DNA of 64,000 bases, taken from Trebouxia sp. TZW2008. Taxonomy: Eukaryota > Chlorophyta > Trebouxiophyceae > Trebouxiales > Trebouxiaceae. The DNA is taken from contig BDIU01000227.1 in the NCBI GenBank assembly GCA_002118135.1, forward strand, positions 1-64,000, read 5' to 3'. Of this stretch, positions 1 through 64,000 are shown piece after piece. Within the stretch, counting starts at the first letter, position 1. The number at the start of each line of letters is the position of its first letter. The notes below the pieces were generated by a model. It searched no databases. It was not told where the DNA came from and saw nothing but the letters and a program-made list of their open reading frames with translations. The translations under genes and the position numbers were made by a program.

Positions 1-67
1 AGCACTCGTTGTTGAGCAGCAGTTGTAGAATGGGATCCCTAGAGCCCTTGTGCTCTCTGGAAAACAG

Positions 68-3000
68 GAAGCGCTGAGCAGTCGTTTTGACTCATTGTCA
101 GCCAGCATCACTGCTGAAAAGTTTTGGGAGCCTAATGACAACATCGGCTTCAAGGTGAGCACTCGTTGTTGAGCAGCAGTTGTAGAATGGGATCCTGAAA
201 GGAATTGTGCTCTCTGGAACACAGGAAGCGCTGAACAGTCGTTTTGACTCATTATCAGCCAGCATCATTGCTGAAACCTTTTGAGAGCCTAATCACGACA
301 TTGGCTTCAAGGTGAGCACTCGTTGTTGAGCAGCAATTGTAGAATGGGATGCCTAGAGGCATTGTGACCCTTGCAAACAGGAAGCTGAACAGTCATGGGG
401 GCGTATTCTTGGCCAGTCTGACTCATAAAACTTTTGGGAGCCTAATGACAACATCGGCTTCAAGGTGAGCACCCGTTGACGAGCAGCAGTTGTAGAATGG
501 GGATCTTGTGAGGCATCGTGACCCTTGCAAATAACAAGTTGAACAGTTTTGGGCACTTATTCTTGGCCAGCATGATTGCTGAAAACAACTGGGAGCCTAA
601 TGACAACATTGGTTCCAAAGCGAGCAGTCTTTGTTGAGCAGCACTCATAAAATGGGATCACAACTCAACGGGATTTCAACTCGTTTGCTCAGGTATGCAA
701 CTGGTTGCAGTTTATGTCATGAGACGTCAGTGCACAGGGCATGGAAGACGCACTGTCACCCTGCATGGCACACTGCACTGCACAATGCTTAGCAAAGCAA
801 ACAGGGCATGTTGATTAGCTGCAGCCAGCTTCATTTGCTCAGCTTCATTTGCTCAGACGTTTGACTGTTTGCAGTTCACGTCATGGGACGTCAGTAGACA
901 GGCCATGTGACATGCACTGCCACCCTGCACGTCACATTGCATGACACACACAGTCTCTGAGCTGTTCTAGCTGTTTTAAGCTGTTACCCCGACTGTGTCA
1001 CAACACCCCTCAGCGCGTGCTGCCTCTTCTAGATGGCTGATGAGCCCATGCAAGAGTTTCAATAAGTTCTTGCCAGTAACCTCGCCATGAGATGAAAAAC
1101 ATGAAACCTGTAGCCCAAACAAGGTGCCCTGCAACAGTCACGCAATGGAGTGTGCTCAAGATGTCAACAGGCCATGTGATGACCTGCACGGCCACCTTGC
1201 AGGTTGACTGGAAGAGGCCATATATCAAAGGCATAGAGGATCCATTGAAGACAACCCTAGAAGCAACAGCCTTCAACAACCGCAAGCAATCGGGAGTCTT
1301 CACCACATGTAAGACTAACAAGCCTTTAGTTCATCCTCAAACATCTACCATTGTAAGCAATGATACTTTACCTAATGGAATAGATGTGAGACAGTAGCAG
1401 TAGCATGTTTCACTGGTTTTTGTATAGGTAGCAGATCAGGGTGTGTATGTCCTGGACTTCTGCTTGCTGACCTTGCTTAGTGCAAAGCCTTGTGTCTTGC
1501 ATTAACATCACGCCACGTGACCGAGTGAAGTAGTCTTTTGCATTGTGTTCATGTTTGACACTGCCTGTTGACTCCCTGTTGGGTTCTAAAGACATCAAAA
1601 TCAGTTGCTAGCTAGTTAAACAGCCAGCTGACTGGCTGCCTGCCTGCCTGCCTGCCTGCCTGCTTGCCTGCCTGCCTGCTTGCCTGCCTGGATGACTGAT
1701 TTGTGACATCTGAGCTTCTGCGGTACTGCCTCGGCTTACACAGCTGAGCTGAGTCAAGTGTCAACGCTCATTCGTTGAGCCTGAGTCTTGATGAAGTAAG
1801 CATTGCCTGTTTGCATGATACCTTGATGCGTCCAGTTTTCAGTGCTGTTGCGACTATTTGTCAGACTTTGCTTAGCAGTGCCAGCATTAGAACTGTGAGT
1901 GCAAAAGAAAACATTGTATTTGCTGTACTTTTGGGAAAAGAATACACATGGACATGACTCCACGTTCATGAGAAGGTCTGCCAAAAACTTATGCAAATTT
2001 TGCTGATGCATAGTCAGCACCATAGTCTGTAGCAGAAACCTCAAAAGGTGAAATGAACCATTCAGCCTCTTCAAAGCAAGCAAATCAAGTCCTGCTCACT
2101 GAGCCTCAAATAGTAAATCCAAAGCAAACTGACTATTGTAAAAGTCTTGACTTGTTTTTGCAGGCTCTCCCAGTGAAGAAGTGCCTTCCATCCGAGCGGG
2201 CAGAGCAGGAGTCAAACTGGGCTTTCACAAACAGTGCAGCGCCAATAGCAAAATTCTGTCAATTCTGGCTTGTCAACAATGGAAAAGGATTGAGACTAGG
2301 TTTGGACTGTTACTAAAGGCGCAGCGGCAACAGCAAAGCAGCGCAAAGGTGTTGAGACTGGGCTTGTTTGATGCCAATGACTGACACATGGCTTTGGCTC
2401 TAAGGCTTTTTGCAGGCTCTACAGGCAAAGAAGTGGCTCCCATCTAGGTTGACAGAGCAGGAGCCAAATTGGCCTTTCACCAAAAGCGCAGCCGCAACAG
2501 CAAAGCAAACTATAGCTTGTTAGCAATGAAGCAGGGTTGAGATTAGGCTTGTCTTTGCAGGCTCTCCAGGTGAACAAGCTGGGTAGACAGAGCAGGAGCC
2601 AAACTGGCCTTCTGTCAAAAGCGCAGCCGCAACAGCAAAGCAAAGTATGGCTTGGAAGTTGAGGAAGTGATCAAGAGTCATGAGCAGTAACACAAACTGA
2701 ATATTGAACTGTCCTGAGACTAGCCTTGTCTTTGCAGGTGCTCCAGGTGAAGAAGTAGCCCCCATCTGGGTTGACAGAGCAGGAGCCAAACTGGCCTTTC
2801 ACTAAAAGCGCAGCCGCAACAGCAAAGCAAACTACAGCTTGTTAGCAATTGAACTGTCCTGAGACTAAGCTTGTCTTTGCAGGCGCTCCAGGTGAAGAAG
2901 TGGCTCCCATCTGGGTAGACAGAGTCGGAGCCAAAATAGGCTTTCATGAGAAGCGCAGCCGCAACAGCAAAGCAAACTACGGCTTGGTGATTGAGGAAAT

Positions 3001-5847
3001 CACCACACGTGATGAGCAAGGGCAGATTGCGACCTCTGGGAGCAAAACTTTGCCATCAGGCGCTCAAGCTCCAGACGGCCCCCCTACTACGCTCTCGAAG
3101 AAGGGAAAAGACAGAGTGGCTTTCTTTCAAGCCAACATCACCAGGGATGCAACACACAACGAGAATGGCACTCCTATTGGGGCGCGGGATATGTTCACGG
3201 TGGGTGCACACTTTTTGACGGATGGCAAAACACATCATGATCATGTGCATGCTTTGCTGCTAATGCTGTCTGACCCTGTTTGGCTGACTGTTGAGTTCAT
3301 TCTCCTCACTTGTGTGCTTGTTGCTAATGTTGTCTGACCCTTTTTGACTGACGGCAAATCATCATGCTCATCACTTGTGTGCTTGCTGGTAAGGTTGTCT
3401 GACCCTTTGGACTGATGGCAAATCACATGATGATCATGATTGCAAATCACATCATGATCATCACTTACATGGATCAGGTTCTTTGACCCTGTATGATTGA
3501 CTACAAATCTCCTCATCAGCATCATGTGCATCCATGTGTGTAGGATCACAAAGGCAAACAGCAGCAATGATTTGCTTTACTCTAAAGCCTTTTGTGCTTA
3601 TGCAAAAACAGTCCTCAACAATGCAACCGTAAATCTACGAACTTTGAAAACTAGTTCATTACTGCCAGCACTTGACTGCAGTAGCTGACACAACAGCAGT
3701 TGAGAGTAAGAAGAGAAGTGCACTCTTGACCAGTGTTTGATGGTGCTGCTGCACTGCTCATGTGCTTGCATGCGATTGCTTGCTGTGCTATTTTCATCAG
3801 CAACTGAGCAGGGCATCCTCACCATGTGCAAAACAGCTACTATGACCTTAAGCCTGCATCAGTAGCTTTAGACACATGGTGATTGCATAGACCGCTTGAT
3901 GGAGAAAGCAGCAACCCCCCAAGTTGATGACGGTTTGGTTGAATTCTGCACAGTGGAAGGATGCGATTCTCCAGGCTGATCTTTGGTGGCCTCCTTGAGC
4001 AGAGATGATCATTCATTATTGTGTGAGAAGAAATTCAACATCATTATGCTCACAGGGTCATCTTGACGTCGTCTGTATGACCTCATGCTGGATCTCTAAG
4101 ACAGTAGAATCCAAGGATTGACTGGCTGGCTGACTGACAGATTGGCTGGCTGGGTGACTAATTGGCTGTTCGACTGACTGAGTAACAGGCTAATGACATG
4201 CTCACGGCTAGCTGGACTGACTGGCTGACCGACTGACTGACTGACTGACTGCGGGTGGAGCAGAGTCTGGGGCTAGGCATCATGACCTTCTTCAGCAAGC
4301 ATTGTGCCAATTTTGGCATTGTCTATATGACTTTGTCATGGAATTCTGAGACAGTGAAATCAATGGACTGACTAAACAACTGACTGACTGACTGCAGGTG
4401 GAGCAGAGTCTGGAGCTAGGTATCGTGGCCTTCCTCGACAAGCACTCTGCCAGTTTTGACATTGTCTGTGTGACTTTATAACGGGTCCTTGAGACAGTAA
4501 AATGAATGGACTGAACGACTCAATGATTGACTGAGTGACAGACTGACCGACTGCAGGTGGAGCAGAGTCTGGGGCTAGGCATCATGCCCTTCTTCAACAA
4601 GCACTCTGCCAGTTTCACACGCTTTAAGAAGATATTCGGTGACAAGCCATACATTCCTGGGGAGACCCGTAGCAAAAGTCCACCACCCGTTTACGTCTTG
4701 CATGCAAGGTCAGCTTCAAAATCTTGCAGTTGCCAAACTAGGCAACATCTTGCAGGCTCTGCTGTCGATAGCGATTGTATTATTGTAATATTCTGTTTTG
4801 CATGCAAGGTCAGCTTTACAGTCTTGCAGTTGCCAAACTGGGCACCATCTCGCAGGCTCTGCTGTTGGTTCTTGTGTAGTTGCAATGAACGCAGTGCCTC
4901 TGCACTCAGGCTTTGCTCCTCTTGTATCATGTCATTCCTGGCTGCCTCTACAGACAGAGGCTCCCTTATGACGCCCAATGGTGCAAACTTTTCTTTTCTT
5001 TTCTGTATCATTTCGCCTGGTGAGGATGCTACATGCTGTATATGCCATAAATTTGTTGTAGTCAAGTTAAAGGCCCGCCTCACCTCATGCTGGAGCATTG
5101 CTGAGCATATTATATAGACTGCTCAAGCCTGTTTGGCTGTCAACATGAAAATTGTCACCGCTCACCCTTGCCTTGGGCTGCTGACATGATGCTGCCTTTC
5201 TAGAAATCTTGAGCATCAGGTGGCATGTTGTATACACAACACACTCTTGCAGCTTGTTGCATTTGCTCGTCAAGGCCTTTTGACAGCACAGCACAGCACA
5301 GCACAGCACCGCACAGCACAGCACAGCACAGCATCCATGCATGCATGCAGTGCTTGAGGTACGTGCTTGACAAGCTGGGTGAATGCACCCAGCCCTCAAC
5401 ATGTGCAGTTAGAACCAGTCTCAGAAGCGTTTGAGAAGTTTTACTTGAGAAAAAGTGCTTTCCCCTGAGTGAAAGTGTGTGTGCAGATATGCGGGTGGCA
5501 TGGGAGACCTGGCTTCACATGATCTGCACTCTCTGGGGGGGCCCTGGTCTGTCAGGGGGTACCAGCTGGGCGAGCTCGCCTCAGCCAGGAGAGTATTGGA
5601 AACTGCTGCAGAAATACGACTGCCTGTGCCCAAAACCAACGCCCAGGCTTATGCGTTTGCTGAGTTCGGCACGGACTTGAACAGCTCCAAAGACGTGGTG
5701 GGCAACCCAACAGCATACTTCAGAAAACCAGGCTGTGGTGGCTCTGTCGGCATAGGATTCAAGGTGTTCAATGCCAGAACAGAGCTGGTACAAGACGCAA
5801 ACACGGGACGGCGGCATGTCTGGGTTCGTTTTGGTGAAAGGTTCTGA
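68..5847 (+). CDS. TOC75: TOC75 plastid outer-envelope import channel, C-terminal 340 residues (5' end outside window)
   Basis: Omp85-family beta-barrel that conducts preproteins across the outer chloroplast envelope. Exons: 68-154, 1203-1308, 2883-3199, 4557-4708, 5487-5847; phases 0,1,0,2 join without a break. Segments match the conserved Toc75 barrel: [11 protein letters not shown], then [12 protein letters not shown] and [11 protein letters not shown], then [40 protein letters not shown] and FFQANITRD, then the [13 protein letters not shown] block. The last exon has [14 protein letters not shown], the (L)GG..SVRGY motif of Omp85 proteins, and [12 protein letters not shown]; it ends WVRFGERF, an aromatic-terminated last strand. 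The POTRA domains and the N-terminal barrel must lie upstream of base 1. Three of the five exons have decayed tandem copies in the flanking introns (described separately). The intact copy was chosen by open frame and phase. ERV1 follows on the same strand 700 bp downstream. Confidence 0.93.
156..660 (+). repeat. Tandem copies of TOC75 exon 68-154 with its donor site
   Basis: The unit (exon end, donor, about 40 bp of intron) recurs at about 153-157 bp spacing. Copies end at 311, 464 and 620 after the intact exon end at 154. The second copy has an in-frame TGA. The third has diverged and lost bases. In the fourth the donor reads GC instead of GT. They are therefore decayed duplicates inside the following intron, not coding exons. 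Confidence 0.85.
661..1202 (+). other. TOC75 intron remainder
   Basis: Intronic sequence between the exon-copy array and the next TOC75 exon. It carries a loose direct repeat (a segment around 690-790 recurs around 855-960, with the shared words GTCATG, GACGTCAGT and CAGGCCATG or CAGGGCATG). A third partial copy lies around 1150-1200 next to the acceptor of the 1203 exon. Nothing else recognisable was seen. Confidence 0.5.
1632..1692. repeat. (CCTG)n tetranucleotide microsatellite
   Basis: About 13 near-perfect CCTG units with occasional CTTG variants, inside the intron between TOC75 exons 1203-1308 and 2883-3199. Confidence 0.9.
2164..2882 (+). repeat. Four degenerate copies of the TOC75 exon that starts at 2883
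   Basis: Copies begin at 2164, 2416, 2561 and 2738, each directly after an AG preceded by pyrimidine-rich sequence, as at the real exon. Each repeats the beginning of the exon ([11 protein letters not shown]... to KRSRNSK-like sequence, roughly 90-120 bases) and then diverges. The 2416 copy has a TAG soon after GKEVAPI. The 2561 copy has a deletion followed by TAG. The 2738 copy is closest to the real exon but has TAA where the real exon has GAG. The 2164 copy stays open but is the most diverged. A further short fragment lies near 2316-2345. Confidence 0.9.
3200..3520. repeat. Degenerate intron repeat, about 75 bp period
   Basis: Four or five imperfect units built around TTGTCTGACCCT, a GACTGATGGCAAATCA-like word and ATCATGATCATCAC, directly after the TOC75 exon that ends at 3199. 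No coding signal. Confidence 0.65.
4113..4556 (+). repeat. Two decayed copies of the TOC75 exon at 4557 separated by GACT-rich spacer
   Basis: Copies of the exon start (VEQSLGLGI) begin at 4254 and 4396, ahead of the real exon at 4557. The first copy has a destroyed acceptor (GCGG instead of GCAG). The second has an intact acceptor but loses the exon frame after about 55 bases. The spacers are runs of GACT/GGCT tetranucleotides (4113-4250, 4375-4395, 4515-4550) that end in the polypyrimidine-AG. Confidence 0.85.
4697..4895 (+). repeat. Tandem duplication of a TOC75 splice donor region
   Basis: About 98 bp starting just before the donor at 4709 (GCATGCAAGGTCAGCTT) and ending at GCAGGCTCTGCTGT is repeated starting near 4797. 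The intron therefore carries a second donor-like site at about 4808. Confidence 0.8.
4936..5015 (-). repeat. Dispersed repeat family, copy A
   Basis: Shares the core of three other copies in this window (22369-22492, 40240-40352, 56228-56346). Read on the minus strand: a purine run AGAAAAGAAAAG, then a PLG-encoding word, then AGCCTCTGT and AGAGGCAGC. Located in the last TOC75 intron. It is shorter and more diverged than copies C and D. Confidence 0.65.
5280..5350. repeat. (CACAG)n and (GCAT)n microsatellites
   Basis: About ten CACAG units followed by CATGCATGCATG, within the last TOC75 intron. Confidence 0.85.
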
Positions 5848-6547
5848 GTGGGAGTTCAATGAGTCTTTAGTAAAATCTCATCCACTTGCTGTCCAGGGTC
5901 GGTTGCTTTCTGCTGGGCACTGGTTTTGCATTCCTTTCATGCTGCCATGTCGTGTTGCAAGCACTTGCCCTCATCAGTGGACTGCAGCAGCAAGTGGATC
6001 AGCCCAATGAATCTGTCTGCAATCAGCTCAAAGTCTCTGTGTGATTGCAGCGGATGCGCAGCTGCATGTCTAGTTGCGCACATGTGTTATTTCGTTTGTG
6101 TTTCTGGTGTTGCAGCTCAGATTGTATGCAGTGCGCTGTTGCTGTCAATTTGGCTCTCTTCTGAGCTCGCAATGTGGCTTGAGTTTACAAGGCATGAACA
6201 AAGAGTCGAGGGGTGAAAGCTTTGTAGTGACCCATCCCTTGCCTTTCATATTATTCTCTCTCTCTCTTGATGACCAATGACCAATGATGACACATATCAG
6301 GCACATATCTGTGTTGCCCCCTAATTAAATATGAAGCGTCGCACAATGGCACGAACACCAGGCTGCAAGAAATGATGCCACCATCGGAGTCGAACGCGCA
6401 TCTGTGGCAAGTCCTGAACCCAGAGATACCTGTGTTGCAGTCACTCACGTGCGGAAAATTGAAGTTGTACCTTCTGCAGAATCGTAGCCTCGACGCAGAC
6501 AGCGCATACGTCAAACATTGCATGATCAGACAGTACCTGCCGACTGC
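5848..6547. other. Intergenic, TOC75 to ERV1 (tandem)
   Basis: TOC75 3' flank and ERV1 promoter/5' UTR. The only local feature seen is a short CT run with repeated ATGACCAATG words near 6250-6290. No gene is supported. Confidence 0.5.
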
Positions 6548-7627
6548 ATGAAACTCCAACGAGGGCAAGGAAGATCAGGTCCATATCCCAATTTAGTGTG
6601 CGTAGTTGCGGACGATCCAAAGGAGCAAAAGCCGTTCCAGCCATTACAGGCCGTACAACAGTTCGCAGCACACGTTCAATCGCAGATACGCGAGAAGTTT
6701 GACAAAGGCAAGCCCAATGCGGAGCCTGCCAAAGAATCAGTGACAGATGCAGTTGCAGCAGCAACCTCAGCCAGTGGCACCAAGCCGTCAGACAGCCAAA
6801 ATCAGGCTCGGTCCCTAGTCTCTTCCCTTTCAAGCAAGGGATTTGTACTGGCTAGGTCATCACAATTGTCAGAGAGCACAAATGCCAAGGAAGTCAGTGA
6901 AGCTGCAACCATCTCGAAAGAGGAGCTTGGCAGGTCTACCTGGACAATGTTGCACACTCTTGCTGTGCAGTATCCTGAGACCCCAACAAAGCAGCAGCAA
7001 AATGATGTCAAAACACTGGTAAATCAGACTGGCTTTATACGTTCCTTTATCCTTGTTGCAGTACATGAATAGTCAAGCTTTCTGCTTGCAGGTGGATGTT
7101 TTGACACGAATATACCCCTGCACTGAGTGTGCTGAGCACTTTCAGCAAGTCGTCAAGTGAGTTCTGTCAGTTGCAATATCTGTGCACATTTATGGCAAAA
7201 TTGTTACAGGGCAAATTTAATTGGCTCTCTGACACGTAGCTAGCACACCCAGAGCTCAGAAACCACTGTAACGGGGCGCATGAAAAGGGTGTGCTAGCTA
7301 CGTGTCAGAGAGCCAATTAAGTTTGCCCTGTAACAAAAATATGCATCTGCTGTGCGCTATTGTCGGGAGCAGAGAGTGCACATGTGAGACCAAATCAGGG
7401 CTGTTGAAAAATTGACTGTGTCATGCAGAGATGATCCTCCAAATGTATCCTCTGGGCATAATCTGCAACAATGGATGTGCCGTGTACACAACAAAGTGAA
7501 CAGGAGCATTGGCAAAAGAACCTTCAACTGCAGATTTGTGGAAGCTCGCTGGGGAGCTCTGGACTGCGGTGAACAGTATGCTTGCAATATGCAGGGTGCT
7601 CCCAAAACACCGGCCAAAACAAAATAG
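6548..7627 (+). CDS. ERV1: ERV1/ALR FAD-linked sulfhydryl oxidase, 244 aa
   Basis: Mitochondrial intermembrane-space thiol oxidase that reoxidises the import receptor Mia40 and passes electrons to cytochrome c or oxygen. Exons 6548-7018, 7092-7156, 7429-7627 (phases 0, 2). The start is the first ATG after an in-frame TAG. The N-terminal ~125 residues are low-complexity (Ala/Ser/Lys/Gln). The Erv domain begins ELGRSTWTMLHTLAVQYP, followed by the redox pair in YPCTECAEHF (about residues 166-169). It continues with WMCRVHNKVNR, which contains the HNxVN FAD-binding motif (about residue 200). The C-terminus LDCGEQYACN gives a CxxxxxC shuttle pair as in plant ERV1, rather than the N-terminal CxxC of yeast. 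The gene is convergent with the DNAJC8-like gene. Its second intron carries a hairpin element at 7201-7336. Confidence 0.93.
7201..7336. mobile_element. Hairpin MITE-like element with about 50-bp inverted arms
   Basis: The left arm 7201-7250 and right arm 7287-7336 are near-perfect reverse complements (TTGTTACAGGGC ... GCCCTGTAACAA) around a 36-bp loop. It sits inside the ERV1 intron 7157-7428, so ERV1 pre-mRNA would fold into a long hairpin. No coding capacity. A target-site duplication is not clear, because the flanks are A-rich. Confidence 0.8.
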
Positions 7628-8411
7628 ATTAACTTCTGTACCTCGTCCCATGCCACCCTGCACTATTCACTACTGTCCTATATTGGTGCACACACATTGC
7701 AATCCAGAGTGCTCATTTTGCCTGTCAGCCTGGGATATATATCGGCCTCTGTCACTTACCATCTGCATGCTTTCGCATCTTGTCAGCTGAGGATCTTGGG
7801 TTATTTGGGCAGCAGCAGCAGTTGTCACACATAAGCGCTGAGCTGCGTATGCCTCTGGTACATACCTTGCTTTTCATAATGTACATCAGGCTGTCGACTT
7901 TCAGTCCTTCGTGGCATCACGTCACATACCATTGACTTGACAGATTGTCAGCTCCTTGTCCGTAAGCATGATATTTTACACTAATGCTGATTGGTCAAAA
8001 TCGTAAAAGCTTTGACAGTGTAGATAGGGCAAAGCAGTGAACGTGACGGATCCTGATATACAGTCTCATTGAAGTGCTGGAGGATATATGACCAAAGCTG
8101 CGTTGGGAGGCAATCATGACATCACACAGCATGCACCTGAAGCACTTCGACTAGAATATGTACTTTGCAGACAAACGATTTTGCATCCAGCAAAACACCC
8201 TTTGTCTGAGCAGCAACAGTGCGCAACAGGTGCAAGATCAACCAAAACAGATCACAGGTACAGGTTCCTCACAAGGACATCACGAATAGATCATCAGCTG
8301 TAGTTAACCCCTGCAAGCATCAATTTGCTGACAGGGGTCCTATCTGATCAGGCAATGCTGTCTCTGACGCCACACCAACGCACAGTCTCAACTGCATATA
8401 GTACATTCCTT
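7628..8411. other. Intergenic between convergent ERV1 and DNAJC8-like genes
   Basis: 3' flanks of two convergent genes. No conserved coding sequence, RNA gene or repeat was recognised. Confidence 0.5.
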
Positions 8412-10896
8412 TCACTGCCTAGCTGCACCTTGCTTGGTTTGTGGACCCTTTGGAGGGGGCGGTCTGAACTGCTCCCCAACTGGTCTTTGCATGTATGTCT
8501 TCTCCTCATCCCACTCTTTTGCCTTGGGTGGCTTGATGCCTCCCAGCACCAGCTCCTTCCCACTCTGTAACAAGCAAGAGGCCACTTGGATCTTGATTCT
8601 TTTCTCAGAACTGCTTCATTACTTTTACAATTTCAGCTACAGACTGTACTTGGACAAGCAAGACCTTACAGTCTTGACTGTATGCAAAGATGCATGTGCG
8701 GCCACATTGAAAGATGAACAAACAAGAAAGAAGGGAAGAGTCTATGACGTCACCATCACATTCTGGGTGACTGCATTCAGCACTCTGACATGGCATGTGT
8801 ATGTAATTGCAGTGTTGAGACACAAATCAGTGACTGACACCTCAGATGAGGTTTTGGGTCATTGTAGTGATAGTGTTTGAGGCGTGCTGCTGTCAATTGC
8901 TGCACCATATACGCAGCAGCAAATTGCAAACAAGATAGGTTTGCGTTCATTGTATTTGATCACACGTTGCTTCACGGGAAACATGTCAGGTAGCTGGCAC
9001 ATACCCTGGTTTTCTTGCCCTTGACAAAATCTCGCCACGTGCCCACTCGTCCTTCCCGTGTGTCCTCCCACTTGTGATGATGCTCCCTCATTGCCTTCAG
9101 CTTGATCTTCTTCTCTGCCTCTTCCTCCTCCACACGTGCTGTATCGTCCTTCAACTGCAAAAGGCAAAATGTTCAAGAGCAGCACTTGGCACAGTACAAG
9201 CTGAGCTTGACAATCCTGAGTGTGCATATTACAACCCTTCAGGTTCATGCAATGCAAACACCTCTTTTGATCAGGCGACGTAAAAGACACAAGGCAACTG
9301 TCCTCAGGCATGGACAGACATGTGCCATCATAATTGCGGTGAGGCATCCCAAAAAAGATTACATTGTCCTACTGCTCAAACAACACTTCTGCTTGCTGGG
9401 GTGAAACAGAAACAGTATCCTGCAGACACTTCTGCTCCATCTCAACTGCCACTGTGGGCGCTCAAATGCAAGGCTTTTGCTGTGCAAGCATACAGCCCTG
9501 ACAGTTTGCAGGTCAAGGGATTTGCATGATGAAGGGCATACCCTTTGAGTCAATTTGCGTTTCCTGAACTCAGCTCTGGCAAGAACATCCCTTGCTTGGA
9601 CTTTCCATGCCTCGTGGTATTCTGGGGATTGTACATACTTGGCCTCAACACCTTTGATTCCATCCTGTATGCAGAGGCAAGGGCATTGATCAGTTTGAAG
9701 CAAGAGCCAGCAACATGCATGTGCACTAGCCAATCAGCAAGTTCTCTCTAAAGCACGCACGATGTTATGATGACATGACTACACATGCATGATCTTGATT
9801 GCTCGGCCAGACAAGGACTGGCTCACAATGCACAACATCAAGATACAATACAGTGATGCATTGCAGTGTCAACAAAGGTACAGATCAATTACAGGGTGCG
9901 TACCGCATGTAGGACACTTGCAAGCCGAGTTGCTGCATCATTCTTTGTTTTCTTCCTCCACTCTGCAAGGACATGATCTGCAACAACCACCTTGGTTAGT
10001 CGTGAACATTCCCTCATCTGAGTTATAATATGCACAATTTGAGCAAAGCATGCTGGTGACAGCTGTACCGAGAGTCATGCAAGGTCAAAAGTTTTGGGTA
10101 TATGATGAAGATCATAGTGCTTCCAGCATGTCAGCCTGTTTTGTTTGCCTGTACACATGACCTGAGTGCTACTTCCATGCGGCATGTATGGACAAAATGC
10201 AAGAAAGCAATGTCGTGCATACCTTTTGCAAGCGTCAGCACGTACACCAGCTCCTTCATCTTCTCCTCATTGTTCAGCTGTTGCTGAGCCTGACCAAGGA
10301 TCTCAAAAGCATCTTGTGCCTTTGCATGCTTACATTTGTCAGGATGCACCATGAGAGATGATTTTCTATACGCTTTCTTGACGTCGTCCACAGTTGCATC
10401 AAAGCGCAGACCAAGCTGCTCAAAAGGATTGAGCTTGAATGCACCGAGGATCCTGTGCACTTCATTCTCCCTGTCTACGTCCCGCATGCCCTGAAAGAAC
10501 TCCTGCAGACGTCGCTGCACATATCAGCAAGACCAGTATGGACAGTAAATGTGGTTGGTTCCAAATGACACTTCTTAAGACACAGTGCACGACAAACAAA
10601 AGATCAGCACAGCAGATCAAGGCTGTGTGCTCTAGTGCGCAAGAAAAGGACAACAGCTTTTCATGTCAAGGAAACACATCGGTCTGTACTGAGCGCCATC
10701 TTACTTTGAGCAGCGCTCCCTCATCTGCTGCAGGTACTGACGACGTGCTTGGGGTTGCTGCCAGCTGAGAGCTGCCAGGCACGCTTGGGGGCACAGCCTG
10801 TCCTGTAGTGCCATCTGATCCTGCGGGTGCAGAAGAACTAGCTGCAGGAGGGCCCTGTGGCCCCTCTTCAGGATACGATGCTGCTGCGGCTGTCAT
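8412..10896 (-). CDS. DNAJC8: DNAJC8/SPF31-like J-domain spliceosome protein, 327 aa
   Basis: J-domain co-chaperone of the spliceosome. Exons on the minus strand: 10896-10705, 10514-10223, 9977-9904, 9664-9542, 9154-9005, 8564-8412; phases are consistent and the total is 984 nt. Residues 1-64 are a Pro/Ala/Ser-rich leader. The J domain contains NPFEQLGLRFDATVDDVKK, then AYRKSSLMVHPDK with the HPD triad near residues 121-123. Downstream come AEWRKKTKND, VLARAEFRKRKLTQR, an EEEEAEKKIKLKA charged stretch, and WEDTREGRVGTWRDFVKGKK, the family's EExRxxRVxSWRxFxxGKK signature. The C-terminal exon reads IKPPKAKEWDEEKTYMQRP, as in the plant members. The start is the first ATG of the leader, 349 bp from the divergent DIM1 start. 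Confidence 0.92.
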
Positions 10897-11245
10897 CAAG
10901 CAGCAGCACTGAAAGGGTTTAACCAAGCACAAAGCAATATAGCAAGAAACGTGAAAAGTACGTTTCTCTGGGCGCCGGCAGGGAACTGACGAAGCCTGTT
11001 TCGGCCTTGAGGCTGAGGCAGCAGGTAGCTGCAATACAGAACACAAACTATCAGGTGGAAATGGCGCTTCACCGTATATGCGCTGTGATCTAGAGCAGAA
11101 ACTGCCCGCATGGCTTCATGTGCTTGCACACACGCACAGCCACTCACAGTAAGCCGTCTGCAAGCCAAGTCCCAACTTTCGGCCAAGTCCGCTGCCGGAC
11201 AAGTTGTGGAACACGTGAGACGCTTGGCAGGCAGGTCAGGTTCAG
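10897..11245. promoter_or_regulatory. Bidirectional promoter, DNAJC8 / DIM1
   Basis: A 349-bp gap between two divergent start codons must hold both promoters and 5' UTRs. No TATA box or known operator was recognised. Confidence 0.5.
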
Positions 11246-12751
<1,506 letters not shown>

Positions 12752-13907
12752 ACCCAAGTGCTCAGCTCTCCTAGAGCGCAGCATTTCATTTTCTATTGAC
12801 TGCAGTTTTGCAGTCCTTTCAGAGCATGTACTATAGGCATCCACTGCTTTGCACAAGCAGACATGTTTTCCCTTACTGCGTACAGTAAAATTGAAAGTAG
12901 TGAGTGCTGGTCACCTTGTAGCAGGAGTCGTGTGATTGTCTGGGCGTGGCTTGTATTGGGTTGCAGAGCCTTCAGCACATGGTTGATCTGCTGCTTGCGC
13001 ATGCATGCCCTGCACATTTTGTATTTTTGTGGTAGTCAGCTTGTCAGGGAAACAGAGTGGTGCTGTATGGTGACTGTGAGGTTGTTTCATTTCACTTGTG
13101 GGGTTCACTTGTCAAAAGCTGCCTTTGATTGCAGTCAACATAGACTGTTACATAGTGAGGCTAGTGCTCTGTGATCAGCATAGATGTCAAGCTGTGATGT
13201 CAAACGCTGATGTCATGGACAATGTTTGGCCATCTGTCGGCGTGTTAAGCTCATCAGGTTAAATATTTGCAGCTGTGCCAAATCAACAGGTCTCTTGAAT
13301 CGCACAGACAGCTGTTGTAAGCTTGCGAGGACTGGGCCATAGAGCGTCTGACTCAAACAAATGCAGTACTGGGGTGACCTGTCATCTCTGCTGTTTGCAC
13401 AGGGCTTATGCCCATCAGCAACATTGACTTCAGCTGAGTCTGGCTCAGCCGGGTATGGGACAGCTTGAACAGACAAGACAGCAGCATGAGCAATGCGGGA
13501 CACTCCGTTTACTATCAATGCCACAGTACATCAAGCTTTGTCTCGGTGCAATGCAGCAGTTGCTAGAGCCAACAGATTGCACAATGCTTTTAGGGCTCAA
13601 TACAGATGACAGATCAGCAGAGGCACCATGATGTTTGTCATGACAAAAATTGGCGCAGGAATAGACATATTCATATATCAATTGAGTCCCCGTTTACTGC
13701 TTCCTGCCCAGAGGCACATCAAAGGCTGCCCCTGTTTTTGCCATGCTGGCGTGTACCATATGACATAGTGTTGAGGAGTGGTCAGGTCTGCAGAGTTTGC
13801 ACAGATCGCCAGGAGGACCAAGCATCCTATGTGTTGGGTTGGATACACTGCATGCCATCAAGTCCACCACACAGATGTTCTGCATGTTTCAGCAATCTGC
13901 GTTGCAT
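12752..13907. other. Intergenic between convergent DIM1 and UEV1
   Basis: About 1.15 kb with no supported gene. Open frames here are short and show no recognisable domain. Confidence 0.5.
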
Positions 13908-14705
13908 TTAGTATGTTGTGCCCTCTGGAGGTTGAGGAAGCTTTCTGTTGTGGTGGCTGGCCATCTCCCTTCGCAACTCCACAAGGATGGTTTCAATGTT
14001 GTATCTGCTGGTCCAGTTAGCTAGGATGTGGAAGTGCCTTGCATCCACCTGTGACAAGACATGCAACATTGGTCCTGCGCATTGGCAACCTTCTGCTGAG
14101 CAAGAGCAGCACAAACGCTTACCACACCATTCTGACTGACGCATCCAAGGTTGACTCTGGTTTCAAACCTCACTTGTGGTGCCTGCAGGAATGCTCAGCA
14201 TGAGTATTTCAAAAGCAACATGTGGGCATCTACAGAAGGAGTGTAATCTCTCTTGTTACCTTGTCAGGATAGTTTTGATCACAGTACAGCTTGACAGTGT
14301 ATATGCGCCCGTCATGGACAGTCTGCAAACATCCAGCCACCACGCTGATCACTGAGCTCGCAAAGCCTAATACTGGAATTTATCGCTATGCAAAGCAGTG
14401 AAGCATTACGTTTGCTGGACCAACAATAGCACCAGCCCAGTATCTCATCAGCAGATCGTCACCATCGTCCAAACCGTAGCTGACGTTTCCATCCCCACCC
14501 TTGGTCACCTTCTCGCCTTGCTCAAGCTCATCTAGGAGCCGGAAATTGCGGGGTACGACTGCGGCAACAGTCGTTGTGAAGTGACTTGCTGAAGTATATA
14601 GAGAAGAGTGCTTATGCTGAGCCATGCTGCCAATCTGCATTTGCCAACTGTTATGCTTGCACTGCTTGCACATTTGATGTGCAGACACTCACCAGCCCCA
14701 GCCAT
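13908..14705 (-). CDS. UEV1: Ubiquitin-conjugating E2 variant UEV1/MMS2, 151 aa
   Basis: Catalytically inactive E2-like partner of UBC13 in Lys63-linked ubiquitin chain synthesis (post-replication repair and signalling). Minus-strand exons 14705-14693 (13 nt), 14588-14410, 14322-14260, 14182-14123, 14048-13908; phases agree. Family blocks: [41 protein letters not shown] then [41 protein letters not shown] and the C-terminal [17 protein letters not shown]. As expected of a UEV, there is no HPN motif and no active-site cysteine segment. The tiny first exon codes only MAGA; it was chosen because its donor and phase fit. The start is 596 bp from the divergent ADP-ribosylglycohydrolase. Confidence 0.94.
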
Positions 14706-15301
14706 GTCAGTACCGTGTGCGCTGTTGCTGCACAACGATACTGGCTGGCAGCAGCTTGATTGCTGTTACTGGGGGTGCAGGGATCAGAAGAAAAATGCTT
14801 GAGGCCAATACGGCGACGCAGTGCTACACACGCTGTCTCAATTCACGCTTGCTTTCTGCCTGGTCGGAGTTTTGAGCCTGCATCAAGACCCGCAACTGCA
14901 GGAAGTGTCATAGGGTCTGGCAAGGTGAGCCCAAAATTCGCTGGCAAATTTGGAGGTTGTGCGCAAACCCTAGAAGTTGTCCTCGCTACAAATTGGCTGG
15001 CGCTGTTCGATCCAAGAGATTTTCGACCTTCAAGTCTTCCCAATCGGTTTTTTCATTATACGACCATGTCTGCTGGCACAAGGCCTGCTCATTGCCAACG
15101 GTCAACCATATGTACTGATCGCGATGGCTTTGCTATGTCAGAGCTTATGTACTATCTATCTATCTACTCAAGACACATGAAACGCAGATCCGTCAGTGCA
15201 TGCAGAGCGTCTTTGTCTACAGACTTTCGCCGCATCTACATCAGAGCCGTCCGCAGGCCAAGGACTTCCGCAGAGCGCTGAGAAGCTTACAGCGTGCTTG
15301 C
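14706..15301. promoter_or_regulatory. Bidirectional promoter, UEV1 / ADP-ribosylglycohydrolase
   Basis: A 596-bp divergent gap containing both 5' regions. Open frames cross it but none resembles a known domain. Confidence 0.45.
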
Positions 15302-18300
15302 ATGAGCTCAACTGACCGTCACACGGTATCGTATGACGCTGTTAGGTGTGCTGAGGGGCATCAAGGCAGGTGTCTAGGCGCCCTGCTGGGTTCTTTTTCG
15401 GGGGACGCTTCAGGTAATGCATCCCATCACCAAACAAGCGTCTATGTGCTGGGTAAGTACCCAGTCGACGCTTACTACGCAAAAAGTTTAGGCTGCCACT
15501 GTTCCAGTCAAGCTTGGAAAGTATTCATGCAAGTTGTTGCAAAATCAGGAGCACCTGTCGAGGGCTGGTCTTGGGAGCACATTGCCCACGAACAAAAGCG
15601 CTTCCAGCATATGGCGAGCGGGCGTTACACTGATGACACACAGTTGACACTTGCGCTAGCTAAGTCCCTGGTAAGATCCTCTTGGTGAGTGAAGCTGCAA
15701 CTGCAAAGATAGAGATAGGGAATGACATGATGCCCATGCTCACAATTGCATCAGGTCTTTTGCAATCAGATGTTGCTCAGGGCATCAAGTCTGTTGCAAT
15801 CACATGTTGCTCAGGCAAATGCTGCTGACACAGTCCCCAAGTCTCAAATTTGTAAAAGTTAGAGGTGTTGCTGTGCATATGCAGGTAAGCATGGGTGCCT
15901 GTGATGCAGCTGCAGCTTCTAATGCCTATGTTGAGGCGTTTGACAGCAGCAGGTTGGCGCCATCTGCATAAAGCAACCACATGGCATGCAGTATCAAAGT
16001 GCTGTGATCAGTACGCACTCAATTTAGACTGCATAAACTAAGTAGCCTCCTGTAGCACATGAGCCATAAAGATACTAAACAGGGCAAGAACAAAGAATGA
16101 CAAGGGGCATGGGTTGTACATTGTTGCATTGTTGCATGACGCTCAAGACAAGCCTGCCTGGCGAGATAAGACTTGTGACACGCGCTCAGCAGTATATGCT
16201 AGAACATATCATTTGTTGTTATTGTTATTATTATGCAGGGGTTATGGAGGCTCAGCGCAAAAGACGTTTGCACTGCTGAAGGAAGGGAAGACAGACTACA
16301 AGCAAAGTGGCAGGCTTGGCTTTCCAGAGGGATCCTTTGCCAATGGCGGTGCTATGCGCATTGCTCCTGTGGGCTTAGCCTACAGGTCAGGCAGTGATGA
16401 AATGCTGAATTTGCATGAATCAGCTGCAGGGGAAAAGTGCACGAGCAACGTCTTCAAATCCCAAACGCACCAGCATTGCTCCTGTGGGCTTGGCCTACAG
16501 GTGAGGCATTGAGGAATTGCAAAATTTGCTCAAGTCAAGTGCAGGGACAAAAGCATGCACAATGTCATTGATGCCCAAATGCACCAGCGTCGCTCCTGTG
16601 GGCTTGGCCTACAGGTGAGGCAGTGATGACATGCTGCATTTGCATGAGTCAGCTGCAGGGGAAATTGCACGGGCAACATCATTGATGCCCAGATGCCTCA
16701 GCATCGCTCCTGTGGGCTTGACCTGCAGGTGAGGCAGTGATGCATTGCAGAATTTGCTTGAATAAACTGCAGAAATAAAAGCATGGGCACCATCGTTGAC
16801 ACCCAAATTCACCAGCATTGCTCCTGTGGGCTTGGCTTATAGGTCAGGCAGTGATGGATTGCAGAATTTGCTCAAGTCAAGTGCAAGGACAGAAGCATGT
16901 GCAATGTCATTGATGCCCAAATGCACCAGCATCGCTCCTGTGGGCTTGGCCTATAGGTCTGGCAGTGATGAAATGCTGGATTTGCATGAGTCAGCTGCAG
17001 GGGAAATTGCACGGGCAACATCATTGACACCCAAATGCACCAGCACTGCTCCTGTGGGCCTAGCCTACAGGTGAGGGATGAGTGCTGCAAATGCCACGCT
17101 TGCACGAATCACTTGCAGGAAAAAGCATAAATGGACAGGGTCGTGCATGTCCAAACGTATCAGCATTGTGTAGGGCTTGAACAACAGCGTGCAAATTCAG
17201 CCAGAGTGTGTTGTCTTGCCTCAGAGTTGCTGACACATGTCATTCAGGTCATGTGCAGCACCGATGCATTGTCAGCAACAAAGCTTCAAGTGGAAGTCAG
17301 CCCAGCTTTGCGACAGGTTATGTCCTGTACATCATGTCATGACATGACAACAAGCGCCATGAAGTGATTGTGTCAAATACTAGGTCTGAACTTGGCTGGC
17401 GAGTAATAGGTAAGTATCTGCCTCGTTGCCTCAGCATGGACATGAGTGAAACTGCACGCAGATGGCTGTGCTGCAGGCATGCCGGTCCACAGCTTCTGCA
17501 CCAATCTATGCAATATGCTTAAATGTCAATAGACAAACACGCAATGTCTTTGGTGAAGCAAAACGTGAACATCTGCAGGCGCGCCAGCCCAGAGGTACCC
17601 CACAAGGCTGTAGAAGATGCTTTGCTGTGCAGCCATGTTCATCCAGTAGGCATAAAAGTCGCCTACATCCAAGCAATTGCTGTTGCTGCCTTCTGCACAT
17701 GCGCTAGAAGTGTAAGCATCAAATTGCATGAAACAACATGTGAACGGCTTTGGAGAATGCTCGAATGCATGTGCATCAAAATGCGAGAAAGATTATGCTG
17801 ATGGCTGTGCTGCAGGCATGCCAGCCCAGAGGTGCTCCGTAAGGCTGTTGAGGATGCTTTGCTGTGCAGCCATGTTCACCCAGAAGGCATAGAGGGCGCC
17901 TACATCCAGGCAGCTGCTGTGGCTGCCCTCTGCACATGCGCTGGCCCAGCATCGCAAGGTACTTGTGCTGCTTCCACCCCCAGGCAGCTGCTGTGGCTGC
18001 CCTCTGTGCATGCGCTGGCCCAGCATCGCAAGGTACTTGTGCTGCTTCCACCCCCAGGCAGCTGCTGTGGCTGCCCTCTGTGCATGCGCTGGCCCAGCAT
18101 CTCAAGGTACTTGTGCTGCTTCCACCCCCAGGCAGCTGCTGTGGCTGCCCTCTGTGCATGCGCTGGCCCAGCATCGCAAGGTACTTGTGCTGCTTCCACA
18201 CCCAGGCAGCTGCTGTGGCTGCCCTCTGTGCATGCGCAAGCCCAGCATAAAAAAGAATTGGTTGATTGAGTTGATTGACAGCTGTGCCTGCGCAAATGCG

Positions 18301-20764
18301 AGGTCATCACAAGGAGTACAGCAGTACTTGTGCAGACAATGATGGGGCCAGACAGAAGGCATTGTGAGATCACTTGACTCTCACGCGTAGGACCTGACAC
18401 AAGCAGAGCAACTGAGCAGATTGGACTCTGCAATCAGTTGTATGTTGTTGTACACATGCCAGAATGTGTTTCTGCTGACAGGTGATGGGTCTGAGACGGG
18501 CGCAATGCAGCTGTTGAGAAATTTGCAGGCTGCAGCTACCCTTGAAGCCATGCAAGCCAAGCTGCAGGTCTTGCTAGACAGCTTGCCAGCAGCTCCTGAG
18601 GTCAACTCTGAAGGCTGCATTGATGGCAATAACTGGGAGGGCAATGCACAGTCTGTAGCCTGGCAGTATGATTGCAAGGTGAGACGTATCATCATCATCA
18701 CCATCGCTATCATCTATGCACCGTGTACTGTGTCTCTGTGGCCAACACATATTAGACCCGCACAGAAGCAATGACCTGCCTCCGAAAATTCTGTCCAAAG
18801 CCATTTTGTGCCAGCATGAGGTTCAAGTCAGCTGCAAGCAGGTGTGAACATTGCGACCCCATTGTGACATGGCAAACTGACCCAATGACAAACCCCCAGC
18901 TGCACATGGATTGTCAGCAGATGATTAGGCATGCTTGCAAACTCAACCTGAGACTGGAGCCTGCGTTGACAGCAACAACTGAGAGGGCACTGTTAGTAGC
19001 CTGGCAGTATGACTGCAAGATGAGACATAAGTCAGCTGCAAGCAGTTGTGAACATTCCTGCACACCATTGTAGCAATGTGAGCCGGCTACAATTGGATCA
19101 TCACCAGTTTCACATGCGTGCTTGCAAGTTGAGCCTGACACTACCCCTGCGTTTGGTCTGTCCTGAGCGCTGTTTGTGAAAACCAGCATGCTTAGTAGCT
19201 GACACGCAGATCAAAAGACTCTGCAGTTGAGTCTGACTCAGCTGAGCATCACAGAGTGTGCTCTGAGCCGCCATTCCGTCCATCTTAGATAACAGCAGAC
19301 ACTCTTGTGTGATCTACACACTAGCATTGTGGAACGCTCTGAGCTCTGTTGCGCTTACTGCTTGGCTTTGTTACACGAGTCCAGGTGCTGCAGCAAGCAG
19401 GGTCAGAGGGGCTTCATCTCAAAGCTACGGATGCAGTGGTGTATGATTCAGGCATCTGCAGCGCATGAGCAGTGCTTTGACAGTGTGGGAAAGTGAGGTA
19501 GATTGTCAAGACATCCTGTTGGGATCTAGGTGCTGCAGCAAGCAGGGGCGGAGGGTTTTCGAGCTCAAGCCATGCATGCAGTGGTGTGAGCCTTGTAGGC
19601 TCTGTGCAAGCATTGGGAAGATCCAAAAGCAGTCACCATTTGGGCACTTGGCTGTGCATGAGCAGTGCTTTGAGAGTGCAAAACAGTAAGATAGTGTATG
19701 AAAGCATCCGGCTGAACGCAGGTACTGCAGCAAGCAGGGGTGGAAGGCTTTCAGATTCAAGCCATGGATGCAGTGGTATGTGCTCTTTGGGCGCTGTGCA
19801 GGCACTGGCAAGATCCAAGAGCAGCCACCATTGCTGCTGTACGAGGTGCGCTTGCTCGGTCCATCAAATAGTGCATGCTTCGTCTGCAGCTCAGGTATGA
19901 CCTGATTGAATCCTGACGAAGCTGTTGACACTGAAGCTGCAGAGGGCAATCGGGCAGCTTGTTTGCACTCACATTTTCAATTTGCCCTGCTGATCATCAA
20001 AGAAGCAATGTCCAAATTAAGCATCCAGTTGTATACATATCATAACGCCCTTGCTTGGTCATTCTTGACGACAAGCTGGTTTCTGCATCTCTGACAAGAG
20101 TTGTTGCACATGTTGAGCCCTTGAAAGCAGTAATGCAAAGCGCTATTGACTTCGTCTATGTGGGCAGGTCTTCAGCACTTGGGCAGCTTCGTTTAATGTA
20201 ACTGTGGCCAGCCAGAGCGCTTGAGATATTTTGGAAACTAAGCTGCTTGATAACGTGACACATACTTGATCAAGTGTGATCCTGCCCAAATGACTGATCA
20301 TGCATTAGTGGTTTGCGCTTGATGCTGAAAGGCAGGCAATCTCCCTGCAGGTGGTGGTGACTCTGATACAATTGCAGCGATGACAGGCGCTCTCAGTGGA
20401 GCACTACACGGCGCTTCTTGGATTCCACAGCCATGGTGGGTGAAGATTTGCATGCATCTTGAGCTACATAATACACTATGCGATATGCAACACGAAATCA
20501 ATACAACATACAAGCCAACATATAACACATTGTACAAGGTGACATGATAATACCATGCGTTGCATCACCAACTACAATGCTGCATTTGCACTTGCAGTCA
20601 AAGCAGCATTTGACTCCCTGATGCGACCTACCATGCTGTTTCGATCCAATCTTGCTTTGCAAGGGATGCTGCTTTACAGGTTTGACAAGCTAGAGAATGA
20701 AGCTGATGGGCGGGACACATGTGTGCGATTAGCTGTTCTCTTGTCTGAGCTTGACCTCAAGTGA
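15302..20764 (+). CDS. ADP-ribosylglycohydrolase (ARH/DraG family), 360 aa
   Basis: Predicted to hydrolyse ADP-ribose linked to protein or small molecules at a binuclear Mg site. Exons 15302-15413, 15549-15670, 15885-15952, 16239-16385, 17816-17958, 18482-18678, 19722-19845, 20351-20435, 20680-20764; all phases join (1083 nt). Motifs in order: CLGALLGSFSGDASGAPVEG, YTDDTQLTLALAKSL (first metal motif TDDT), SSRGYGGSA across a splice, GAMRIAPVGLAYR, HVHPEGIEGAYIQAAAVAAL, MDAVVCALWAL, GGGDSDTIAAMTGALSGALHG (second metal motif GDSDT) and WFDKLENEADGRD. Compact coding exons sit in very long introns packed with copies of exons 4, 5, 6 and 7 (separate entries). Which ARH subtype it is cannot be told from sequence alone. 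Confidence 0.9.
16386..17100 (+). repeat. 114-bp tandem array derived from the end of ARH exon 4
   Basis: The block encoding IAPVGLAYR plus the donor and following intron is repeated. The word GCTCCTGTGGGCTT starts at 16363 (real exon), 16478, 16592, 16706, 16820, 16934 and, with its last T changed to C, 17048; that is one 115-bp step and five 114-bp steps. Because 114 is a multiple of three, the copies stay in phase with each other, and parts of the array (16796-17074) read open as a repeated IAPVGLAYR protein. Alternate units resemble each other more (two spacer types: one with TTTGCATGAGTCAGCTGCAG, one with TTTGCTCAAGTCAAGTGCA). Confidence 0.92.
17462..17712 (+). repeat. Upstream duplicate(s) of ARH exon 5, one fully open
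   Basis: After a GCAG acceptor at about 17578 there is a full-length, stop-free copy of exon 5 (encoding ASPEV, KAVEDALLCSHVHP, AYIQA, AVAA and CTCA) that runs into a GTAAGC donor near 17713. It enters in the same phase as the real exon 5. A shorter third fragment (GATGGCTGTGCTGCAGGCATGCC) is at 17461-17483. The real exon was taken as 17816-17958 because its end phase fits exon 6. Use of the 17578 copy as an alternative exon cannot be excluded. Confidence 0.8.
17905..18250 (+). repeat. Perfectly regular 74-bp array from ARH exon 5/intron junction, five units
   Basis: CAGCTGCTGT occurs at 17911, 17985, 18059, 18133 and 18207, exactly 74 bp apart. Each unit holds 49 bases of exon (AAVAALC), the GGTACTTGTG donor and a 25-base pyrimidine-rich run ending CCCAG. 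Every unit therefore looks like a micro-exon flanked by both splice sites. Units are almost identical, implying recent expansion. Confidence 0.95.
18826..19075 (+). repeat. Decayed copies of ARH exon 6 end and intron segment
   Basis: About 18937-19025 repeats the 3' part of exon 6 (bases about 18600-18685, including the word TAGCCTGGCAGTATGA followed by TGCAAG) with many changes. A neighbouring intron word TCAGCTGCAAGCAG is duplicated at about 18828 and 19030. Confidence 0.8.
19380..19720 (+). repeat. Two decayed copies of ARH exon 7
   Basis: GTGCTGCAGCAAGCAGGG begins near 19384 and 19530; the intact exon begins at 19722 (GTACTGCAGCAAGCAGGG). Both upstream copies follow an AG and continue with diverged exon sequence including ATGCAGTGGT, then drift out of frame. 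Confidence 0.85.
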
Positions 20765-21750
20765 GTACAGGCACATTCAGCTGTCTTGCAAGGGGCAGGT
20801 CTGTTGCTCTGAGCCATTTACAGGATCTGGTTGCGTACAGGCAGAGCAGGCACTTGACAAGTCATAACTTCACAAGAACTGTGCTCTGCTTGATGTGTTA
20901 CAGCTTGTATGACCCAGCAAATCAATGCTCTTTACAAGAACTACGAACTTGCCTAGGTCTCAGCCCACTACCACAAAGTGTGACAGTGGCTTGTGAACTG
21001 TGTGAGCAGCAGGCCTAGGTATTGAGGCATCGTGCTTGCCTTGGCAATGGTGGTCCATGCATGCCTGTTCAAGCCGCACACATCTGCACTTGCATCTGGT
21101 GTCTGTGTCCGTTACTGGTGCACGTGGCATCTTGTTTTGCACACAATTGCAATGTTGTGCGTAAATGTACACACTGTAAAGTTGATGTGAGCTATGCTGA
21201 TTGTGACACCTCAGCATGACGCAAAGCCTCCACCTCAACTCCTTTCAAACAAGAAACCTTGCAAGCTTGGGGCATGCAGCACAGATGAATGACAAACAAG
21301 CTGACAAACTCACCAGTGCAGCAGTAAGAGATTGCCCCTGCTGTAAATGCTTGACCCTTGATACAGATGCAGCAGCCTCAGCAGAGTCGACTGTAACCGC
21401 TGTATTCTGTGCGAAATTTTGCGGTCTATGCATCAGCTTAGGTGTGACTGCTGTCGCAGATACACTCATGCCCAAGTGACCTTTGAGTCTCAAATGCTTG
21501 ACCCTTACTTTACTCCATCTAATGACCTATTTTGGCAATGTTGACCTACGTGCGGCAAGCACTTTGACCGGAGCTGTTTTGCGCAGACGCGCATATGAAA
21601 CGTTTTTTAAGGCTGTCATTCCAGCACATTGCCTGTGAGCGATGCTGATGGTCCAGACGTATTGAATGCGTGTGTCAGACGGCTACTGACCAGATCAATC
21701 CTCCCGTGGGTCAACTCAGCGTGCAAGCTGCCAACTGACGTGCCTGTACC
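20765..21750. other. Intergenic, ARH to uL4m (tandem)
   Basis: About 1 kb holding the ARH 3' flank and the uL4m promoter. Short open frames on both strands have no recognisable domains. Confidence 0.45.
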
Positions 21751-24196
21751 ATGTGGCGTCAGATCAGCAAGAGCGTGACGCAAACGTTGTTGTCTCGAAA
21801 TGCCTGCTGTCAGGTGAGCCAGCCGCTTGTCAGACATGACAGCAAGATGGTAGTACTGTCGGCATAGCGTGCTGTTATTGTGCTTGCAGACCTTGCCGGC
21901 CCAGTCATGCGCAATTCCTGCACACAGCAGCAGTATGAGCCATTGCGCGTCACGCAGCATGGCCTCGCAAGCGGCTACTCCAGCAACAAGCACAGAAGGC
22001 AAGGGTGCCTGCACAAATGACCTATCGCTCTCACACCAATGATGTCCTATGAGCAACGTGACTTGTTTCACTTTGCAATTTTTTGGCTTCCTGACTTTGG
22101 CAAACAAGCATGCACATACATATGCGTGGAATGCAGAATCAGCAAATGGCGCCATTGTGCCTGTTTTCAACCTGGACAATGAGGAAGTGGGCCAATACAC
22201 CTTGCCTCAAAGCATCTTTGGGGTTGATGTCAGGAAGGACATACTCCACCGCGTCGTGAGATGGCAACTTGCAAAGCGACAACAGGTACAAGCTGCGCAA
22301 TGACTTTCATCAGTTCAAATGTAGCGCTTCATGTTGCATCCCCTTACGTAAAAGACAAAGGGCTGCCCTCCATAGGTCAACTTTGTGCTGGTTGCTGCTT
22401 TTACAGCAGCAGCCTTGGGCTGCCTCTACTCACAGAGGCTTCTGTATCAATGCCTAATGGCATAGACTGTTCTTGTTTCTTTTCTGGCATTTGCTTATCT
22501 TGCTCATGCGCAATCAATGAAGCCAGCAGTTTGCGTGTCCATCTACAGGGAACCCACAAGACAAAGACACGATCTGAGGTGTCAGGAGGCGGCAAGAAGC
22601 CCAGGCCTCAAAAGGGTTCAGGCCAAGCCAGATTAGGCACCATCAGAGCAGGACAGGTCAGCTCTTAGCAATTCTGAACATCATTGACGATTCTGAATCT
22701 ACTACACCCATGCATCTTAGCAATTCTGCTTGTTGTGCGCCATTCTGCCAACCATCAGCAAGTATGCATTATTTACACCCATGCATGTTCCTCGTTGTGC
22801 ACGTCATTGGCAATCCTGCATCAACAATAGCCCTGTAGCTTAGCAGTTTTGCACGTTACTTACACAATGACTTTTCACAGCCAAAACAAGACCTGCATGA
22901 GATGTATATGCTGAAATAGCTTTGCGGCAGACCATTTGGACGTGCATCTGCAATGTGGTAACTCAGTCAGCTCTGCTGCAAACACCCAGACCTGCATCTG
23001 CGAGGCCATTGGCATAAAATACATGACTGCATTGCAGTTACGGGGCGGAGGCACCATACATGGGCCTGTTGTCAGGTCTCATGAACACAGTTTGAACAGG
23101 AAAGTTCGGCGACTCGGAATGAAATGCGCATTGTCGGTGAGCCATGCTTTGCTGGTGACTTTTGCACTGCGCTGGCAATTTGCAGCTGGAAGTGAACTTG
23201 CTAAAGTCCAGACTGACATGGCCCTAATGAAGTTGTTGTAATGCGTGTTGTGCAGGCCAAATCCTCTGAGGGTAGACTGCATGTCTTTGATAGCTTATCA
23301 GTAGATGCAGCCAAAACGGTATGTCTTAGCTCAGCAGAACTTTTGTTTGCATTTGCGCCACTTGTTGGCTGTCAAACTAATATGCAGGCAGGGCCAAGCT
23401 TGTGAGTTTTGTGCATATACTGCAGAAACCACTTGATGCACATCTCAACGCGTTGCTGTCAGATGCCCCCAGAAGGTCTATCTTGATGGTTGATAGTGGA
23501 AAGGAGGGTCCAGATGGCGGGTATGCCGCATTGTTCACTCGAGCTTTGACGAGCACTTTGATTCGCTTGTCACAAACTTTGCACTCAGCCTTTGACGACC
23601 GGTCATCTTTGCTTGCCACAGATTGTACACTTGAGCTTTCACAAGCAGTTAGCTTTGCTTGCCACAGATTGTCCATTTATGCTTCAACAAGCAGTCAGCT
23701 TTGGTTGCCACAGATTGTGCCCACAAGCTTTGACAAACAGTCAACTTTGCCTGCCACAGATTGTCCACTTGAGCTTTCACAAGCAGTTAGCTTTGCTTGC
23801 CACAGATGGTTCCTTCAAGCTGCGACATGCACTTGGTGCCAATGCTGAACTGCATCCTTATGTGTTGCAGATCATTTCCTGAAGTTTTGACAAGCAGTTT
23901 ATACTGCCAGCCATGTATTGGATGTCAGTGCTGAAGCACATTCTGGTCTGTTGCAGACCATCATCTCAAGCATTGACAAGCAATTGGATTGCCAGCATGT
24001 ACTGATGCCAATGCTGAACTGCAGCTGTATTTGCAGGGTTGGCCTGCGCAGGGCAGCTGCAAATCTTCCTTGGGTAGACATCATTCCGCATGCAGGCCTC
24101 AATGTTTACAGCATCTTGCAAAGAGACCAGCTATTTGTGACCACTAGCGCCCTTGACAAGGTTGTACACCAGCTCAGCCAACCTGTCAAACGATAG
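21751..24196 (+). CDS. MRPL4: Mitochondrial large-subunit ribosomal protein uL4 (RPL4), about 279 aa
   Basis: Structural protein of the mitoribosome exit-tunnel wall. Exons 21751-21813, 21890-21998 (or -22004), 22143-22285, 22549-22656, 23038-23136, 23256-23318, 23426-23520, 24037-24196. Exon 1 ([20 protein letters not shown]) looks like an amphipathic, acid-free mitochondrial presequence. Family blocks: [74 protein letters not shown], and the plant-mitochondrial ending [20 protein letters not shown]. Exon 2 can end at a GC donor (after 21998) or at a GT donor (after 22004); both keep the frame and differ by two residues. The next gene, RBM39-like, is convergent. Confidence 0.9.
22369..22492 (-). 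repeat. Dispersed repeat family, copy B
   Basis: In the uL4m intron 22286-22548. On the minus strand it has the AGAAAAGAAAC purine run, GCCTCTGT, AGAGGCAGCCC, AAAGCAGCAAC and TTGACCTATGG, in the order seen in copy D (56228-56346). Confidence 0.75.
23570..24036 (+). repeat. 46-bp tandem array plus degenerate units in the last uL4m intron
   Basis: GCCACAGAT occurs at 23615, 23661, 23707, 23753 and 23799, exactly 46 bp apart, alternating with GCTTT and CAAGCAGTTAGCTTTGC. It is followed by about three degenerate units carrying a GATGCCAATGCTGAACTGCA-like word, the last ending at the true acceptor (24036). No clear exon similarity was found for the 46-bp unit. Confidence 0.85.
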
Positions 24197-25063
24197 GGCA
24201 CCAATCCATGTGCTTGATCCAGCCAGTATCACCTCAAGGGCTGTGCTTTCGGTATGCATGCTCAAACATGCAGTAACACATATTCATATGAGTGGTGGCT
24301 GTGTACTGCCTGTATTCTTTCAAGGCATGCACCCAGAAAATGAGGGCAGTAGTGTCCAAGACGGGACACCATCAGAGCAACGGAAGCTCAAAAGAGGATG
24401 CATAAGAAGCAAGTCAACAATCATCGCTCGAATGAATTCACTGCAAAAGACATCCTAAATTTTGCGTCCCGCGTGGTGCCGGTGGTACAGCGCCTTTTGA
24501 CGGTCCTCAGCGCGCATAATCTGAAAAACGACAGTTGACACTGATCCAGGTTTATTACATGAGTAGACACCATTGAAGTCATGATCAGCAAGCAATGGTA
24601 TCGCAACAGCAACGTAGAATTTGCCTACATCTCTCTTGCCTTTGGACGCTGCCTTGTTGTCAAGCTGTAGATTGATCCCTGTTGTCCACAGACCAAACTC
24701 AATGCCAGCTGTCAAATTGAATGGCAAAGTCAAGACAGACATGTCATGGTGTGGAAGCAAGCCATGCAAACCACAAAGCATGTGTATTTGCTTGACAGTG
24801 CACAGACCACCTGTTATGATGCCACTGCCTTGCAACCTTACTTGAACGTCCAAGGAACCTACAAAAACACACATGCGAAAGACAAGCTAGTCTGGCCCTG
24901 CAAAGCACTATCAACTTCTGGAAACGTAGCCGTATGCTTCATTGCCATCTGTGTAGACCTGCAGTGTGTGTGATGTGCTGATCAGATTGCCAGTACTTGA
25001 GATCTTCATCATCCTGCGACCATGTGACCTTTTTGCAAACCCCTGAGGTCAACAAGTTCACCC
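24197..25063. other. Intergenic between convergent uL4m and RBM39-like genes
   Basis: 867 bp. A 139-codon open frame on the minus strand (24455-24874) has no recognised domain and starts just past the RBM39 stop, so it may simply be 3' UTR. Not called as a gene. Confidence 0.4.
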
Positions 25064-28000
25064 TTACAACCGAAAGTGGTTGTTGTATACAGCAGGAAAC
25101 TGAAAGTCTGCTGCAATCTGGCGACCAGCAAACCATCGACCATTGAGTGCTTTCTGAGCGGCAGAGGCGCCTTGACCAGAGGCGAATTTGAGGTACACGA
25201 ATCCCTGCAGCACAGGGCAATATACTCAGGCATTGAACTTTCATTCCTACAGATAGCAGCACATAAGCGATTCTTTGCTATGTTTGAAAGCCAACTGCCA
25301 GAAATGCCAGAAGCCTTGTCATGTGTGAGATCAAACAGGATCACAAGCATCAAGGACCATGCCAATGAGATCTATCAGCAAGTGGGCTTTACCTTGCTGT
25401 TCTTGTCCACGTAATGGTGATTGACAGGCCCAAACTTCTCACCCTCATCCTTGACATCATTCCCAATGTCCAGGTCCCAGTTGGGATCAGTCTCCCTACA
25501 GAAGCAATGCAAGTCTGCTCAGCAGGTCTGACAGCCATGCAAGATACAAAGGCTATGCAGCCAGGTTGCATTGGCATAAGCAACAATGAGTCTGGACCAA
25601 TCACTTACTCTGCTGGGTCAAACATGTTTTTCAGCAGCAGGCACTGTGTGGCAATGGGTGACTTGGGGCCCAGCACGCCTTGCTCATGCTGCAGATTGGG
25701 GTTCTGCCATTGTATGGAAGATGCTGCTGAAGAGGTAGGTGGGCCAGGCAGGCCTCCAGCCTGTACAAATTGACTTGAGCCTCCCACAGGCACAGTGTTG
25801 GCTCCACTGCCGCCTGGTGCACCTGCCAAGCGGTTCATCAGGGCTGCGCGTGCATTGGCTGTCAGCTTCAGCCCGCCATGTTCACCTGCAGCCCATGTGG
25901 CTTGCTTGAGAACACTGCACATAGCCACTTCTGACAGTCTTAAGCGATGAAATATACAAATTGCTCTGAGCCTCCCACAGGCACAGTGTTGGCACTACTG
26001 CTGCCTGGTGCACCTGCCAAGCAGTTCATCACTGCTGCACGTGCATTGGTTGCCAGGTTCAGCCCACCATGTTCACCTGCAGCTCCTGTCACTTGCTCGA
26101 TCATCTCAAGCTGCACATAGCAAATCCTGACAGTCATGATCAATAGGATGCTAGCAGCGTGCTGGGTTTGCTGCCAAGCTGTGATTTATACGTGGCTCTT
26201 GTGAACATTCACATATATGACCTGCCAACATCACATGCAGCACACACAAACACAGGCAACATGACAACAGGCAGCTGTGCTCTGCGATGCTTGCATAGCA
26301 GATGGGAAATGCTAATCTGCTAATTGCATGCAAGACCAAACTGTGGGTTGCATAGATGACAAAGAGCTAGCAGCTGCAGCAAAGGCAATGCAAGAGCAGG
26401 TAATTGGATTACCTTCATCATCGTCCAGGTCCAGCTGAGGTAGGGTGACAGCGCCTGGCTGACCTCCCATGGTCGCTACCTTGACTGACAGCTTCTGACC
26501 CACCACCTCCTGCCCATCCCACTGCTGCATGGCTTTGGAGGCATCAGGCATGGATGTGAACTCCACATAGCCATATCCCTGAGATTGCCCACTCATGTCC
26601 TTCATGATCTCTATGCTGCTGATGGTGCCAAAAGGGGCAAACAGCTGCCGCACGTCTCCCTCCTGTGATGACAGTGACCTGGTTAGCTTACCAGCCGAGG
26701 ACTGGCCCAATGCCAAAGGTTCAAGCTGGCTCCTGACGTTGAGTGCAGCTGGCTGTCAGCACAAGGCTGAAGGCAGTAGCTATATTGTCATGTAGCGCAA
26801 GGCTAAGGCTTGTTAGGCAGTATGTGCTCAAGCAAGCTCTGCAACAGCACTGTCACCTTGCAGCTTCTTGGATGCAACTGTGTTGCAGTGATTGCGGCAA
26901 CAGTAGCAGTGACAGCAACACCTTTTATATCTCTCCACGTAAATACCAAACTTTGTGAAGCATGAGCCATTACTTGCTGGGCTGGTTTGTTCTGGACAAC
27001 ACAGATTTGACGCTGCTGATGTCTTGAAGCATATAGTGAATGCGGCTCACTGCCCTGCTAGGACCAGCAAAGCCTCAAACAGGCTCTACCACGAGCACCA
27101 GTGCACATGACAGAATAAAGTGGCTGGAAAGCACAAGGCGAAGGAGCTCACCCCTAGCTGCACATTGAGGTTGGTCACCAACAGTTTGCAGGGACCACTG
27201 CCAGCCTGGGCTCCCATGGCATTCAGCTGGGCTTGTGCCTGTGCTTGCTGTTGCGCTGCCTCCCATGCCAGGTTCTTTTCTGCCTGCAGAGCATTGCGAG
27301 AAAGGGTTTGCAGCAAGAGCAACGCAGCAATTGCAGCATGATCTTGTGCAATTTTGCTGAGCACATTAAAAAGGGCTTGAAATGTGTTCTAGCTTTCCTA
27401 ACATCTCAGCATCAAGACACGGCTCACTGAAAAGCGTAAGCAGCTAACATTGGATGAAGGCATGATATATAAGGCATCAGTTGCACACAGTAGCTGACGC
27501 ACAGAATAAATAGCACAGTACTGTATGCCATGTATATCATGCACATTGGCATGCGGAATATGAGGATGCACACCTCAGAGCTCTTGACCATGACTGACTG
27601 CCCCATGAGCACCTGGCCAGTCAACGCCATGGCGTTCACAATGTCCTCCTGCACAGCAGTTCATTTCAGCCATTCTCCATATTCTTATTTTCTTATTTGC
27701 AGTGATTGACATTACCAAATTTGCGTATTGCACAAGATGCATTGACCAACACGTGGCGTATATTTGCACTTCATCTCAAAGATTCACACAATCAACACGA
27801 CATACTGCATATTACATATTGCGCATTAAGTATTACCTATGGTGATTGGCTGATGCATGTCTGTGTCAGAGCGTATCATGTAGCGCAGCTTGATTTTGCT
27901 GCAGCGAGCATACAAATGGGACACAGGCAGCAGCAAAGCAAGCGTCGCAGTCACACGTTGAGCTCATGTTACTGCAAATAGTTTGCATGGTCTACGCATG

Positions 28001-29631
28001 ATCAGCCATACAGTTGCATTGTGCATGCGCAAGTTGCTGTTTGCTGGCAGCCATCTGCAAACCCATTGCCTACTTTCATGGGGTATTTTTGCTACAGCAT
28101 GCTGCAAAGCAGCAAAATATGCATCAAGAGTACCAGTCAAGGCAAACAGCATAATATTTGGAGCTTTGACGCACCCTTCTGGCATACTCGATGTATGCAA
28201 AGCCTTTGGATCTCCTAGTGTTCCTGTCTGAAATGATGCGCACATCCAGGACTTTGCCAGCTGTGGAAAAGAACTGGAAGAGGTCCTTCTCCTCAGCCTT
28301 GAGGTTGAGGTTGTAGGCAAAGACAGTACGAATGTCTCTGTCCAGCTCTGCAAGCTCCTTCTCACGCTCCCTTGCTGCTCGCACCTCTGGAGGTGTCACC
28401 TCGCGCCTGCAGCCATTTACACTTTGGAATGTGAGTATAAGCATTTTGCTCTAGGATGTCGGTGCTGCTTGGCGCATTTGTGAGTAAGGAGGACTGTGAG
28501 TACAAGCAGCTTACGATGGGATGCCTGCACTGTTTGGTGAGTTTGCAACAAGGAAGTGCTGGTCCTGTTCAAATAACGCAAAGCTGCTGCAGATGAGCCA
28601 GACAAGCAATCAAAGTTTGCCATACAGAACTCAGTGCAGATAAACTTGCTGCAAGCACTTGGCACTTTGTCAGAATCCTAGACTGCAACATCCATTGCGC
28701 TGAAAAGCTGCGTGCCACAATCTCCCATGTCATCAAGCAGGGGACCTTGTTGAAGTGTTGGCTTATGCTGGGCATGATGTCTGTTTGCAGGAAATGCAGC
28801 ATGCAATTTGCTCTGGATTCACTGTTGACCTGCGCATTCTGCAGCAGCTGTATCATAACCTGACCTTCTGACAGCTGGTGATGCTACGAGAATAGCTCTG
28901 CTGTACAAGCCATATCAACAACAACAGACCTGCAATCAGCATGATGCAAGCTCTGTACAGCACAATCATTGCCATGTCATTGATGACTTTGAGTGTTATA
29001 ACGTGGTGTGGTAATACCAGAAACCTGTCATGATGAAACTTTTTATTACAGCAGGGTGATGACAGGGTTTTGCAAAAGGGAATACAAGGAAGGTCACGCA
29101 GCAGAGACAAATGAATGCAGCAGACACACAAGCACAGCTTCAGCAAGCTTTGGGTGCTGCACGCAAAGGTCTGAGAGCACAGACCTTGGTGGGGGTGGCC
29201 GTGGCAAGAATGGTTCTTCGACCCTTGGCCGTTTGAAAGAGTCTGGACCCCTAAGGTCTCCCCTGTGACGATCCCTTTGGTCATCACGCGGCCTGTCTCT
29301 GTCTCTGGAAGACCTGTGATCACGTTCATCCCTGTGTCTGCTAGACCTGTGACTTCTGTGATCCCTGGAAGAGGACCTATGGCCCCTGTCATCACCCCCT
29401 TCCCTGTCTCTATGCCTGTCCTTGTCCCGGCTGCTCTTGTGGTCTCTGTGTCGGCGCTCGTCTGAAGACTTTCCTGGCGCAGCAGTGCCATTAGCTTGCT
29501 CAGGCTTGTCTGAGTCCTTACCTAGAAAGTCGTATCTGCAAAGCATACGATTTGCGTTGATTGCGACTGGCTCCAGTAACAAGGCTGCTACGTGGTTGAG
29601 TATGCACTTACTCGTCAAACTCTGTTCCCAT
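25064..29631 (-). CDS. RBM39: RBM39/CAPER-type splicing factor (RS domain, three RRMs), 526 aa
   Basis: Nuclear U2AF65-related splicing factor. Minus-strand exons: 29631-29612, 29535-29185, 28406-28175, 27648-27574, 27283-27152, 26662-26413, 25885-25609, 25495-25393, 25204-25064; total 1581 nt with phases agreeing. Domains: MGTEFDEYDFLGK; an Arg/Asp/Ser/His-rich RS-like region (about residues 30-110); RRM1 from RTVFAYNL (about 150) through SKGFAYIEY; linker AEKNLAWEAAQQQAQAQ; RRM2 KLLVTNLNVQLG, with YGYVEF as RNP1; a Gly/Ala/Pro/Gln linker; and a C-terminal UHM-like RRM3 CLLLKNMFDPAE ... GFVYLKF ... NGRWFAGRQI. Length is close to human RBM39 (about 530). The start is 358 bp from the divergent eIF2-beta gene. 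An upstream partial copy of exon 7 lies in intron 6. Confidence 0.94.
25950..26076 (-). repeat. Partial duplicate of RBM39 exon 7 with in-frame stop (possible poison exon)
   Basis: 191 bp upstream of the real exon 7 start there is a GCAG acceptor followed by GEHGGLNLATNARAAVMN and LAGAPGSSSANTVPVGGS, matching the start of exon 7 in the same phase. It then diverges and reaches a TAA. No matching donor follows, so it is probably an exon fragment. Splicing into it would truncate the protein after RRM2. Confidence 0.85.
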
Positions 29632-29989
29632 GACCCTGCTGTTCCTGGCGCAAGCGAGAAGTCAAAGCTCCAAAGATATCTAAGGATCACTACTTCTGCC
29701 TGCTGTGGCGTGAAACAGCTGTAAGCCAAGCTCTGACTGGCTGAACGGGGCGAGCTGAAGAACAAGCCGCAGGTGCAACCAGCTTGGCAACGATTGTATT
29801 CTGCTTTGACAAGACCGAACAATCAACCTGTGTCGCGAAACCCTAGAACACAACCTACAGCAGCAGGAGCAAATCGGTGAGTTTTGCGAAGCTGCAGGGC
29901 GCTGATACTTGAGCGCTGTCCCGATCGCGTTTGTACTGGTGTTCGACTGCTGCTGTGAAAACTTTGACTTTTTGGGAACATACGGCACC
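29632..29989. promoter_or_regulatory. Bidirectional promoter, RBM39 / eIF2-beta
   Basis: 358 bp between divergent start codons. Both promoters must be here. No known element was recognised. Confidence 0.5.
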
Positions 29990-32042
29990 ATGTCGGTAGG
30001 TCAAAACGAGCGTGAAGCGATTGTGACGTGGGATCAGTCGCGCTTAAACGCTTGTCTGCTTGCTTCAGGATGGCGATGCTGCTGCCATCACAGAGAGACT
30101 AGACGATTTGCAAGGTATGTCAAGCTTGCACAACAATCTGTGCGAAATTTGAGTAGTCATGGAAACCCAACCTGCTTCACATCACCACACTCGCGCACCG
30201 CCTTGCTGTTGCTGATTGAGCATGCTGTTGAACAGTCGGCGAAGATGGGGACCTACTAAATCTTGGCGAGAAGAAGAAAAAGAAGAAAAAGAAGCAGACC
30301 AGCGAAGTTGTGGTGAGCATAGCGGCCATAGCAATACACTGCTGTGTGAGCTCGTGTGCTTTTGAGGTCATGCTGATCACGGCGATCCTGCTGCAGGAAG
30401 ATGCTCTGGCTGAGGCAACAGCAGCAGGTGAAGAGGATGAGACCATCCCTGAGCTTGGTCTGGACAAGAAGAAAAAGAAAAAGAAGAAGCGTGAGGTAAA
30501 CAAGGGTTTTCCAGCTGCACTTCAGCTGCATCTTACTGTGACGCTCAAAGCAAGCCAGCCTGGCAAGACTTGTGCCATACATCCAGCAACTGCAAAGTGT
30601 CATACATCACTATCATTCCTTCAGCTGCACCTGCCACAGATGAACATAGTGTTTCATAGCGTGCCTAAACTGTCATGCACAACTGCATGGTGCTTGCTGC
30701 AGGCTAGGGCTGACAGTGAGTTTGCAGCAGAAGCTGGCACAGATTTAGCAGATGGGGAGGAGGACGGTCAGGAAAACAAGCCAGCAGGTCCTGCTTGGGA
30801 AGGCTCAGACAGGGACTACTCATATGAGGAGCTTCTAGGTATGTAGTTTGCCTCAGCAGATGAGTTGTTGCTGTTGCTCTCCACCAGTCAGTTTACTAAC
30901 ATTTGGAATACTTTCTTCTTTATACTTGTCTTGTGTTCAACCTGTCTCCCCTTCCTTGTGCTCGCTCCTGCTGCTTGTGCAGTACACAAGGTGTACAATA
31001 GCAACAAGACTGTTCTCAACCATCTCTTCATATTTGCAGATCGTGTCTTTGACATATTGAAGGAGAACAACCCAGAGCTGACTGGTGAGAAGCGCAGAAC
31101 AATTATGAAGCCTCCTCAGGTACGCAGAGATTGCCATTGCAAATTCTCATGACCTGCTGATCTGTGTGTCAGCATGCTGCCAAGCCAGCTGTGTTGCTGG
31201 TGACTTATACAACTCATTGCAATTTGGAGCACGTGCTTCTGCATATATCTTTGTCCAAGTGTGTGTCATGCAACTAAGAACAAACATATCACGTCCCCAC
31301 TTGTGCTGTAGGTGGCTCGTGAGGGCACCAAGAAGACTGTGTTCACAAATTACATGGAGCTGTGCAGAGCCATGAACAGGCAACCAGAGCATGTGCAGTT
31401 GTTTTTGCTGGCTGAGCTGGGAACAAGTGGCTCCCTTGATGGTCAAAGCCGACTCATTGTCAAGGGCCGTTTCCAGCCAAAGGCATTTGAGGGTGTGCTC
31501 AGGCGATATGTGAACGAGTAAGCCTTCATCTCTGCAAATGTGTTCAGTTCAGACAAGAGCCATTTGTTAGACCCCAATTTGTCCCTACGCAACGAAAATG
31601 ACTCAGTGCAGCAAGCCACCTTTTCCTATGCCTACTATGGCTGTGTCTGTTGAGTTTTTGTTTGCCTCGTCAGCGCAGTGTCATTTGTGACCTGCCCTGT
31701 GAGGCAGGTATTGATGGCTGTGATGCTGCAAGCAATCTTGCTCACTGCAAATAGACACCACAATTTGTTATGCCTGCTAAGGCAGTGTCTGTTGGGTTGT
31801 TGCCTGCCTTATCAGCACAGTGCTATGTGTGACTTTCCAAGTGAGGCAGATGTTGACGGCTGTGATACTGCAGGTACGTGCTGTGCAACAGCTGCAAGAG
31901 CCCAGACACCCTGCTTGACAGGGACAGCGCAACACGTATCATGTTTTTGAGGTGCCAACAGTGTGGTGCATCAAGAACTGTGGCGCCCATTAAGGCTGGT
32001 TTTGTTGCAAGAACCTCTCGCCGAAAGGTCACAGGTCCTTGA
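29990..32042 (+). CDS. EIF2B: Translation initiation factor eIF2 subunit beta, 272 aa
   Basis: Beta subunit of the GTP-dependent Met-tRNAi carrier. The symbol refers to eIF2-beta (EIF2S2 in animals), not the eIF2B exchange factor. Exons 29990-29995 (6 nt, Met-Ser), 30069-30114, 30236-30312, 30397-30495, 30703-30838, 31040-31119, 31312-31517, 31874-32042; 819 nt with phases agreeing. Two lysine blocks ([11 protein letters not shown] and [13 protein letters not shown]) are the N-terminal K-boxes that bind eIF5 and eIF2B-epsilon. YSYEELLDRVFDIL and [19 protein letters not shown] lead into the core [34 protein letters not shown] and [19 protein letters not shown]. The C-terminal zinc ribbon has CNSC and CQQC pairs. 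The tiny first exon is inferred from ATG context and phase. Confidence 0.93.
31625..31875 (+). repeat. Duplicated 3' end of the last eIF2-beta intron
   Basis: About 141 bp of intron ending at the acceptor region is present twice. Words such as GCCTACTATGG and GCCTGCTAAGG precede GTGTCTGTTG at about 31636 and 31777, and GATGGCTGTGATGCTGCA and GACGGCTGTGATACTGCA lie near 31713 and 31857. The upstream copy has lost the AG just after the polypyrimidine-like end (GCAAGC), so the downstream one is used. Confidence 0.75.
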
Positions 32043-33063
32043 GTATAGTCTTGTAGACAGTGTTCACCACCCTTGGTTCCTTTCAATGCTCACTGCAGCC
32101 TAAGCACAGCTGCACTCATATCACACCCCTCGCAGCCTGGATTGCAGCCCAGATGAATTTACATTTGTCAAACCAATCGTGCTGTGTCACTTGTGCCTGT
32201 GCTGTATGTTCACATGTTGCTTGTTACTGTCGTCATCTGGAAGATTGTAAGCTGCATACCTGTATACCAAACAGGTCAAGTCCTGAAGTCAGGGGCATAG
32301 CTTTCACATACAATTGCAGACATAATTGCAGGGCATGTACATGATCACCTTGAAAATTGAGTCAGCAGCGGCTAATGTGCTTGAACAGCCAAACAAGTGG
32401 CCACTTTGAAGTCATGATGCAGCTCAACATGTCTCAGAAAAGCTTTGAGCAATGTTGCATGATGTCCTCTCTTCTGGTGCCGGACTGATCCAGTGTAACT
32501 GCAACTGCGTCTTTTGTTGCATGCACTTGCTAGCAGTCGCGACTCAGTCTGAATGAAAGCTTCTCGAAGACTGTTTGCTATGGTATAACTGTCCTTGGGA
32601 TATGCTGGATGTTGACAAGCATTACAACGCTGTGCACACATGGTTGTTATCTGTTGGTGACAGTGTGGACAAAATTAAACAGCTTGTCTACACACTTGCA
32701 AATATGTCACACCAGTCGCATCATCATGCTGCATGCTTGCTGCCACGTGAGGGCTGCATACATTGTACAGGGCACATGCGTAGCAGCTCTCAGCTGCAAA
32801 AGGCAGTCTATAAGGCACTACCTACAACATGACATGCCCACACAGCCACAGTGCTCACACAAACCATCTCCCTTCACATTCCTTCGTTGTCCAAATGAGC
32901 TTGGTGAGGTGCAGTAGCAGAATCTCATTGAATCATGACAGCAAATGTGCTCAGCCCAATCAGGTTGTGTGCTTGACCTCACATGAAGTAAGACCAAGAG
33001 TATCAAATTTTAACATCTGTTCGGAAAGGATTCATTTGACATAGCTTGCAGAGACCAGCCATC
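32043..33063. other. Intergenic between convergent eIF2-beta and DUF1997 genes
   Basis: About 1 kb with no supported gene. Only short, unrelated open frames are seen. Confidence 0.45.
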
Positions 33064-34203
33064 TCACAATTGCCCTGTACCAATAGGCTTCCGTGACTCA
33101 TCCCCGGTTGCCCACAGCTCGTAGTCCTTCTGTAGCTGTTTCAGAAACTTTGGAACTGCACTGTTCAGTACTGTTTGCATCACTCTGCTGCCAGTAGATG
33201 CAATTGCTGACGTAGGCATCAACCTAGCCCAGACAGGCACCTCCAATTTGACCTGAATGCTGGTCTCACTACAAAGATGCTTGTCTTCCTGCCCTTCTTC
33301 ACCTTCCCAGGTGACAATGTTGGTCATTGTGGCAGCAAAGCGGTCATTGGCAGCAACAATAGCTTTTGACCCCTCAAGCTGCATTTACACGCCATCATTT
33401 TGATTAGCACCTGGCTTTTTATTTGGTCCAAAGACAGCACAAGGTGTGTCTTTTGCTGTGTCATCATTACGTGGTGCTGCATGACATGGACAGGAAGCAA
33501 CAGTTGCTGCATACACACAGAAGCATTGCAGAAGACAGTTGATACCTTCGTGTCAAGAAGCCTGACAACTGGCCCTCTGTCTTGCACAATGACTGAGACA
33601 GTCAGAACTGGCTCAACTACAAATCCTAGGAAATTCAACCCTCCAACATAGCACATGAATGTGTCGTCATCCAGACGCTCTATCTTTTTTGCATCAAGGA
33701 CTGAATACTGACTAGCAGGCAGTCTCATATAGTCCGCTGCACAGCAAAGAGCATGTATGGCATAGCTTGTACGTGGCCAGCAGCCTGACAAAACTGAAAA
33801 ACAAAGCATTGTACTCACCAAGGGGGCGCTGCTTTTCCTGTATAGGATGCTTATACTGTTTGCTGGCCTTGAAGACCGCCACATGCGGCATAGACTCATG
33901 AAGTCTGGCAGCCTTGTCAGAATTCTTTATAGATGGTTCATCTGCTGTCGTGACTGTCGATGCGCTGGCTGAGTGCTGCTCAACGTGCTCGACATAGCTC
34001 CTGGGTTTACGAGGTAATGAGACGGCTCTGGGTGATTGGCTATGCTTTGTCAAGCGCACTGGTCGAATGTCACGTCGGGATACCCTCAAGGTCGAACACA
34101 GCCTGCTATGCTGACAGGCCGGGGCAGAGTGCATGCGGAGGAACTGCCAATGCGACGGCGAGATATGGGCGATGCAGGTCGAATTTTCCAATATACGGCG
34201 CAA
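33064..34203 (-). CDS. DUF1997 family protein with plastid-type leader, 296 aa
   Basis: Family of cyanobacteria and plastid-bearing eukaryotes with no firmly assigned biochemical role. Minus-strand exons 34203-33819, 33736-33546, 33378-33064; phases 1 and 0 agree. The first ~100 residues are rich in Ser/Arg/His with few acids (RVSRRDIRPVRLTKHSQSPR), as expected of a chloroplast transit peptide. The conserved core starts YMRLPASQYSVLDAKKIERL, with FMCYVGGLNFLGFVVEPVLT and VSVIVQ. The last exon holds LEGSKAIVAANDRF, VKLEVPVWARLMP and the C-terminal FLKQLQKDYELWA. The start chosen is the first ATG in the open frame, 187 bp from the divergent CFAP206 start. Confidence 0.8.
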
Positions 34204-34390
34204 AGCGCTGTGCAGGAGATCGTAAGATTGCGTCTATTCGCACAAGCAAGGTCAAGGCGCACAGATCTCGGATCACTGCACGGTCGAGTCAAAACGCCCG
34301 CAAATTAGTCACAAAGCTTGCAGCCCAAGCACTTGAATGCAACAGCAACAGCGACAGCATCAGTGTGGTGCTCAAATCATAAGCTTCGCG
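34204..34390. promoter_or_regulatory. Compact bidirectional promoter, DUF1997 / CFAP206
   Basis: Only 187 bp separate the two divergent ATGs, the tightest gap in the window. A plastid-type gene and a ciliary gene share it. No known element was identified. Confidence 0.5.
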
Positions 34391-37300
34391 ATGGAGGAGG
34401 CCAGGGTGGCAAAGGCATTTTTGGCCAAAGTTGCCACCCGAGCAGAGAGGCATTTGGCTGAGCTAGCAGCAAGCATCGATGAGGACTTGCAAAACCTTCC
34501 TATGACCGTACAGCTCGAGCCTACGTCGCCACAATATAAGAATGCGATTCAAACCGTCAAGTTGCAGGTGAGCGTTTGTTGCTCGAGTCTATGTGAGGTC
34601 GATCCTGCTGCGCAGCAGTTTAAGATGTTCAAGCTGCCTAACCTATCAAGGCTGACCTATCGAGACCGCCAATGGCTTTGCAACATGGCTTCAGTCATGG
34701 ACTGTGCAAATGCCAGGTTTGCCATGCCATGGCGTTACAGCAAGCCAGCCAGGCCTCAGCGCATCAACAGGAGCAGCAAGAGCTTGCAGCTATAGCAGCA
34801 CTGCAGCCTGTGTTGCAAGCCAGCTTCGGTCAGGTGGACACAGCTCTGGCGCACCAACAAGACCTCGCTGAAGTATCAGATTGCATCACAGCCGTTGCAG
34901 CTCAGTATCTTGGCTCCGACCATGCCGTGTGTGTCAGCATACAGCATGCCTTTGTCAGCATGTTCACTGCAGCCTCACTACCCAGGCTAGCCAGTCTGCC
35001 GCCACCAGACAGGGAGGCACAGCTCAGGCAGCTGGCTGACATCTGTATAGGTGAGCAGTGCAACAGCAGTTGAGCATGTCTGTCTTTTGTATGCTCAGGG
35101 TTTACAATCGATGTTCCTGCACATACTGTCAGACCAAGGAGCAACTGTAGCAGCAGTGCAGTGTTAGCATGATTCTGGGCAGTCTGCAACACGGACATGA
35201 TCAGCTGCAAGAAACGATTGTACTCAGCAGCTTTGACTGTGTATGCTTAGTGGGAACCTGTCAGTGTGAAATGGCAAGGCTGCTGTGTGCCCTTCGCCAT
35301 GCTACAATGTTTCCACATTCACCACACATGAGGCTTGCAACACATGAGCTGACTATTGCTGATGGCTTGCAGCGCATGCTGCAGAGTGAAAAGCAATGCC
35401 TTTGACATGTCTGACCGCAAACTCTGCCTGCCTGCAGGCATCTGTCTCTTTAACGATTGCAATCTGGAGGGTGTGTCCAATCAAAGTTTCTTTGAGATGG
35501 AGCAGCCAATGCAGCTTGTTGAGGCTATCATGCAGAGCTCAAGCGCAATAGAACATGATCTGCGGGAGTACAATGATGCCATAGCCCACAGGTGAGGTTG
35601 TTGATTCAGTTCCCTACAGCTGCTTGCACAGCTCCCTGGTAGCTGCAGCCCAGTGGTACTCCAGTACACGAGTATCAAAGTATCACTGAGAGGGATGCAC
35701 TGCATAAAGTAGCTGAAGTACTGCAGTACCAATGGCATGTTCAGAAAGCAATTGACTTGTACAGAAAGCATCTTCACCTGTACAGAAAGGAGTATTCAAC
35801 AGTTGTACAAGCGTTTGTTGTCGAGGCAGCGGGAGCTTGTCAAGTGCCTGGGTGCAGGCAACAGCAGCAGTGAGCCTCTTCCTCATGCAGGCACCACAAA
35901 AGCATCGCTTCAGAACTAAAGGCTGATTCAGTGCTTGGTTTCACGCAGAAGCAGCAGTGAGCCACCTCAGGAGGCTACAATGGTGCAGCTGACTGGACAG
36001 CTAGCGTACCTGCAGCAGGCCCGTCTGCTGTGCCAAAGCATGCAGGACAGCCTGTCTGCGGCAATGGTGAGCAACCCTTCTGTTGTCCTGCATTGCTCTG
36101 CCCTGCCTGCACATCTTGAGCCTATGCCTTGGTCATGCAGCAGGCCATTCACTGTGCCAAAGGACAAGCTGCAGGCAGCAATGGTGGGTGCTGCTCTCAC
36201 CCTGCCTTTCTTTATCATGCCGCCACATCTTGAGTCTGCGCTGTGCCCGCAAGGACTCCATAATGCGCTAGACAACCAGCTACGCAGAGTTGGTTGATGG
36301 CATCACGTTGCACCAGTGAGTGCAGCGTCATGACATTGAGTTCTGCTTTTTTGTGTTGTGCACACAGTTACTTTTACAGCAGAGCTGACGATGGACTGAA
36401 TCATCCTGGGAGTCATGTACTCATTACAGTGTGATGATACATGCTTTGCACAGAACCAGAAACGCATTGTACAAAAGAGTACACCAGGCTTGACCAACAT
36501 GTCGAGAGGTAGCAGCCAGCGGCAACGTGACTCATTTGTGCATCAGGCAGACAAATGTCTGCCTGACGCTAATGCTGTACCAGCATTATGTTCCAGGCTT
36601 GGCTCATGTACAGGGCAGTATCAGGCAGCAGCAATCTGAGCAGGAGGCAGGGCTACGGGAGGTGCAGAGGCTGGTTGGAGGAGCCCTGGCGGTGGAGAGG
36701 CAGGTTGTGCAGCCCGCCTTTGCAGCCATAGGCAGGCGCCATGTTGCCATGCTGCAAGCCTACACCATACTGCAGCAGCAGCCGGCGCTGGTGGCGGCCG
36801 TGTTCAGCTGTATAGGTGACTCCCTTCTTGAGCCTGTGAGACTATGTTGACCTGATGAGAAAGATCAAGCTTGATCCTCAGAGCCTATAGTATGCTGATG
36901 GAGCAGCAGTCAGCGGCTGCAGCAGATGTCATCAGCTGGCAAGGCTTTATGATTCACTGTTGGCTCATGTATCCCTGTTTCCCCCAAGCATTTTGCACGC
37001 CTGCATGCATGTGATGCTGCGCTTGCAGATACTCATGTCTACACATCACTTAGGCCGCGCATGGTGCAATATGACAGTGACCAACATGACCAAATGCACA
37101 AAAGCTGCAGCTGCCCAATCATGTCATCAGTATGGGTAGAATAGCGCAAGATCTTAATCTGTTGTACGAGCGACACTTGTGCAGTGTAGGCATCACATGA
37201 CTCACTGCAAATAGCACTTTTGCTTCTGTGCGCAAATGCTTACACGTCACAGGCAGGCTGGTAAGCCACTGCGGAAGCAAAGAAAGTCTGCCACCCCACA

Positions 37301-39725
37301 CTTGTGTATTTGCACTCACAGTTTGCTCATTGATGTACTATGTCAGACTACTCGGATGAGAAACAATGTATGCGTGTTGAAATCACCACACCAAGGTGAT
37401 GACATCAAAAGATGACAGAGCTGCCATTATCAGCACAAGAATGCAGACCTGCAAGTTGCCATGCAGAGGACACAATCACAGCATGCTGGCAGCGAGTTTT
37501 ATGTTTACTTCCAAGCAGTTACACATGCTTTGCAACGCTACAGGAAGACCGCGTCAGCTTCAAGTTTCATTACATTGTCAAACTGCTGTTGCTGTCAAGT
37601 GCGAGTAGAAGGCAACAAGCTTCAGCCAGGGGCGGTGTGTTGTGAAGCAAGCTCTTCATGGATCCCAGCATCTGATCCAGTTGACTTGACATCATTGAAA
37701 CACTAGGGACTTACCTATGCCATTGGAGCTCTCCTCCCAAGATCATCAACTGAATGTTTCCTCCAAAAGTGCTGTTTTCCTTTAACATTATTGATATCAG
37801 CAAGGAGATATAGCACGAGAGAGTTTTTGCCATGAATTTGTTTTTGTTGGTTTCATGCAGATGCAAACAAGCCGCAGCTGCCGAAGGGGTTGGCTGCCTT
37901 TGGTGCCACCAATTCCATATTGCCCCTGGCCATCATCATTGTTGACAGCCTGGCCCCAGAGTCCCAATCATGCTGACCTTTCCTCCAACATTTTCATGTT
38001 TGCGGCACCATGTCTGTGAAGCTGTAAACCATCTTGGACTTCATGTCATCACATGGATTTCATGACGACGTTGAATTGATACAGGAGCAATTCGACAGCA
38101 AGAGATGTGTCATGGCATCACCCATGTCAGCAAGGGTACATCACAGCCCCATAGCAGCTGTACACTTGCGAACAAGGCTTGTGTCAATTCATGCAGCAAC
38201 CAACAAGTCACAGCTGTCAAAGGAGCCGGCTGCCTCTGGTGCAACAAATTCTATTTTGCTCCTGACATTCAACAAGATAAGAGCAAGGACGCAGCGGAGC
38301 CCCTTAGCAGCTGTGTGCTTGTGGCTGTACTGCTTTGCATTATCATGACTATATATTGCTTACAGCACCAACCACGTTGGTTGTGTTCATGCACATGCCA
38401 ACAAGCCACAGCTGCCAAAGGAGCTGGCTGCCTCTGGTGCAACAAACTCCATCATGCCCATGGCCTCATCATTAATATTAGTATGGGTCCTAGAGAACCC
38501 ATCAGTTTGGCATGCAATAGCCCTGCAGCGGCTCAATGCTGGTATCACAAACTTTGTTTGATTCCTGCAGAAGCCAACAAGCCACAGCTGCCAAGGGGGT
38601 TGGCTGCCTCTGGTGCCACAAGCTCCATATCGCCCCTGGCCCACATCGTTGATGACAGCAAGGACACATCACAAACCAAAAGCAGCTGTGCGTTTGTAAC
38701 TCTACTGATGCCAGCATCACTATCTGCTGCTTGCTATTGATAAGGCCAACCTTACTGATTGCTTTCATGCAGAAGCCAACAAGCCGCACCTGCCAAAGGA
38801 GTTGGCTGCCTCTGGTGCAACAAACTCTATATTGCCCCTGGCCCCCGTCGTCGATGATAGTCTGGGTCCCAGGGACCCCATCAACCTGGCAAATGCTGAA
38901 GCAGCTTCTGGCGCAGTCAGAGTTGCAGCTGCAGAGGCAGGCGGTACTGCACTGGGTCTGGCTGGATTCTGCCCTGTCAGCTTTGTCAAGAGGGCTGGAC
39001 TGCTTGTGCGAGCTGACCCTGCCCTCGCCTTTGTCAGGTAAATGCCTTATACAACATATAGCAAGGCTGTGCAGAAGTGATAAGCATATGTTGCAAGCCA
39101 TGCAAAGGCTGACGTGACTGCAGACTATGCAGACTAAAGCTTTTGCCCTCAGCTTTCATCGTCAACCAGCTGCGACGTGATGCTCAAGGACGTTTGTGTT
39201 GAGAGATGAAGCTTGTGAACAATATGCATTCCGTCACAGGGTGACTGGTGAGGCAAGTTGCTCTTGACAGATGCTGTACAGTCAAGTCAAGACAGTAGTG
39301 GCAACTAGACACTGTGTTCTGAGCCCACTGTGTCGCGCAGGTGTGACAATCAGCTGCTCGGCTTTGCAAGTCAAGAGTTCCTGAACTGGTTTGCGGCCTC
39401 ACCAAGGGCATACCTCAGGGCAGCGACTGTACAGGCCCTGATGCACCCAGCCTGCTTAGCCCCTCTCAACTTGCTACCAGCCTTCAAGGACTTGTCCCTG
39501 GACAAGCTGATTGCTTCATTAGCTTTGGAGCCAGAAGTGGTGGAGTGCGAGTGCCAGACAGAGCTTCACGCTGTTGCCAAGCACATTGATAGGAAGTATG
39601 AGTGGAATGAATGGGAGCACAGAAGGAAAGCTTTGGCTATGGTGAACTTGCGGCAGAAGCGCACACATGGCTCCCAAACCATCCTCAGCCACTTCAGGCG
39701 GGAGAATGCAACACAGGTGCAGTGA
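34391..39725 (+). CDS. CFAP206: CFAP206 cilia- and flagella-associated protein, about 544 aa
   Basis: Axonemal protein at the base of radial spoke 2, needed for normal ciliary beating. Exons 34391-34567, 34717-35050, 35438-35591, 35949-36066, 36614-36815, 38773-39037, 39341-39725; phases agree. An optional 72-nt exon 35786-35857 with a GC donor would also keep the frame. Signature blocks: RQLADICIGICLFNDCNLEG (the TGIRLFN-type motif), LAGFCPVSFVKRAGLL (GFCxxTFxxxxGLLLPG-like), and a C-terminus of CECQTELH, YEWNEWEHRRKALAMVNLRQ and SHFRRENATQVQ, nearly the same as in animal CFAP206. Its N-terminus is shorter than the human protein (622 aa), so an upstream exon could be missing. The intron 36816-38772 carries four decayed copies of the following exon. 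Confidence 0.9.
35855..36260 (+). repeat. Partial copies of CFAP206 exon 35949-36066 on both sides
   Basis: The exon start (AGCAGCAGTGAGCC) also appears at about 35864 following GCAG. The exon end plus donor and intron (GTGCCAAAG... GCAATGGT ... CACATCTTGAG) at about 36031-36125 recurs at about 36156-36235. The downstream copy has a GTGGGT donor-like site. Confidence 0.75.
36816..37860 (+). other. CFAP206 intron, no feature recognised
   Basis: First kilobase of the 2-kb intron. Short open frames on both strands, no domain seen. Confidence 0.4.
37861..38772 (+). repeat. Four decayed copies of CFAP206 exon 38773
   Basis: Copies begin at 37861, about 38197, about 38394 and 38571, before the intact exon at 38773. 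All carry AACAAGCC/AACAAGTC and GCTGCCTYTGGTGC(C/A)AC, the codons for ANKP and LAASGATNSI. Three follow an intact GCAG; the 38394 copy has GCAC. The first copy reads like the real exon for about 35 codons (LPKGLAAFGATNSILPLA) before a TGA. Confidence 0.9.
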
Positions 39726-39741
39726 CTTCTCTTTCTAATGA

Positions 39742-39899
39742 CTGGTTTTGTCATCAAGAAAGTTGTACTTACACAAAATTGTCATCACTCACAGGTCCCA
39801 CTGCAGTCAGAATGCAGTGATTGGCTCCCAATGGCGGTGTCCGGACATCAAGAATGTCTTTACATCCAGAATGTCCTAAAAAGGAGTAGTTGCTGTAAC
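39742..39899. mobile_element. Tc1/mariner-like MITE, copy 1 (left end missing)
   Basis: Closely related to 60493-60666. Shared words in the same order are CAAGAAAGTTGT, a CTTACA followed by AAATTGTC, CAGTCAGAATGCAGTG, TTGGCTCCCA and AGAATGTC. The right end (GTTGCTGTAACA) corresponds to the TACAGTAAC terminus of copy 2; the left terminus is lost. Confidence 0.75.
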
Positions 39900-40239
39900 A
39901 ATGTTTGTGCTGCAACTTTGCCACACACTGCTGTCTAAGATCTGGGGTGTAGGCTGTGATACTGTGATGTGAGAGGGCAAAGAGGCATTTTGTACATTTT
40001 TTTGTCTAGTCTGCGATGCAAAGCGCACATAGCTTTCTGATAGCTGCCGCTTCAGACCCCTACAAGGCATTGCAGCTTAGGTGTGGCAACCAAAGAGTGC
40101 CATGATGGTATGTATGCTAAACCTACAATTAATAATACAGGGCATGCTTGGCAAAACAGAGCATGCATGGCTTCAGAATGACGCACTGTGTTGTGTGCTG
40201 CTTAGGTGTGGCAAGCCATGCATGGTAGGATAGAGCATG

Positions 40240-40352
40240 CAAGGAAAGAAGAAGAAAAGAAAAGTCTACGCCGTTAGGCGCCATAACAGGAGCCTCTGTC
40301 TCAAGAGGCAGCCCGGGATTGCTGCCTTCAAAGCAACAACCTACAGAATAGA
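40240..40352 (+). repeat. Dispersed repeat family, copy C
   Basis: AGAAAAGAAAAG, CTACGCCGTTAGGC, ATAACAGGAGCCTCTGT, AGAGGCAGCCCGGGATT and AAGCAACAACCTACAG. Best conserved with copy D (56228-56346). Confidence 0.8.
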
Positions 40353-40539
40353 GCATGCATGGCTTTGCAACAGTGCTAACAATCAGCTTTGTTCTTTGCT
40401 GTTCAGGTGTGGCTGCCAAAGGGTGTGGCGAGTCAGACGCGTGTGAACAAGGGGCAGAGCATGCCTCGCAAGCTGCGGCATGTAGCTGGTCTCAGAGGCG
40501 CTCCTGGCTCACAAATGACAGTGCTGAGCTTGGAGCTAG

Positions 40540-40865
40540 ACCTCGGCCAATCATACCAGCAGTAGTGCAGGCTGGACTTGAAGCTGCGCCTTGGCCAATT
40601 TACCAACAATACTTTTCAGCTTGAATGTATAGCAATCAATGCTCAACATGAATTTGGACCTTGCATAGTCGTACCAGCAGTAGTGCAGAGCTTGTAATGT
40701 ACTGCAATCAACGCTCCATTTGAAAATAATCCTTGGCCGAATATACCAACAGTAGTGAGAGCTTGTCAAGTACTACTGCACAATCATTGCTCAACTTGAC
40801 TCTCAAACATTGGCCAATCATACCAAAGACAGTGCACAGCGTGTGAAGTACTACAGTCATGGCTG
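40540..40865. repeat. About 80-bp degenerate tandem array
   Basis: Four to five units containing TTGGCC(A/G)A, ATACCA, CAGTAGTG(C)AG, CTTG and CAATCA(A/T)(T/C)GCTC. No coding content recognised. Confidence 0.75.
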
Positions 40866-41664
40866 AACCGATAGCGGCTGTAGTTCTGCCCAGCACAGCA
40901 GCACTGGCAGAGGCTGCATTGATGCCTGGTGTCCTGCCAGCACTACTCATAGAGGCAGCTGCCAACAGACCTTGTGCAACTGTGAATGCTTTGTTCATTG
41001 GCAAGAGCTGCGAAAGCTGTGTGGTGTATCAGAGCGCACGTAATAGCAGGCTGTCACAACTATTGGGCAGACATGCAGTAAGGCAGAGGAATCAGCTAGG
41101 TCCCATGTGCTGTAATACATGATGTATTGATTTTGGTTCACATGATCATCCGCAGCTCGTGAAAATGAGATGCGACACTAACCAAGGCCTCTAGAGAAAA
41201 GCACGTGCACCGGCCAGTCAGGTGATTTGTGCACACAAAGGGTCGCCGCACATATTCACCGCGCACATTCGACAAAGTAAGCTGGCGGTGGTCGAGAATC
41301 ACAGCAGGAGGTAAAACACTTCACAGGCGTAGCTTGCGCTCAAAGCCAATCCGACACGCGATAGTTCGCTCAATTCGAAGGTATGCTACTGGCGTCGTTG
41401 GCTGCTTCATGATGTTAGTCGTGCTTGCATAAGTCGTATAGAAGCTTCTTAGTCGGAAAATGCTGTCGAACTGCTGGCGTTCTGGCATCAACAGCACAGC
41501 ACGTGTGAACGCTGTGGTGCGTTTATCGTGGATTTTGAAGGTACACAGCCGAGGTTTCGGGCTAACTATGGTTTTATCAATACCAATTGTCTAGAACAAC
41601 ATCTGCTCATAACCATGTCAACAGTGTACAATATTGTACATTACCAATGCTGACCTATGTTTCA

Positions 41665-41790
41665 GCTTTGCTCACAAGTGGCTGAATTGTATCATTGATG
41701 ATCAGCTCGTTTGCTAGCGAATATTTTCAGCTTTGCGCACAAGTGGTTGAATTGTATCATTGATGATCAGCTCGTTTGCTAGCGAATGGT
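41665..41790. repeat. 63-bp tandem duplication
   Basis: Two nearly identical 63-bp units (41665-41727, 41728-41790), each with GAATTGTATCATTGATGATC, CAGCTC and GTTTGCTAGCGAAT. Confidence 0.9.
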
Positions 41791-42328
41791 GTAAGTTGCC
41801 TCATTTCTTAGCGGTTTGGTGTTAAACTTGTTTTATAATTACATGCTTGCTAGAGCCTTGTCTCAAGCACTTTGACATTACAGCTTATGCTGATCTTGTG
41901 TACATTATCATGCCTTCAAGGCATGTTAATGATGCTAATGATTGCAATTGGTCGCGCTGCAGCTGTGATTCTGCAGTCACGACTTGGCAATAATCGGCAG
42001 GCTGCGACCATTTATGGTCGCCTTCCACTCGTTTCAAATGGTGTTAAACTACAGCTGCTGTCACGAGGTGTGTTGCGTCAAATGATATCAACGTTGAGTC
42101 GGCAGCATTTTGAGTCAGCAGGCACTTTGTTCTGGTGGTGGTGCTATGAACTTTCAAGTGCTGGGCATGCCCCAGAATGCTTGGGAAGGGTGCAGGTACT
42201 ATCAGGCATGCTTGTGTTCTCAGCAAACTATTATGCTATGGACTTGCTACATGTGCCACAGAATGCTTGTGGAGAAAGCAGGTGATGCTCAGACATGCCT
42301 GAGTCTCACTATAGTGCGGCACACCAAG

Positions 42329-42617
42329 TGTAGCAGTGTGAGGAATTAGCACCTCGCCATCTAGCTAGCAATGGTTTTTATCCAATATCTCATTCTGTAA
42401 CAATGGTTTCGAGAGTTCCCTCTCACGCGATTCGAACCCTTCCGCACGGGATTTCGCTGCATTTGCCTCTTGAGGACGCCTTTGCAGGGGGCCGCACCTG
42501 ACGCTATTCGCAGCAGAGTTGTTAAGCTGGCTCTATACTTAGGTGGGGGGAAATGTAGCAGTGTGAGGAATTAGCACCTCGCCATCTGGCTAGCAATCCC
42601 ATACGCGCTCTGTAACA
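42329..42617 (+). mobile_element. TRIM-like miniature LTR retrotransposon, 289 bp
   Basis: Two direct terminal repeats begin TGTAGCAGTGTGAGGAATTA and end CTGTAACA (42329-42402 and 42552-42617), i.e. TG...CA ends. One base inside the 5' repeat is TGGTTTCGAGAGTTCC, in the place of a tRNA primer-binding site (starts TGG). Directly before the 3' repeat is AGGTGGGGGGAAA, a polypurine tract. The internal part (about 150 bp) has no reading frame of note. Flanks CCAAG and AAAAG are only a weak 5-bp target duplication. Orientation + is set by PBS and PPT. Confidence 0.75.
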
Positions 42618-43551
42618 AAAAGTCTGGCTTGCATATCATGCTGTGCATGTCCTGCTGCATACAAACAAACCTGGTGCTTGCCAACGCAGAGACGCACAAT
42701 GACAAGAGTGCTGCAGCTAGCATATGAAATAGAACAGATAGTGACAATAGTACATAGATAGATGTGCATATTTACTACAAGTTGCATTCAGCTAGGTATG
42801 AATCAACAGATGTTTAGGTGTCTTGCTCCAGACAGATTCGTGCAGCAGATGACAAGCAGCGTGCACATCATGCTAATGCACATCAGCAGTGTAAGTGTGC
42901 AATGGATATGCATCAAACCAGTAGAGTATACACCAAGACTGTTACATGGGCTATCAAGCCATGTCATTAACACGATTGCCATCAACCAGTCTGCAACAAC
43001 AGTTCCCTACTGTACTAGTGCTATCTCAGAAAAAAAATGCCCAGAGTGCCAATACACATCCAGCTGAAACAGGTACAATCATCAAGCAGAAACTTGCAAA
43101 ATCAGCCTGCCAAAAGTGCAAAGCTTTGACAGGTCACGATGCCTGAAAAGCTTTGTTGAAAGCACAGCCTACGCATGCAAGGGCAATCAAGACTAGGGCA
43201 ACCATGACACTATTCAAGAAAAATTGCAGTACTATTGCCGGAAAGCGCATCACCATCTGCCCTGCTGAACAGACTAAGCATTGCCCCGCACAAGTCACAT
43301 AACATAAATCCTTCATGTTTCCAGGCACCGCAACGAAGCTGTACAAAGCCAGGGCAGATCATGCTGACCCATCATATTTGAAGGCCCCCTTTATTCTCCA
43401 CCTCATCCTTTCCAAGGACGAGGCATGCAAGCTGAAACCATGGAAAGCTAGCTGAGCCAAACGATGTGCTCAAACCTCACAAACAGGCGACCATGTCCTG
43501 GAATGATCCTCAAGTAAAGCTCAAGTCCTGGGGTAAGCGATGTAAGATCTC

Positions 43552-46500
43552 TTAGACATTGACGACAGTGCCAGCCAAAGGCTTGCCAATGTTGGCTGGG
43601 TTGCCGAAACCGTTAGTGTAGCCGGCAGCACCATCCTTGCCGCGGGCGCTGTCCTGCACTGGGACACCGCCGGAGCCTGCTGGGATGTAGTTACCAGTGC
43701 GGGAGTCCTTTACCTCCAGACCAAGCTCCCTCAGGTCCTCAAGAGCCTCCTCAGCATCCAATTTGCGGTCGTAGTTCTGCACCAAAACAGACAATATCAG
43801 CACACAACGTCCTGACTTTTGATACTGAAACAAGAATCTGCTGCAGATTGAGTGCCACAGCTGTGGACATCAGAGTGGGCGTAACCAATCTGGACAATGT
43901 GCTGCAATACAGCAGAGCAGGTTGTCATGCAGACAGCAAAATGACATGCAAGGCACATGCAAGCAATCTTTCAAAGGTAACGCCACATTTAACTACACTG
44001 ACCCAAACAACATCTGCAAAAGGAATGGTCAACACTGACAAATCAACACAAGTGCAAGGTTACAGCAGCAATGCTCATGCTTGAATGGAACGCTGACGCG
44101 TTGCTCAGTCATAATCTGTCCACTCACCAACACTGACTACAATGAAGTGACAAGCACCGGCAGCAATGCTCGTGCAGAAATGTGTAGAGGTCAAAAAAAT
44201 AGTAAAGCAAGCTGATGCTGAATGGAATGTAGAAACTTTCTCACCTTGTGCAGCCTCATGGCGTACTTCTCAAAGAATGAGAGGGACTTGGGGTTGATGG
44301 CCTCGCCGTGGTAGGTCCTGCCAGCCAGGATGTACCTCCACCGCCTGTCAGTCTCAGCCAAGGAGATACGCAGAGGGTCAGGCAGGAACACCAGGGTCAG
44401 AAGGAAACCAGCAACATTGAAGGTGGATGTAGCCCAGAACTTGTTCCTGCAACATCACGCAGCAATTGAGATGCTGCAGCCAAAATGCAACACAAAAATG
44501 CATCATCACAAACATGAAAACCAACAATATATGAGCAGGGTATGAGACACATGCAGAGCTGTATGTGAGCAAAACAATACTTTTTGAAGTACTGCATCTA
44601 GACCTGACAGTGCATTCAATGCTGTATAAACCGACACTGCTGTCTAAATGCTGCTATGTGAGACATCATTGAAGGCAGGCACGCCAGCCTATGCTACAGC
44701 GACTGGACCAGAGTAAGCATGCAATAACAGATGATGCATTGGCAACGAGGCAAGGTTTACCTGGCAATGGTGAGGGGCTGGTAGTTGAACCAGATAGTGG
44801 CCCACAGAGCTCCAACCTTGGCCAGACCGGCGGACATACCGTGAGCAGTTGTACGCACCTCAGTGGGGTACAACTCACCTGCAAGGTACAGACACAGTCA
44901 GCTTGATAACCAGGCATACTACTGGCAAACAAGAATGCTGAACCCAGATATGCTTTGCAAAATTGAGGCCTTGCAAGGATGCATCAGGCGCTAGCTGCCG
45001 CACATAAGGCTATGCGCGCAGCAGAACAGTCAACAGTCAACACGGGCCTTGGCAGGCAACTGATGATGTCATTTGCAATGTATCAGCATGCACTATACAA
45101 AGAAAGACGTGAAAACTCACCAGCCAGCAGGAAGGTGGTGCAGTTGGGCCCAAATTGGCCCCAGAAACTGGAGAAGAAGTACAGGAACTGGAAGGTGGAA
45201 ATGCCCTTCTTGCCAGTCAGGGCTGGGTAGCAGGCGGCTGAGATGTAGAACAGCACAGTCACAGCAGCGAAACCAAGAAGCTGCAGCCTGAGACGGCCAA
45301 CCTTGGGGTTGTCAATGACGGCTGCTGCCAGCCAGTAACCAATCAGGGCCACACCAGAGTTCAGCAGAGTCCACAGCAGAGTCTCTTCCAAGTCTGCATC
45401 ACAAAACAACAGTTCAGTCAACAAGCTGTCAGCTGCACAGCAGTACAAGACATGGACATCTGTGATCAGCAAACCACCAGTCTGACACAGCAGCGCACAA
45501 GACACATTGAGCTCCTGCCACTGCATAAGGGCTTTGCGAGGGATTGCGCGCAGCATGCAACAGCAATTGAGCACAGTGCAGCAAAGCAGCAGCATTGAAG
45601 GCATGGCATTGAGGCTTGGCAATTGGAAAACAGGTGTAGCAATTACGAGGACTCACCAGCTCCTGAGGGGGACAGCACCTTGATGAAAGCACTCTGGAAC
45701 ACCTTGTTGCCGTAGAAGGAGAAATCCCACAGGAACCAGCAACCAGCTGTGGCTAACAAACGAGGCCTGCACAAGACATCCAAACAGATAAGCATGACAC
45801 ACAGAAGTTGCGCCTGACTGCAGATGGCCTTCAACACCAGATGAACAGATGAGGTCAAGTAGACTGCTGGCTAGCTGAAGCAGCATCAGTTGAGATCATG
45901 GATCAAGCAGGCTTGCAAAATAAACAGCCGTTGTGCTCAGCAGTGGACAAAGCTGCAGTAGCTCAAACAAGCTTGCACAACAAACCAAAGACATCAAACA
46001 AAGGTAGAAGGCATACCAGTAGTTGGCCAAAAGCTTGCCCATGTTGCGTGACTCGTTGCTCTTGCGCTTCTTCCACACAGCAGACTCACGGAGTCTGAAG
46101 ATACGGTAGTAAAGCATGTATAGGATGGGGATCATACCAACACCGTATGCTGTACGCCACACACCACCCAATCTGCAAGAGATATAACAGATGCCATACA
46201 CCTTGCAGGACACTGCAAGCTGACTCACCAACAGCAGATACATTTCATCAAGACTTGTGATGCAGCAGTTGCAAGAAACGGGCAATCTCACAGCCATACC
46301 ATGCCAAAGCAACAGCATGACCAAGCATACAGTTGCAGTGCACCAAACCTGGAACCTTCAGAATTGCAGGAAAAGAAATTTACCTCCAGGCGGTGTATCT
46401 GTGGGTGCGCTTGTTGGGCTCAGTGGTGGAGTAGATGGCCAGCAGGACACACAGCACTGCAGTGTTGGTGAAGTTACCCACACCTTGCATCGAGAAGGTG

Positions 46501-48377
46501 AGCACCACCTGAACAGCAAACAAACAGGTCAGCAGCTGCTGTGTCATGTAAGCTGCTGCTGAGTTTTAAGTAGCCGCAGTCAGCAGCTGCTGTACATTGT
46601 CAGCTTCCTGCTGCTGGATCAATGATGACCTAAAGCAATGACAAATCTTGATGAGCAGTGGCCGATCTTGGCTAGTAGTGGGCAGTGCATGTAGACAGCA
46701 GAACATAGCATACATGACTAATGTTGTGCAAGTGGAAGGCAGAAAATGGCAGCAGATCGCTCTGAAGCAAAAATACCAGTTGACAAGCTGCACATAGCAT
46801 ATGATAGATGGATGTGCAAGCTTTACCTCACGTCCCCTCTTCCTGGCGGAAGCACGACCCTTAGCCTCAGCACGCTCAGCAGCAGAACCAGCAGCCATGG
46901 GGTACTCTCCTCCCACACCGTACCCGAATGTGAACTGCAGACAGCAAACACCTTATTAAGAGACTGCAGATACATAGTAATCAAAGGTTCAATGCAGACG
47001 GCAAAAAGTTGCAGAAACTGCATACAAAGCATAGGCTTTCATCCCGCATGACCAGCGTATGGCAAATTGGCTGCAAAAACTTGGAGACAAGTGCACAGAA
47101 AGCAGGGTCTGGAAGACAGTAAAATGCAGATGCACATGCAGGAGCAACACAGCTTACAGCTGCAACATGATGTTTGCTGCAACGTACGAGCTCGTGACAG
47201 CAACTGCTTGAGCAAATCAAGCAGACAATGTTGCAGGCAAGCCCTGATGGCACCCTCTAGGTATAGGTATCTGTGGCTGTACAGGATGCATGCACAAGTG
47301 CACTGCAGATGCATGGTGCACAGCATACCTGGGCAACAATGTACATGATGACAAATCCCTTCTCAGAAGGGCCGTCAGTGGCTGTCAGCAGAATAGCACC
47401 AACAAGCATCACGCTGGCTGTGAAGACGGATCCCCACTTACGGCCAATCTTGTCACCAAGGTAACCAAGGGTGCACATACCCAGAATGATACCAACAATC
47501 TGGATGTAATCTGGGATCTGTGTGATGGTCTTGCTGCAAACCTGCATGCAAGTCAAAATTGCTGAGGCAACTGTGAATCAAATCATGGCACAGACCCTGA
47601 GAATCTCACTGCAACATGCAGAGAAGCAAAAAAGATGCTGCCAGATAGTCAATGCTCACTGCATAATGCAGAAATGCAGCTCTGAAAATGTCAGTGCAAG
47701 ATGCAGAGAAGCAAACAGATGCTGTCAGACAGTCAGTGCTTACAGCAGAATGCAGAAATGAGACTCATCTGCAAATAATCTTAAGCAGGTATTGTATGCA
47801 GCAATTTCCAGGGTCAGCAGGCGCTGTGTGTATGCAGACGGCATGACATGATGTGCAGTTGATACCTGATACTTGGACCAGCAAGCTGGGAACTCGGCAG
47901 CCAGAATGGGCTTGATGTTACCAATGGAGAAAATAAAGTATGCCTCTGAAAACATTCCCAGTCCTGGAATCATCCAGCTGCAAAGCCACTTGTAGAAAGA
48001 GACAAAGCTGTGGAAGTACAGAAGTGGGATGTCCTCCTCCTCGCTGGGGTCAAACAGAGACCCGACCAAACCATGCATGTTCTTCTCATATTGCTCCTGC
48101 AGCAGTGACAGACAAAGTCAGCATGGTATTGCAGCATCAAAGACAGTGCAGGAAAGGGACAAGCAATATGCGTGGCTGGTGGTGATATGAGCAGCAGATA
48201 TACGAGCGGAGAGAAGCAAGGCAGGCGGCTTACGCTTGTGGGCGAGATCAGAGTGTCGACTCCAGCAGTCTGTGTTGCAGTGCCAACGTCGGACGAAGCC
48301 ATGGTGTTGGCGTCGTAGACGTGTGCATTTGTGCCGTTAGTCACGCCGTTCAAGGGCGTGCTGCGGCCGTCTGACAT
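43552..48377 (-). CDS. PHT1/PTA-type proton-phosphate symporter (MFS), 634 aa
   Basis: Major-facilitator plasma-membrane transporter of the Pho84/PHT1 group; Chlamydomonas PTA proteins are the closest type I recall. Minus-strand exons: 48377-48234, 48096-47866, 47541-47329, 46934-46827, 46508-46384, 46172-46017, 45766-45657, 45393-45121, 44878-44761, 44446-44245, 43776-43552; 1905 nt with phases agreeing. Features: a hydrophilic N-terminus; GLGMFSEAYFIFSIGNIKP; the MFS loop motif LGYLGDKIGRKWG; GYGVGGEYPMAAGSAAERA (the GGxYPLSA phosphate-transporter signature); GCWFLWDFSFYGNKVFQSA; FFSSFWGQFGPNCTTFLLAG; ELYPTEVRTTAHG; and a long cytosolic C-tail. About twelve hydrophobic segments are expected. 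Alternative: another organic-anion MFS member, less likely given the signatures. Confidence 0.92.
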
Positions 48378-50353
48378 CGTGAACGCTTAGCACTCCTGCA
48401 GAAAGCGACGCTTGCAGTCAGAAGGGTGCTGGCTATATAGTTGCGAAGTCGGCTAGTGCTGACACTGTGCGCCGTCAACACACTTCGGCGAGGACTAACA
48501 CCAAGAGGTACGCGGGCTAATAGTGATCTATACTGGACAGGAGGTACTGAAGGTACAAGTCACGCTGCGCAGATGCTGTGAAGTCGGGGACAATACTGAA
48601 TGTCACAAGCGCTGAAACAAGGGCAGGTAATGTGGAGGCAATGCGTCAATGTGGCACTAGTAGCACTGTGGAGGCTGTGTCACACCTTGCTGCTCTTACG
48701 ATCGCTGCGACTCAGACAGACTAATAGACGAGTGCAAGTGCCGATTCAGGTGTGCAAAGTCCGTACAGCGCCTCGCCCGGACGAGCAGGCCGGCTTGCAC
48801 TACCCTTGCTTGGGTGTTGTGCAGTTGCCTCGGTGCAACAGCCGTGATATGCTTGGGCCGTCAGTGGCGAATATAGAAAATGCTTGATAACAGCAACAGC
48901 ATCTGCAACAAAAAAGATTCCTTGGTGGTCAAAACGCATGAGTAATATACTGTCATCAATCATTCGCACACCGCTGCCAAGGTGTCACGTTTAAAGTACT
49001 GCAGAATTCTCGAAGGACGCTTACATGATGATCAGCTGACCCACATGGTCGTTGTTCTCTCATCCACGTTTCGATTTTGATGCTATGTTGAGAATCCCCT
49101 TTTCTGGCACTGCCAGATGCCTGGGCAACCACCGTGGTCGTGCAGACAGAATCAACTGAGGGATGCTTGTCGCGCTATGTGGTGGTTGAATGCGTGCGCA
49201 CATACCTGTGCTGAGCGGTAGTCGCCTTCCCGCGCAATTAAGAGGTAGACGACCTTGCGTGTTCATTTGGTCAGGAATGTCATGCTGCCAATTTCAATTG
49301 CCTACAGGCACCTCAGTACATTCTGCACAAAACATAAGCTGTATTCTTATGCATTGGCTTGTGCACGTCTGTCCAGGCAACTGCCTAGCGAGACCTCATA
49401 ACAGCAATGACGTACACAACAATGACATAAGGTCATTGTTTGGTTGCAGCTCAAGCAGCAAAAAGTTTCCGGGTAATACTATGTAGTTGATGTTCAGCAG
49501 ATTAATTTCGTAATGCCAATATCGGAAAATGTCTAGCAGGGTTGCAATGCACAGGGAGAACACTTCACATCAATGTTGCGGAGTTCTGAATGATGTCTAA
49601 GCTTGACAGTGCATGCTGACAGATCAATGAATTTGAACATGAACACAGCGCTGTGCCACAGTGTGGCGCTTGCACAGAGCACAGCCAGCAAAGTAATACC
49701 AGCCAGCAAACGTATACCTGCAGGAGAGCGATGCAAATGCGGCGTGCTGCAAGGCTGTATACACATGTCAAGCAAGGGCCAAATAAGGCTAGGCTTAGCA
49801 TTAGGCAGCACAGACTTACCATCAGGGTGCATTACACTGGTAGCCTTTATCTACATGGCATATTGATTGTGTACGTTAGCTTGCTAATACATATTGATCG
49901 TGTACATTGGCATGCTGAGGCATACTGATTGTCTACAGTGGCATGCTGAGGCACTCCTGCGCTGTTGTGCACCATACACAGTCATCAGCATGAAAACTTA
50001 CTGAGAGACACCCTTGCACTGTTGTAGTTCCACCACACAGTGACCAGCATGAAAAGTCATTGACAAACAATGCATCAGCACTGCGCCGATCTGCCTGAGC
50101 TTCAGCAGGGCTGCTGCAGCTACCCTGTGGCTCACATACAGAAAGAGGAGTCTTTGCCAGCAAGACATGCAGCTTGACTGAGCAAATTGGTGCGAGCCAA
50201 TACTGGCAAAAGAGACTTACAACATCAGAGGACATCCCAACTCCCAGATCTCGGGATGGAATCAGTCCTTTTGTTTGTATGAGAGATAATTTGAGCATCT
50301 CCAATGCCAAAGCTCAAGATGTAATTAGTTTATTTGTTTGTGTTTCTGTGAGA
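48378..50353. other. Intergenic, phosphate transporter promoter and DUF455 3' flank
   Basis: About 2 kb. A 95-codon open frame (48600-48887, +) lies just upstream of the transporter with no domain recognised. At 49840-49960 a CATGCTGAGGCA/ATTGTGTACGTT-type short repeat occurs about three times. No gene is supported. Confidence 0.45.
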
Positions 50354-53136
50354 TCACTTGAGCACCTCTGATGCCAGCGGAAGGTACCATTCTGGCCCAA
50401 AGCCAGCCGCTGCCCGGGCTGCCTCATTGAAAGGTGGCTGCACAACACAGAAACACAGTGTCACACCTGCAGTGATTGCTGACCCTCACACAGCAGCCTG
50501 TTACACACTGTGTTATTGGATCACACAGCAACTTCAGCACATTGGCTGCATGACACAGGAATATGGCTTCATGTCTACAGATTGTTTGCCCACCTTGAAA
50601 CAGACTGTTGCATATTGCATCACCAGATCACATTGCAACTTCAGCACATTGGCAAGCTTTGATACAAAATATGCACACCAGCTGGATGCTGGATGCCCAC
50701 CATGCTCTGTAGCTCTGGTTGCAAGCTCTACTGCAGCAGCCTGTGACGCACTGTGCCACCAGGTTACATTGCAGCAACTTCAGCACATTGGCAAGCACAT
50801 GCACTGCAGCTTGATTCAGGATGCCTACTGTGCTTGGTAGCTCTGATGACTAGTGAAGACTTGCCCGGCCACATATGCGCTTTGCGCAGGCACAGTAGTG
50901 ACTGTATGACAGCCTTGCAGAAGCTCACCTTGAGAGAGCCTTTAAAGTGCGAACGCACAAGAGCATGAAACCACTGTTCAACAGTGCTGTACTTTGCAGC
51001 GTTAACTTGCCACGCATGCATGACAGCAGCTGTGCCATTGTTTGCTGCCAGCGAGCAAGGCTGGGAGCTGTCTTCAGGCTGGTTTTGTGCTGCTGCTTGC
51101 TGATGTTGCCTCTCAAAGTCCTTTGGCATGGTGCTGTCTCCATTGTTTGTGAAGGCGCCATTACAGGCACTGCTTGTGCTGGCAGTCTCTGGCTGCAAGT
51201 TGTCATGCTGGTAGCTTTCACAGCCTGATTGGCCAATGCTGGTCTGCTGCAATGACTGCTGCAATTGCTCGTAGTTGTCATTGTCCAACTGTGATTTGCT
51301 GCTGGGACAAACATTGCCGTCAGACACATCTGAAGTGTGGACAGGCTGAGCATTGCTGTTCTCTTGTGTGTTGCTAGCTGCAATGGCTTGATTGTGTAAG
51401 TATGTTAGCCAACGCACACCAGCTGCACAATGTGCAATCTCCTCCTGTACACCACAGCATAAGGGTGCAGACAGGCACTAGGACTGAAGTATGTCCATCA
51501 AGCACATCGTGACTGCAACCAGGTGATGACAACGGCACATGCTCTGCCCTGGCACGAGCACTGAATTGCTGTGGCAGACTGCAAACCATGCTTTTGGCAA
51601 CCAATAATATGAACATGCTATGGGTCTTACTGGTGTTTGGTGAAGTCCATGCAAACGAGATGCGCGCATTCACTAGCAGCAGCATGCAGTACCCAACAGT
51701 TCATGGGCAACAAAAAGTCAGGACAGGGCCTGCGTGACAAGTTCCTACGATGCTGCCAGCAGACGTGTGCAAATGATGGTCATCTATGCGTTGGAAACAA
51801 AAGCAAAACAGGAGAGCATCTGTAACTGAACACTGGTGTACTGATATGATCCAAGATACTGTAATGCGGCACATGCAGAGCTGCTGCTATGTGGATTTGT
51901 TGCTGCTATCAAATGCATGTGTAAGGTCAGCTGCGCTTACACATGATGCTTTAGCCTTTGTAGACTGCTGCCTGGGACAGAGCTGACCGGGCTGCAAATC
52001 ACCTGACAGATCTGTTCTAGTAGCTTTGCTGATTCTGCGTCTCCATTGCTGCGAAAGCGCTGAATGGTGTGGGGCAGGCGGTCCAAGCCACGTGCTTCAT
52101 GCACACAGCTTTCAACTGCTAGCCTGGCTGGAAGACTGTGTGCTGTAGCTTCTGCAGACTCCCACAGGCCGTCATGCACTGGCAAGGCTCCATAGTAGGA
52201 CCCAATGGCTTCCAAGCGCTGTTGCAGCTGCTGATAATGTTTGGCTTCGTCAGCTGCAACCTGCATCAGCATGCTTTGCACGTTGGGTCCTGCTCTGAAA
52301 GCTACAGTCAGCAGTATCAGATGCAGCTAATCTTTATCATGCAAATGTCCTCCCATTACAAGCTTTTCCAGCCAGCACTCTGCAATAAATCCATCGCAGC
52401 TTGGAGATACATGGGTATATACGCGCTGTGCACGATGTGTGCAGGATACTGTTCTTAAAATAAGTTACGCTAGAGAACTAGGGCGAGCACGGTCATGTGT
52501 TGCATGTGTGTGGTGTGGGTCTGCAACAAATCAAGCCTTTGCGCCATCCTGTTGACAAGTTTGGCAAGTTCAATAATGACCTGTACAAAGTCATCCATGA
52601 AAGCATCTGGAAGCGAATACTGAGGGTCCTGGCCAAACCGTGCAACTGCGTCCCAGCTGAGGTCGACTGCCCATGACTCTATATGCACAAGGCTGTGCAA
52701 GATGGCCTGGCGGGATGCTAGACTGCCGCCCTTGCCAAGACTTGGTACTTTCCCAGGGGCAACAACCTTGACCTACAACTATATTGGCTTAAAATAAAGC
52801 AATGAGCAGAACCGCTCTGACAGTGTGCTTACAAGCAGCTTGACAACATTGCTACCAGAACGGAGACTGTGCATGACTTACTTTGTTGTCAGCTCTTCCT
52901 GGTCTGTTGGGCACCTGAATGAGGGAATTTTGACCAGCAGGCAGCTGCTTCTGTGCCCACATACGTGCCAAGATATGCGTTTTTTCGGCTTTAAGCTGAG
53001 CATCAGGCTCACTGAGGAGGTTGACGGCTTCTTCAACCAAAGATGTCTGATATCGGGAGGTAGCTTTGGGAGACTGGCAGACATCTTTGTCTTGCGGATC
53101 CACGTCGTCGCAAGCTTGCAGTACTTGACGAGCCAT
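50354..53136 (-). CDS. DUF455 ferritin-like protein, 434 aa
   Basis: Ferritin-like diiron-fold family of bacteria and algae; function not established. Minus-strand exons 53136-52882, 52772-52581, 52260-52003, 51444-50929, 50437-50354; all phase 0. Core metal-ligand candidates: HSLVHIESWAVDLSWDA, VAADEAKHYQQLQQRL, CVHEARGLD, and EEIAHCAAGVRW (ExxH). GALPVHDGLWESAEATAH and LPHTIQRFRSNGD are family blocks. The last exon PPFNEAARAAAGFGPEWY matches the C-terminal GPFNxxARxxAGF. Exon 4 contains a roughly 110-residue Gln/Ser/Asn-rich insert between AGVRWL and VEQWFHALVRSHFKG, where family members have only a short loop. Divergent from the glutathione peroxidase gene. Confidence 0.87.
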
Positions 53137-53490
53137 GCCAGCGAAATCACTCAGCAATGGCGTGGCGGGTTGCAGAGAAGCAAAATGGTTGCTTTTATTG
53201 AAAGGCTTTCTTGAAAGTTGACTTCAGTGCCTGTCATCTTCTTCTTCGATGTGGTAGTCCCCGCTGAAAAATCAAATCCCCAGTTCCTGAACTCGAGCGC
53301 TTGCTGCGTTATTTGAAGTGCCTTGACTTCAAACACAAATGCGGATTGTAGCAGACGTTCCAGCTGATGGCGATCTTGTTTAGCAGCTATCTCATTGTTG
53401 TGAACATTACACACACGACGTGCTCTGTCTGCTCGCGACAGCGCAGGTCGTTAGTTGACATGCAGGACTGAAATCGTTCACCTCAGCAAA
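53137..53490. promoter_or_regulatory. Bidirectional promoter, DUF455 / glutathione peroxidase
   Basis: 354 bp between divergent start codons. Pairs a ferritin-like gene with an antioxidant enzyme gene. No known element was recognised. Confidence 0.45.
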
Positions 53491-55524
53491 ATGATGAAAC
53501 GCCGTAGGAGTGGACCCCTGCTTCCGTATGCCAACATCAGACCAAACAAGCAGCAGTCCAGTACTTCGGTCGCTCTGAAAAGGTGCAGCTCAACGCTTAC
53601 GATCTCTCACCTTTGCATGCAACGAGGAATTCTCCGAGACCATCTTTGTCAAGTGACGCAGGCTGTTGCCTACGACCGTGGTGGTCCTCTTCCTGCTTTA
53701 CTCTGGACATGCCTTGTTCGCCGCACCAGACGCTTCAGCGACGCACGCAGCCTCAGGACTTCCAGGGGAAGCAGGGCTATCTCAACCTCAACATTTGAGG
53801 GAACGCAGTGCACGGGGCTTGACTGAAACAGGTGATGCTCAAAGATGATTTATCCCAAATTAGATAAGCAAATACCTTCAATGTCATGGCAAAACAACTA
53901 CAGCCATGCCATCGCACAACAATCACCTTGAACATCTGGCCTGTCTTGCAGACCCTTCCAAAGAGGTTGGCTTAGCTGCAAGGGCAGAAGCAGTCAAAAG
54001 TCCTGCTGCAACTCAGGCTGCTGGGGCTGCCTGCACTGATGATCACTGCCAAAGTCCAAATCTGGCCAAGGTGGATTTTCTTGACAAGTTGTGGCCATGA
54101 GCTTCAGCATCTTGACATCATTGCAGCTTCATATGTTGCATGGTGTATTGCCTGTGTGCACTTTGGCCAAAGCAAGCTCAACTTACACATATTCATTGCA
54201 CTATTACGCATTTGCAGTATCCCAGACCCCACAAGATCTCTTCAGACGCAGACAATGCATGTTTGTTCCTGCACACAAGCTGATCATGCTTGCATCAGCT
54301 TACGTCTGACTCAAATTTTGTTGAGCAGGCTCCGCCTGTGACAGTGACATCTCCTGAACTACCTTCTCCAGAAGTCAACTCACAAGATGCTGCATCATCA
54401 CTGCTCCTGCAGCAGCAGCACATGAACCCTGCCATGCAGCAGAACATGCAGCAAGCTCACCAGAGGGAAGCTGAACAATTGCAACAGTTCCCTCACACCG
54501 CACAGCGTACACATCCTCAGAAGCAGACTTTGCAACAAGCTCATGCAGAAGCACAGCAGCACTTTCAGCAAGTGCATCATGCTATGGAGAGCCCTGTGTT
54601 ACCTCCTCCTCTAAGCCCTGCAGCCACTGGGATATACTCAATGGTAAGGGTTTGCTGCCAGCTGACGCCTTTCAAGCAGAATGCCTGTATTATCACTCAC
54701 ATACTTGTCAGCAAAGTCTATGCAACTGCTCTTGCACAGACACAAGCAGTCAAGTGCCTTGAAAGGGTCGCGGCCAAAGCCAACTGATACACTCAATCAG
54801 CATGCTATGAATGCATTGCTTGCAATGCACACAATGCAGCGTTATCTGATTCAGTCTTAGCGCATAGTCATATCATGTCATTGCTTGCAGACTGTAGAAG
54901 ACATTGATGGCAACCAGAAGGCTTTGAGTGAGTTTGCTAACAAGGTGGCTGTTGTGGTCAATGTGGCATCCCAGTGCGGGTTTACAGACAGCAACTACAA
55001 AGGCCTTCAATTCCTGTATGACAAGTATAAAGACTATAACTTCACGGTAGGCATATCGACTCTCATGGCCTTTGTGAGCAGTTCTTGCGTATGCTGCTGC
55101 ATATGTGCAGCTGTGTTTTGACACGACAGGCAGCTCGTTCACCAATTTTTGAGGTTTGAACTCACGATGACAGTGCCTGCTACAGGTGCTCGCTTTCCCT
55201 TGCAATCAATTCGGGCAGCAAGAAGCTGGCAGTGACAGTGACATCAAGCAGTTTGCCAGAGACAGGTATGGGGTCACTTTCCCATTGTTCAGCAAAGTGG
55301 ATGTCAACGGGCCAAACACAAGCCAGCTTTTCAGCTTCTTAAAACAGAGTTTCCCGCCATGGCTTGATGCTGCTTCTGCTGGAAACAAGGATCTGAGCTG
55401 GAACTTCAACAAGTTCCTCATCGGGCGCGATGGCATGCCAATCAAGCATTACACTTCAGAGCTGGACTATGCACAGCTGGAACAAGATGTGTACAATGAG
55501 CTTGTCAGAACTCAAGTCCAGTGA
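53491..55524 (+). CDS. GPX: Glutathione peroxidase with N-terminal membrane anchor and Gln-rich stalk, 396 aa
   Basis: Cys-type, plant-like GPX (usually thioredoxin-dependent) reducing hydroperoxides. Exons 53491-53582, 53662-53831, 53952-54070, 54329-54643, 54891-55046, 55186-55524; phases 2,1,0,0,0 agree. The C-terminal 170 residues are the enzyme: TVEDIDGNQKALSEF, NVASQCGFTDSNYKG (catalytic Cys, codon TGC, not Sec), VLAFPCNQFGQQEAG (Gln, and a resolving-type Cys) and LSWNFNKFLIGRDG (Trp, Asn). This completes the Cys/Gln/Trp/Asn tetrad. The N-terminus is unusual: basic MMKRRRSGPLLPYANIRPNK, then a single hydrophobic segment LLPTTVVVLFLLYSGHALFAA, then a roughly 170-residue Ala/Ser then Gln/His-rich stalk. 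This predicts a type II membrane protein with the enzyme on the lumenal or outer side. Confidence 0.88.
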
Positions 55525-56466
55525 GTTTGCAATCAGTCAAAAACATTTCATGTTGACTATGAGTGCGTTATACCATTGGGTTGTCGCTGACCAACACAAC
55601 AATGAATAATTTGACTACTGCTATTTGTGCCGTTAGCATATGACAGATAGGAACCTTTAGCATGCTTTGACATAGATGAAGACTTTTCAGTCACCACTGA
55701 TGTTGTCACCATAGCTTCAAGATCATTTCACATTCTGAATGCGCTTGCGGAAATTTTGGGCAGAATTGCTTGCTGTTTAGACTGCAACTGCAGCCATGTC
55801 AATCAAACTTCAAGCTCAAGGACCGTGTTAAGTATGCTGCTGAATAAGATTGTGCCTGCCATTGTGTACACATGTTGCAAATCATCACTTCTTGCAGTGT
55901 GCTCATTGTTGGCAGCTTTGTGTTGCAGCCAGTTGTTGCTCATGTGTAAGCATCTTGACACACACACAAGCAATTATGGCTGGGGATCTTGACCTGCATC
56001 TTGTTCAATCAAACAATTTACAAGGTGGTCATGCTCTTGTAACCCCCTCATCGTTGAATGGGCTTCAAACAATACATACTCATGCACATCTAGCAAGTCT
56101 AAGTAAACTACAGTGGAGCTTGATACACAGCACAGCTTCAGCTTACTTCGCAGGATACTATGCAACAACATTGCTTGATCCTTGATGCACTGAGCCCATG
56201 GCTGATCACAGATTCAACGCTGGATTCTGAGCAAACCAGAAAAGAAAAGACTACGCTGTTAGGCATCATGACAGGAGCCTCTGTGGTTAGAGGCAGCCCA
56301 GAATTTCTGCTCAAAAGCAACAACTAACAGAAATTGACCTACGGGGGTCCAGCCCACCAAAGCACTATGCAACGCTGTACATGACAGAGTGTTCATACGC
56401 CCTACAACTCTGTGGCAGCATCAGCATCTGTCTCTTCTCATGTTATCATATGGCATGTACACCCTG
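55525..56466. other. Intergenic between convergent GPX and SET genes
   Basis: 942 bp. Holds dispersed repeat copy D; no gene supported. Confidence 0.5.
56228..56346 (+). repeat. Dispersed repeat family, copy D
   Basis: CAGAAAAGAAAAG, CTACGCTGTTAGGCATCATG, ACAGGAGCCTCTGT, AGAGGCAGCCCAGAATTTCTG, AAAGCAACAACTAACAG and TTGACCTACGG, in the same order as copies B and C. Confidence 0.8.
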
Positions 56467-59400
56467 TCAAGCGTCAGCCAGCTGTTGTGGATCGTATTGC
56501 CAAAGGCATGACCTCAGAAGCTGCTTTTTGCCAATCCTGAACTGCAGAGCCAGAATGTGCCGCTCATCTTGTGATTCCTCATCCCGCATGCTTTGGAGCC
56601 TGGCTATGTCTGCCTCCAATGTGGTGGGTTTTGAGCTGAGGATGTGCTGACAAAACTGATACAGAGCCTGCATGCACAAGCAAGGTTGATTACTGACTGC
56701 TAGCACAGGCATTTTTTGTTTGGAACAAACGCAATCGTGTCATCAAGAAGACACTTCAGGCAGGTGCATGTGGTCCTGCACATATGGGCAATCTGTTGAC
56801 AATCTAAACACTCGTCATCTGCTGTGTCTTGCATGCTGTGTCAATCTGGGACCACACAGCATGCATGGACTAGGACAGTCAGCCGCAACAGTGAAAGAAG
56901 CAGCCAAAGCAGAATGTGTTTGGCACGGTGCAGTCTACACAGCGAACTACATCCATGCAATGAAGCAATGTCAAGTTTGCGCGCATTGCAGTCCACTGCA
57001 GCAATAAAAGCCATGTCAAGACATACTGACCTGCAAGACTCGCTTCTTGGTCTGAGTCTGGGGCGAGTGTGGTGCAGTTTGGGGCACATTGTGAGACTCC
57101 ACATTCCCTTTAAAGCTCAAAGGTGATAGATGCTGAAGAAGGTTCTGCAGAAGCTGGACAGGATTGATGCCTGTAAAGGATGACTCTTTCTGATGGCCGA
57201 GCAGCTGGAAAAGGGCTTCAGTAGTACTTGCCGCCCAGCCCTGTCTTGTGAGCTGAGCCTGCAGTGACCGTTCAGGCATTCATTGGTGTCATACACTGTG
57301 TTGAGACATGGCACCAACCAGCAATACAGTGCTGCGCAGAAAAGGCTCCGACAGAGCTTGGTGCCTGACTGTGTTTGTGCGCTGTGCCTGCAGCAAGCAT
57401 TCAGGCAGCCATTGTTTTCAGAGTGGTGAGACCAGTCACCAAACAGCAATGCGTTATTGCACATAGAAGAGCTTCAATAGTGCTTGAAGCCCAGCCCTGT
57501 CTTGTGAGCTGAGCCTGTGACAAGTAATCAGGCACTCGTTGATGTCATATCCAGTGTTCAGACCAGTCACCAACCAGCAATACAGTACTGCACGAAAAAA
57601 GGGCGTCAGTAGGGCTTGGTGCACAGCCTGTTCTTTTGAGCTGAGCCTGCAGCATCCAATCAGGCACTCAGTGATTGTGCAGAGTGCTGAGACTAGTCAC
57701 CAAACAGCAAGTCAATCCTGCATGGAAAAGGGCGTCAGTAGTGCTTGCTGCCCAGCCCTGTCTTGTGAGCTGAGCCTGCAGCATTCAATCAGGCACTCAG
57801 TGATTGTGCAGAGTGCTGAGACTAGTCACAAAACAGCAACTCAATCCTGCATGGAAAAGGGCTTCAATGGTGCTTGGTCCCCAGCCTGGTCTTATGAGCT
57901 GAGGCTGCAGCATCCAATAAGGCACTCAATGATCGTTCTGAGTATGAGACCAGTCAGCAAACAGCAGTATGTGACTGCTTGGGCAAAAGTCTCAACAGTG
58001 CTTGGTTTCCAGCCCTGTCCTGTGAGTTGAGCCTGCAGCGAACATCAAGGCACTCATTGGTTTCGTACACAGTGTCCCGACCAATCACCAACAGTTAGTA
58101 CAGTACTGCACAGAAAAAGGCGTCAGTAGTGCTTGGTGCACAGTCTGTTCTTGTGAGCTGAGCCTGCAGCATCCAGTACAGCACTCAATGATCGTTCTGA
58201 ATACTGAGACCAGGCAGCAAACAGCAGCATGTGACTGCTTGGAAGTTTCAACAGTGCTTGGTGCCCAGCACTGTCTTGTGAGACGAGCCTGCAGCAGCTC
58301 TCAAGGCACTGTTGACTTCAGGACGTTTAGACCAGTCAACAGACAGCCATACCGCATGACACATCACTTTGACGATCTTAATGCAAAGCTGAGCTTTGAA
58401 CTTCAATGAACGATGGCAATCAGGCAGACTTGAGCCCCTTGACTCACCACCGAGAAAAGCGCTTGCAACACAACAAAGTGTCTACAAGTGAGCAGTGTAT
58501 GCAATCAGGTTGTGGCAACAGCATCACAGCATCAGCAGATCCTGTGCATGCATCACTTAGTCTATGTTGTAAGTCAAGCAAGGAACGGCGAGGGGTGTGG
58601 AAAGGTACCTGTTGCAGTGTCTGGAGCCAAGTGGCATCTCTCTGTACAGCCTCCAGTCTTTTTGGCTCAACCTCAAAGTTCTGTGTGACATATGACAGTA
58701 GGTCAGCCTTGTAGGCGTCATGTTTGTTGTCAGTGTCCACAAAGCCGTAGTACTGCAGGAAATCTTCATTGGGCTTGGGTGCATAGCTGAATGTGATCTG
58801 CATGGAAGGCATGAACCCATTCAGACAAGCATCCACAAATTCATCAGCTGGGCTGTTGTCAGTCCGTGCTAGGCACAATGTTGTGACTGGGTGGCTTCAG
58901 GGCAAGCAGGCAGAGCGAACAAGTTCTCACGTGTTTGTAAAGGACACAAGCTTGATTGTGCATGCATTGGATGCCTAAAACCCGACCGCTGAAGTCTCCA
59001 TATATGCACACTGTTACAGTGCAAATGAACCTGAAGTCTCCACACATGCACACTGTTATAGGGCAGATGGATTACAAGTCTCCACATGTGCACACGCTTA
59101 TAGGGCAAATGGACAAATGTGTATGCACTTGATGCCTGAAATAAAACGGCTGAAGGAGTCACACATGCACACTGTTACAGGACAAAAGGTCACTGTGCAT
59201 GCATTTGATGCTTGCAATGACAAGGCTAAAGACATTGCACACGCACACTATTACTGGACAGAAAATTGACTGTGCATGTACAGCTGTCTGAGTCTCATAG
59301 GGCTGAAGTCACCAAACATGCACTCTATCACAGGACATTGCTGAATGTGCATGAAGCGAATGAGCAAGATGCTAAAGGACAGACCTCTTGACCAGCTGGC

Positions 59401-59503
59401 ACTTCATTCATGATGACTGCCTCCAGCCTGTCACCCACCCAAGTGCGCTGTACCTTGCTCTGCAGTCAGTGCATTGCACATCAGATCCTTGCAATCATAC
59501 GAT

Positions 59504-59588
<85 letters not shown>

Positions 59589-59594
59589 CAGCAT

Positions 59595-59644
<50 letters not shown>

Positions 59645-59654
59645 GCTTCAGCTT

Positions 59655-59744
<90 letters not shown>

Positions 59745-62700
59745 AAGCAAAAGCAACAGCAACAGCAACAGCAACAGCTTCAGGTTCAGGTTCAGCTCCA
59801 GCTTCTAGAACCTGGCCCCAGTGTTGACCATGCTTCAGCAGGAAGACCTCCGGATGGAAGAGATCACGATCACCAACGCAGAGCAGTTGGGGTTGGTGAA
59901 GTTCACAACCGGCAGCAGAGCCTGTTGAAGCACTCACCAAAGCGGAATGAAGTGTGGCTGATGAGGTCCAACAATGGCAATTGGGCAGTGACACTCAACA
60001 AGGCAAAGATGTTGAATTTTCTGTCAGATGAGGCCGTCAACAGAAACTAGATGAATTGACTCACTGAAGCAGAGGAATTGTGGTTGATGGAATCCACCAC
60101 GGGCAGCAGGGCAGCAGTGGTCACTCCCTCCTGCTGGAACAGCCCCCTCATCAGTACAGCCACCACACTCATCCCCGCCACAAATTGGCAGCATGCCGCA
60201 ACCTGCAATGCAATACCATTATTGCTGCCACCATGACGAAGCGGCAGCATGCCAGAACTTGCCATGCAGCAGCATCATTGTTGACAAGCTTTTGATATGG
60301 GACAAAAGTAACAGCCTCCGCATCAGCACAGCCACCACGCTCATCCTCAACACAAACTAGCAGCAGGCCATGGCCCACGATGCAGCACCAGCAACTGCAT
60401 GTCATGTTTTTGCTTTTGCCCTGAAATGACGTGTGTGTGCGGTTGCAAGTTGCAGCCTTACAACGTCCAACTGAAGTGCAGCAATGTCCTTGTACAGTGA
60501 ACTCTCTTTGTAAACAACTGCTTTGGTTACCAAGAAAGTTGTCCTTACATGAAATTGTCTCAGAGGGACCACTGTAGTCAGAATGCAGTGCTTGGCTCCC
60601 AGCTGCATTGTCCTTACACCGAGAATGTCCTTTTACTGAGTGTCCTTCTATCAAGAAGTTACTGTATGGCGCTGAGTCTTGAAAGACTTGCATGGACTGG
60701 CTGTGCCTCTTTTACACAGCAACAGGTGCACATCAGCAAGCAGCATTGTGCTGATTGATCATGGCTTTGGGCATGCTGTGCTTGACACAGATTGATTGCC
60801 CAGATGTGCTGCAGAATGAACTTGGTCCAATGCATATTGACAATTGAGCTCCTTGTCGCGATATGAAGCACTCTCACCTCCTGGCTGCTCTGCCACTGAC
60901 TGAGTGATGATGACGTGAACAGCAGAGCTCCTAGCAACCCAAAGGAGCCCACAATGATGGGAGCAAGGGCCTCTGCAAGCACGCAAGTCAGCAATGTTAC
61001 TAAAGAGAACGGTCACCACTGAAGTCTACAGGAGTAAGGGCGTCAATGGCAGCAGCTTGCAGGTAAGACTCACAGGTACATATGTTGTGGCCCATGGGTA
61101 GCATAACATGTATGCCCATTTTTCAGGGGAGCAAATTTGCAGCAGGGTTGTGCTGACATAGACAAAGCTGCAAGGCATGGAAAACGATGCAAGCTGAAAG
61201 CTGCAAGCCTAGTTGTACTGGTTGCAGAAATGCCCAGGTTGCAAACATCCCTTTTCTAAGCAACAGCAATCTCAGCGCATGACTTACTGAAGTGCAATAT
61301 GACAGCAGTAGCAACTGATTGTGCATTGCGCTCGACAAACAGCTTGCACACACCGTCCACACCCTGTTGACATACACACAACAGTGCACAAGTGCCAGAG
61401 CCTACCCTGAACAATCTGTGTCCAGTGCTTAGGGATTGCAACAGGTCTGCTAGTTGCAACATTCACAGCCCATATCAGCTCGGCTAGGCTGATGTTGAGC
61501 TGACGCACAACTGTTGTCCTCTGCAGCTTGTTGTAGCTTGCTTGCACTGTGCTGGTTTGCTTCTTGACCTACAAGCATTCAACTGTCGTCATCTTCCTTT
61601 TCAATGACAGACCTTACTAATCTAATACTTTACACTGTACTTATGTTACAATTTATAGAGTATCTAGTGCAGATTACTTCTGACGTGGCACTACCTCAAA
61701 ATAAATTAAACAAAAAGAGCCTATCTGGTGCTTGACAGTCCTGAAGACTGCTTGCTTCTGTGCCTTTACACTGCGCTTTGGTTCAGTGCAACGATGCTGG
61801 TCAGTCAAGAGCAATTCTGGTGTGCAGAGCTGTATCTGACAGCCAGCAGACAGTCTACATGAGATTGCAGCGAACAAAAGGCTTTTTATTCTCACTGAGC
61901 ACCTGTACTACTAAGTCTTACAATGCTGTGATTGTGGCCATCCCAAAAGCGTCAGTCAAATGTTGCCACCGACACAAAGCTTGACCTGTGCAATCACAGA
62001 GTGCTCAACAATATGGCGACAACAAACCGATTTCTGTGATTTCACGATTGTGAGGTCAAGCTTTACATGCTGGCATCATATTGCAGCCGACCGTGATGAG
62101 GACTTCTTGCTCAATTGCTGTTGTGTTTGTTTGCAGCCGCTGCAGCTCTGCAGTTGACCAATGCATCAGTGCGGAAAAGGTCTTGGGCAGAGACTGTATC
62201 CAGACGTGCCATGGCGACAACGACCCGCGCTTCTTCTCCCTCAGCAGTACCAGAGCAATTTGCACACTTCTGCAGCAGATGAGAGCAAGATTGGACCATT
62301 GTCCCGTTGCACAAATGTTGCTCACGACCACTGCCTCACCCATCCAGTGCTCTCCAGGTCTGCTCTGGGACAAGGTCTGGCATGGGTGAAGGCTGTCCAG
62401 CAGCAACTGACAGAGCCATCTTGCTGGGCATGCTTATCATCACGGTACGAGCTGGCATATGCCATCTAGTCGCGACGCCCCGCACCGGTAAAGTTGCGTC
62501 GGCAGCAAGGTAAGGGCACTGGATGTCTGCCTTTTCCTCGGCCCACCTCAAGACCTGCTGCACGTCGACGCTGTGCCCGTCGTCGTTGCATTTGTCTTGC
62601 CAAGCGTTGCTGTCACCTGTTTCAGGTAAACATCACATGTTAAGACGTGCAGTGCAGAGCCCTGCGCACGTCAGACATTCTCACTTGCCGGTACCGTGAA

Positions 62701-62748
62701 CGAACGTGAACAAGCATCAAGGCGTCCCCAACACCACAGATATACCAT
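56467..62748 (-). CDS. SET-domain protein lysine methyltransferase, Rubisco-LSMT type, about 511 aa
   Basis: Predicted protein-lysine methyltransferase with a split SET domain and a C-terminal substrate-binding domain; the substrate is not known. Minus-strand exons: 62748-62685 (tentative start), 62616-62340, 62269-62092, 61568-61406, 60972-60878, 60130-60065, 59459-59385, 58797-58609, 57258-57031, 56667-56467; phases agree. Motifs: LRWAEEKAD, LPVRGVATRWHMPARTVMIS (GRGV-like start of SET), ALVLLREKKRGSLSPWHVWI then SLPKTF, LIWAVNVATSRPVAIP (SRaf-like), LLPVVDSINHNSSAS (the D..NH motif), VPAGQE then ITFSYAPKPNEDFLQYYGFV (YGF signature). The C-terminal helices read QFCQHILSSKPTTLEADIAR. Six-kb span; introns hold copies of two exons and a CAG tract. 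Confidence 0.88.
57262..58340 (-). repeat. About 130-bp tandem array derived from SET-gene exon 57258-57031
   Basis: The acceptor plus the first ~55 bases of the exon (AQLTRQGWAASTTEALF) recur in the upstream intron. GAGCCTG(CAG) words lie near 57502, 57632, 57764, 57896, 58022, 58152 and 58282, plus a more diverged unit near 57385. Most units keep the AG acceptor (CTGCAG on the minus strand) and end in a GCAGGATTGA-like or ACTGTATTG-like intron stretch. Confidence 0.9.
58960..59340. repeat. Degenerate minisatellite in SET-gene intron
   Basis: Units of about 45-60 bp with GAAGTCTCCA, CATGCACACTGTTA and (A/T)AGGGCA or CAGGACA. At least seven units lie between exons 59459-59385 and 58797-58609. 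Confidence 0.8.
59502..59795. repeat. (CAG)n / (CAACAG)n tract, about 290 bp
   Basis: About 28 CAG units followed by about 30 CAACAG units with three short CAGCTTCAG-type interruptions. It lies in the SET-gene intron between exons 60130-60065 and 59459-59385. On the transcribed minus strand it is CTG/CTGTTG. The long open frames it creates in all six frames are repeat artefacts. Confidence 0.97.
59860..59935 (-). repeat. Decayed copy of SET-gene exon 60130-60065
   Basis: On the minus strand GCTCTGCTGCCGGTTGTGAA, then CTTCACCAACCCCAACTGC and TCTGCGTTGGTG, parallels the real exon (LLPVVDSINHNSSAS) but changes the key Asp and His codons (reads LLPVVNFTNPNCSA) and lacks the donor. Lies downstream in the following intron. 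Confidence 0.8.
60493..60666. mobile_element. Tc1/mariner-like MITE, copy 2 (complete, 174 bp)
   Basis: Begins TACAGTGAACTCTCTTTGTA and ends with the reverse complement of TACAGTAACTTCTTGATAGA, so the termini are imperfect inverted repeats with TA at both edges (expected TA target duplication). Internal sub-repeats TGTCCTTACA and GAATGTCC. Lies in the SET-gene intron between exons 60972-60878 and 60130-60065. Confidence 0.75.
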
Positions 62749-63732
62749 GCATGTTTCAAAGTGCGTGCGCGTGGTCACATTACACCCAATCGTGTCGTTG
62801 TTCGGCAACGTTCTGAGCAAAGCCCTCGTGCGATCACTGCAGGAGTACCTCGTGAATCGGCACCCGAAACGGCCTTGGATGATGTTGCTGCCCTCGAGAG
62901 CGCAACAACGACGACCGGCACCACCAGAAATCGCAAAGCTGCAGCCATGGCCGCAGCTTATTTCCCTGCCTGGCTCTGCATGCGCAAAGATATTTTCGCT
63001 GTCTTCAAATGCCGTCTTGCCAGGTCACATGACGGCTTCCCCACCAGACTTCCAAATTAGGCACGACAAGCTCAGAGATGAGCTTAAGAGCTGTTTCGTC
63101 TCCCAGTGGCAAATTCTTGCACGGCAGATCATCTCAACCTCATTGAAAACGTGCACTAGAACTGCATTTCAGCGCTGGCAATCTTGCCTAATGCAGAAAG
63201 TGTCTTCATTGCATTGCAACAGATTAAGTTTGACTTCTTCACGTCCATAACGCAAGCTGAGCCCCATCTCATTCAGTTTCAATTTCCTTTGAGGAGCAAC
63301 GCCCAACGCTCAAACCTGTCCTCATAGCGATCCTATGTCTCAAGGAGAGCTGTAGCCTTCAGCAATGCGGCACGCTGTTGGGAAGCTTCTAATTTACACT
63401 GTGATTTGCATGCCAATCCTGTATCGCCTTCTGGCGCCATGTCCTTCCGGCTGCTTCCTTAGCTAATCAATGCGTCATCGGCTCCAGGCTTGAACCCACC
63501 TGCTCGTCCAAGGCTCGTGAAATGAACTTGCGTTAACTTCGAGGATCGACCTTCAGCCCTAACAACCGATCTGCCTCATCGACGCAAGTCAGCGGGTGAA
63601 GTGACCTGTCTGCGCACATCGTGGGGTCTTGGCTTTGTAGGATCTTTGTCATGATCGTTGTGCCGAGATGACATAACACGCGCACAGCATAAACCGCAAG
63701 CAGCGCACAGTTTGCGCATTTGGCAGCCCAGC
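62749..63732. promoter_or_regulatory. Divergent upstream region, SET gene / GRAM gene
   Basis: 984 bp. The + strand has a moderately long open frame (62696-63250, 184 codons, alternative frame 62761-63060) without a recognised domain. It could be an upstream exon of the next gene or non-coding. Promoters for both flanking genes are expected here. Confidence 0.4.
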
Positions 63733-64000
63733 ATGCCTGATGTGCATGATGAGCCGGCGCATGGCGTCGCCAACTCCCCTGTCTTGTCGCCTTCCACAAG
63801 TGAAGGCCTCTTGAGCAACCCGAGCCCCAGCAACTGGCGTCAGCGCAGCTTGCAAATGTTCCCAACAGGAACATGGGAGGGCAGAGTCCACAGGAAGTGC
63901 GATGAGCTGCGAAGACTGTTTCAACTGCCTGTCACTGAGGTATCTGCCAGATCAAGGCAGGCACGTTGTCCTCGGGAGCTGCACAAGCGTAGGAGGCACA
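63733..64000 (+). CDS. Probable GRAM-domain protein, first exon only (runs off the window)
   Basis: Exon 63733-63939 encodes 69 residues beginning MPDVHDEPAHGVANS, a Ser/Pro-rich stretch, then CDELRRLFQLPVTE, followed by a GTATCT donor. RxLFxLPxxE resembles the start of plant GRAM domains (lipid-binding, VAD1/VASt-type proteins), where the next residues would be VLIEDFxCA. The continuation lies outside the window, so the call rests on about 15 residues. Confidence 0.45.
   Translation, partial: MPDVHDEPAHGVANSPVLSPSTSEGLLSNPSPSNWRQRSLQMFPTGTWEGRVHRKCDELRRLFQLPVTEVSARSRQARCPRELHKRRRH

Follow-up and report, generated by a model that had tools for sequence, protein, structure and literature searches.

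Beside real exons, the introns of this genome recurrently contain head-to-tail copies of the exon edge together with its splice site, and we consider it rather probable that they stem from recurrent short local tandem duplication across exon/intron borders, the copies decaying in the adjoining intron and part of them perhaps being affected by gene conversion. The window, i.e. the whole stretch of DNA analysed, covers the initial 64 kb of contig C219, which is 119 kb long and belongs to an assembly of 68.5 Mb and 527 contigs. The presence of TOC75 and CFAP206, together with the matches of a DIM1 protein, makes it likely that the genome is that of a green alga. Among the best 120 of 5919 DIM1 matches, the named full-length ones came mostly from green algae and plants (Nannochloris 71%, Coccomyxa 68-69%). 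The same 120 matches were headed by E-value by oddly named Glossina and Artemisia entries, and metagenome proteins reached 88-98% among them.

Tandem Repeats Finder returned 25 rows on the window, and a BLAST comparison of the window with itself gave 60 local direct repeats (<=2.5 kb) and 0 local inverted ones. A search of the window against Rfam gave 0 matches. The initial annotation had placed exon-edge copies in five genes, encoding TOC75, an ADP-ribosylglycohydrolase, RBM39, CFAP206 and a SET protein. In the first four, the intron beside a homology-supported exon does hold from one to about six head-to-tail copies of the edge and splice site; in the SET gene the array is real and its relation to an exon edge could not be confirmed. 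The array periods that had been given (74, 114, about 130, about 145, about 157 and about 200 bp) came out the same on re-measurement. TOC75 was identified by its match to PDB 7vcf_B (E 3.5e-51), and its locus is organised as follows:

1-659, + strand: 157-bp array of about 4.2 units adjoining TOC75, each unit with an exon-3'-edge-like stretch ending AAG/GTGAGC
2125-2882, + strand: three to four decayed acceptor-edge copies, period about 145, whose source is the TOC75 exon 2883-3199 downstream
2883-3199, + strand: real TOC75 exon, parent of the upstream copies
3208-3436, + strand: intron-only tandem repeat, period 65/129, adjoining a TOC75 donor (contrast case)
4215-4556, + strand: two acceptor-edge copies, period 143, whose source is the TOC75 exon 4557-4708
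4557-4708, + strand: real TOC75 exon, its acceptor side copied upstream and its donor side downstream
4795-4865, + strand: donor-edge copy of exon 4557-4708, spacing 100, 90% identity

The contig start falls within the first of these arrays; a putative parent exon would be situated beyond the end of the contig. The ADP-ribosylglycohydrolase gene (PF03747) shows mostly donor-side copying, and in its 74-bp array each unit comprises the 3' edge of the exon and the GT donor, followed by some 25 bp of intron:

16239-16385, + strand: real ADP-ribosylglycohydrolase exon
16386-17119, + strand: five to six donor-edge copies, period 114-115, 3' of exon 16239-16385
17573-17705, + strand: decayed copy of the exon part 17810-17942, 86% identity, spacing 237
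17906-18248, + strand: 74-bp donor-edge array, 4.6 units, 97% matches
18954-19029, + strand: decayed donor-edge copy of the exon end 18608-18688, 78% identity, spacing 346

RBM39 was recognised by the Pfam family RBM39linker (E 3.6e-21), CFAP206 by PDB 9e5c_4z (E 1e-18) and the SET gene by a match to the Rubisco-LSMT substrate-binding domain (E 7.1e-7). An exon edge was sought in the unit of the 129-bp array of the SET gene and none was confirmed, and a Pfam search over the stretch of this array gave no match. The features of the three loci are:

25663-25885, - strand: real RBM39 linker exon, predicted bounds
25955-26135, - strand: one acceptor-edge copy of the RBM39 exon within the upstream intron, 84% identity, spacing 191
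37843-38772, + strand: four copies of the CFAP206 exon's acceptor edge, matching it at 83-88% across its first 60 bp
38773-39037, + strand: real CFAP206 exon
57206-58352, - strand: intronic 129-bp array of the Rubisco-LSMT-like (SET) gene

For the quantitative analysis, 18 stretches of 2.2 to 10 kb each were taken from other contigs by a content-blind choice, and a further sample comprised the remainder of C219 and 12 loci around WD40 exons. The set of 318,175 bases used below (318 kb) contains all of C219, 10 WD40-exon loci and 17 stretches; L033 and L036, which adjoin other loci, and L007, 2.2 kb made up of short repeats, were left out. Exons were predicted from sequence by a self-trained exon finder, which had learned the signals CAG/GT for donors and TGCAG/G for acceptors and yielded 279 exons with a score of at least 4 in the 318,175 bases; its coding fraction of about 15% suggests that exons were missed. 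Local pairs were retained at 45 bits or more with partners at most 1 kb apart. Edge copies were counted at the junctions of exons scoring at least 8 (n=318), a copy being accepted when it covered 20 bp or more of the edge.

Exon-edge copies are also present in the stretches of other contigs, where reading of the sequence recovered further arrays, of which six genes are given here as examples:

ARP3: exon-edge arrays at an acceptor (period 116) and a donor (period 56)
peroxidase-like gene: arrays at both edges of one exon, periods 125 and 197
VPS41: exon-edge arrays at an acceptor (period 135) and a donor (period 167)
phosphoglucomutase-like gene: exon-edge array, period 163
VASt-domain gene: exon-edge array, period 133
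WD-repeat-like gene: exon-edge array, period 121, no Pfam match

The same reading met several arrays of uncertain kind and some stretches with no array at all. Ten protein pieces were compared with Pfam: RBM39linker, actin (5.9e-13), Vps41 (1.5e-36), VASt (2.1e-13) and the Rubisco-LSMT domain passed the cut-offs, peroxidase (5.1e-6) and phosphoglucomutase (3e-6) fell slightly below, and 3 of the 10 pieces had no match. The VPS41 piece gave 0 matches against solved structures.

In the 318 kb set, 257 local pairs were direct and 4 inverted, and the direct pairs covered 13% of the bases. A local edge copy (at most 1 kb away) was found at 50 of the 318 predicted junctions, namely at 30 of 157 acceptors and 20 of 161 donors, and the partner lay on the intron side of the same junction in 45 of the 50. 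Three of these 45 pairs, in which the partner fell for more than 60% within predicted exons, were left out of the set of 42 copies considered below. The splice dinucleotide was retained as AG in 23 of 26 acceptor copies and as GT or GC in 14 of 16 donor copies. Both sides of exons are thus affected, as the initial annotation had stated, and its picture of copies of many ages and of a recurrent process is borne out in the window and in the stretches of other contigs. The insertion of reverse-transcribed pre-mRNA, which it had listed among possible causes, finds no support, given the head-to-tail orientation of 257 of the 261 local pairs, the partners adjoining their source in 45 of 50 cases and the units that contain intron sequence. 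An assembly artefact would have in its favour that C219 starts within an array, so that the assembly broke at one array; the copies differ by about 5-30% in a coding-aware pattern, which misassembly would not produce. We regard these two origins as highly improbable.

The local pairs were grouped into 114 clusters, 63 of which rest on one pair. Copying at borders had been expected to exceed the rate of intron-internal repeats, and it does: 45 of the 114 clusters touched an exon edge for 19.5 expected under random placement (about 2.3-fold). Clusters with one side fully exonic numbered 16 for 9.6 expected, and those without exon contact 53 for 84.9 expected. Cluster density was higher in gene bodies (4.68 vs 2.76 per 10 kb), and when gene bodies alone were considered 34 edge clusters were counted for 17.1 expected. 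A pair with one constrained member remains recognisable longer, and pairs were therefore dated by their own clock. At matched age, with t up to 0.10, 12 of 33 clusters were edge clusters, where chance would give 4.6 (P 0.0005); restricted to gene bodies, the count was 9 of 14 for 3.9 expected (P 0.0045). Slower divergence of exon-edge pairs as the sole source of the excess was ruled out by this age matching. The window alone displays a weak excess: 6 of its 22 local-repeat clusters span a confident predicted junction for 2.75 expected (P 0.046); with a fuller exon set the expectation rises to 5.45, and 6 is then unremarkable (P 0.48) while the 9 counted by reading give P 0.07. Since 53 of the 114 clusters have no contact with a predicted exon, the underlying process is local duplication in general, within which borders are favoured; the systematic amplification of exon borders that had been proposed is too strong as a mechanism. 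Matches elsewhere in the 318 kb sample were seen for only 3 of the 114 clusters, and the copies are therefore local. A "conveyor", in which the nearest copy would always be the most similar, was unsupported: among 9 arrays with at least 3 copies, 6 trend in this direction and 3 in the opposite one.

We then compared the copies with the real exons by codon position. In the plain class, where the intron flank is homologous or reached by the similarity, mismatches at positions 1, 2 and 3 amounted to 79/754, 74/761 and 160/758, and in copies clipped at the splice site to 52/486, 43/485 and 126/483. A ratio of 1:1:2 is the expectation for a freely drifting copy of an exon that itself changes at third positions alone. 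Homologous intron flanks differ by 0.22, and in these cases the difference at codon positions 1 and 2 is 0.089 and 0.106; the flanks, which are free on both sides, thus diverge at roughly double the rate of a single lineage. Many copies contain stops and frameshifts, in a count in which one record (L011, acceptor, oriented position 4120) was taken on the wrong strand, as it was in the flank-reach and spacer counts below; the codon-position and nearest-copy counts are corrected. By the codon ratio of about 1:1:2, the copies drift neutrally while the real exon is held by selection.

The codon data also bear on the proposal that the copies are alternative, e.g. mutually exclusive, exons kept by selection. 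The retention of the splice dinucleotide in most copies would agree with it, as would some open frames with mostly third-position changes (e.g. at 80597 of C219) and a slight third-position excess in the clipped copies, where third positions changed by 0.26, somewhat more than twice the change at positions 1-2 (0.20). The latter figures hint that some clipped copies may have been coding for part of their life. Against selected alternative exons stand the overall ratio of about 1:1:2, the stops and frameshifts in many copies and the fact that the copies are partial exons, and we find this origin improbable. The codon ratio, the stops and the frameshifts rule out that the copies, taken together, are under coding constraint.

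Roughly one copy in three stops at the splice motif and has an unrelated flank, a property absent from the initial annotation. Among the 42 edge copies, 16 (one of them wrongly stranded) reach at most 15 bp into the intron, and in 14 of these 16 the flanks are no more alike than those of unrelated loci; the flanks are related in 25 of the 26 copies with longer reach. Taking the nearest copy for each junction (n=46), the intron flank was homologous in 24 and not in 22, the 16 short-reach copies all being among the 22. On the acceptor side, similarity starts within 15 bp upstream of the acceptor in 16 of 32 cases and inside the exon in 2 of 32, and on the donor side it ends between -15 and +30 in 10 of 20. 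Sharp-ended and spaced copies also occur in pairs labelled non-coding (22 of 30 single pairs). By reading, several of the sharp-ended non-coding pairs look like edges of exons missed by the finder, and one is a dispersed repeat.

Could tandem duplication at random positions, with slower decay of the constrained exon copy, explain everything, clipped ends included, if our ages or exon bounds were too rough? The 24 of 46 nearest copies with homologous intron flanks, decaying at the expected double rate, agree with this explanation. We simulated tandem duplications with one-sided decay at a low and a high indel rate. The ends falling at the splice motif numbered 14/155 (low) and 17/156 (high) at t 0.06, 10/156 and 15/151 at t 0.10, 19/148 and 28/122 at t 0.15, and 41/128 and 27/79 at t 0.20. 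The last values (32-34%) also favour this explanation, whereas the age derived from codon positions 1-2 is about 0.1, where the simulation gives 6-10% clipped ends. Plain tandem duplication alone is consequently a poor fit for the clipped copies, and the edge excess that remains at matched age also speaks against it; we hold it to be doubtful as a full explanation. Decay of the intron flank as the source of clipped ends was ruled out by the simulation at the measured age, and not at t 0.20.

The clipped ends could instead point to copying limited by the splice site, in which a repair or template-switch patch begins or ends at the splice motif, so that exon ends are inserted and the flank is left uncopied. 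Such copying would accommodate the acceptor-side starts just upstream of the acceptor and the unrelated flanks of 14 of the 16 short-reach copies. Real sites were also compared with decoy splice-like sites, an imperfect control, as the decoys include the copies' own sites: 29 of 61 similarity starts near real acceptors lay between -15 and 0, and 76 of 348 near decoy acceptors, in support of copying limited at the acceptor, while 10 of 46 similarity ends near real donors lay between 0 and 15, and 40 of 211 near decoy donors, with no excess at real sites. The lack of a difference at donors also favours random tandem duplication. The spacing and exon reach of the clipped copies, which resemble those of the plain tandem class, count against a splice-limited patch, and we know of no machinery for it; we judge it unlikely. 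The stronger form, in which the ends of exons, cut off right at the splice motif, are copied into the adjoining intron again and again across this genome, is less probable because the donor decoy control speaks against it, and we would call it quite unlikely.

Our preferred explanation, recurrent local tandem duplication with part of the copies perhaps converted, is as follows. Stretches of about 60-250 bp straddling an exon/intron border are copied head-to-tail into the adjoining intron, by a cause that probably acts on DNA (replication slippage or break repair), and the copies decay there without constraint. Duplication of a border would do no harm as long as splicing kept to the original site, presumably ignoring the copies. 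The clipped copies may be old duplicates, the exon part of which was refreshed by gene conversion from the real exon; similarity would therefore survive solely where the real copy is held by selection. Conversion is favoured because similarity stops about where constraint would, and because spacing and exon reach resemble those of the plain class. Homogenisation of the clipped copies by the constrained exon is nevertheless a guess, offered with less confidence than the rest. A mosaic pattern of identity, which would have pointed to conversion, was looked for in the copies and not found. Nor could the spacer that separates a clipped copy from its exon be clearly traced to one of the flanks: P <0.05 was obtained in 4 of 32 comparisons, one of them on the wrongly stranded record, for about 1.6 expected.

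If the process is genome-wide, the introns of this lineage would be partly built from the edges of their own exons; the growth of introns could then be read and dated in each gene, and many competing splice sites would be available as a natural collection. A neutral copy beside its constrained original provides an internal clock needing no outgroup, through the comparison of codon positions 1-2 with position 3 and with the intron flank. The copies stopping at the splice motif raise the sharp question of conversion versus splice-limited copying; were copying aware of splice sites, introns would grow as a fossil record of the edges of their own exons.

Several known systems resemble what we observe. 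Gao and Lynch are said to have described, in 2009, internal gene duplication, i.e. tandem genomic duplication across exon-intron boundaries; the likeness lies in a short head-to-tail duplication crossing the border, and, on our analysis, the common class of copies appears to work in the same way. Intronic minisatellites share the form of the multi-copy arrays (periods 56-200), but a functional exon edge is part of the algal units, and single pairs make up 63 of the 114 clusters. Tandem exon duplication and mutually exclusive exons likewise place exon-like sequence in an intron next to its source exon, while the algal copies are partial exons and decay neutrally. The copies are seldom whole exons: similarity stops inside the exon in most of the 54 best records, and extends to both ends (within 15 bp) in few. 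In the 318 kb set, a copy of at least 80% identity in mostly non-exonic DNA within 1 kb exists for 2946 of 37695 exonic bases (7.8%); PMC9013439 puts the copied exonic share at about 2% for human, 0.08% for fly and 0.06% for worm, by a method and for a target that differ from ours. In the literature as far as it was accessible, we found neither neutral copies of exon edges reported throughout a genome nor copies reported to stop at the splice motif. Introners and mobile introns also make introns grow through copying, but the algal copies are local, 3 of 114 clusters matching elsewhere in 318 kb. Finally, in the potato RdRp gene a short head-to-tail duplication across an intron-exon boundary made a new intron, according to PMC4974935, whereas the algal copies sit in the adjoining intron, often several together and decaying, with about a third of them ending at the splice motif.

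Besides the exon-edge copies, several other features were located in the window and in L024 and L007, two stretches sampled from other contigs of the same genome:

Window 4934-5005, 22360-22495, 40237-40348 and 56230-56355, both orientations: dispersed repeat, from self-BLAST of the window
Window 42326-42372 and 42551-42597: 47-bp direct repeat pair, 96% alike
Window 59505-59778: (CAGCAA)n run, 45.7 units with 96% matches, from Tandem Repeats Finder
L024 5998-7806: open frame of 602 aa
L007 1-2195: 22-48-bp repeats filling the contig end, for example TACCCCGAATCTTTTCCCGGATAC

The style of the L007 repeats is unlike that of the other sampled sequence. At the start of the window's own contig, Tandem Repeats Finder showed the 157-bp array on the TOC75 side (window 1-659) to be already under way, and the assembly therefore breaks at that array. 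The glutamine frame of the (CAGCAA)n run is open.

The four copies of the dispersed repeat share 72-82% identity in the self-BLAST. On reading, the L024 frame looks like a LINE-type reverse transcriptase; a search of this stretch for a local direct repeat family found none at the settings used. The 47-bp pair belongs to a dispersed family, its 30-base core having 97 matches in the genome (46 forward and 51 reverse, with at most 3 mismatches). Counting through the match list gives seven same-strand pairs spaced by 225-246 bp, an arrangement resembling a tiny element with a terminal repeat at each end.
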